IMG/VR virus record: IMGVR_UViG_3300047550_000441
Coordinates: 1 to 41,629 of that record
Origin: a virus
DNA length: 41,629 nt
Direction: 5' to 3' (one strand)
Shown here: positions 1-41,629 of the stretch, in pieces
Layout: each line of letters starts with the position of its first letter
Position numbering within the stretch: the first letter of the stretch is position 1
Made by a program: the position numbers and the translations under genes
Notes under the pieces: model-generated
What the model saw: only the letters and a program-made list of their open reading frames with translations
The model's database searches: none
Told to the model about the DNA's origin: nothing

Positions 1-1
1 A

Positions 2-151
2 GGGTTGGATGATAAATATCTCAAAAAGTTAGAAACCGATGTTATGAGTAAAATCCATTGGGCAGACTGTTATGATGCCGGATTGACTTTTTGCAGATTG
101 CATAGAGCATTACAGGACTACAATAAGGGCAAACGCAATCCTTGTAAATAA
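2..151 (+). CDS. Unknown protein, C-terminal fragment (5' end outside window)
   Basis: An open frame enters the window at base 2 and ends at a TAA at 149-151, giving the last 49 residues of a protein. It is charged, with three cysteines (CYDAG, FCRLH, PCK) and a basic end. I do not recognise a family. It is the first of the run of small rightward genes that opens this arm. The start and full size lie upstream of the window. Confidence 0.55.
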   Translation, partial: GLDDKYLKKLETDVMSKIHWADCYDAGLTFCRLHRALQDYNKGKRNPCK

Positions 152-176
152 TCCTAACTCTGAGATAGATTTACCA

Positions 177-377
177 TTGTTGGTTATTCAATTTGACAAC
201 ATAGAGGAGATGCAAAGTTTAAGATTGTTGACTAGGAACAACATAAAAGCCTATGGCTATCGTAGAGTTATCTATGAGAACCAAGAATCATGGGCAGTAG
301 AAGACCCTAAAGCTACGGATGAAGGTATTTACAAAGTAATGAGTAAGATCAATGTAGTATTACACTCTCTTAAATAA
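177..377 (+). CDS. Small protein of unknown function, 66 aa
   Basis: The frame has no ATG before residue 12, so the likely start is TTG at 177; the ATG at 210 is the alternative. The product is a small soluble-looking protein with a basic centre (TRNNIKAYGYRRVIYE) and no visible motif or membrane segment. It lies 12 nt before the next small gene. I do not recognise the family. The gene is supported only by its length, orientation and tight packing, and the start is uncertain. Confidence 0.5.
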   Translation: MLVIQFDNIEEMQSLRLLTRNNIKAYGYRRVIYENQESWAVEDPKATDEGIYKVMSKINVVLHSLK

Positions 378-388
378 GGAATAAAACC

Positions 389-616
389 ATGTTTATCAAA
401 TCTGTCAACGAAAATGTCAAGGACGTATTTCTAGGAAACGGCTGGTCCAATCATGTTCGTATGAATCGTGATGGTGATCAGTTCTTAAGAGCATCCGGTA
501 TGCATGTAACACCGGACGTAGTTGCCAAGATCAGCAACCGTATCAAATCATTTGAAGAACAATCTGCTCGCAGGATGTCAGGGATTTACAACAATTCATC
601 CAACAAAGGCAAGTAA
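389..616 (+). CDS. Small protein of unknown function, 75 aa
   Basis: The ATG at 389 is preceded by a TAAGGA Shine-Dalgarno-like sequence about 10 nt upstream. The protein is hydrophilic, with a basic C-terminal half (KISNRIKSFEEQSARR) that could be helical. There is no recognised motif or transmembrane segment. The stop is 3 nt before the next ATG, consistent with one operon. A near copy of the genome-wide palindrome (GTTCTTAAGAGC, 481-492) lies inside the coding sequence, where it encodes Phe-Leu-Arg. Confidence 0.7.
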   Translation: MFIKSVNENVKDVFLGNGWSNHVRMNRDGDQFLRASGMHVTPDVVAKISNRIKSFEEQSARRMSGIYNNSSNKGK

Positions 617-619
617 ACC

Positions 620-1156
620 ATGCTCCAATCTATCTTCAACTTCCTACTCTATATCATCTTTGGTACAATACGCCCTGCAGTACGGCCTGCTGCGTCCAAG
701 TCTGGTGGTGGGCCTCCAATGTTTGCAATCTATTGGAAGAAAGGATGGGGACATAAGGGAGCAGGGGCTATCTGCGACCCTATTACTATCATCATTCTCT
801 CTGAGGCAGTAGTGACAGAGTACGAGAAAGCTCTTAAGAACAAAGTAGATGGTAAGGTTCCTGAGGAGCTAGAAGTTACCATGTTCAAACAGACCGTCAA
901 GATACCTATGGAGTTTATACCATATCTTGTAAGCCTGTTTAAGCAGTTGCTTGAGCCATCCTTTGAGTACATCAAAGGTATGGACAAGGAACGGGATAGC
1001 TTTATCAAGGCTTTAGAGGAGACAGGTGCCGACAAGACCAAGGTAGACAATTGGAAGAATGCCAATCCATCCTACAGTTCAATCCTAATGACTGCCATTG
1101 CTACTGTAAAAGGTAACTCCAATGGCTCATTACCTGATGAAAGGGTACTTCATTGA
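620..1156 (+). CDS. Unknown protein with hydrophobic N-terminus, 178 aa
   Basis: Residues about 3-20 are hydrophobic (IFNFLLYIIFG) and could be a membrane anchor or uncleaved signal. A Gly/Pro-rich stretch follows, then a hydrophobic segment (PITIIILSEAVV, about residues 54-65) and a long charged helical region. The sequence GWGHKGAGAI around residue 42 stands out but matches nothing I can name. The stop at 1154-1156 overlaps the TTG start of the next gene, so the two are probably translationally coupled. A variant palindrome (GCTCTTAAGAAC, 830-841) lies within the gene. Function unknown. Confidence 0.72.
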   Translation: MLQSIFNFLLYIIFGTIRPAVRPAASKSGGGPPMFAIYWKKGWGHKGAGAICDPITIIILSEAVVTEYEKALKNKVDGKVPEELEVTMFKQTVKIPMEFIPYLVSLFKQLLEPSFEYIKGMDKERDSFIKALEETGADKTKVDNWKNANPSYSSILMTAIATVKGNSNGSLPDERVLH

Positions 1157-1392
1157 GAGGTGATCTACGATTAGGCTCCTGCTTTATGTACTTAGAGTGT
1201 AAAGAATTAGTCCACGAAGAAGGGACGCTCGTAGAGAAGATAAGATATGTTAATTTAATAGATCAGACTATTGTTTATCCTTCTCCAGAGAACACTCACT
1301 TTGTGGAGGGTTGTAAATATGCAGGTAACATAAGAGAATCTTTTAATGATATACAACAGGAGATACTAGACAATGCTACATCCTCAACTTAA
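1153..1392 (+). CDS. Small protein of unknown function, 79 aa (TTG start)
   Basis: A TTG at 1153 overlaps the upstream TGA (TTGA) and is preceded by AAAGGG with a 7-nt gap, which favours it over the ATG at 1186. The product is acidic to neutral with three cysteines (SCF, LEC, GCK) and no clear motif. Its 3' end overlaps the start of the CobT-like gene by 20 nt, so ribosomes may be handed on. Function unknown. Confidence 0.6.
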   Translation: MRGDLRLGSCFMYLECKELVHEEGTLVEKIRYVNLIDQTIVYPSPENTHFVEGCKYAGNIRESFNDIQQEILDNATSST

Positions 1393-3187
1393 CAGGTATG
1401 AGATTGAGAGGTACATTGCTGCCACTGCTGCAAGGGCAGACCTTGAGGTAGTGTGGCACAATGATCCTAAGATCCCTCCTGCCACCGATGGCAAGAAGAT
1501 ATTCTTAAGAACATTGGCAGCAGACGCCTCTCAAGAAGATGCAGAGATGCTCATATCCTCTGCAATCCATGAGACAGAGCATGTCAAGCATACTGACTTC
1601 AGTACCTTGAAGAAGTTTGCCTCTGCTAATCCTAGTCATTCTGTGTTGGGAGGTATCAATAACTGCCTTGAAGATGATAACATCGACTATAAGAATGCTC
1701 AGGAATTTGTAGGTGACAGGCAGATACGCAGCAAGGTAACTGCGAAGCTAATCTCTGGTATAGTGGATGGTGTCAAACACCTCTATTCCAAAGGTGAGCC
1801 TGTTCCTAAGAACACTGAGATTACACTGGCAACTATGGCATGGGAGGCTACCAATACCACCGATTACTACCGGGATACTGCAGGTATGGGTCAGCAACTG
1901 TATGACTCTGCCTCTCCTCAGGTCAAGGAATGGGTAGACAAGCTGCGAGCAGGTGACTACCGAGAAAAGTTGCTTGAACTGAGAGACTCCCCTGATGAGG
2001 GTAGATCTATGAAAGTATTCAAGCTGGCACAACGTATCTTCAAAGAAGTCTTTGGGGAAGATCCCGAGAAGGAAGAACAGGAATCCCAACAGAGACAGAA
2101 GCAGGCTCAAGCCGAAGGCGGGGAAGGTAAAGAGGGTGATAAAGAAGGTAAAGGTAAGTCCAAGGGTGGTAAGGGTAAGCTAGGTGAGGGAGAGGGTGAG
2201 TCTGCCAAGGGATCATACTCTATGGATTACAAGACATTCCTTGTAGACCAAGAGAATCGCAGTGATCCTAAGAACAGTGAATCCTCTCTGCATATCAACT
2301 ATGAGGATAGGGATTACGATGGCAACTATGTACCTACCCCTTGGAAGGATACTCTGGTCATCAACTATGTAACAGGCAAGAGTAACTACCCTCGTATCAA
2401 TGCCGTGGCTAACTCTATCTCAAGTAGCAGGTATCGCTTCAAAGGATTGGAGTCTAAACCTGTCGATGGGTTTGCTAACAAGGTACGTAGGCTGCTACAG
2501 ATTCGTAGCAAGGGCAGATGGGAGTATGGCACCAAGAAGGGATCATTGCATACTGCTAACCTCTACAGGGTGGGCATGAAGGATGCAGAGGGTTATAATC
2601 AGCGGGTATTCAAGAGACACATCATCTCTGATGTATTGGATACTGCAGTCATGGTACTGGTAGATGACTCAGGTTCTATGGGTGGCAGCAAGATTGTCCA
2701 TGCTACCGAGGCAGCAATGCACATATCCCATACCCTAGGTAACACCTTGCATATCCCTATTGAGATTGCAGGCTTTACTGAACTAGGTTGCAAGAATACT
2801 ATGTTCCTGTATCGTGCCTTCACCTGTAAGCATCTCAGCAATGACAAGATTGTTGCCCGTATGAGCCATGCAGCTAACTATATGGATCAGAATGCCGATG
2901 CCGATGCTATACTCTGGGGGCATAGCAGGCTGGCACAGCGTAAGGAAAAGCGTAAGCTGATGATTGTCTTGTCAGATGGTAGTCCTGCCAGCAGTAAAGC
3001 AGGTGATTGCATGGGTTATACTAAACGTATTGTCAAAGCCATAGAGGAGACTTCACCTATTGATATTGTAGCAATTGGTATTGAAGATACTAATGTGAAG
3101 AAGATTTACAAACAGCACTATGTAATTCAACAGTCATCAGAGCTTGAGAAGGCTATGCTGACCATCATTGAACGTAAGGTAATCTAG
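1373..3187 (+). CDS. CobT-like protein: HExxH metallopeptidase-like domain plus VWA domain
   Basis: The 604-aa protein has three parts. The N-terminal region carries HETEH at residues 66-70, the zinc-binding HExxH form. A long, highly charged Glu/Lys/Gly linker follows at about residues 230-285. The C-terminal von Willebrand A domain has a MIDAS motif, DDSGS, at 431-435. HExxH plus VWA resembles the metallopeptidase/VWA families near DUF2201, and the charged linker plus VWA resembles CobT of the aerobic cobaltochelatase. The next gene is a MoxR/CobS-like ATPase, the usual partner. By family analogy the pair would remodel a client protein or insert a metal. No CobN is visible, so true cobaltochelatase activity is not shown. 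AGGAG precedes the ATG. Confidence 0.8.
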   Translation: MLHPQLNRYEIERYIAATAARADLEVVWHNDPKIPPATDGKKIFLRTLAADASQEDAEMLISSAIHETEHVKHTDFSTLKKFASANPSHSVLGGINNCLEDDNIDYKNAQEFVGDRQIRSKVTAKLISGIVDGVKHLYSKGEPVPKNTEITLATMAWEATNTTDYYRDTAGMGQQLYDSASPQVKEWVDKLRAGDYREKLLELRDSPDEGRSMKVFKLAQRIFKEVFGEDPEKEEQESQQRQKQAQAEGGEGKEGDKEGKGKSKGGKGKLGEGEGESAKGSYSMDYKTFLVDQENRSDPKNSESSLHINYEDRDYDGNYVPTPWKDTLVINYVTGKSNYPRINAVANSISSSRYRFKGLESKPVDGFANKVRRLLQIRSKGRWEYGTKKGSLHTANLYRVGMKDAEGYNQRVFKRHIISDVLDTAVMVLVDDSGSMGGSKIVHATEAAMHISHTLGNTLHIPIEIAGFTELGCKNTMFLYRAFTCKHLSNDKIVARMSHAANYMDQNADADAILWGHSRLAQRKEKRKLMIVLSDGSPASSKAGDCMGYTKRIVKAIEETSPIDIVAIGIEDTNVKKIYKQHYVIQQSSELEKAMLTIIERKVI

Positions 3188-3189
3188 TT

Positions 3190-3201
3190 GTTCTTAAGAA
3201 C
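3190..3201. repeat. Perfect palindrome GTTCTTAAGAAC, intergenic copy
   Basis: This is the only perfect copy lying fully between genes. It follows the stop of the CobT-like gene and sits about 25 nt before the AAA+ start. Flanking bases extend the dyad to TGTTCTTAAGAACA (3189-3202). Confidence 0.9.
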
Positions 3202-3225
3202 ACATCTTAACCAAGGAGAATTGAC

Positions 3226-4302
3226 ATGGCATTTGATCCAGAAGAAACCTCTAAACTCGTAGAGAATGCAATCCGTGAAATAGCTCGTGCTAATGCAGGT
3301 GGTGCATCTCCTGCTAAGGCAGAGGAGAAGGTACCTCTTGTAGAGACTGCAGCACTACCTGAGAAGAAGGGTAAGCACAGCAAGATGTTCTCAGAAGTCT
3401 TTGGTGTCAAGGTACCTCATGACTTTGCAATCACTGTCTTGGATAAGAAGTCTATCCCGGTAGAGATTGCAGAACTGGTTCCTACCCCTGATCCTACCTA
3501 CAATGTTCAGGTAGAGGAGGCTTATTACCTGCTGCTGGCATGGGAGAACAATGATAAGGTACTGATGTCTGGACCTACAGGTTCAGGCAAGTCCAGTCTT
3601 GTCAAGTACTGTGCAGCCATGACAGGCAGGCCATTCATACGATTGAACATGAATGGGGATATTGAATCCTCCTCAATCTTCGGGCATCTGGTCGTTGAGG
3701 GTGGGGCTACCAAGTGGCAGGCAGGGGCTGCTCAAGAGGCTATCCAGTATGGTGCAGTACTCCTCATTGACGAATGGGAGATCATGCCCCCTGAGGTCGG
3801 TATGGGCTTCCAGAACGTATTGGAGGATGGTGGTTACTTGTTTCTCAAGGAGATGCCGGGAACCAGCAAGGAGAAGATGATTATCCCGCATAAGAACTTC
3901 AGGCTGGTCTATGCAGGTAACACTGTTGGACAAGGTGATGAGATGGGTGCCTTTGCAGGTGTAGCAGTCCAGAACACGGCAACCATTGACAGGTTTCAGA
4001 CTACTATCATCCTCGATTACCTGTCTGTTGAGCATGAGACTCAGGTTCTTAAGAACACTGTTCCTACCCTGACTCCTCAGGCAATCACCAAGATGCTGCA
4101 GTTTGCTAACTTGGTACGTACTGCTCATACCCAAGGTAATGCCTCACTGACAGTCTCTCCCCGTACTCTGATTAATTGGGGCCGTAAGATTGTTATGCTT
4201 GGAGATGTCAAGAAGGCTCTGCAGTATAGCTTCATTAACAAACTTAGTACCTCTGACAAGAAGCTTGTCCTTGAGTTGTATGCTAAAGTATTCGGGAAAT
4301 AA
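3226..4302 (+). CDS. MoxR/CobS-like AAA+ ATPase
   Basis: The 358-aa ATPase has a Walker A motif GPTGSGKS at residues 116-123 and Walker B LLIDEWE with acidic residues D182-E183. The downstream region includes a sensor-like GNTVGQGDE segment, an RFQTT segment and a helical C-terminal lid. The pattern fits the MoxR group, including CobS and NorQ. Members of this group work with a VWA-domain partner, and here the gene directly follows the CobT-like VWA gene. The predicted role is an ATP-driven chaperone for a metalloenzyme or complex. CobS-like genes are known in other phages. AAGGAG lies a few bases before the ATG. A perfect GTTCTTAAGAAC at 4045 lies inside the gene, encoding Val-Leu-Lys-Asn. 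Confidence 0.88.
   Translation: MAFDPEETSKLVENAIREIARANAGGASPAKAEEKVPLVETAALPEKKGKHSKMFSEVFGVKVPHDFAITVLDKKSIPVEIAELVPTPDPTYNVQVEEAYYLLLAWENNDKVLMSGPTGSGKSSLVKYCAAMTGRPFIRLNMNGDIESSSIFGHLVVEGGATKWQAGAAQEAIQYGAVLLIDEWEIMPPEVGMGFQNVLEDGGYLFLKEMPGTSKEKMIIPHKNFRLVYAGNTVGQGDEMGAFAGVAVQNTATIDRFQTTIILDYLSVEHETQVLKNTVPTLTPQAITKMLQFANLVRTAHTQGNASLTVSPRTLINWGRKIVMLGDVKKALQYSFINKLSTSDKKLVLELYAKVFGK
4045..4056. repeat. Perfect palindrome GTTCTTAAGAAC in the AAA+ gene
   Basis: Read in frame as GTT-CTT-AAG-AAC (Val-Leu-Lys-Asn). Confidence 0.9.
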
Positions 4303-4303
4303 C

Positions 4304-4483
4304 ATGAAAAAAAGTATTGAATTTACCATAGATATGAAAGAGTGGGATAAAATGTGTGCAGAGCAAGATAAGTTTAAAGCTTCTTGGGATAAAGAGGTTG
4401 CAAAGTACACAAAAGGAGATCCTGATGCTGACCTCACAGAGGAACAGATGTTTAAAGTTCTAACTAAAGTCTTTGGGAAGTAA
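4304..4483 (+). CDS. Small acidic protein of unknown function, 59 aa
   Basis: The ATG at 4304 lies one base after the stop of the AAA+ gene, and GGGA in the upstream coding end may act as ribosome binding site. The 59-residue protein is highly charged and probably helical (KEWDKMCAEQDKFKASWDKEV, then DADLTEEQMFKVL). Its last residues, KVFGK, match the last residues of the AAA+ protein (AKVFGK) just upstream; this may be chance or a shared docking tail. The open frame continues upstream as far as 4190, but that part lies inside the ATPase gene and is unlikely to be used. Confidence 0.65.
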   Translation: MKKSIEFTIDMKEWDKMCAEQDKFKASWDKEVAKYTKGDPDADLTEEQMFKVLTKVFGK

Positions 4484-4488
4484 TATAA

Positions 4489-4824
4489 ATGAAAAATCTA
4501 CTTATTCACCTCAGGAAGTATGATGATAAAGGTCAGGTATCATCCAATGGTGGAGGCACAGTCTACTGTGTAGCTACCGATGATGGGTATATCTGCCGCA
4601 CTGCCTTCTGTAATGAGAAGGATGTATTCTGCAAGAAGGTAGGCAGGGCAATTGTAGAGGGTAGACATAGGATCTATGGCTCCCTTGGAGGGGCTAAGGA
4701 ACTTTCTACCTTGCATGAGGTCAAAGACTACCTGTTTGAGGCTGCGCTCATAGTGGGGGATATACGACCAGAGGAGTTCTTTCAGAAGGTAGTAGACAAG
4801 TTTGGTACAGACTGTAGTTCTTAA
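4489..4824 (+). CDS. Unknown protein, 111 aa
   Basis: The protein is compact and mixed alpha/beta in appearance, starting MKNLLIHLRKYDDKGQ, with cysteines at TVYC, YIC, AFC, VFC and the C-terminal DCSS. No metal-site spacing is obvious. It lies between the ATPase pair and the primase and shares their spacing, so it is probably transcribed with them. Its stop codon falls inside a perfect GTTCTTAAGAAC palindrome (4817-4828) that ends immediately before an ATG of the next gene. Function unknown. Confidence 0.7.
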   Translation: MKNLLIHLRKYDDKGQVSSNGGGTVYCVATDDGYICRTAFCNEKDVFCKKVGRAIVEGRHRIYGSLGGAKELSTLHEVKDYLFEAALIVGDIRPEEFFQKVVDKFGTDCSS

Positions 4825-4828
4825 GAAC
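4817..4828. repeat. Perfect palindrome GTTCTTAAGAAC at a gene junction
   Basis: It contains the TAA stop of the 111-aa gene and abuts the first ATG of the primase gene, so here it is read in a different frame from the Val-Leu-Lys-Asn copies. Confidence 0.9.
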
Positions 4829-5740
4829 ATGAGCCTATTAAATAAGGAAGATATGTTAGGAGAACTCAAAAGACGTAATGACCTGTATCCTGCTCTTAAG
4901 AACTTTGCTAATGGTGATAAGACCCTAGTAAAGACTACATCTAATGGTCAGAAGTCTATATGTCATGAGGATTGCCCTGCAGGAGAGGATACCAAGTATA
5001 GGCTCTACATAAAGGATACAGGTAATACACTGCTTGCTCACTGCTTCAACTGTGGTCAGAGTGGCTGGATGTTCAAGGATATGGATACTCTAGTTCTTAA
5101 TGAGCCTTTAGAAGTACACCAACCTAGAGATAATAGCACTGCAAACTTAACAGCCTCCATCTTAAAATGCACACCTATCTCTGATGTGAAGATCAAGACT
5201 TGGTTGATGCTTCAAGGTATTCAAGATGAAGATATAACTAAGTTAGGTCTGCTACAATCACGGCAAGGAAATCTCTGTGTACCTCTGCATAGTATAGAGC
5301 TTACCAATACAGATGTGCTAGGTTACTTACTTAGATTCTTTGGGGATTCTCAAGGTAAGAGGTATCACCTCAATACTATGGGTCCTAAACATGCAGTATT
5401 TGAGTACCAGTCTACTCCCCATAAAAACGGTGGAGTAACTGTTCTAGTAGAAGATTACTTCTCTGCCTATCGGATCAATAGGGCTACGGGACTAAGGACC
5501 ATTGCGCTCTTAGGAACCTCTGTTAAGGAAGATACTCTTCATTACTTGAGTATGGAAATTAACAACAAGATCATTATCTGGTTAGATAAGGATTTTGCAG
5601 GTATGGAGGCTACAAGTAAGGTAGCTCAGAAGGTTAGGGATGTAGTACCACCTTCAGTTACCTTTTGGTCTATAGAAGAACAGCAAGCCAAGAGCCTGTC
5701 AGATGAACAGATACGAGAGACATTAAAAGCATACCTATAA
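4829..5740 (+). CDS. DNA primase, zinc-binding and TOPRIM domains
   Basis: This 303-aa protein probably makes RNA primers at the phage fork. A zinc-ribbon-like N-terminus has cysteines at 45 and 49 (ICHEDC) and 72 and 75 (HCFNC). The TOPRIM domain follows, with the conserved glutamate in VLVEDY (E208) and the acidic pair in LDKDF (D253, D255). It is smaller than bacterial DnaG and closer to phage primases. The helicase gene starts 9 nt downstream, the usual pairing. Start choice is open: ATG 4829 has no clear ribosome site, while ATG 4853 follows AAGGAA closely. Near copies of the palindrome occur in the gene (4892-4903). Confidence 0.85.
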   Translation: MSLLNKEDMLGELKRRNDLYPALKNFANGDKTLVKTTSNGQKSICHEDCPAGEDTKYRLYIKDTGNTLLAHCFNCGQSGWMFKDMDTLVLNEPLEVHQPRDNSTANLTASILKCTPISDVKIKTWLMLQGIQDEDITKLGLLQSRQGNLCVPLHSIELTNTDVLGYLLRFFGDSQGKRYHLNTMGPKHAVFEYQSTPHKNGGVTVLVEDYFSAYRINRATGLRTIALLGTSVKEDTLHYLSMEINNKIIIWLDKDFAGMEATSKVAQKVRDVVPPSVTFWSIEEQQAKSLSDEQIRETLKAYL

Positions 5741-5749
5741 AGGAATACA

Positions 5750-7057
5750 ATGTACGATACACACTTATTAGTACTCCTTAGTAATAAGGAGAAGTATGAG
5801 AGGTTTATTCCTTACATCAAGGAAAAGACTGTCTCACCTGCAACCCTGAAGATCATTCAGGTAATACAGGAGTACTACAAGAGTTATCCCTCTGCTACCA
5901 ACATCAACTGGCAGGACTTAGCCTCTTTCTATATGATGTTCAAGAAGAAGCACTCCAAGCCAGATGAACTCACAGACGTAGCAAATGTTCTTAAGAACGC
6001 AGAGGTACTATCATCAAAGATCCTTGCAGATCCATCCTCTGAGCCTCTACATGAGGATGTAGTTAGCCATTACATCAAGCTAGACTATGCTACCAAGGTG
6101 GCCTCTAGAGCTTTGAACATCGTCAATAACCAAGTTACGGAGGGTACATCTGATGCCTTGGAGTCCATAGGAGACATAATACATGAGTATGAGCGAGAGA
6201 CTAAGAAGGCAGTCAGTAAAGAATCAATATTTGTTGCTCCTTCTGTATCAGCATTGGCTACCTCTGTACTTGCAGGTGGCTTCAACTGGCCTCTTCACGA
6301 ACTGAACATCAGCCTTGGTCCTTTGAGGAAAGGGGACTTCGTTATTGTTGGTGCAAGGCCAGAGACAGGTAAATCTACCTTTGGTGTACAGTGTGCTACA
6401 TGCTTTGCTCAACAGCATGGGGCATCCTCAGATAGACCAATCATCTATGTCCGTAATGAGGAATCAGGTGCAGGGGTAATGTTCAGAAGCTTTCAATCTA
6501 CCTTTGGTATCACTACAGAGGAGATCTCCAAGAACCCTGCCAAGTGGGATGCAGAGTATGTCAAGGTCATAGGAGATAAGCTATTGATTCTTGATGATGA
6601 GGCACATATCAACACTGTCCAACACCTTAAGAGGCTCTTCAGGGAGTTTAACCCCTCCTGTATTATCTTCGATCAGCTAGACAATGTTCATGGCTTCAGT
6701 AACGAGGATAAGGAGCATATGCGTATAGGACAGCTTTACAGGTGGGCTAGAGACTTGGCTAAGGAGTATGGCCCTGTTATAGCCATGACACAGGTAGATG
6801 GCTCTGGGGAGGGTCAGGAGTGGCTTACAATGGCTCAGTTGAGGGAGAGTAAGACTGATAAGCCTGCGGCAGCAGATGCGATCATTACCATTGGCAGATC
6901 TAACAACAAGGCTAAGGAGTACTCTAGGTTCATACACCTACCTAAGAATAAGCTACTAGGGTTGCCGGGAGTAACAGAAGAGGCATTCCGGCATGGCTAC
7001 TTCGAGGTCACTATAAACCCATCCATAGGTAGGTATATATCTACATTGAAGAGGTAA
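5750..7057 (+). CDS. DnaB-like replicative helicase
   Basis: The 435-aa protein has the layout of DnaB/T7-gp4-type helicases without a primase part. A helical N-terminal region (about 1-180) precedes a RecA-like motor with Walker A GARPETGKST at residues 201-210 and Walker B CIIFDQLDN, then a TQVDGSGE segment and an RESK region near the end. It would unwind DNA ahead of the family A polymerase encoded next. AAAGGA precedes the ATG, the primase stop lies 9 nt upstream, and the polymerase follows after one base. A perfect palindrome at 5987 lies in the N-terminal part. Confidence 0.9.
   Translation: MYDTHLLVLLSNKEKYERFIPYIKEKTVSPATLKIIQVIQEYYKSYPSATNINWQDLASFYMMFKKKHSKPDELTDVANVLKNAEVLSSKILADPSSEPLHEDVVSHYIKLDYATKVASRALNIVNNQVTEGTSDALESIGDIIHEYERETKKAVSKESIFVAPSVSALATSVLAGGFNWPLHELNISLGPLRKGDFVIVGARPETGKSTFGVQCATCFAQQHGASSDRPIIYVRNEESGAGVMFRSFQSTFGITTEEISKNPAKWDAEYVKVIGDKLLILDDEAHINTVQHLKRLFREFNPSCIIFDQLDNVHGFSNEDKEHMRIGQLYRWARDLAKEYGPVIAMTQVDGSGEGQEWLTMAQLRESKTDKPAAADAIITIGRSNNKAKEYSRFIHLPKNKLLGLPGVTEEAFRHGYFEVTINPSIGRYISTLKR
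5987..5998. repeat. Perfect palindrome GTTCTTAAGAAC in the helicase gene
   Basis: In frame as Val-Leu-Lys-Asn within the N-terminal helical region. Confidence 0.9.
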
Positions 7058-7058
7058 T

Positions 7059-9107
7059 ATGTCAGAAGATAAGAAGCCTTACATCTCTGTAATAGATACA
7101 GAGACATCTGTTAATTGCCCTATAGGTAATAACAAGGCACACCCTAAGTGGCCGGGGAATAACATTGTAGCAATGGGTGTAGCACCTATAGGTGAACCAA
7201 GTAAAACCCCTTTCTCTTGTAACTATAATGCTGCAGGACTACACAAAACTTACTATACTTCTGCTAACATAAAAGGCGAGCAGTACTGCTACATAGGGCA
7301 TAATATACCTTTTGATCTAATGCACTGTAGGAACTTACCGGGGTACGGTAAATACCTTAGAGACGCAAGCAGCAGAGATACTGCCATTGCAGAGTATCTA
7401 CTCTCTGCACAGCAAGAGAGGTTTCCTTCTCTGGATAGGTTAGCAAGCAAGTATGGCTTCCCTATGAAGGATAATGCTATTGCTGCAGCATGGGATGCAG
7501 GAGTCAAGACTGAAGACATACCTTCAGCACAGCTACTAGAGTACCTTAATGGTGATGTAATGACTACCAAAGGTATCTTTGAGAAGCAGGCAATGTTGTT
7601 GAAGGATAAGGGTCTTATACCACTATTCAGATCTCAATGTGAGGCTCAACATGCAGTCACAGAGATGATGTATAATGGTATGCATGTAGATAAGGAGATA
7701 CTACGTAATCTATTGATGATACGGGAGCATGAGCTTAAGATTACTAAGGGTGCCATTATAAGTCTAGTAGGCTATGATATAGACCTTAACTCCCCTAAGC
7801 AGATGTCCCTGCTATTCTTTGGTGGCGAGGAGAAGTACAAGGTATCTGAGCATGATGGACACTCCTACTACAAGAATGGTAAGCCTAAGCATAGGACTGT
7901 AGAGAAGGTTAAGGTACATCCGGGGTTAGGTATAACCATGTCAGAGGTAGGAGCTACCCTAGGCAAGAACGGGTATTACTCTGTAGATGACAATGTTCTT
8001 AAGAACATAGCAACTATGTATTCCGGGCAACCACATGCAATTGCATATAACATGCGTAAGTACCGTGAACTAGAGAAGGAGATAAGTACTTACTTACTAC
8101 CTCTACAAGAATTAATCTTTCCTGATAGCAAGATATATGGTAATATAAATACTACTGCTACAGTTACAGGTAGATACTCTTCTAGTAATCCTAATCTACA
8201 GAATATTACTGACTACTCTCAAGTAAAGTCAGTCTTTGTCTCTAGGTTTGAAGGAGGTAAGATCATTGAGGCAGACTTCAACCAACTAGAGATTGTAGGG
8301 CTTGCCTACCTGTCTCAGGACAAGCAGTTGATTGAAGATATTAACTCAGGTAAGGATATTCATACTGAGCTATACAAGGAAGCCTTCCATAGAGTACCTA
8401 GCAAGGCTCAGCGTAAGCCCTTTAAGTCTGTAACCTTTGCGACCATCTATGGTGCAGGTGTTAACAAGATTGCAGAACAGACAGGGCTTACAGTCTCTGA
8501 GGTTAAAGCCTTTGTTGCAGCCTTCAAGTTTCGGTATGCAGGTGTAGTCAAGTGGTGGGAGACTACCAAGGCTCATGTAGAGGCAGGTAGGTTTGTAACT
8601 GGCTTGAAGGATGAGGAAGGTATCCCTGTAGGGGAGTCTATCCTTGTCTCTGCAGTCACAGGTAGGCAGTTGTACTTCAGAGAGTATCAGAATAAGTATG
8701 CAAGTGGTTGGGGAGTTAGTCTAGGTACTAGAAATACTACGTTCAGCCCATCCCAGATTAAGAATTACCCTGTTCAATCCTTTGCTACAGGGGATGTAGT
8801 ACCTATGGTGTTAGGCAGAGTGTATAGAGCACTAATGAAGAATGAACTTTTACGAGATTCATGTGTCTTAATCAACACTGTTCATGACTCCATAGTTTTA
8901 GATTGCAAGGGAGAGGTAGTACCTAATGCAATTAAGTTGTTGTTGGATGTAATGCCTAGAGTAGGAGATTATCTGGAAGAAGACTTTGGAGTAACTGACT
9001 TTAATGTCAGGGTAGGTGTATCAGTACGAGCAGGTGTCTCTTGGAAAGAGAAGCCTGAAGAAGATGTGACAGCAAGTGATTATTACCTTTACAAAGGATC
9101 TAAATAA
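7059..9107 (+). CDS. Family A DNA polymerase (PolI type) with 3'-5' exonuclease domain
   Basis: The 682-aa protein has the usual phage PolI order. The N-terminal 3'-5' exonuclease domain has IDTET (D13, E15). Polymerase motif A is EADFNQLEI (D406). The O-helix motif spans residues 452-465 from R452 through K456 and F460 to YG. Motif C is VHDS (D610). Phe460 sits at the position of E. coli Phe762, where T7 polymerase has Tyr. No 5'-3' nuclease domain is present, as is normal in phages. It starts one base after the helicase stop and its TAA overlaps the next ATG (TAATG). Confidence 0.95.
   Translation: MSEDKKPYISVIDTETSVNCPIGNNKAHPKWPGNNIVAMGVAPIGEPSKTPFSCNYNAAGLHKTYYTSANIKGEQYCYIGHNIPFDLMHCRNLPGYGKYLRDASSRDTAIAEYLLSAQQERFPSLDRLASKYGFPMKDNAIAAAWDAGVKTEDIPSAQLLEYLNGDVMTTKGIFEKQAMLLKDKGLIPLFRSQCEAQHAVTEMMYNGMHVDKEILRNLLMIREHELKITKGAIISLVGYDIDLNSPKQMSLLFFGGEEKYKVSEHDGHSYYKNGKPKHRTVEKVKVHPGLGITMSEVGATLGKNGYYSVDDNVLKNIATMYSGQPHAIAYNMRKYRELEKEISTYLLPLQELIFPDSKIYGNINTTATVTGRYSSSNPNLQNITDYSQVKSVFVSRFEGGKIIEADFNQLEIVGLAYLSQDKQLIEDINSGKDIHTELYKEAFHRVPSKAQRKPFKSVTFATIYGAGVNKIAEQTGLTVSEVKAFVAAFKFRYAGVVKWWETTKAHVEAGRFVTGLKDEEGIPVGESILVSAVTGRQLYFREYQNKYASGWGVSLGTRNTTFSPSQIKNYPVQSFATGDVVPMVLGRVYRALMKNELLRDSCVLINTVHDSIVLDCKGEVVPNAIKLLLDVMPRVGDYLEEDFGVTDFNVRVGVSVRAGVSWKEKPEEDVTASDYYLYKGSK
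7995..8006. repeat. Perfect palindrome GTTCTTAAGAAC in the polymerase gene
   Basis: Flanking bases extend the perfect dyad to 16 bp (ATGTTCTTAAGAACAT, 7993-8008), the longest copy in the window. Confidence 0.92.
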
Positions 9108-9673
9108 TGGCAAGTGGAGTAGTTAACAACATTACTACAGTTATGCGTACTACCAAGTATGGCCCTAAACCAGTCTATAACTTGGTTATTGATGGTACTC
9201 AATACAGCAATGGTTTTACCAAGCCCCCTTGTGAGGTAGGGAATACAGTCAGTTTTGACTTCACCTCAGGCAAGTATGGCAATGAGCTTCTTAAAGGCTC
9301 TCTGATGGCAGTTGCAACAGGTGGTAGTACCCCTCCTACCAGTACACCCTCTCCGATGCCTCCTAGCCCCCCTACAAGGGCTTATGGACCACCTGTTAAA
9401 CCCTTCCCTATCCCTCCTTTGCATGGAGACAGGGCAATTGTACGGCAGAATGCCTTGACCAATGCTCGGGAGTTGTATGTAGCCTGTGCTCCTGCGGGGG
9501 AACTAACAGTATCAGACTTCAATGCAGTAGCAGACAACATAATACAGATTGCCCGTAGGTTTGAAGCCTATTCCTGTGGGGATCTAGACTTTGAGGCTGC
9601 CACTAGGGAGGAGAAAGCTACCCCTGCTAAGAAGTCTAGTACTAAGACTGCATTGGAGGAAGCAGTTGCTTAA
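9107..9673 (+). CDS. Probable single-stranded DNA-binding protein
   Basis: The 188-aa product has a beta-rich N-terminal part (about 1-70) of the size of an OB fold, a proline-rich linker (about 74-105), and a C-terminal helical part (DRAIVRQNAL, then a NIIQIARRFEAY-type helix). This layout and its position right after the polymerase resemble putative phage ssDNA-binding proteins. The assignment rests on layout and context, since no diagnostic motif exists. The start overlaps the polymerase stop (TAATG). The end overlaps the TTG start of the next gene by 8 nt. Confidence 0.55.
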   Translation: MASGVVNNITTVMRTTKYGPKPVYNLVIDGTQYSNGFTKPPCEVGNTVSFDFTSGKYGNELLKGSLMAVATGGSTPPTSTPSPMPPSPPTRAYGPPVKPFPIPPLHGDRAIVRQNALTNARELYVACAPAGELTVSDFNAVADNIIQIARRFEAYSCGDLDFEAATREEKATPAKKSSTKTALEEAVA

Positions 9674-9971
9674 GTCTCCTTATGAAGCCTTTGGGGTAGA
9701 GTGTAGGCAAGGTTGGAAGAGGCTGATTGACCCTATCATAGATCTGGCTAATAAGAAGGGTATCCATATTACTCAGATTAAAGAGAAGTTTGGTACCTTA
9801 CGGGTATATACAGATACTATAGATAGGGAGTTAGACCAGCTTATTGTAGACATGGAGATTAAGTCTGCAAAGGTTTGTGAGGTATGTGGTGATGTAGGTA
9901 AGATCAGGTCAGGAGGGTGGATAAAGACCCTCTGTGACCTACATGATAAAGAAAGGAAAGAAAAGAAATGA
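9666..9971 (+). CDS. Small zinc-finger-like protein, 101 aa (TTG start)
   Basis: The frame extends upstream but those codons lie inside the SSB gene. A TTG at 9666 follows a strong GGAGGAA ribosome site and gives a 101-aa protein. It contains EKFGTLRVYT in the middle and a C-terminal CEVCG...C..H cluster that could bind one zinc ion. The combination of a KFGTLR-type segment and a short CxxC/CxxH zinc site is common in small phage proteins of unknown function. The 3' end overlaps the next ATG (ATGA). Role unknown; DNA or RNA binding is possible. Confidence 0.65.
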   Translation: MLKSPYEAFGVECRQGWKRLIDPIIDLANKKGIHITQIKEKFGTLRVYTDTIDRELDQLIVDMEIKSAKVCEVCGDVGKIRSGGWIKTLCDLHDKERKEKK

Positions 9972-10177
9972 GTAAGCATTATTTTGGTGTGGCTTATGCA
10001 ACAGATGAACAGGATTGGATTACTACCGATCTCTATGAAGACAAGGCACGAGTAGAGGCACTTCTACGTGATGCCATGTATGGTATTGAGCAGGATACTG
10101 CCCGTATCATTGAGCTTGACCTTCCTGAGGTTAATTTCAAGAAGGATTTCCCTGTAGTATCTATTAAAGTAGCTTAA
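9968..10177 (+). CDS. Small protein of unknown function, 69 aa
   Basis: The ATG overlaps the upstream TGA (ATGA) and is preceded by GAAAGGAAAG-type purines that can serve as a ribosome site. The product is acidic and likely a small alpha/beta domain (YFGVAYATDEQDW at the start, FPVVSIKVA at the end). No motif is recognised. It lies in a run of small genes between SSB and the nuclease. Confidence 0.65.
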   Translation: MSKHYFGVAYATDEQDWITTDLYEDKARVEALLRDAMYGIEQDTARIIELDLPEVNFKKDFPVVSIKVA

Positions 10178-10192
10178 TTAGAAAGGTAATAT

Positions 10193-10405
10193 ATGTATAA
10201 CGTCTATCGTAACAATCGTGTTCTTAAGAGCATTGGCTTGAACTTTGGTACCTATGATGAAGGTCGATGTGCCTTGCGTAAGTACATCCGTAAGATGGTT
10301 AAGAAAGGTAAGGCAACTAAGTACTCCTTTGGTTTCTGGGATGAAGTTAGCCGTAACCCTACCCGATTCAGCCATCTTGGTTTTGAAGTACGTAAGTCTA
10401 ACTAA
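10193..10405 (+). CDS. Small basic protein of unknown function, 70 aa
   Basis: GAAAGGTAATAT precedes the ATG. The product is strongly basic (KYIRKMVKKGKATK in the centre), which would suit nucleic-acid binding, but no fold is recognised. A near copy of the palindrome (GTTCTTAAGAGC, 10220-10231) encodes Val-Leu-Lys-Ser near the N-terminus. It sits 8 nt before the nuclease gene. Confidence 0.65.
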   Translation: MYNVYRNNRVLKSIGLNFGTYDEGRCALRKYIRKMVKKGKATKYSFGFWDEVSRNPTRFSHLGFEVRKSN

Positions 10406-10413
10406 GGGAATCT

Positions 10414-11376
10414 ATGCCCACCCCTAAGTCGATAGTGACTCTCAATCAAGACATAAGGAAAGTCTTGCAGGATGCCCAGAAAGGGCAAGATCCTACCAAA
10501 GCTAACAACTTCCTTACCCCAGAGGCTCTATCGGCTTTTGGGGTGAGTTGTGCAGTTGCAGTAGACAGGCAATTGCATAGACCTCCTAAGGTACGAGATC
10601 ATAATGTAATCTATGCCTCTGAACTAGGTATCCCATGTGATAGGAAGATCTGGTACAAGCATCACTCAGAACCCTCAGATAAAGTTCTATTGCCCCCTAA
10701 TGTCCTTACCAAGTTCATGTATGGAGATCTAGTAGAAAGCCTTACCTTGGCGATTGTAGAGGCTGCAGGGCATGAAGTAACCCATAGGCAGCATCCTGTC
10801 ATACAGGAGTTTGATGTAGGTGGAGAGATCTGGACTGTACGAGGTAAGATTGATGCTATAGTAGATGAGTCTACGGTAGTAGATGTCAAGAGTACTACTA
10901 CCTATGGCTACAATGACTTCCTTGCAGGTAAGGGAGGAGCTAAGTTTGGGTATGCAGAACAGCTAGGGTATTACTCTACCTATATAGATGTCCCTATGCC
11001 ACATAAAGGGGATGGTACACCAGATGCAGGATTCATTGCAGTAGACCGTAGTCTAGGGCATATATCCTTTGTACCTGAGGAAAATCTGGTAGGTGGTTAC
11101 ATACAGTCTCTAGTAGAGAACCAAGTACACACGGTACATGATGACATTAACCTAATCATTAGATTGCCCTCAGAGGAACACACTGATAGCAATAGGAAAC
11201 TGTGTGTAGAATGCTCCTACTGTGAGTATAAGAAGGAGTGCTGGAAGGATGCTAACGGAGGTAAAGGTATTCGATCCTTCATATACTCAGGAGGTAAGGT
11301 GATTGACCTAGTAGAGGTAGGCAAGGAACCTAGAGTTAAGGAGATATTTGAACCTGTGGAGACTATCAGTGAGTGA
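10414..11376 (+). CDS. Cas4/RecB-like PD-(D/E)XK nuclease with predicted Fe-S cysteines
   Basis: The 320-aa protein shows the core of a PD-(D/E)XK exonuclease: D147 in GKIDAI and D157-x-K159 in VVDVKST, followed by a QLGYY helix. An N-terminal cysteine in IPCDRKIWY and C-terminal cysteines at 264, 267, 270 and 276 match the pattern by which Cas4 and AddB-type nucleases hold a 4Fe-4S cluster. It probably processes DNA ends in phage recombination or degrades host DNA. AAGGGA precedes the ATG. Its last codons overlap the GTG start of the DUF3310 gene. No CRISPR array is nearby, so a Cas4 role in adaptation is not implied. Confidence 0.82.
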   Translation: MPTPKSIVTLNQDIRKVLQDAQKGQDPTKANNFLTPEALSAFGVSCAVAVDRQLHRPPKVRDHNVIYASELGIPCDRKIWYKHHSEPSDKVLLPPNVLTKFMYGDLVESLTLAIVEAAGHEVTHRQHPVIQEFDVGGEIWTVRGKIDAIVDESTVVDVKSTTTYGYNDFLAGKGGAKFGYAEQLGYYSTYIDVPMPHKGDGTPDAGFIAVDRSLGHISFVPEENLVGGYIQSLVENQVHTVHDDINLIIRLPSEEHTDSNRKLCVECSYCEYKKECWKDANGGKGIRSFIYSGGKVIDLVEVGKEPRVKEIFEPVETISE

Positions 11377-11581
11377 TTACTACAAAGCAGATAAGCCAGA
11401 GTATGAGGTTATCAACATCCTTCAGGCCAAGCTGACTCCTGAGGAGTTTGCAGGGTACCTGAAGGGTAATGTTCTTAAGTACATCTTCAGGGCAGGTAAG
11501 AAGCCTGATAACCCTTTCCTGTCAGACATCAAGAAGGCAGAGCAGTACTTACAATGGTATAAGGAACATAATGCACCATAA
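11369..11581 (+). CDS. DUF3310 family protein, 70 aa (GTG start)
   Basis: The sequence YYKADKPEYEVINILQAKLTPEEFAGYLKGNVLKYIFRAGKK, here broken into its key blocks (EYEVI, FAGYLKGN, KYIFRAGKK), followed by DIKKAEQYLQWY, is typical of the short phage DUF3310 proteins, which have been linked to nucleotide metabolism without a proven reaction. The GTG at 11369 follows GGAG and overlaps the upstream stop as GTGAGTGA. An upstream in-frame codon at 11348 is inside the nuclease gene. The 3' end overlaps the phosphoesterase start by 11 nt. Confidence 0.8.
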   Translation: MSDYYKADKPEYEVINILQAKLTPEEFAGYLKGNVLKYIFRAGKKPDNPFLSDIKKAEQYLQWYKEHNAP

Positions 11582-12326
11582 GATACTGGTAGTAGGAGAT
11601 GCTCATATAACCAATGGGCAGAGTCTACGTAGGTTCAAGGCTCTTAATCACTACATCCACGGACATGAACCTACGCATGTAGTACTCATAGGAGACTTTC
11701 TTAGTATGGACTGTCTCTCTGAGTGGGATAGGAACAAGCGTTGCAAGATGGAGGGTAGGAGGTATGCTCTAGAAATAGAGGCAGGTAATGCAGCCTTGGA
11801 TATGATGCTCAGGGATTGGAAGCTTATTGAGCCTAAGCCTAAACTAATCTATGTCAAAGGCAACCATGAAAATCGGTTAGACCGGTATCTTGACATTGAC
11901 CCTACCTTTAAGGGGCAGTGCTCAATAGAGAAGGATCTCAAGCTGCAAGAAAGGGGCTTCAAGGTAGTAGAATACAAGGATAACTATAATGTCAATGGAA
12001 TATCTTTTACCCATATTCCTATTACAGGCGTTGGCAAACCTATCGGAAACCCGAACGTCGTTCGCAAGGCTCTGCAACTATATCATAATAGCGTTGTATT
12101 CGGCCATACTCATACACTGGATCATGCAGCCGAGCATAGACAAAACGCCCCACATCTCAACCAAGCTTTATGTGTGGGCTGCTTCTTTGAGCATGTAGAT
12201 GACTATGCAGTAGGTAGCAAGACTGATTATTGGAGAGGGTTGGTAATGCTTACCTCTAACCAGAAGAACAGGTTTGACTTTGAGACTATCTCAATGACTA
12301 ATTTGCTGAAGGATTATGGTGAGTGA
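11571..12326 (+). CDS. Calcineurin-like metallophosphoesterase
   Basis: The 251-aa enzyme has the family's metal-binding blocks in order: GDAH (D10, H12), GDFLSMD (D42), GNHE, an FTHIP histidine, and GHTH near residue 183. These hold two metal ions to hydrolyse phosphoesters; the substrate is unknown. The ATG at 11571 follows AAGGA and overlaps DUF3310. Bases about 12,030-12,150, coding for the FTHIP-to-GHTH region, are much richer in CpG than the flanks, suggesting a replaced segment. The 3' end overlaps the next gene. Confidence 0.88.
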   Translation: MHHKILVVGDAHITNGQSLRRFKALNHYIHGHEPTHVVLIGDFLSMDCLSEWDRNKRCKMEGRRYALEIEAGNAALDMMLRDWKLIEPKPKLIYVKGNHENRLDRYLDIDPTFKGQCSIEKDLKLQERGFKVVEYKDNYNVNGISFTHIPITGVGKPIGNPNVVRKALQLYHNSVVFGHTHTLDHAAEHRQNAPHLNQALCVGCFFEHVDDYAVGSKTDYWRGLVMLTSNQKNRFDFETISMTNLLKDYGE

Positions 12327-12555
12327 TTCTGCAGATACGTTACTGGATAGAGTACTTGGAGTTATTAACGATCAGTGCCTATCACTACAAGATCTATGTG
12401 CCATGCTTGAGATTGAAGAGTGGGAGTTGGTTGAAAGGTTCAAGGATAGGGTAGTAGAACAAAAGGAGAAGTTTGGAATATATGAAAACTACTTTGAAGA
12501 AGATTCAAGCAAAGAAGAAACCCCTCTATCGTTCGGGGAGGAACAGGGGGAATAA
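12316..12555 (+). CDS. Small HTH-like protein of unknown function, 79 aa
   Basis: Two starts are possible: ATG 12316 or GTG 12319, both after AAGGA. The GTG repeats the exact GTGAGTGATT context seen at the DUF3310 gene. Residues 10-45 (LLDRVLGVINDQ, LSLQDLCAMLEI, EWELVERFKDRV) look like a small helix-turn-helix bundle, and the tail is acidic. This would suit a DNA-binding or adaptor protein, but no family is certain. It overlaps the endonuclease gene by more than 70 nt at its 3' end. Confidence 0.65.
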   Translation: MVSDSADTLLDRVLGVINDQCLSLQDLCAMLEIEEWELVERFKDRVVEQKEKFGIYENYFEEDSSKEETPLSFGEEQGE

Positions 12556-12931
12556 GAAGGGTGTTCTTAAGAACAAGTTAGAGAAGACTTGTTATGAGGA
12601 ACTATGTAAGCTGTGGGGTACAGACAAGGTTAAGTATGAGAAGTATCCCTTTGTCTACACTATCCCTGAGAAGGAGCATGTATATACACCTGACTTTGTT
12701 AACTCTCATACCAATATCATTGTAGAGAGCAAAGGTAGGTTTGTTACTGCAGATAGGCAGAAGATGTTGTTGGTTAAGGCTGCACATCCTAAGTGGCGTA
12801 TCTGTATCTTCTTTACCTCTATGCACAGACCTCTGTATAAAGGTAGTAAGACTACCTACAAGGACTGGTGTGATAAAGCAGGGTTTGAGTGCTCGGATTT
12901 AAAAGCAGGATTACCTAAGGATTGGAAGTGA
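12482..12931 (+). CDS. T7 endonuclease I-like Holliday junction resolvase
   Basis: The 149-aa protein aligns by eye with T7 gp3: a basic start and FRSG-like YRSGRN, then YTPDFV (catalytic Asp), VESKGRF (catalytic Glu and Lys), DRQKMLLVK, and the C-terminal LYKGSKTTY with GLPKDWK. It would cut branched DNA before packaging and may degrade host DNA. An upstream TTG at 12473 lies closer to AAAGGAG, but the ATG at 12482 gives the expected N-terminus. A perfect palindrome at 12563 encodes Val-Leu-Lys-Asn. The stop overlaps the next ATG (TGATG). Confidence 0.9.
   Translation: MKTTLKKIQAKKKPLYRSGRNRGNKKGVLKNKLEKTCYEELCKLWGTDKVKYEKYPFVYTIPEKEHVYTPDFVNSHTNIIVESKGRFVTADRQKMLLVKAAHPKWRICIFFTSMHRPLYKGSKTTYKDWCDKAGFECSDLKAGLPKDWK
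12563..12574. repeat. Perfect palindrome GTTCTTAAGAAC in the endonuclease I gene
   Basis: In frame as Val-Leu-Lys-Asn. Confidence 0.9.
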
Positions 12932-13305
12932 TGATACCTAAATATGAAACAGGACAACTAGAGTTGGATGATGGTCAAGGAGGGTTTAACAGGTCTACTG
13001 TACCTCCTAATAAGTCTGCACCCTATTCCAATGATCCATTCTCCCCTGAGAAGCTTAAGCTAGTCTTTGAGACTGCTCAGACCTCTATCAAGGAACAGAA
13101 GATCTTTGACTCTATCAAGAGAGAACTAGAGACTGCTACCAAGAGACATGGCCCCTTTAACTCAGGGCATGAGGGTTGGGCAGTCATCAAGGAAGAGGTA
13201 GATGAACTGTGGGAGGCAGTCAAGAGAAACAGCAAGAATGCTGCCAATAGAGAGGCAGTACAGATTGCAGCTATGGCAGTAAGATTTATATTAGATAACA
13301 AGTAA
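12931..13305 (+). CDS. MazG-like nucleotide pyrophosphohydrolase-type protein
   Basis: The 124-aa product has a variable N-terminal half and a C-terminal helical part with GWAVIKEEVDELWEAV and an REAVQIAAMAVRF helix. The EExxE arrangement followed by a second helix is the metal-binding pattern of MazG-like proteins, which hydrolyse nucleoside triphosphates to monophosphates. The second acidic pair of classical MazG is not clear, so activity is uncertain. The start overlaps the resolvase stop as TGATG. It directly precedes the ribonucleotide reductase, fitting a nucleotide-pool role. Confidence 0.7.
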   Translation: MIPKYETGQLELDDGQGGFNRSTVPPNKSAPYSNDPFSPEKLKLVFETAQTSIKEQKIFDSIKRELETATKRHGPFNSGHEGWAVIKEEVDELWEAVKRNSKNAANREAVQIAAMAVRFILDNK

Positions 13306-13322
13306 AGGAGATAACAATAACA

Positions 13323-15200
13323 ATGGATATACTACAACAGACAGTTTATAAGACACGTTATTCCAGATTCCTACCTGAGGAACACCGTAGGGAGCATTGG
13401 CCTGAAACTGTATCAAGGTACATGACCTACATGCATGACCACTGTAAGAACAATCTAGGTTATACACTTACAGCAGATGAGTACATGATGCTGGATAAGG
13501 CAATGCTCAATCTAGAGGTAGTACCTAGTATGCGAGCAGTAATGACTGCAGGTAAGGCTCTGGATGTTGACCATATTGCCAGCTACAACTGTGCCTACGT
13601 AGAGGTAGATGACCCTGCAGTATTCTCTGAGACTCTCTATATCCTGATGAATGGTACAGGTATAGGGTTCTCATGTGAGCGTAATTGCATCAGCAAGCTA
13701 CCTGAAGTTCCTAAGAACTTTGTTACCTCAGGTACTCAGCAGGTACAGGATAGCAAGATAGGTTGGGCAGAGTCTTACAAGGTACTCATTGATGGTCTAT
13801 ATAATGGTATCCTATATAATGTAGACTACAGCCTTATCCGGCCTGCAGGTGAGAGGCTTAAGACCTTTGGAGGAAGGGCTAGTGGTCCTGAACCCTTGAA
13901 GAGATTGTTTGAGTTCACAATAGAAACCTTTAAGAATGCAGCAGGTAGAAGGCTTACAAGTATCGAAGTTCATGACATCATGTGTGTCATTGGGGAAGTG
14001 GTGGTGGTAGGTGGGGTACGCAGGTCTGCTCTTATTTCTCTTAGTAATCTTAGCGATCTTCGAATGCGGGAAGCTAAAGTAGGTGCATGGTGGGAACAGA
14101 ATAAACACAGGGCTTTAGCTAATAATTCTGTGGTATATACGGAGAAACCGGATGTCGAAACATACTTTGAAGAGTTTTCAAGTCTCGTCAAATCAAAGTC
14201 AGGAGAACGTGGTATCTTTAATCGTGTGGCTGCTAGACGGAAAGCTTCCCAAGACGGAAGACGATCTAAAGAAATTGATTATGGCTGCAACCCATGCTCT
14301 GAGATTATCCTCCGACCAAAGCAATTTTGTAACCTGTCGGAAGTCATATGTCGAAGGGATGACAGTCTTGAGGATCTTCTTAGAAAAGTCTCGGTCGCCA
14401 GTATATTCGGTACTATGCAATCTAGTCTCACCCGATTTAAGTTCCTTAGGCCCGACTGGAAAAGGAACTGTGAAGAAGAAAGACTCCTTGGAGTCAGCCT
14501 TACAGGAATATTTGACTGCAACCTACTCAGGAACGCCGATCCACAAGTCCTAGAGGTACTTAAGGAACATGCAAGGAATGTCAATAAGGAGTGGGCTAGG
14601 AAGCTAGGTATTAACCCTTCTACTGCCATTACCTGTGTGAAGCCTTCAGGTACGGTATCTCAGTTGGCAGACTGTGCCTCAGGGATACACCCTAGGTTTA
14701 GTAAGTTCTACATCCGTAATATCAGGATGGATGATAAGGACCCTGTATGTCAGTTCCTTGCTGCACGAGGAGTACCCTCAGAGCCAGATGTCAACTTCCC
14801 TAGTCAGACAGTCTTTAGCTTCCCTGTCAAAGCTCCCGAAGGGGCACTAACAAGGGATGATATGTCTGCTCTAGACCATCTTAACCAATGGTTGAAATGG
14901 GATCAGGTGTACTGTGAACATAAGCCATCTGTGACTATCTCTGTTCACCAGCATGAGTGGCCTGATGTATTCTCTTGGGTATGGAATAACTTCGATGACA
15001 TATCTGGGGTATCATTCCTGCCTCATACGGAACATAGTTACCAGCAGGCACCTTACATTGCAATAGATGAAGAACAGTACAATGTTCTTAAGAGCAAGAT
15101 GCCTACTGAACTTAATTGGAATGAGTTAGTCGAAGAGTCTGACGTAACAACATCCTCTCAAGAGATGGGTTGCGACTCCGAAAAGTGCGTGATAGGATAG
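13323..15200 (+). CDS. nrdJ: Class II (adenosylcobalamin-dependent) ribonucleotide reductase
   Basis: The 625-aa enzyme makes deoxyribonucleotides using vitamin B12 instead of an NrdB partner. The active-site loop NPCSEI gives N323, thiyl Cys325 and Glu327. The redox pair is Cys90 (YNCAY) and Cys336, 11 residues after Cys325, as in the Lactobacillus enzyme. The tail CDSEKC supplies the reducing cysteines. It is monomer-sized. AAAGGAG precedes the ATG with a long gap. Bases about 14,015-14,540, which include the active-site loop, have about four times the CpG density of the flanks and use CGN arginine codons, suggesting a replaced internal segment. The CobST-like pair lies 9 kb upstream on the same strand. 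Confidence 0.93.
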   Translation: MDILQQTVYKTRYSRFLPEEHRREHWPETVSRYMTYMHDHCKNNLGYTLTADEYMMLDKAMLNLEVVPSMRAVMTAGKALDVDHIASYNCAYVEVDDPAVFSETLYILMNGTGIGFSCERNCISKLPEVPKNFVTSGTQQVQDSKIGWAESYKVLIDGLYNGILYNVDYSLIRPAGERLKTFGGRASGPEPLKRLFEFTIETFKNAAGRRLTSIEVHDIMCVIGEVVVVGGVRRSALISLSNLSDLRMREAKVGAWWEQNKHRALANNSVVYTEKPDVETYFEEFSSLVKSKSGERGIFNRVAARRKASQDGRRSKEIDYGCNPCSEIILRPKQFCNLSEVICRRDDSLEDLLRKVSVASIFGTMQSSLTRFKFLRPDWKRNCEEERLLGVSLTGIFDCNLLRNADPQVLEVLKEHARNVNKEWARKLGINPSTAITCVKPSGTVSQLADCASGIHPRFSKFYIRNIRMDDKDPVCQFLAARGVPSEPDVNFPSQTVFSFPVKAPEGALTRDDMSALDHLNQWLKWDQVYCEHKPSVTISVHQHEWPDVFSWVWNNFDDISGVSFLPHTEHSYQQAPYIAIDEEQYNVLKSKMPTELNWNELVEESDVTTSSQEMGCDSEKCVIG

Positions 15201-15203
15201 CAT

Positions 15204-21600: not shown

Positions 21601-24107
21601 TTTAGGTTAAAGATCTTGCTGATCTCACCTACAAAGGCATCCTTGACAGAGGCATACAGCCTTCCAAGCCCATTAGAGCCTGTAGGAGACATCCGTAGAT
21701 CTCCTAACTTAGCCATAAAGGACTCATTAGACCAGCCCTCTGCAAGGAACTCCTGCAGGTCTGTAAGACCATATACCCTAGCCCCAATACCTTCAGTAGG
21801 TGCAGCACCATCTACCTCATTAGCCAGAGCCTTCATCTCTTCTGCAGTGAAGTGGTTCTTTGCAAACTTATACAGCCTATCTATGTTCTCAATATGAGAT
21901 CTGATGGCTGCAGTATGCATACCACGCCATACTGTCTTATCTCCCGCAAGATACATAGAGATATACTTAGCCAGCCTAGCATGGACTGCCTCATGCATGA
22001 ATACATAGACAGAGGCATCCGTACCCCATTTAGAGGCAAGGATAATCTCCCCTTGTCTGGTAGTAAGACCTCTGACTACCTCTGCGCCATCAGGACCTAG
22101 TTTCTCAAGGGAGATATTAGCCTCTTTGAGCATGGTATCAGTAAAGAAAGGGATTACCTTCAGGGTAGGTTTGAAGTTAGGATCTTTAAGTAGCCACTTA
22201 GCCATATAGTTGTAGAACTTGACCATAGGCTTAGACATACCCTTGACATCCCCATGTTTGAGAGTAGAGATGACATCCAAGGCTCCTCTTGCATCATTGA
22301 GAGTAATCTTGTTCTTAAGAGCTTCTGATGGGTAGAGAGGGCTTATATCACTCATCTGAGCAGCAGCCTTCTCTACTGCCAGATTACCTTCCTGTACCCT
22401 AGGAGCATTCAAATCTGTACCACCTAGTACATCAGTTATGCCATAACCTTCCCTAGAGATAGCCTCAGGGCCTACAGGAGTAGGTCTGTCAGGTCTAGGA
22501 GGAGTAATGTCTGCAGGAGGTCCCATTAGCCTAGGTTTAGAACCATCATTGAACCTCCCGGTTGCAGGGTCAATAGAAGGCTCTATAGCACCTAATTTAG
22601 GGGCCTCAGGAGCCTTTGGAAGCTCAGGGGCATACCCTACCCTAGGTGCAGGGCTTTCAATGGCTGCAGGACCCCTTAAATGCGGTTTAAAGGGTATCCC
22701 TTCAGGAGGGGTAACAGGCAATCCTCTGTCTGCCGTTAATCCTGCAGGCAGATTAGACATTTCTGTAGCCCCACCAAAACCCCTAGTAGCATTAACTGAC
22801 AGGTCTACAGACCCCTCAGGATTGAGCCTAGGAACCCTAGGAGCAGAAGGTTGTAGAGATAGCCCTTCCCCTGCATTAGGGGGCAGGGCAGCCAGTTCTA
22901 GACCACCTTGAGTAGGGTTGAGAGGAGTACGGTAAGGACCTTGAGTACCTTGCTGGAGAGCTACATTAGGATCTCCGTTCTTAAGAGCAAGTTCAGGAGA
23001 ATAGGGCTTTACCTCTGCAGCACCGGGGAGTACAGAAGGTTCTTGCCTAGGGAACTCCAAAGCACCCATACGTAGAGATTCTGGGGTTGCCATAGTCCTA
23101 GGATTCATACCTGCATCACCTGCTCCCGCAAGAGCAGTAGGAGCAGATTCTCTAGTTAGACTAGCAGGTACTTGTTCTCCTCTTGCAGCAGCAATAGCTG
23201 CCTCTTGTCTAGCCCTGATAATAGGGTCAGGAGATAGAGAGGTAGGCATTGGCCTAGAAGGTGCAGTACCTCCCTCTTGTAGAGGCCCAGAGATAGGGTC
23301 ATAAACCTCTCCCTTAGGGAAAGCTTCTCTAGTATCTCCTACAATATCAGGATAGACAGTACTAGGATCAGGTACCTCATAGTTAAGCTTACCTTCTTGA
23401 GCAAAGATAATATCTTCTGCAGTTACCTCTCTACCTTGAGAAGCAGCATACTCTTGAGCCTTCTGTAGATCTTGTTGGACCTTAAGATCCTCAGGAGGTA
23501 ATTGAGGAGCAGCTTCAGGTGCTTTAGGCTTCCTTGCAGACTCAATAAGACCACTAGCTTTATTAACTCCTGCAGCACCACGTTCAATAGGCAACAGATT
23601 ACCTACAACATTACCAATTGCCCCGGGAATATCTGCATACTGATACATGCGCTGTTTATCAAAAGGTCTATTCTCTTTCATAGAGTCATAGAACTCTCGT
23701 ATAGCCCCTGCAGGCACAGTAGCTTTCTCAAATATACTTTGAGTAGCTTCAGGCAAAGCCTCAAACCATGCCTGAACTACCTCACTACCTAATTGCTTTT
23801 CAGAGTTGTCGGGTTCATAACCATAGTGCTCATAGCCACTATTCATCATACCCATAATACGGTCTACGTACCCTTTGGTAAAAGGTACTTGAGTAACCGC
23901 AGCTACTGGCCCAAGAGTTGCAGCAGCAGCAAAACCCTGCAAGCCTCTACCTGCAGTAGCTGCTGCACCTGTTAGAACATCCCCTATCTTAGTACCACCT
24001 GCATCCTGCTTGGCTACACCAATAGTACGTTCTATTTCCTGAATTGCCTTCTCAGGATCTGTCTCATCCAGCTTATAAAGCTTACCTGCATACCTATAAA
24101 TAGGCAT
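18672..24107 (-). CDS. Giant ejection-type (internal virion) protein, 1,811 aa
   Basis: This is by far the largest gene. The first 60 residues form a small domain, a Pro/Gly-rich low-complexity region covers about 230-570, and an HEAVH zincin motif sits at 705-709 within a FMHEAVHARLAKY helix. The rest is mostly helical, with hydrophobic stretches at about 1335-1365 and 1535-1560. In podoviruses such large, late proteins next to two smaller Ala/Gln-rich proteins are usually ejected with the DNA to form a channel through the envelope. The peptidase-like motif suggests a processing or cell-envelope activity, which is inference. The start overlaps the upstream gene by one base. Three palindrome variants lie inside. 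Confidence 0.8.
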   Translation of the reverse strand: MPIYRYAGKLYKLDETDPEKAIQEIERTIGVAKQDAGGTKIGDVLTGAAATAGRGLQGFAAAATLGPVAAVTQVPFTKGYVDRIMGMMNSGYEHYGYEPDNSEKQLGSEVVQAWFEALPEATQSIFEKATVPAGAIREFYDSMKENRPFDKQRMYQYADIPGAIGNVVGNLLPIERGAAGVNKASGLIESARKPKAPEAAPQLPPEDLKVQQDLQKAQEYAASQGREVTAEDIIFAQEGKLNYEVPDPSTVYPDIVGDTREAFPKGEVYDPISGPLQEGGTAPSRPMPTSLSPDPIIRARQEAAIAAARGEQVPASLTRESAPTALAGAGDAGMNPRTMATPESLRMGALEFPRQEPSVLPGAAEVKPYSPELALKNGDPNVALQQGTQGPYRTPLNPTQGGLELAALPPNAGEGLSLQPSAPRVPRLNPEGSVDLSVNATRGFGGATEMSNLPAGLTADRGLPVTPPEGIPFKPHLRGPAAIESPAPRVGYAPELPKAPEAPKLGAIEPSIDPATGRFNDGSKPRLMGPPADITPPRPDRPTPVGPEAISREGYGITDVLGGTDLNAPRVQEGNLAVEKAAAQMSDISPLYPSEALKNKITLNDARGALDVISTLKHGDVKGMSKPMVKFYNYMAKWLLKDPNFKPTLKVIPFFTDTMLKEANISLEKLGPDGAEVVRGLTTRQGEIILASKWGTDASVYVFMHEAVHARLAKYISMYLAGDKTVWRGMHTAAIRSHIENIDRLYKFAKNHFTAEEMKALANEVDGAAPTEGIGARVYGLTDLQEFLAEGWSNESFMAKLGDLRMSPTGSNGLGRLYASVKDAFVGEISKIFNLNPEGKSVLEALHSETVKLLKAIDENERGLASEKRRDYYNKDAVDWDAKLSEGFSGQPVVNRAQPPEKGLQGKQEYLDSLAGKLSPATLRLTGDTLYNAYKKQWDKDNKPLPNPIGWSRETPEQVLERLYRKDGTRREDDVRTAGVGYTSANAGNSLIRYVYDNISRASNQVDTIFNKLTRGSMSTVDKNRFGLSPNAKVRRVESPDSLKMTQKQVKGKDIENVLNTIMEAGMDTTKLEDPMFLRARGITGPAERYIKALVKFGKDSLEEVNKARKLAGLEPVAYNPKWIMSQVRYGEFHVYQLDPTTNKHEFLQGFKTKAEADSVSAYVNKNRGLKTTVIRADYNPRNMDQVPLDSFFALSKVVTDPATRETIQSAIAEAIQHLGTNKYGLTRDASETVKASSKELIASLGNDKAWEHVNASLDIYARQVAKYAGSSEAKRNITKLMSLNPKLRVDYEHSFDRANSMWENYAGLRKGDWEKAMEKFVQTYSDTLPKTIGRDAIMTLSTLGIRAAVLMLNPVQILASVTQSVYMPARLAQINAREFGDKGSLVYANLKTTKHMWAPSEETLQLYKYGLDHGVVEARYAESLDWQQSESKGVYALKYMTGEKAAAFADTRSRTTAYLMSYEFAKSAGLDHQKALDFAVREATGAMVQYEKWSRMPFFTKDIVTEAMSPLTTFVSSQMFQLALFMKDATFPRYQQERIVKPLMIMMGALVFFAGARGLPGIEDMATIYDAINNWRIKEGHDPMPSSNELWSNLPQVVQYGVPSHLMGVDVHGTFGMGRIAGSFTNALGLAWGNNAMKGFGELATSVDSMTGEQALDLFSKVSPRVVTELIRSYINDAGPLDEQDVRDKNGQLIMKRTEAEQLTTLLLGRNTIKEAEAKADKYDYNNLSASIKAAANQAAQKLAESYRKNQPWPEFVDRVMEQHPEATMSILKQAQKRYQEMDMTLEEKAFNKTNKDATMRQIFEGVYGN

Positions 24108-25120
24108 TACTTATTACCTCTCGGAGTTAGATCAATAATTTCTTCGCCACCTGCTGCACGAGTAACATTACCTCCTGCAGTAAGACCGGCAATAGCTTTA
24201 CGTACCTTTTCTTGTGCGGCAGCAATAGCTTTGGTATCCTTACTGAGAATAGCCCTATTTAACTCTCTCTCATACCTAGCTAGATCAAGAGCAGCTTGGT
24301 TTTGAGCAGCTTGTTCACCCGGAGTAAAGGGCTTACCTGCACCTGCAGTCTGAGCATTGAATCGTTCAGTAGCCATAGCTTTCAACTCACGAGGATCTTT
24401 ATTGGGATATTGCCTTCGCAGGTCATCTACAATAGAGTTCCACATAGTAGTCCTGATATTCTCATCAGGCTTAGGTCTAGCATTAGCTGCAGATATACGC
24501 CCTTGGTTTTCCCTTTCCTGTACATCCATAGCTTGAATATACTGAGGTCTAGTCCTTGCAATATGCCCTAGAACCTTATCGGGGTTCTGGAATAGAGCTT
24601 GATGGTATTGCTCAGGAATACCTAGCCTTTTAGCCTCTTGTTGAACATAGGCTTGGGCTGCAGGTCCCATAAAGGCTGCCTGTTGAGCCAGCTTCTCAAG
24701 TTCATCCATCTGCCTAATTCTAGTTTCCATCTCTGTCTTAGAGAGTTCTGCAAGGTTCCTACGTTGAAGAGTTATATTGTTGATATTAGAAGTATCAGCA
24801 TTAGCATCTGTAGCTCTAGTCTGAGCTTTTACTTGAGCAATATTAGCTAGGGTTTGAGGTAGGATAGTCTGAGTAGTAGTATCAGCTTTAGCTACATTAG
24901 CTGCTCGTTCTGCATTCCTGACTACATCATTAAGACCATACTCATGCAGTTTGTTCTGTTGGTCTTGTACCCCAAGAGCAGAAGATAGTTGAGACAGACC
25001 TAAGGTATTCTTATAGTCCCTCTCTTGATCTCCATAAAGATAACCTCCCAAGAAACCATCAGGAGTCCATCCTAGTTTAGGTTGCATCCCTGCAGGGGAT
25101 GTGTAGTTTACGTCTGCCAT
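24107..25120 (-). CDS. Coiled-coil ejection-type virion protein, 337 aa
   Basis: The protein is rich in Ala, Gln and Asn with long helical, coiled-coil-prone segments (RNAERAANVAKADTTTQ, LARYERELNRAILSK) and no catalytic motif. It sits between the Gly-rich 480-aa protein and the 1,811-aa protein and overlaps each by one base, so the three are probably made and assembled together. The set resembles the three internal proteins of T7-like and P22-like phages. The assignment rests on layout and context. Confidence 0.65.
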   Translation of the reverse strand: MADVNYTSPAGMQPKLGWTPDGFLGGYLYGDQERDYKNTLGLSQLSSALGVQDQQNKLHEYGLNDVVRNAERAANVAKADTTTQTILPQTLANIAQVKAQTRATDANADTSNINNITLQRRNLAELSKTEMETRIRQMDELEKLAQQAAFMGPAAQAYVQQEAKRLGIPEQYHQALFQNPDKVLGHIARTRPQYIQAMDVQERENQGRISAANARPKPDENIRTTMWNSIVDDLRRQYPNKDPRELKAMATERFNAQTAGAGKPFTPGEQAAQNQAALDLARYERELNRAILSKDTKAIAAAQEKVRKAIAGLTAGGNVTRAAGGEEIIDLTPRGNK

Positions 25121-26562
25121 TATGCAATCCTTATATTGATACCAGAGCCACTGTTACCACCAGTGTTACCCTGACCACCATTAGATGTAATCCTACCAAA
25201 GAGATCCTCCAGAGGGCTTCTATTCCCTATTGCCTGATTAATACCATATCCTATGTTACCATAAGAGTTATTCTTGGCTTGAGCAGCTTGTGTTTCTCCT
25301 TGCTGATAAATAGAACCTGCTTGACCGGGACCAAACCCTGCACCTGCATTAGTAGCTAGTTGTTGAAGATAAGGCATTGCAAACTGAGTCTGAGCTTGAG
25401 TACCTGCCTGCATCATACCTAGAGCCTCATTACCTGAACCACTATAACCTTTAGCACTTAGAGCACGTTGAGTAGCATTCATTGCCTGATCTCGGATGCC
25501 TGAGAATAGAGAGTTATTCATCATCTGGCTAGGATTATCGTACATGTTCTTAAGAGCAGATTGGTAGTAAGGTCTTTGGGCAGCAAAGGGATCTGCCTTA
25601 TCAGATGCGGCCCTAGTTGCCTCTAGGAGCTTATCTGCCATTTCCTTATTACCCATGTAACCAAAGAGAGCAGCTAATGCATTACCGTAGTTAGGTTGAC
25701 CAGTTCCAAAGGCAGAAGTTCCCCCACCTGTACCTTCTCCTCCAAATAGAGAACTGAGAGGTAGTGTCCCATTAGCAATTTGTTTAACTATAGTAAGAGG
25801 ATCACCATAGACATTACCACCAAAGGTACCTGTAGGAGCAGTAGTACCTGCAGGCAAAGCTACATCACCAAAATCTGCAGGTAACGTAGAGGCTTTGATT
25901 GTAGTGCCTTCCATAGTATTATCTACAGGAAAGTCCCAACCATTACTTGTATCTGCAATAGTAGAACCACTTTCAGTAACTGTGTCTGCTAAGGTAGTCC
26001 CTGTACCTCGAGTAGATTGTATGACAGGATCAAGCAATTCGCTCCATACGCTATCTCCTGCGTTGAACGCACCAGCGTCATAGGCACTAAAGCCGCTAGT
26101 GTCCAATCCCGCACCAATGTCCACGCCCCCGGCAAGTGAGCCTAGTCCGAACCCTGATGCTAAACCACCTGTAATTGCAGAAGTTGCTGCGGCCTGTACT
26201 AATTTGTCCATCCAGCCGGGTCCACTGTCTGTGACATGCCCTCCTGCTACCCAGTCGCTTGGAAGTTCGACCATTGGCGAGCCATCTGGACCTTGCACAA
26301 GCCGAGTCACCCCGCCACTTGGGGAGTACGCCTTCAGGGTAGTATTTCCCTCCTGCCCAGTATTCCACCACCAATTCCCTATTGACTGCCCTGTATATGG
26401 GACAAGCCTTGCTCCAGAGGAGGCTTTTGGCAACGATGCTTTTTCTGTCCATGTGTCGCCAACCTGCACATAGTTGGGATTATCAACACCGTCCTCCACA
26501 TACCCGTAGGCAGTAGGTTGCCCATCTTCATCATATTTAGTAGGTTTCCATTCACGGGCCAT
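25120..26562 (-). CDS. Gly/Ala/Gln-rich ejection-type virion protein, 480 aa
   Basis: AAGGA precedes the ATG. The N-terminal part (about residues 1-175) is coded by sequence rich in CpG, unlike the rest of the gene. The middle is Gly/Thr-rich, and residues about 300-450 are helical with many Ala, Gln and Asn (NATQRALSAKGY, MQAGTQAQTQF, QAAQAKNNSY), as in small DNA-ejection proteins. The C-terminus is Gly/Asn-rich. It is the first of the three-gene ejection group. The sharp change in base use suggests that the N-terminal domain was exchanged. Confidence 0.65.
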   Translation of the reverse strand: MAREWKPTKYDEDGQPTAYGYVEDGVDNPNYVQVGDTWTEKASLPKASSGARLVPYTGQSIGNWWWNTGQEGNTTLKAYSPSGGVTRLVQGPDGSPMVELPSDWVAGGHVTDSGPGWMDKLVQAAATSAITGGLASGFGLGSLAGGVDIGAGLDTSGFSAYDAGAFNAGDSVWSELLDPVIQSTRGTGTTLADTVTESGSTIADTSNGWDFPVDNTMEGTTIKASTLPADFGDVALPAGTTAPTGTFGGNVYGDPLTIVKQIANGTLPLSSLFGGEGTGGGTSAFGTGQPNYGNALAALFGYMGNKEMADKLLEATRAASDKADPFAAQRPYYQSALKNMYDNPSQMMNNSLFSGIRDQAMNATQRALSAKGYSGSGNEALGMMQAGTQAQTQFAMPYLQQLATNAGAGFGPGQAGSIYQQGETQAAQAKNNSYGNIGYGINQAIGNRSPLEDLFGRITSNGGQGNTGGNSGSGINIRIA

Positions 26563-26574
26563 GATATTTCCTTA

Positions 26575-27174
26575 TTAATCTACAAAAGCATAGTAGGCAT
26601 TGACTATGGCAGTCAAGGCACCTGCAGGATTAGGTGCAGTACCTGAAGATAAGCCGGTGCTAGAAGTTGCAGCCACTATAGGAGTCATACCTGTAATACT
26701 ACCGTTATTATTAGTTACACCACTGGTAATGTTAAGCAGAGTAGGTATTGTCCCTGCAGATTGAGTACACATGAACCCAAGGTAGTATAACCCTGTATAA
26801 GTTAGGTTATAGGGACTAGAAAGTGCCATCCTAAAGGCAGTATTAGCACCAAAGGCAGTAGCACCTGTGTTATCGGTTGCTTGTGCCAGAAGGTTCAGGT
26901 TCCTGTCATAGAGAGCATAATACAGGTGTGTACCTCCTGTCTCACCTGTTGCCCCAGAGACAAAGGTAATACCTGTAACAGTCTTACCTGCAGGGAGCCA
27001 TATTGCAGTCATAGTCAGAGTACCTGAGGTAGGTGCAACTGCTGCAGATATGGCTAGACGCCTGTCATAGGTTTGAGCAAATGGTTGAGTAACTAAGCTT
27101 GCAGTGCCAGTAGGGAGTATGGTACTCCCATTCTGGGCAATGATGTTAGCTTCTTCAGCAGCAGAGATACTCAT
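26575..27174 (-). CDS. Putative structural protein, 199 aa
   Basis: The ATG at 27174 overlaps the upstream stop (TAATG); an upstream in-frame start at 27222 would lie inside the previous gene. The protein is beta-rich and poor in charge, with Thr, Gly, Ala and aromatic strands (TSGTLTMTAIWLPAGK, THLYYALYDRNLNL, LYYLGFMCTQS), consistent with a jelly-roll virion surface protein. It follows a 228-aa protein of similar character. No specific family is recognised. Confidence 0.7.
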   Translation of the reverse strand: MSISAAEEANIIAQNGSTILPTGTASLVTQPFAQTYDRRLAISAAVAPTSGTLTMTAIWLPAGKTVTGITFVSGATGETGGTHLYYALYDRNLNLLAQATDNTGATAFGANTAFRMALSSPYNLTYTGLYYLGFMCTQSAGTIPTLLNITSGVTNNNGSITGMTPIVAATSSTGLSSGTAPNPAGALTAIVNAYYAFVD

Positions 27175-27860
27175 TAGTAGCTCGCCACTTCTGCCCAACT
27201 CATACTGACAGACATATACCAAGTACCTGTTGCAGCAGGGGAGTTAGTCCTGATTGCAAGAGTATCTCCTGTCTGGAGGATAAGAGGGTGTACGCCAAAA
27301 TCCCGTTGAGAGAATAGTTCAAAAGGAGGAGTGGTTACCAAGGTACGATTATCTGCTCCCATACAGGAATTCAATGGAGAAGCTTCTAAAGTCTGCCCTG
27401 TAGCTGCAGTCAGGGCTGCAGTCGTAGCAATACGGATCTCGCCAGAGGTAGCAAAGGCAGTGGTTGCCATAGAGCTACGAAGCTTGTTACTAAGGCTGGT
27501 AGGGGCAAGAGCAGTACCACCAGAACCATTGGCAGTTGATCCATGGCCTACAATCAGTTCCAGAGGGGCACCAAGAGTAGTTGCAGCAAAGCCGGTTGCA
27601 GTAGAACACTGAATTAACAGTTTCTTAAGAACAAACAGTTTGCTGGAGTCTGCCCAACGTACTTGGAACACTTGAGCACCTGAGGCAATACCGGCAGCTA
27701 TCAAGCCTGTCATAGTTCCTATACTGTAGTGTCCACCATTGATACCACCTGCAGTACCATAATCAAAGGGTCGAATAGATACCCGAGCAGCCTGATGTGT
27801 AGGGTCAACTTGTTGCTCTACCGAAACATTCGGGCCATTACCATGTACAATAACATCCAT
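27174..27860 (-). CDS. Putative structural protein, 228 aa
   Basis: A beta-rich, Ala/Thr/Gly-rich product with GTAGGINGGHYSIGT near residue 36 and a late WYMSVSMSW strand. It looks like a virion surface or tail-associated protein and lies in a run of small structural genes after the gp10-like gene. Its ATG follows the stop of the upstream 76-aa gene directly. A palindrome variant (TTTCTTAAGAAC, 27621-27632) lies inside. Exact role unknown. Confidence 0.7.
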   Translation of the reverse strand: MDVIVHGNGPNVSVEQQVDPTHQAARVSIRPFDYGTAGGINGGHYSIGTMTGLIAAGIASGAQVFQVRWADSSKLFVLKKLLIQCSTATGFAATTLGAPLELIVGHGSTANGSGGTALAPTSLSNKLRSSMATTAFATSGEIRIATTAALTAATGQTLEASPLNSCMGADNRTLVTTPPFELFSQRDFGVHPLILQTGDTLAIRTNSPAATGTWYMSVSMSWAEVASY

Positions 27861-28091
27861 TTAGTCATCTCCTTGTAAATCATCTAAATCTATATCTTGT
27901 CTCTTTACATCCATCATATTAATAAGTAGAAGTAAAGCATTTCTTATTTCAATATTAGTCTTAACTAGCTGTTGCAAAGTTTCTGCATCTACATTTATAG
28001 AGCCATCTGAGTTGATAGCTAAAGTATCTGTGCCATCTGAAATGGTAGATACTCCTGTAGTGCCTGACCGTAGAGAGACAAAGGATGTCAT
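27861..28091 (-). CDS. Small protein of unknown function, 76 aa
   Basis: The ATG at 28091 overlaps the upstream TGA (ATGA) and starts MTSFVSLRSG; a frame start at 28103 is less likely because it lies within the previous gene. The N-terminal half is Gly/Thr/Ser-rich, and the C-terminal half is a helix (QQLVKTNIEIRNALLLLINMM) with an acidic tail (DIDLDDLQGDD). It is probably a minor virion component by position. Confidence 0.65.
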   Translation of the reverse strand: MTSFVSLRSGTTGVSTISDGTDTLAINSDGSINVDAETLQQLVKTNIEIRNALLLLINMMDVKRQDIDLDDLQGDD

Positions 28092-28447
28092 GCGTAGTAC
28101 CACCCTAAAGTCTTAGAGTACCCTATTGTCTCTCCTGTCAATAGTTCTTTCTTGAGCAGAACTCTCTGCGTAGTGCCATCATCAGTTTTAACTACTACCG
28201 TTACAGTAGCAGTATCGGAGTTGTGTATTACAATCCCTACAATCTCAAAGCAAGTACCCTGTATAGTAGGTGCAGGGAGTATAGTTACATCTGCAGTATT
28301 GCTAAGGGCAGACCTGTAAGTGCTAGGTTTTGAGTCTGTCCCTTTGGCATTGTAGACATCATAGAAGACATGAACATCTGGCTGAGAGGTAGCAATTGCC
28401 CCTGTCAGATTGGCTACCAGTTTAAGATTAGTGGCATTGAGATACAT
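28088..28447 (-). CDS. Putative structural protein, 119 aa
   Basis: A beta-rich product (VHVFYDVYNAKG, FEIVGIVIHNSD, TATVTVVVKTDDG), ending GETIGYSKTLGWYYA, suggests a single beta-sandwich domain. It overlaps the gp10-like gene upstream by one base and the 76-aa gene downstream by 4 nt, so all are coupled. Such small beta-sandwich proteins near head-completion genes are often head or tail decoration proteins, but no family is certain. Confidence 0.68.
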   Translation of the reverse strand: MYLNATNLKLVANLTGAIATSQPDVHVFYDVYNAKGTDSKPSTYRSALSNTADVTILPAPTIQGTCFEIVGIVIHNSDTATVTVVVKTDDGTTQRVLLKKELLTGETIGYSKTLGWYYA

Positions 28448-30159
28448 TAGTGAGTGCCTTGCTTGATGTAGAGTTCTAGAGCCTCTAGCCGACAGGCAGC
28501 ATTGCCTGCATGGGTTATCTTGAATGCTCTACGCTTGAATGAGCCACATGCCTTAAGGTTAGGATCTGCATTAGCCATATCTATAGTTCTAGCAGTAGAG
28601 AAGTTCTGGTAATCATCATCTGACCAAGAGATACTCACATTGTTAGTAGAGGCAGCTTGATCCCCTATTAGCCGTAGTTGAGGTAACCATTTTCTCATGG
28701 AGTTATTACCATCTACCTTGCTAGTCTGGATAATCATGTTATAGGCTACACCATTATCTTGATAGACCATACTTGCAGGGTCCATCTTGTATATCTTACC
28801 ACTTATATCTGTGACTGATTGAGCATAAATAGTACGAGCTAACCCAGTACCTGTAGGTACTATATTGTGCCATAGTACAGTTGCTCCACCCATCTCATGC
28901 CAAAGCTCAGTCTCCATGCAGTAGACATAGGTATTGTATCCCACAGTAAAACTAACAAAGGTTTGACCATTGTATTTGTAGGTATTAGCAAAAGCTGGTT
29001 CATTATTATACCCCATAACAATATCACTTGTACTACGACTAAGTTGTTTTTCAATGCTTGGGGTGCTAATCCTTTTAGGCTGGTAGTTATCAAGTACATA
29101 GACCCCTACGCCGCCTTCTGCAGTATTGGCAAGCCATGCTACAGTATCACCTACTGCAGTGTAGGCCCTAGGACCAACACATCCAATGTTAATTTGGTAC
29201 TGATCCATCCTCTCAAGAGGAGAACCTAATTCATTACCTACGTTTCTGAGGAACTCTATACTATTACCGCCAAAGGCCATAATAGAGTTCTTATATCTAA
29301 TTAAACCTACCCCAGAGTCAGGTCTTGCAATGGTAGCAATATAGTTGAGAGCGGTCCAAGATAGGAAGTTACCATTATCGCTGTTGTAGATTCTACCTGT
29401 AGTATCCATGATAAAGGCATAGTCATCCATGAATACAAAGCCCCCTGTAATAGTACGGCTGGCATTACCGGGGAAATCTGTATCTGTAATCTTCTGGGCT
29501 ACGGTATGGGTTATAGTAACACCTGCATTAGTGGCAGTGGCAGGTAGAGACATAGTAATCTGGGTTGCAGAGTCTATAGAGACAATCCTAGTGCCTGCCT
29601 GTATGCCTGTGCCAGATAAAGCTTGTCCTACATATCGGGAAGTAGTACTAGATACATTAGTAAGAGTAGTTACCCCATTAGAAGTATCTGCAGTAAAGGT
29701 GTTAGAAAATGTGAATGGTGCTGTAATCATCCACATACTTGCATCACTACAGGCCATTACAAGATAGGCAGTACTACCTAATTTAGTATAAGAAATGTTT
29801 AAAGGTATTCCTGAAAAAGAACCTGTAGATGTAGTGCCAAGATACAAAGTATTAGCATTATCCCAAGAACTTGCTGTGGTTGATTGGTCGGGCCAATAAC
29901 ATAAAGCTACTCCCTTACCACCTGCACTAGGGGTACTAAAAGACTCCCATCCCGGCCTCTTACTTACATAGTAGCTAGTAGCTCCAGTAGAAGGATTAGC
30001 TACCTTAGTAGGCACTGCATTTATAAACCTTTGATCTGTAGTTGTAGTAGAAGAATAAGTATAAATAGAGGTACTAGAGTCATTAACTCTACTATTATAC
30101 CCTCCTACCAGAGGTATTCTCCAGACATCTTCTTGCTGAGTACTGATGTTATAGGGCAT
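28447..30159 (-). CDS. P22 gp10-like packaged-DNA stabilisation protein
   Basis: The 570-aa protein starts with a GGYNSR-type motif, repeats beta-rich segments, and contains VAWLANTAEGGVGVYVLDNY and ELWHEMGG stretches typical of the P22 tail accessory factor gp10 group, a beta-propeller-like protein that plugs the head after packaging. It directly follows the gp4-like gene, the same order as in P22-type tails. The match is by overall pattern rather than a catalytic motif. Confidence 0.7.
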   Translation of the reverse strand: MPYNISTQQEDVWRIPLVGGYNSRVNDSSTSIYTYSSTTTTDQRFINAVPTKVANPSTGATSYYVSKRPGWESFSTPSAGGKGVALCYWPDQSTTASSWDNANTLYLGTTSTGSFSGIPLNISYTKLGSTAYLVMACSDASMWMITAPFTFSNTFTADTSNGVTTLTNVSSTTSRYVGQALSGTGIQAGTRIVSIDSATQITMSLPATATNAGVTITHTVAQKITDTDFPGNASRTITGGFVFMDDYAFIMDTTGRIYNSDNGNFLSWTALNYIATIARPDSGVGLIRYKNSIMAFGGNSIEFLRNVGNELGSPLERMDQYQINIGCVGPRAYTAVGDTVAWLANTAEGGVGVYVLDNYQPKRISTPSIEKQLSRSTSDIVMGYNNEPAFANTYKYNGQTFVSFTVGYNTYVYCMETELWHEMGGATVLWHNIVPTGTGLARTIYAQSVTDISGKIYKMDPASMVYQDNGVAYNMIIQTSKVDGNNSMRKWLPQLRLIGDQAASTNNVSISWSDDDYQNFSTARTIDMANADPNLKACGSFKRRAFKITHAGNAACRLEALELYIKQGTH

Positions 30160-30160
30160 A

Positions 30161-31090
30161 TTAGGCAGGTTGCAGGTAAGTAGATGCTTCTGGATAGTTC
30201 ATGCTGAAGGCTTGTTCCTTAAGGGCAGCAGCCTCTTTAGCTAGCAACATACGCTCCTTAATCTCCAAACCTGCTTTAGCAGAGAGGAGATAAGCAAGAT
30301 TGACTACCAAAGCAAGGTAGTACTCTTGAGGAAAGTCAGGATTATCTCCTGTAGCATCAAAGTCTTCAAATGTTCTTAAGAACGTAAATTCAATAATTGA
30401 AGTACCTCCATTGAACCTAGGGTACCAATATAGGGCAGGGCTTAGTTGAGGGTCAAAGTAGTACTGGTTAGGCTGAGAGGCAGTAGTACGATTACTAAAG
30501 GCATAATACTGATATTGGGAGATCTGAGTGATCTGCATACCTACCCCTGTAGCAGGGTAGAGTATATTAGCATCTAGAATTCTCTTAGGAGTGCTTATAC
30601 GGGTCGTAGTGACATAAGTATAGACATTAAGACCACTAGCTGCAGCCGTAGGCAAAGCAGTCGTGAGAGTGATTGTAGAGCCTGCAGGAGCACCATTGAT
30701 GGTAGTCCAGTGCATTGATCCAGAGGTCAATTCAATACCTATTGGTTGAGTATCTGCAAAGCCTGTTGCACTGGTTACAGTGATTGTAGAGGCACTAGCT
30801 GCTGCAGCTGCAGATAGGGTAGTCCTAGTATAGGCAGTCACCAGATGGTCAGTACCAAAGGTACCTGAGGAGACTCCTGTAATAGGAAGGGCATATCCCC
30901 TTTTGGTAGCCCAAAGTTGCATACCCTCAGACATCCATGCTTTAACCATCATGTTAAGAAGGGTTGCAGCCTCAGAGTACTGAGTTGCACTAGGAGTATC
31001 ACCTTCGCCAATGTAGTTGCAGTATTGCAGCGCAGCCTTGATTAAGGTATCTCTAGTCAGTGTGAAGTCAATACTACCAGAAGTGCTCAT
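30161..31090 (-). CDS. P22 gp4-like head-completion (tail accessory) protein
   Basis: The 309-aa protein begins with a helical TRDTLIKAALQYCNYIGEGD segment, followed by LNMMVKAWMSEGMQLW, both typical of the gp4/gp11-type ring bound beneath the portal. An inserted Thr/Ala-rich beta region spans about 85-165, and the C-terminal helical part includes PQEYYLALVVNLAYLLS. It would connect portal and tail and is followed by the gp10-like plug. A perfect palindrome at 30372 lies in the gene and is read as Phe-Leu-Arg. Confidence 0.82.
   Translation of the reverse strand: MSTSGSIDFTLTRDTLIKAALQYCNYIGEGDTPSATQYSEAATLLNMMVKAWMSEGMQLWATKRGYALPITGVSSGTFGTDHLVTAYTRTTLSAAAAASASTITVTSATGFADTQPIGIELTSGSMHWTTINGAPAGSTITLTTALPTAAASGLNVYTYVTTTRISTPKRILDANILYPATGVGMQITQISQYQYYAFSNRTTASQPNQYYFDPQLSPALYWYPRFNGGTSIIEFTFLRTFEDFDATGDNPDFPQEYYLALVVNLAYLLSAKAGLEIKERMLLAKEAAALKEQAFSMNYPEASTYLQPA
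30372..30383. repeat. Perfect palindrome GTTCTTAAGAAC in the gp4-like gene
   Basis: On the coding strand it is read in the TTC-TTA-AGA frame (Phe-Leu-Arg), unlike most copies. Confidence 0.9.
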
Positions 31091-31099
31091 TCAATATCC

Positions 31100-31351
31100 T
31101 TATTTCATATGTGCATGTTTATCTCTAGCGAAGGATCTGTTATCACTTGCAGACCTTACCCTGAGATTACTTAATGTATTGGAACCACCTTTAGCAAGGG
31201 GTTTAGCATGATCTATGTCTGCCTTGATGTCTCTCTTAAGGGCTTTCTCCATCATCCTATGTGCTTTATTACGCATAGCCCTTTTTCTTTTCTGCTCCTC
31301 AGAACCCTGATAATTCTGGTATTCTGATTTGTAATTACGGGTCTTGCCCAT
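31100..31351 (-). CDS. Small HNH endonuclease
   Basis: The 83-aa protein is very basic in its first 45 residues and carries an HNH motif, IDHAKPLAKGGSN with D47-H48, then LSNLRV and SDNRSF supplying the later Asn and His-like positions. Small HNH nucleases often work with the terminase or are free-standing homing-type enzymes. This one sits between the membrane/coiled-coil gene and the gp4-like gene. The zinc-binding cysteine pairs seen in some HNH proteins are absent. Confidence 0.82.
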   Translation of the reverse strand: MGKTRNYKSEYQNYQGSEEQKRKRAMRNKAHRMMEKALKRDIKADIDHAKPLAKGGSNTLSNLRVRSASDNRSFARDKHAHMK

Positions 31352-31671
31352 TATCTTTGCCTTGCCTCTAACTTTCTAATACGTTCTTCTTGATCTATAT
31401 TCTGTTTCATTAAGGTGCTAATCTCTAGAGTTCTTTGGGCAGTTAATGAGGCCCTCATAATCTCTGCCTGAGCTACCTTCTCTGCAAGAGTTGCAACTGC
31501 TACTTCAAGCCTGTCCATTTTAGTAGACATAGCGTTGACAGTTCCATACATAGTAATAGCTGCAGTAATGCCTGCAATGACCAAGGATTCAAAGATCTTT
31601 TGCATGTTTATTTGAGGATGTCGCCCACCAGTAGTTGTAGCAAGAAATGGGACTATGCTTAATAGGTCCAT
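31351..31671 (-). CDS. Membrane-anchored coiled-coil protein, possible inner-membrane spanin
   Basis: The 106-aa product has one hydrophobic segment at about 28-45 (ESLVIAGITAAITMYGTV) followed by a charged coiled coil to the end (MDRLEVAVATLAEKVAQAE, ERIRKLEARQR). That is the layout of Rz-type inner-membrane spanins and of some small virion proteins. A 50-aa lipoprotein gene lies 650 nt upstream, which could be the outer-membrane partner. The start may be ATG 31671 or 31605. It overlaps the HNH gene by one base. Confidence 0.65.
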   Translation of the reverse strand: MDLLSIVPFLATTTGGRHPQINMQKIFESLVIAGITAAITMYGTVNAMSTKMDRLEVAVATLAEKVAQAEIMRASLTAQRTLEISTLMKQNIDQEERIRKLEARQR

Positions 31672-31672
31672 G

Positions 31673-31963
31673 TTATATCAGATTGTTGTTTGTACCAGTA
31701 GGAATTGTAGTATCCTGATTACCTACACTGGTAGAGATATAATCGACAGTGATAAACCTGTCTTGCTGCTCTGGTCTAGTCCAAGGCAATGCTTTAGGTG
31801 CCTTATCCTTGACAAACTCTTGAGGGTGTCTAGGTTCCCAATCCTTCCTACAGACCTTCAACCCATCCCATCTATCCATGAGTTGAGTAGATCTGAACTC
31901 AAAACCACATACATCACATACTGCAGACCATACTCCCGGTATATATACTTTTGGATTTGGCAT
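31673..31963 (-). CDS. Small zinc-ribbon-like protein, 96 aa
   Basis: ATG 31963 follows GGGAGA; a start at 31981 would overlap the previous gene. The N-terminus has CDVCGFEFRS and a later KVCRKDWE, giving a CxxC...C site that could bind zinc with a histidine (PRHPQE). The rest is polar with no recognised domain. Similar short zinc-ribbon proteins occur in the head-to-tail gene region of many podophages, with unknown function. Confidence 0.68.
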   Translation of the reverse strand: MPNPKVYIPGVWSAVCDVCGFEFRSTQLMDRWDGLKVCRKDWEPRHPQEFVKDKAPKALPWTRPEQQDRFITVDYISTSVGNQDTTIPTGTNNNLI

Positions 31964-31965
31964 GA

Positions 31966-32325
31966 TTAGGCTTTCTCCCACTTGTTAGAACCTGCAATTT
32001 GAAACTTATCCCATTTATAGGGTAGCAGGTAATACTCTGTAGGATAAGCATAACGGTTATCCAGAACCCAAGTAGTAGTCTCATCATCTGCTAATAGTAC
32101 ACAATGGTACTCACCTGTCTCTACATAACAGGTAGCTAACCTGAGTTTCTCAGGAGGGATACCTTTCTCTAGGAGTTTATAGTACTTACCTAAGGCAAAG
32201 TCTTCACAGTCTCCTCCTTGAGGCCCTATCTTTTCCCAAAACTCAGAGGAGCTATACAACTCCCAATCTGCCTTGTAGGGCAGTTTGTTGACTTCAAAGT
32301 TGACCTCTCTAAGAATCTCAATCAT
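31966..32325 (-). CDS. Transglutaminase-like cysteine protease (C93/BTLCP type)
   Basis: The 119-aa protein has GGDCEDFALGKYYKLLEKG with the nucleophile Cys40, then YHCVLL with His74 and VLDN with Asp89, the Cys-His-Asp triad of bacterial transglutaminase-like cysteine proteinases. The family's exact reaction in phages is not known; peptidoglycan-linked or virion processing roles are possible. Its ATG overlaps the stop of the 50-aa lipoprotein gene (TAATG). Confidence 0.82.
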   Translation of the reverse strand: MIEILREVNFEVNKLPYKADWELYSSSEFWEKIGPQGGDCEDFALGKYYKLLEKGIPPEKLRLATCYVETGEYHCVLLADDETTTWVLDNRYAYPTEYYLLPYKWDKFQIAGSNKWEKA

Positions 32326-32477
32326 TACTTAGCCCTACAAATAGGTTCTAGAGGATGACGTAAGCAGTAGGCAGTATACCCTTGTGGAGCATCTGCCTCC
32401 TGCCCTGACCCCTTCAGGGGTCCTGTAGGAGTACAGTTAACTAAGGTTATTGTCAGCAGGAGGATAAAGTTCTTCAT
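32325..32477 (-). CDS. Small lipoprotein, 50 aa, candidate outer-membrane spanin
   Basis: An ATG at 32477 after AGAAGAG opens 50 codons ending in a TAA at 32325-32327 that overlaps the protease start (TAATG). The N-terminus MKNFILLLTITLVNC is a short signal peptide with a lipobox-like cysteine at residue 15 (Asn at -1 is unusual). The mature part is short with prolines and two cysteines near the end (YCLRHPLEPIC). This is the layout of Rz1-type lipoproteins. The start lies inside the end of the upstream 112-aa gene, also common for Rz1-like genes. Without it the 110-nt gap has no gene. Confidence 0.62.
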   Translation of the reverse strand: MKNFILLLTITLVNCTPTGPLKGSGQEADAPQGYTAYCLRHPLEPICRAK

Positions 32478-32775
32478 ACTCTTCTCTTGTTATCATAGGC
32501 CATCCTGCATATGCCATTTTGATTCCATCGGGTAGTTCGTTCTTAAGAACATTGATGTAAGGGCTTGTACCATTCCATTCCGCAGCATACAGGATATTAG
32601 AATAATCTGTAATCTTCTCTCCTATAGTATGCAACTGAGGATCACGCGGAGTTACCGAAAACACCGGCATTCCATCCTTGTCCAATCCGGTCTGCGTGTG
32701 CAGATCGTTGTTGATCTCAATGGCAAGCTGGCGAGGGGCTTTGCGGCGTTCTTCTTTGATTATCGTGTGAATCAT
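32437..32775 (-). CDS. Unknown protein next to the tail fibre, 112 aa (chimeric)
   Basis: The ATG overlaps the fibre stop (ATGA) after GGGAGG. The first 45-50 residues are basic and coded by CpG-rich DNA like the fibre gene; the rest is coded in the phage's usual style and includes a perfect palindrome. The C-terminal half (AAEWNGTSPYINV, PMITREEYEELYPP) resembles the kind of small protein found after fibre genes, which may help fibre folding or attachment. No family is certain. The gene looks like the site of a recombination boundary. Confidence 0.65.
   Translation of the reverse strand: MIHTIIKEERRKAPRQLAIEINNDLHTQTGLDKDGMPVFSVTPRDPQLHTIGEKITDYSNILYAAEWNGTSPYINVLKNELPDGIKMAYAGWPMITREEYEELYPPADNNLS
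32539..32550. repeat. Perfect palindrome GTTCTTAAGAAC beside the foreign-looking fibre block
   Basis: It lies about 100 nt outside the CpG-rich segment, in the native-looking half of the 112-aa gene. Confidence 0.9.
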
Positions 32776-35700
32776 GTCGTCCTCCCTTGCCAGTACGCTG
32801 CTGATTGAGACTGCGAATAGATTTGAAGGTTACGGAGATTCCCATTAAGACTCGCACCGCCTGATCCATTTTGACCCACTGCAAGGGCAGTACCCGCAAC
32901 TAATAGATTTCCATTGTAAGAACCACTAAAAGCAACTCCGTTCTGAATTACTCTAGAAACAGAGGTGCCTGCATCCCAACTCGCAGCAAGTTTTGCTACA
33001 GCATTACCAGCAATATTTTTAGTGCCTATTGGATTGTTTGTACCATCATAAAACTCTGCTCCAAATAAATTTGCAGTAAAAACAATCCCCAAAGGAATAG
33101 TTCCAGCGGTCTTGATGCCCACACAGACCCTATCTCCTAATGTTGCTGTATCTGAAGTAAACACTTCCGCATAGCAACTTCCAGAAGCTAGGATATTTGA
33201 TGTCTGTGCATACGTCAGCACATCCGCATTCCTCGTAACCGCCACTGTGGTTGTGGTGATCGGAGAGGTGGCTACGGAGCCGGTTTCTAGTTGAAAACCC
33301 CAAACATATACAGACTCAGTACCCGAGGCAGAATTGTAGTTATAGACCTGATTATCAGAAGCAAAAGGCTCTATGACTAAATTAGCACCACCAGCCCCAC
33401 CCGTGCCGGTTATAGTGCAACGATACCAACCATTGCCTACTGCTGTAATCGTAGCGGTGAATCCAGCAGAAACAGTCCCTACAACCCCTGTAGTCAAATT
33501 AAAAAATGCACCATCGCCTTGTGCTTGGTTAAAGCCGCCACTTCCATAGGAAAGACCCAACCAACTTGTGCCAAGAGCTTTTGCATACACTGAAGCTGTG
33601 TAGGTAGTAGATGCTTGTGTATTGGGGTAATAGACACGATGATCCGTCGCGCCTGCTGATGCAGTTATTTTGTCTGCTGTGGTTGTTCCATCAGGCGCAG
33701 TAGTTTGGTCTACTGCTACAGCAGCACCCGCGCCGACAGTCCAGCCTGTTCCAAACGTTTGGCTTTGCAAAGCCAGATTCGTCGCCGCAGGCTCTGCGTT
33801 GTATCCCACTGGGCCGGAGGCATCCCAAGGAGCAGGGATTCCGAGAACTGTTTTGGCAGCAGTCGTGGTTGCAACATAGCCAGATGCGGCGGAGCCGGTT
33901 TCGAGTTGGACTCCCCATATGTAGGCACCTTTTGTTATATCTCCTAGATATGTAAGAGAAGCTGCTCCAGTACCTGAGCCATTATCCAGTCCTATACGAA
34001 GAGCAATATTTGCAGTTGCTGGAGAGGTTGCTGTAAAACGGCATCTATAAAAGCCATTTGCTGCTGGAGATATTGAAGCCGAGGCAGATGCCCAACCAAC
34101 ACCGCCATTCGCATATGGAGCAACTCCTATCTGTCCACCAGCAAGATCAAATACCACAGTCTCAACATCTGAAACAAGATCGGAAACCTCCATAAATATT
34201 CTTGTTCTTTCACCCTGCTTCGCGAAACAAGTAAATGTGTACTGTATTGCAGAAGAAGCTTTTGCTACCGTTTGAGATGCAAAATGAATAGTTGTTGTAG
34301 CAGCCTCTACTAATTTGTCAGCGGTGGTTGTCCCATCAGGTGCCACTACTGCGTCAGCAGTTATAGTTATATTGTTTTTTGTCCAACTCGCGTTATCAAA
34401 AGTCTGACTCTGCAAACACAAATTCGTAATGCTCTGCTTCTTCGCCCCGAAGATCGCAGCGTTTCCGTTGATTGTCCAGATTTCTCCAGTAGCATCAGAC
34501 GCCCACTGACCACCCTCTATGCCATCACCGGCGAGGTTGTTGGGGTTGAAGTCGAGAACCAGATTTGTCTCTGTAATATCGCTGTAAGTTCTGCTTCGGT
34601 ATATATTCCCTGACCAGGGACCAGTCGTTCCGTCGCCGTGCATCCCAACACTTACTTGATCTGAATTAGTCGCTCGTATATGCACACCTGCTGTGGTCCT
34701 CGCAGTGCCTAATTGTGTCCAATTTGTTCCATCCGTCGAGTACCAAAAAGTCACAGAACTCTGTGCAGAGCCATTGTCCACATCACAAATAACTTTTACA
34801 TAAAACTTTTGGTTCGCAAGAATAGTGGCCGGAAGCGTGGCAGTACTCTGCACGTTTATTGAATTGGTGCCTACAGACACATAACTCAGCGTACCTGTAC
34901 TGAGTAAAAAAGCCCATCCTGCAGCGCCGCCCACAAATTTATATTGCAGCCTCCCGCTCGCCCCATTCGGAAGTGCGGTGTTTGTTACTTCCTGCACAAT
35001 CGTCATGTCACCAGTGAGCAACAGGTTTGCGTTGCTCGGTGTCGAGAAGTAACTCCCCGCCACCCCCGGCAGCACCCCAAACTTGGCATTGCTGGAGTTG
35101 ATTGCTGCACCTGTGGCCTCGGTGACTACGTTGCTTGAGACAGTGTTCCCGTTGAGGGTGGAGAAGTACTTGACTCCATCTACCATTGCTCCGTGGTAGG
35201 GGCTTGAGAGAACGCCTACAGAGACATATTCGCTTGGGTTTTGGTTGGTTTGGCCGGTGACAAGTTCACATTGTGGATAAGCAATATCAATAGCATCCCC
35301 AGAGGTAGCTATTGTGAAACCTACCATTCGACCGTTTATAGCAACAGACAAAGCCCCAGAAGAAAATCTTTTCCACTGACTAGTAAGAGTTACCGTGACT
35401 AAAGTTGAGTTGTCTGCGCCATACAATTGAATGGTTCCTGTACCCGTTCTACGGCGCATATACAGAGTTGAAACAGCAGTACCAGCAGAACTACTGCCTG
35501 ATCCATTTGTACGGAAATCTGCATTAGCTCCAGTGGCAGTTATTGTCCAAGCGTTAGTCCCTCCAAAGGGATCATCAATACCTCCGGTAGTCGTTCCATT
35601 TGTGTGTGTTACAGCCCAAGTGATAGGGTCAGTTAGCGGAGAAATGCTTAAATTCTGGACCCGCCTCGCCCCACTGAACCCCACTTCATTTGCAAGGATC

Positions 35701-35882
35701 GGCTTATACAGACCTTCGAAATCGACGATGGACTTTGTGGCCAAGGCGCGGCTGAAGGTAGCAGTAGAGCTACCTCTTGCAAAGGTAGGTTGTACACTAG
35801 TCTGCAAAGGAAGTCTGAAGGACAGTCCTGCATCTGCAGAACTGCCTCCATTGTTACCATACAGTTTCTTCTTGTGAGTCAT
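32772..35882 (-). CDS. Tail fibre / receptor-binding protein, 1,036 aa
   Basis: The first 40-50 residues form a likely virion anchor. A first beta-sandwich module (about 75-220) ends in the fibre-type NPSEYVSVGVLSSPYHGA segment. A LamG/concanavalin-like domain (about 235-440) follows. Two similar modules then begin at about 485 and 705, each with LQSQTF, then APDGTTTADK and VQLETGS/FQLETGS, typical of carbohydrate-binding or head-spike modules. The C-terminus has another beta-rich segment. It would bind the host surface. From base about 35,750 down to 32,640 the DNA is CpG-rich and has none of the palindromes, suggesting acquisition of everything after the anchor. Confidence 0.85.
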   Translation of the reverse strand: MTHKKKLYGNNGGSSADAGLSFRLPLQTSVQPTFARGSSTATFSRALATKSIVDFEGLYKPILANEVGFSGARRVQNLSISPLTDPITWAVTHTNGTTTGGIDDPFGGTNAWTITATGANADFRTNGSGSSSAGTAVSTLYMRRRTGTGTIQLYGADNSTLVTVTLTSQWKRFSSGALSVAINGRMVGFTIATSGDAIDIAYPQCELVTGQTNQNPSEYVSVGVLSSPYHGAMVDGVKYFSTLNGNTVSSNVVTEATGAAINSSNAKFGVLPGVAGSYFSTPSNANLLLTGDMTIVQEVTNTALPNGASGRLQYKFVGGAAGWAFLLSTGTLSYVSVGTNSINVQSTATLPATILANQKFYVKVICDVDNGSAQSSVTFWYSTDGTNWTQLGTARTTAGVHIRATNSDQVSVGMHGDGTTGPWSGNIYRSRTYSDITETNLVLDFNPNNLAGDGIEGGQWASDATGEIWTINGNAAIFGAKKQSITNLCLQSQTFDNASWTKNNITITADAVVAPDGTTTADKLVEAATTTIHFASQTVAKASSAIQYTFTCFAKQGERTRIFMEVSDLVSDVETVVFDLAGGQIGVAPYANGGVGWASASASISPAANGFYRCRFTATSPATANIALRIGLDNGSGTGAASLTYLGDITKGAYIWGVQLETGSAASGYVATTTAAKTVLGIPAPWDASGPVGYNAEPAATNLALQSQTFGTGWTVGAGAAVAVDQTTAPDGTTTADKITASAGATDHRVYYPNTQASTTYTASVYAKALGTSWLGLSYGSGGFNQAQGDGAFFNLTTGVVGTVSAGFTATITAVGNGWYRCTITGTGGAGGANLVIEPFASDNQVYNYNSASGTESVYVWGFQLETGSVATSPITTTTVAVTRNADVLTYAQTSNILASGSCYAEVFTSDTATLGDRVCVGIKTAGTIPLGIVFTANLFGAEFYDGTNNPIGTKNIAGNAVAKLAASWDAGTSVSRVIQNGVAFSGSYNGNLLVAGTALAVGQNGSGGASLNGNLRNLQIYSQSQSAAYWQGRTT

Positions 35883-36280
35883 TAGGCTTTCTTCTTGAAG
35901 GTCATGGTAATGTCATAGGTTGCACCTGAGACTGCACCATTAGTAGTTAACAGTACATCTCCTGTACCTCCAGTAGTATTAGGATCTACTACCTTACCTG
36001 TTTCCCTGAAGCTCTCATAACCATTACCTGAGAGAGTCATTAGTTCATCATCAGTAGTATGATCCCAATCAAGTCGTACACTTACAAAACCCTGCACTGC
36101 CCATCGAATCTCTTCTAGGGCAAGCCTTCCGGGTTCAGTGCCTACTATAGGACCTGTAAGGGTAGACTTATCCACCTTGATGACACCGGACTCGCCAGTG
36201 CCATCAGAGCGGTTCTGTATCCTTACAGAGTACCTATTTAGTCCGTCAAACCGGACTTGAGTATCTACAGTATCTGCCAT
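35882..36280 (-). CDS. Putative structural protein, 132 aa
   Basis: A beta-rich product with RYSVRIQNRSDGTGES, a central EEIRWAVQGFVSVRLDWDH strand pair and a C-terminal YDITMTFKKKA. It looks like a single beta-sandwich virion protein. It lies between the 249-aa structural protein and the tail fibre, ending one base into the fibre start, so it may form the base to which the fibre attaches. That role is inference from position. Confidence 0.7.
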   Translation of the reverse strand: MADTVDTQVRFDGLNRYSVRIQNRSDGTGESGVIKVDKSTLTGPIVGTEPGRLALEEIRWAVQGFVSVRLDWDHTTDDELMTLSGNGYESFRETGKVVDPNTTGGTGDVLLTTNGAVSGATYDITMTFKKKA

Positions 36281-36291
36281 TTAGATACCTC

Positions 36292-37041
36292 TTAGCGTTC
36301 TACGGCTGCAATGATAAAGTCAACAGTCATTACCTTTGCAACTGCTTCACCATTCTGAATACCAAAACTGACTGCCAAGACGGTATCAGGAAGGTAGGTG
36401 CTGGAGGCATCAAGAGTACCCTTCTGAACATCATTGACATAGTATCGTACCGAACTGACACCATCGTAATACCAACCTACAGTCAGATAAGTGTTATCTG
36501 CAATGGTAGCAATATTGGTAGCAGAGGTTTGACCAGTAGAGGCATCTTTCTGACAATAGACATCCAACTGAGCATCACCGTCATCTTTTTGGAAATAGAT
36601 TCCATCAGTCACTGCCAGAGGAGTAGTATCAATTACCTGAAGACCCATAACAAAGTCAGATTGAGTAGCATCCGAGACTTTGAAACGAGCCTTGAAGAAG
36701 GCTTTCTTACCTGCGGCCAAGGTAAAGCAAGCAGGCTTTTTCTGGACAAAGATATTGTCATCATCTGCAGCATCACAGGTAAGAGTTAGAGCACCACCTG
36801 TCTCACCAGAGAATGCAGAGGCAGCATTACCTGCTCCAGCTTCAGTTACGGTAATAGTCCAGCCACCTGCAGAGGCAGCAGCTAGGCCAGAGGTAGCAAT
36901 AGGAAAGGTAGTGGCCCCAGAGCAGAAATCTTCAAAGAAAGTAATTACACGAGTAGGATCAGGTTGAGGCATACTCCAGAGGGGAGAGCCTGCATTGTCA
37001 GCCGTAGAGAGGCCATTCTTAGCACGAGTGGGAGCACCCAT
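36292..37041 (-). CDS. Putative structural protein with LamG-like fold, 249 aa
   Basis: The protein has strands typical of a concanavalin/LamG jelly-roll: FFEDFCSGATTFP near the start, KKAFFKARFKVSD, FVMGLQVIDTT, and YLTVGWYYDGVSSVRYYVND near the end. Such domains decorate phage heads and bind sugars or other surfaces. It is encoded between the glycosyltransferase and the 132-aa protein, two bases after the former, so it is probably an abundant virion protein. The fold call is by pattern only. Confidence 0.7.
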   Translation of the reverse strand: MGAPTRAKNGLSTADNAGSPLWSMPQPDPTRVITFFEDFCSGATTFPIATSGLAAASAGGWTITVTEAGAGNAASAFSGETGGALTLTCDAADDDNIFVQKKPACFTLAAGKKAFFKARFKVSDATQSDFVMGLQVIDTTPLAVTDGIYFQKDDGDAQLDVYCQKDASTGQTSATNIATIADNTYLTVGWYYDGVSSVRYYVNDVQKGTLDASSTYLPDTVLAVSFGIQNGEAVAKVMTVDFIIAAVER

Positions 37042-37043
37042 AT

Positions 37044-37823
37044 TTAAATCTCCTTAGTTGTTGTCGCAGAGCCGTTTGGAGAAGAACGAAGAAGTTGACT
37101 TTGTTTATCTTCGGCCTGCTTGATAAAATCAGGAAAGAATCCTGAGAACTTGGCATCATAATCTTTATTACCAATATGGACTAGATCAATGCCGGGATCT
37201 AACCATACTTCACCACCGAATTCTGTTACCCATCTATGGAGAAAGCATACATCTTCTCCGTAGAAGTCAGTCCCTACTACTTGATTGTAGAAGTACTGAG
37301 TAATGATGTCCTCATCTACAGAGAACTTCTTGCTATTGGCTTCCATTCTTAAGAACACTGACCTATCTATAATCATGAATCCTGCACCACAACCTGTGAT
37401 TGAGAGTAGACCATATTCATTAATTACCAACTTACCTTCGTCTGTATAGACAGGGTTGATAAAGAACTTGGTAGGCTCTTTCTTAGCAGGATAGGTACCA
37501 CAGACTATAGGGTACTTACTTGAGAATACTAACAACCTTTCTAGATCTTCCCATTTGAACTTGATGTCAGAATCAAGGAAGACTAACTTCTGAGCAGTTG
37601 AGTCCTTAAGGAACTTGGCTACTAACCTATTCCTGCTATAGTCTACTAGGGCGTTGCCCTTCTCATAGATTACTGCAGACTTAACTCCCATATTGTTTAA
37701 CTTCATACCTGCATGATAAACTGCAGCTAACTGCTCTACTACTACTTTCCCATCATATGCCGGGATTGCAAAGGCTATACCGCCTAATGTACTGAGATCT
37801 ACCTCTAGTGAGCTATCGCTCAT
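37044..37823 (-). CDS. GT-A fold glycosyltransferase (family 2-like)
   Basis: The 259-aa enzyme has the nucleotide-sugar-binding pattern of GT-A enzymes: an N-terminal beta strand (IAFAIPAYDG), NALVDYSRNRLV, the metal-binding DSD at 84-86 in VFLDSDIKF, a GCGAGFMIIDR loop, the acidic GEDVCFLHRW and a late LDPGIDLVHIGN histidine (H216). It transfers sugar from a nucleotide donor; the acceptor is unknown. AAGGAT precedes the ATG. It sits right after the major capsid gene and before structural genes, so a virion protein is a likely acceptor. Confidence 0.85.
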   Translation of the reverse strand: MSDSSLEVDLSTLGGIAFAIPAYDGKVVVEQLAAVYHAGMKLNNMGVKSAVIYEKGNALVDYSRNRLVAKFLKDSTAQKLVFLDSDIKFKWEDLERLLVFSSKYPIVCGTYPAKKEPTKFFINPVYTDEGKLVINEYGLLSITGCGAGFMIIDRSVFLRMEANSKKFSVDEDIITQYFYNQVVGTDFYGEDVCFLHRWVTEFGGEVWLDPGIDLVHIGNKDYDAKFSGFFPDFIKQAEDKQSQLLRSSPNGSATTTKEI

Positions 37824-37842
37824 GATATCCTTCTAGGTTGAT

Positions 37843-37866
37843 CCTAGGGGTTTTGAGGCCCCTAGG
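37843..37866 (-). terminator. Strong hairpin just after the major capsid gene
   Basis: CCTAGGGG and CCCCTAGG (eight perfect pairs) enclose an eight-base loop, about 20 bases past the capsid stop and before the glycosyltransferase ribosome site. There is no T-run after the stem, so it may be a transcript-stabilising or processing hairpin rather than a full terminator. It could raise capsid expression relative to the next gene. Confidence 0.5.
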
Positions 37867-37884
37867 AGGTTACATCAAGGCTGC

Positions 37885-38796
37885 TTACGCGCCAGCCGAG
37901 CCATACAGAGCACGAGGATCGGTGTTACCGAAAGAGCAACGGAAGGTAGCCTTATACTTGGCATTCTCCGTGTCCCAATCATCCGTAGTCGTGAACTCAT
38001 CTGCCCGACGTTCAAAGTACTTCATACCATTGTCCACATCGGTACGGATGAACCATGCATCAGTGTCCGTAAGATAGTGGTTAACAATGATCCCCTTCGG
38101 GAACTTCCCAAGAGTGCGGAGAGCATTGACGTTGTTATTCATAACATCAACCTGACCCGTAGACTTGAGGATACGAGTAACTTCAAACTCTTGGTCAGGA
38201 GTAATGATAAGGCTCTGAGGCATCACTTTGATCTTAAGACCACGATCATTAGTAAAGCGAGCAATATCAATACATGCCTGCTCAAGAGCAGCTTCAGAAA
38301 TATCAGAAGCAGTCGTGAGAATGTTGCTCCAAGTCCCACCTGCGAGGTTCGGATGGTCAGATGCAAGGATCTGTTTCCCATCACCACCTGCGTAGCTGGA
38401 GTTGAAAGCACGATTATAGACGTTTGCAGCAATGGTTTCCTTGGTTTGACTCAAGGACATTGCAAGAGCACGTGCCTTACGCTGACCAACCGTATCATAC
38501 TGGTTATCTTCGAACATCTCTCGGGTAATTACGAACCCAAGACCGTAGACAACGTGGGTATAACGGGTAGTGAACGCTTGACGCTCGCTATCCATCTGGA
38601 TTGCTTCACCTTCAGGCTTAACCTGAAAGAGTCCCATACCAGACGTACCAACATCTTCTTCCCACTGACGAGTAGATTTATAAGAGTCAAAAAGCTTGGT
38701 CCACTCTTTTTCATACTCGTTGTACTTCTCACCATACCACGCATTAACTCCGGGGTAGAGGGCTTTTGCAAAGTTAGAACTGACAATTGTTGACAT
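37885..38796 (-). CDS. Major capsid protein (HK97 fold likely)
   Basis: The 303-aa protein starts MSTIVSSNFAKALYPGVNAWYG and contains EEDVGTSGMGLFQVKPEGEAI, the TRYTHVVYGLGFVITREMFEDN strand-helix and a LIITPDQEFEV segment, all common in Mu-like/HK97-fold capsid proteins of podophages. It forms the head shell. The DNA uses CGT and other CpG codons, unlike most of the genome, as expected of a very highly expressed gene. It follows the 198-aa protein and the scaffold, and a strong hairpin follows its stop. Confidence 0.88.
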   Translation of the reverse strand: MSTIVSSNFAKALYPGVNAWYGEKYNEYEKEWTKLFDSYKSTRQWEEDVGTSGMGLFQVKPEGEAIQMDSERQAFTTRYTHVVYGLGFVITREMFEDNQYDTVGQRKARALAMSLSQTKETIAANVYNRAFNSSYAGGDGKQILASDHPNLAGGTWSNILTTASDISEAALEQACIDIARFTNDRGLKIKVMPQSLIITPDQEFEVTRILKSTGQVDVMNNNVNALRTLGKFPKGIIVNHYLTDTDAWFIRTDVDNGMKYFERRADEFTTTDDWDTENAKYKATFRCSFGNTDPRALYGSAGA

Positions 38797-38811
38797 ATTA
38801 GTAGTCTCCTA

Positions 38812-39408
38812 TTAGACGCCAGTAGAACCAGTGTTACTGCGATACTGGTGAGTATTGAAGGCTACAATAACCTTAGCATTAGTGGAGGCAACCTCATTAT
38901 CCGGAGAAGAGAGGAACCCTACCAGACGCAACGGAAGCGTATTGGTAGTATCTTTAGTGCTAGAGTCAACTTGCATACCAGAAAGTCCCGTAACAGTACT
39001 CGCAGCAGCGACAATAAAGTTCACATTAAGCCCAATATCAGTAAGGGCAGTAGCTGCACCAACCGAATCTTCTTGAGCAACCATGAGAATATTAGGATCA
39101 TCTGCTACATATACGTACTTGCCCGTAGAGGCAGCTACATATTGAGGAGCATCCAAACTCGGAGCACCTGTACCACCAGAGACTTTAACACCTACGACAG
39201 GTCCGACACAAACGCCATTGGCAGCAGCTTGTTTAACACAGCGCACACCGGCAGCATCCGTAGTACCTTCAAGAACCACCAAGTCACCAATACCAATAGC
39301 GGTAGCATTGCCAGAGGTGACATAGTACATGGTCGCAGCCCCATTATAAGGGCGACCAAACTGGTCTTTGATAGGCCGGAACCCGTTAACACGAGAAACG
39401 TTAGCCAT
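38812..39408 (-). CDS. Putative head decoration / structural protein, 198 aa
   Basis: The product is beta-rich and Ala/Val/Gly/Thr-rich (GIGDLVVLEGTTDAAG, VCVGPVVGVKVSGG, GKYVYVADDPN), with an N-terminal VNGFRPIKDQFGRPY arm seen in many phage structural proteins. Position directly before the capsid gene and similar CpG-rich codon use suggest an abundant head protein, perhaps a decoration or stabilising protein. AAAGGTAATAAAT precedes the ATG. Confidence 0.75.
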   Translation of the reverse strand: MANVSRVNGFRPIKDQFGRPYNGAATMYYVTSGNATAIGIGDLVVLEGTTDAAGVRCVKQAAANGVCVGPVVGVKVSGGTGAPSLDAPQYVAASTGKYVYVADDPNILMVAQEDSVGAATALTDIGLNVNFIVAAASTVTGLSGMQVDSSTKDTTNTLPLRLVGFLSSPDNEVASTNAKVIVAFNTHQYRSNTGSTGV

Positions 39409-39472
39409 ATTTATTACCTTTCAAAATTAAATTGATATTCAAAATATGGCCTGTATTACAGTATATCAGATG
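39409..39472 (-). promoter_or_regulatory. AT-rich leader before the head genes, possible promoter
   Basis: This 64-nt non-coding stretch is one of the longest gaps on the leftward arm. It holds the small palindrome CTGTATTACAG (39451-39461) and AT-rich blocks such as TTGAAT and TTTAAT before the ribosome site. No clear -35/-10 pair with good spacing can be fixed. A promoter feeding the highly expressed capsid genes would fit here. Confidence 0.25.
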
Positions 39473-39976
39473 TTAAGTATTCTTAATCTCAACACTACCA
39501 AAGTCTACATCTCGGTGCGAGGCTTTATCCTTAGTGGCTCGTTCAGTTTGAAGAATTGCCAACTGTTTCGCCCTTTGGTCCTCGTCGTAGTATTCTTTGG
39601 GAATACGCATTACAACGCCATTTGTACCACCACCAGTAGAAATATTAGCGGTGCCTATCCGACTCCCGGTATTTGCAGTCCTGTCCCCTACATCTATAGG
39701 GTGAGTAACAGGTTCATACCCATATTCTTTATAAGTCTCTATACGGGCAAGGTCTTTGGCCGTATTGCTATTAAAGATACGATAGACATATCCGGGTTCT
39801 TTGTTTTTAACAGAGAGTACATCCCGTAGTCCATTGATAATGGGTCTTACTCGCCTACGATTAGTAGGTGTAGAACTTACAACTGGAGTCTGACTTTGCT
39901 CTTGGTCTTCGGTAGACGCGCTACTTTCCAAGGCATCACTGCTCTTAATACGATCTGCTTTTTTAATGTATGGCAT
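39473..39976 (-). CDS. Unknown protein of the head gene cluster, 167 aa
   Basis: The N-terminal 55 residues are polar and likely disordered (Ser, Glu, Gln, Thr-rich), followed by a basic NRRRVRPIINGLRDV segment, then PGYVYRIFNSNTAKD and a helical C-terminal part (YYDEDQRAKQLAILQTERA). The PGYVYR-type segment occurs in small phage head-associated proteins near the scaffold. It follows the scaffold gene after 2 nt. It may be a minor head protein. No function known. Confidence 0.7.
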   Translation of the reverse strand: MPYIKKADRIKSSDALESSASTEDQEQSQTPVVSSTPTNRRRVRPIINGLRDVLSVKNKEPGYVYRIFNSNTAKDLARIETYKEYGYEPVTHPIDVGDRTANTGSRIGTANISTGGGTNGVVMRIPKEYYDEDQRAKQLAILQTERATKDKASHRDVDFGSVEIKNT

Positions 39977-39978
39977 TC

Positions 39979-40839
39979 TTAGCCCCTTGCTAACTGAACT
40001 GCATTAATCTTCTTGTAATCCTCTACATACTTATCCTCAGTGATATGACCACCTTTGACTAGAGTACGCATAATATTACGTTCTGTTTCTGACATGCTAT
40101 TGATGATGGCAGAATTTGCAGTCTTCTTAGAAGGGCTACCACGAGTACCTGAATCAAGTACTGCAGAGGGCCTTTCTGTGCGAGCAACTGACTTACTGCC
40201 TACACCAAACTTCTCTTTGACTTCTCGTGCAACATAGGCAAGAACCTTACTAGGTGCAATACCGGGGTTATCCTGTGCATAGGCTTGACCTATTGCATCT
40301 GCATAACCTCGCATACCGGCATTAGTGGCATACCAAGGGTTATCATCTACCCATGCTGCAAACTCTGGAGGTGCTTGCACACCTTGATCCAATTCTTGAG
40401 ACTTGGCATTTGCATTAATCTCTGCAATTGCATCCTTCTTCTCAAGGATCTTCTCATCAATCTCTACTACACGTTGGGCATCGTTGTTCTCAAGAGCAAG
40501 GATCTTCTCCCTACGAAGTTCCTGCATCTCTTCACGAGCCTTAGCTTGAGAGAGTTTAATGTTGTGTTCCTTCATTGCCTGAAGGACTCGACGCATCTCT
40601 TTCTGCTCTTTGTTGGCTTGGCTGATCTTCTTAAGGAGTTCGCCTCGGTCCAAGAAGGACCTTGCATCACGCCATTCATCAGGATCACCAGTCCAGTGTT
40701 CTTTAGGTTTCCAACCCTCTGCTGCAGCTTTTTGTTCTACAGGGGAGAGTTCTACTTCTTCAGTAGTACCACTATCTGCAGTATTATCTGCCTCAGTTGA
40801 GGTCAGATCTACTACTACTTCTTCTGGGGTGTCTGCCAC
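39979..40839 (-). CDS. Scaffolding protein
   Basis: The 286-aa protein is acidic at the start (EEVVVDLTSTEADN), has an EGWKPKEHWTGDPDEWRDARSFLDRG block that is very typical of podophage scaffolds, then a long coiled coil (about 65-135) rich in Glu, Lys and Gln, and a helical C-terminal end with a basic patch. It guides capsid assembly and leaves the finished head. Its location between portal and major capsid genes is the usual one. Confidence 0.85.
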   Translation of the reverse strand: MADTPEEVVVDLTSTEADNTADSGTTEEVELSPVEQKAAAEGWKPKEHWTGDPDEWRDARSFLDRGELLKKISQANKEQKEMRRVLQAMKEHNIKLSQAKAREEMQELRREKILALENNDAQRVVEIDEKILEKKDAIAEINANAKSQELDQGVQAPPEFAAWVDDNPWYATNAGMRGYADAIGQAYAQDNPGIAPSKVLAYVAREVKEKFGVGSKSVARTERPSAVLDSGTRGSPSKKTANSAIINSMSETERNIMRTLVKGGHITEDKYVEDYKKINAVQLARG

Positions 40840-40843
40840 TTTG

Positions 40844-41188
40844 TTATTCCTCTATGACTGCAAGAACATCTTCATCCCGAATAAAGACCAAAAGATCTTT
40901 GTCGGATTTATCGTGCTTGTTAGCTTTGGTATATTTACCTGAATGCTTTGGGTACTCAATGATATCACCTTCTTTACACCAAGGCTCACCTGTACCCCAA
41001 TCCTTCCAACATAAATCACCTATCTTAAGCACTGTACCACGATCTATACCTGCTCGTTGGATCTTACTCTCTTCCATATCCAGCAAATGTAGACCTGCAC
41101 TCTTGGCTGCCTTATAGACTGGATCAACTTCTTCCATATCCTGAGGCTTTACTAGAAGCATACAACCTTTTGGGCTAATACTAGCCAT
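40844..41188 (-). CDS. GroES-like co-chaperonin
   Basis: The 114-aa protein has the Cpn10 pattern in order: MLLVKPQDMEEVDPVYKAAKSAG, RGTVLKIGDLCW, a CKEGDIIEYPKHSGK strand and the final LLVFIRDEDVLAVI. It replaces or tunes host GroES so that GroEL folds the capsid protein, as T4 gp31 does. It lies upstream of scaffold and capsid genes, which fits. The loop that contacts GroEL (about residues 15-30) is longer than in host GroES, suggesting a phage-specific fit. Confidence 0.8.
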   Translation of the reverse strand: MASISPKGCMLLVKPQDMEEVDPVYKAAKSAGLHLLDMEESKIQRAGIDRGTVLKIGDLCWKDWGTGEPWCKEGDIIEYPKHSGKYTKANKHDKSDKDLLVFIRDEDVLAVIEE

Positions 41189-41191
41189 TTA

Positions 41192-41404
41192 TTACTCCTC
41201 TTGTTCCAGACTTTCTGGTTTCCAACTAAGAATCTCCCTAAAACAGGAGATAAGTGCTACCATATGTAGATCCAACTTAGAATCTGAACCTGCACTGGTA
41301 ACTAAAATCTCTTTTAAGTCTTCCTCACTAGCTTTTAAGTAGGAATGAAGCTCTTTAGTGACTTCATTGTGCTGCCATTCTTTGAAATCTTCTTCAGAAA
41401 TCAT
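41192..41404 (-). CDS. Small acidic protein of unknown function, 70 aa
   Basis: AAGGGA lies about 7 nt before the ATG. The protein is acidic and helical (SEEDFKEWQHNEVTKELHSYLKASEEDLKEIL). It is placed between the portal end and the co-chaperonin gene, like many small unknown genes near the portal of podophages. No motif is recognised. Confidence 0.65.
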   Translation of the reverse strand: MISEEDFKEWQHNEVTKELHSYLKASEEDLKEILVTSAGSDSKLDLHMVALISCFREILSWKPESLEQEE

Positions 41405-41467
41405 AAATCCCTTAGGTTTTGGTTAGTAACTGCTTACTTATATTGCCTTAGACTCGAAATTCTTTAT

Positions 41468-41629
41468 TTAGTTCCCTTGAGGTTTGTTCTTAAGAGCATC
41501 TGTCTGCCTAGCCTGAGCTAATTTAGCCTGATGAAGCTGCTCTGCATGGGTTAATTTCTGCCTGTGGGCATCATCTTGGGCCTTAAGGTTCATTGCTGCC
41601 TCAAGAGCCTTGATCTTTGAGTCAAGAAG
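41468..41629 (-). CDS. Probable portal protein, C-terminal end only
   Basis: The last 53 codons of a leftward gene enter from the right edge and stop at TAA 41468-41470. The residues are Ala, Gln, Lys and His-rich and helical (KALEAAMNLKAQDDAHRQK, EQLHQAKLAQARQTD), as seen in the C-terminal tails of many podophage portal proteins. Its place just before co-chaperonin, scaffold and capsid genes supports this. A palindrome variant (GTTCTTAAGAGC, 41486-41497) lies near the end. The main part of the gene is outside the window. Confidence 0.55.
   Translation of the reverse strand, partial: LLDSKIKALEAAMNLKAQDDAHRQKLTHAEQLHQAKLAQARQTDALKNKPQGN

Follow-up and report, generated by a model that had tools for sequence, protein, structure and literature searches.

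A dispersed palindrome along the window

The window analysed here is the whole 41,629-nucleotide stretch of an uncultured phage (IMG/VR record IMGVR_UViG_3300047550_000441), along which a short palindrome recurs in and between genes. Perfect copies of GTTCTTAAGAAC lie between a CobT-like and a CobS-like gene (3190-3201), inside the CobS-like gene (4045-4056), over the TAA stop of ORF 4489-4824 in the start region of the primase ORF (4817-4828), in the DnaB-like helicase (5987-5998), in the DNA polymerase (7995-8006; alignment column 353.0, shared with weaker sites in relatives G1 and G435), in an endonuclease I-like gene (12563-12574; conserved in relative L367), as well as at 30372-30383 and 32539-32550. 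The form GTTCTTAAGAGC is found at 481-492, in the gene of a 70-aa basic protein (10220-10231; gene 10193-10405, plus strand), in RNR (15084-15095; conserved in L367) and at 22311-22322, 22977-22988, 25546-25557 and 41486-41497, and the form GCTCTTAAGAAC at 830-841, in the primase (4892-4903), at 17335-17346 (conserved in L367) and at 20869-20880. Besides, GTTCCTAAGAAC occurs at 1802-1813, a site additional to those of the preliminary description, and in RNR (13707-13718; conserved in L367), and GCTCTTAGGAAC in the primase (5506-5517; alignment column 261.2, shared with sites in G429, G430, G447 and L413). One mismatch to GYTCYTARGARC is present in ATTCTTAAGAAC (1501-1512) and in a weaker site at 31294-31305; single mismatches also mark the second ATTCTTAAGAAC (37345-37356), GTTCTTAAGTAC, which overlaps the phosphoesterase start (11471-11482), TTTCTTAAGAAC (27621-27632) and the weaker sites GATCCTAAGAAC (2264-2275), GTACTTAAGAGC (19788-19799) and GTTCTCAAGAGC (40486-40497).

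All the copies reported in the preliminary description (8 perfect, 11 with one change and 3 others) were recovered at their positions. At most one of the 12 bases of GTTCTTAAGAAC is changed in 25 sites, vs. 0.25 expected under an order-3 Markov model, and TCTTAAGA occurs 23 times. While the palindrome as first defined is real, a search of relatives shows the unit to be broader, namely a 14-bp palindrome TGYTC-YTAR-GARCA (half-site 5'-RGARCA-3'), of which the inner two positions are a Y and an R, i.e. CTAA/TTAG in the window and CTAG in GC-richer relatives; this centre shifts with GC content and the rest of the motif is constant across phages. With the Y/R centre permitted, the window holds 22 exact and 8 one-mismatch sites. 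The extension to the 14-mer TGTTCTTAAGAACA proposed for many copies holds in part, as T is the majority base at -1 in each phage examined but only three of the eight perfect window copies extend to it on both sides. The degenerate half of the window sites is about equally often the left or the right one (5 vs. 7); in G1, it is tied to the absolute strand, not to the gene strand, and this strand polarity of the G1 lineage (14 vs. 1) is unexplained and not predicted by a symmetric dimer.

Regarding the coding context, window sites with at least 10 of 12 matches comprise 21 in frame 0 (V/A-L/P-K-N/S) and 7 in frame 2 (F-L-R), frame 1, which would entail an in-frame TAA or TAG, being unused; together with the copies over a stop codon and between genes, this agrees with the preliminary description. 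Among all motif sites, 165 lie inside ORFs, 123 of them in frame 0, and 36 outside. Shuffles preserving the protein yielded a mean of 2.7 copies of GYTCYTARGARC (maximum 5), and those preserving in addition the next-codon base a mean of 4.1 (maximum 9), vs. 22 copies in the window, which thus withstands a null close to, though not identical with, the codon-pair control named in the preliminary description; for the perfect GTTCTTAAGAAC, protein-preserving shuffles gave 1.2-1.4 vs. 8.

Carrier phages, conservation and spacing

In the window phage and in some twelve distantly related phages, the palindrome occurs 13-36 times each, and 12-31 exact copies are found in at least four deeply separated phage lineages, all having a Zobellviridae-like replication module in common. 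The motif is not bound to one structural module: G1 and G7 possess both replication and structural genes of Zobellviridae type, with a G7 terminase 68% identical to that of Zobellviridae phage MEP401 and a capsid about 50% identical to that of SIO1, while the window has the Zobellviridae-like replication module only, together with a capsid module that is unrelated to that of G1 and G7 and has a capsid related to that of Alcaligenes phage QDWS535 (59%). A tyrosine integrase is encoded in the G7 lineage only, and some of its members may therefore be temperate. Eleven long relatives lack iteration of the motif, and a single origin of the trait does not fit the helicase tree, which needs four changes, at least two of them forced, on long branches. 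CTGCAG occurs 71 times in the window vs. 0 in G7 and G430, which suggests that the motif-bearing phages do not have one common host.

Comparison of site positions between related phages, as advocated at the outset, reveals that sites are kept far beyond the background: 25 of 25 for G1/G435 (89% identity; background 0.39-0.47), 17 of 18 for G7/G447 (72.5% identity; background 0.06-0.09), 8 of 9 for G7/G430 (69.7% identity) and 4 of 5 for G7/G3 (68.6% identity). Where sites change between relatives, they do so mainly at the tolerated Y/R positions, despite Leu/Pro or Lys/Arg swaps. In the helicase, the VPKN peptide is written GTT CCT AAG AAC in 7 of 7 motif phages vs. 1 of 23 motif-free ones (Fisher 4e-6); this codon choice and the excess over protein-preserving shuffles uphold the earlier statement that codon use does not explain the sites. 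Inter-site distances are about 1-2 kb and, within arms, spacing is more regular than random in the window (P 0.009), in G435 (P 0.0012) and in each of G1, G7, G430, G431 and G3 (P 0.00025), with a higher site density in the early arm of 6 of 7 phages. Because positions are conserved, VPKN codons are selectively chosen and spacing is regular, selection acts on the DNA itself, not on the peptide.

Search for a partner protein and for the motif in bacteria

Among the phage ORFs scanned, no binder of the palindrome was found, no homologue of ParB, Noc or KorB was recognised, and neither was a repressor, with some small ORFs remaining without assignment; in the scanned ORFs of the window, G1 and G431, neither integrase nor repressor was recognised. 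The 70-aa protein was considered as a candidate, since 5 of the 6 long phages with the motif have a member of its family; it is missing from G431 and has weak homologues in the motif-free L028, L035 and L011, and its AlphaFold model is modest (pLDDT 74) and without PDB match. A family of 162-198-aa early proteins (G7, G430, G431 and G435) is not in the window and is marginal in motif-free phages, and the integrase is confined to the G7 lineage, with no match in 398 Pseudomonadota genomes (E 1e-40). No gene co-occurs perfectly with the motif.

In a bacterial sample of about 940 genomes from three taxonomic groups, the motif never exceeded 3 copies per genome, the maxima being 3 in 398 Pseudomonadota, 2 in 195 Verrucomicrobiota, where the YTAR form was not enriched, and 1 in 349 Burkholderiales. 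One Phycisphaeraceae MAG contains 16 copies; it was reached via a motif match, outside the group samples. Among the matches listed, the 16-mer ATGTTCTTAAGAACAT was scattered, often in members of the CPR and Clostridia, and none of these genomes was dense in it. In the literature, the 12-mer was found in one unrelated mouse paper, and texts in which Zobellviridae and palindrome wording co-occur have neither term in their titles or abstracts.

Interpretation and comparison with known systems

The copies probably constitute a selected genome-wide array of putative binding sites for a single dimeric protein, which would specifically recognise the 14-bp TGYTC-YTAR-GARCA and act locally along the whole phage chromosome, since an evenly spaced array is what local action needs. 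That the sites serve a dimeric phage or host protein, as previously envisaged, is well supported by their symmetry, their conservation in position at the DNA level and their even spacing; the organising, silencing or marking roles then mentioned are not told apart by the present evidence. Even spacing supports a local role without specifying which. The sites could be anchoring, loading or roadblock points, usually denser in the early/replication arm, that would keep the DNA organised or shielded while infection proceeds. At least four deep lineages have this sequence preference in common, and no gene is distributed exactly like the motif. The partner may therefore well be one that evolves slowly, either a conserved protein of the host or a product of the replication module that the phages share; a fast-evolving immunity repressor is less favoured.

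By analogy with Cluster A mycobacteriophages, a phage repressor could occupy all sites and shut down transcription across the genome while the phage is dormant or lysogenic. Such silencing would match the copy number of more than twenty, the genome-wide spread, the integrase of the G7 lineage and the denser early arm. It is nonetheless unlikely, as stoperators are 13-bp, asymmetric, monomer-bound sites in promoters and short intergenic spaces, oriented with transcription, and their motifs differ between related phages, whereas the present sites are palindromic, mostly intragenic and constant across deep lineages, and among the ORFs scanned in the window, G1 and G431 neither integrase nor repressor was recognised. 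Rather improbable, too, are spaced marks halting or redirecting a phage or host nuclease-helicase and thereby aiding recombination or repair of phage DNA: spacing of about 1-2 kb would suit a barrier and a Cas4-type exonuclease family is present in all long motif-bearing phages, but the same exonuclease is found in motif-free relatives, and the Chi sites described so far lack symmetry and are plentiful in the host genome, unlike a palindrome scarce in the sampled bacteria. A decoy array titrating a host transcription factor and derepressing its regulon has little probability; the 14-bp dyad resembles an ordinary operator, its halves equal those of the Verrucomicrobia LexA motif (TGTTC-N4-GAACA) and a regulon with few sites would account for the chromosomal rarity of the motif, yet a decoy requires neither even spacing nor conserved positions, and Verrucomicrobiota have at most 2 sites per genome. 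HIP1 is a repeat of the host chromosome, and mimicry of such a motif by phages drifting towards their host is very improbable: an iterated palindrome with a conserved core is indeed at hand, so that the earlier likening to HIP1 holds in a loose sense, but the copy numbers in the three sampled groups, notably Pseudomonadota and Burkholderiales, and the contrast in CTGCAG speak against it. A by-product of codon or V-L/P-K-N peptide preference, to which the predominance of frame 0 could point, or an mRNA hairpin has a negligible chance, given the shuffles, the frame-2 and non-coding copies, the same VPKN encoded with other codons in motif-free phages, and C-A mismatches that are no rarer than U-G wobbles (20 vs. 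16 at positions 2/11), with no compensatory pairing seen.

In small dsDNA phages, promoters, origins and packaging sites are usually the only elements of chromosome architecture considered. A set of about 20-35 selected sites spaced 1-2 kb apart, overriding protein sequence, implies a genome-wide function, and we know of no description of a function of such kind in these phages. Tentatively, the array of putative binding sites could represent a type of phage chromosome site not described before, evenly spaced, position-conserved and mostly intragenic, through which a local protein would organise, protect or partition the DNA in small phages of mostly lytic appearance, the same site being used across deep lineages and structural modules. 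In practice, the 14-bp site offers a direct bait for fishing out the partner protein, and the sites mark synonymous positions under strong non-coding selection.

Regarding known systems, the array resembles the operators and stoperators of Cluster A in that a short site recurs more than 20 times throughout a phage genome, but its consensus is a dyad and, in the ORFs scanned, three of the four lineages are without recognised repressor or integrase. With the sites of the ParB family (parS, Noc sites, which are scattered over the chromosome, and the OB sites of RK2, from which KorB slides up to 1.5 kb), it would share recognition by a sequence-specific protein with local action on the DNA; the outer TGTT/AACA letters are also those of the palindromic parS, TGTTNCACGTGAAACA, though the phage site is 14 bp with a YTAR centre, vs. 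16 bp with a CACGTG centre. SlmA- and MatP-type sites are likewise dispersed palindromes for an organising protein; they differ in sequence from the phage palindrome, are host-chromosomal and are far sparser. Finally, HIP1 of cyanobacteria is also an iterated palindrome in both coding and non-coding DNA, but it belongs to host chromosomes, whereas the present palindrome is phage-specific within the sample.

Excess of the palindrome and its occurrence among relatives

The coordinates in the preliminary description of the dispersed palindrome were all correct on recheck, with 8 copies of GTTCTTAAGAAC and 23 of TCTTAAGA in the window. Sites with at least 11 of 12 matches numbered 25 vs. 0.25 expected under an order-3 Markov model, whereas those with at most 9 matches occurred as expected; the excess being confined to high match, the distribution is two-peaked, as a real motif should give. 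That codon use does not explain the copies also held, since GYTCYTARGARC occurs 22 times in the window vs. 2.7 or 4.1 times (maximum 5 and 9) once synonymous codons are permuted with every protein unchanged. Pooling nine phages, coding sites in frames 0, 1, and 2 amounted to 123, 0, and 42, frame 1 being unused because TAA or TAG would fall in frame.

Over the motif-bearing phages, the pooled consensus is TGYTC-YTAR-GARCA, where the invariance in counts of positions 1, 3, 4, 6 and their dyad partners follows from the definition used. T at -1 is preferred in all phages examined, and the centre goes from mostly TTAA at 42-44% GC to mostly CTAG in a 56% GC phage. Across the whole G1 genome (loci L244-L246), the imperfect half is nearly always found on one absolute strand, with 14 sites reading GCTC..GAAC and 1 reading GTTC..GAGC (binomial P 0.001), independently of gene strand, as also seen in its relatives G435 and G445; base skew does not explain this bias because skews flip sign between arms, and a polarity of replication or packaging is possible.

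Among the records compared, mostly metagenomic fragments, exact GYTCYTARGARC copies were found in G1 (26 in 45.8 kb), G3 (13 in 25.8 kb), G7 (31 in 46.8 kb), G429 (14 in 25.9 kb), G430 (28 in 43.8 kb), G431 (17 in 42.4 kb), G435 (26 in 44.9 kb), G445 (12 in 36.8 kb), and G447 (24 in 30.2 kb), besides several fragments with the iterated motif; at least these records carry it, among the matches that several scans listed. A 127-bp terminal repeat indicates that G7 is probably complete; tRNA-Asn, tRNA-Thr, and tRNA-Met genes are predicted there. No copy was found in G008, G009, G019-G021, MEP401, MEP402, MW202697, ICBM1, ICP2, or QDWS535, and relatives by polymerase (39, totalling 411 kb) and by capsid (80, totalling 928 kb) nearly lack the motif, with 1 and 3 copies, respectively. 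Fitting the trait to the helicase tree takes 4 changes, of which supported branches force at least 2, with G431 beside motif-free ICP2 and the window beside motif-free contigs, on long branches that leave exact placement unsure.

The window, a 41.6-kb uncultured virus record, is a mosaic whose two arms converge. The + arm (about 1-16.4 kb), similar to Zobellviridae-type phages, encodes CobT/CobS-like proteins, primase, DnaB-like helicase, family A polymerase, Cas4-type exonuclease, phosphoesterase, endonuclease I, and ribonucleotide reductase, and is thus the replication arm. Virion and lysis genes make up the - arm (16.4-41.6 kb), where the capsid module is unrelated to that type, its capsid protein being from a different family, and closest to Alcaligenes phage QDWS535.

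Spacing and selection on the DNA

With arms handled apart and their borders set by eye near the coding-strand switch, spacing was more regular than uniform random placement in the window (P = 0.009), G435 (P = 0.0012), and G1, G7, G430, G431, and G3 (P = 0.00025, the floor of the test), these tests not all being independent as lineages share inherited sites. Regularity over whole genomes was weaker or absent in some phages. Allowing one mismatch, early-arm sites in six phages come at one per 0.8-1.5 kb and late-arm sites at one per 1.8-4.4 kb; no such density difference was found in G3.

The copies had been proposed as possible protein-binding sites, and in pairwise alignments of related phages their positions were kept: 25/25 between G1 and G435 (89.1% identical; random 12-mers 39-47%), 17/18 between G7 and G447 (72.5%; background 5.6-9.3%), 8/9 between G7 and G430 (69.7%), 4/5 between G7 and G3 (68.6%), and 4/4 between the window and its relative L367 (90.8%). 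Changes within kept sites lie at the Y/R positions 2, 5, 8, and 11; in frame 0, those at positions 5 and 8 swap Leu/Pro and Lys/Arg, and therefore the DNA site persists despite a changed peptide. A helicase VPKN peptide common to the group is written GTT CCT AAG AAC in all 7 motif-bearing phages with VPKN vs. 1 of 23 motif-free ones (Fisher 4e-6, or 1.5e-5 without one near copy, relatedness being ignored). For some sites, deep lineages have a copy at one and the same alignment column, among them primase 37 and 261 and polymerase 353.

Bacterial genomes and hosts

Iteration of the motif was not found in 398 Pseudomonadota (maximum 3 copies), nor, in its 14-bp form, in 349 Burkholderiales (maximum 1) or 195 Verrucomicrobiota genomes (maximum 2). 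Pairs of GTTCTTAAGAAC some 295-350 bp apart in CPR/Patescibacteria genomes and MAGs (L307, L331, L348, L362, and L366) are perhaps the operator pair of a regulator, and 16 copies in a Phycisphaeraceae MAG (G026, PL23b_bin.82), all with a TTAA centre and some closely paired, look like a separate regulon.

CTGCAG counts are 71 for the window and 32 for G1, and G7 and G430 (44-47 kb) have none, which is typical of PstI-type site avoidance; hosts may therefore differ among motif-bearing phages. A second palindrome, CCTGCAGG, has 11 copies in the window vs. about 1 expected (first-order model), all within the 71 CTGCAG, e.g. at 4976, 13842, 17459, 21752, 22741, 23707, 25089, 25847, 26621, 26987, and 30681.

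Candidate readers and roles

The motif is a selected, symmetric, and regularly spaced DNA element, which a dimeric protein would bind. Its role would probably be local along the entire phage chromosome, i.e. organisation, loading, or roadblock. Titration of a protein by a decoy array ranks below such a local role, because positions and spacing matter. An immunity repressor is a less likely reader, given the constant sequence preference over deep divergence.

No gene family was found in all six long motif-bearing phages and absent from eleven motif-free ones; only primase, helicase, polymerase, exonuclease, and a ~180-aa, putatively single-strand-binding-like protein are common to the six, each also occurring in motif-free phages. 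A 70-aa basic protein (window 10193-10405, +), encoded by 5 of the 6, is the best, if weak, candidate binder. Regarding lifestyle, phages of the G7 lineage have a tyrosine integrase (L373:15480-16490) with homologues in G447, G429, G430, and G3, which suggests a temperate lineage of Zobellviridae-like phages; in the scanned ORFs of the window, G1, and G431, no integrase was recognised. The G1 lineage encodes a Sigma-70 region 2 protein (L245:10017-10499).

As leads only, the motif resembles the Verrucomicrobia LexA motif and shares a TGTT...AACA likeness with parS.
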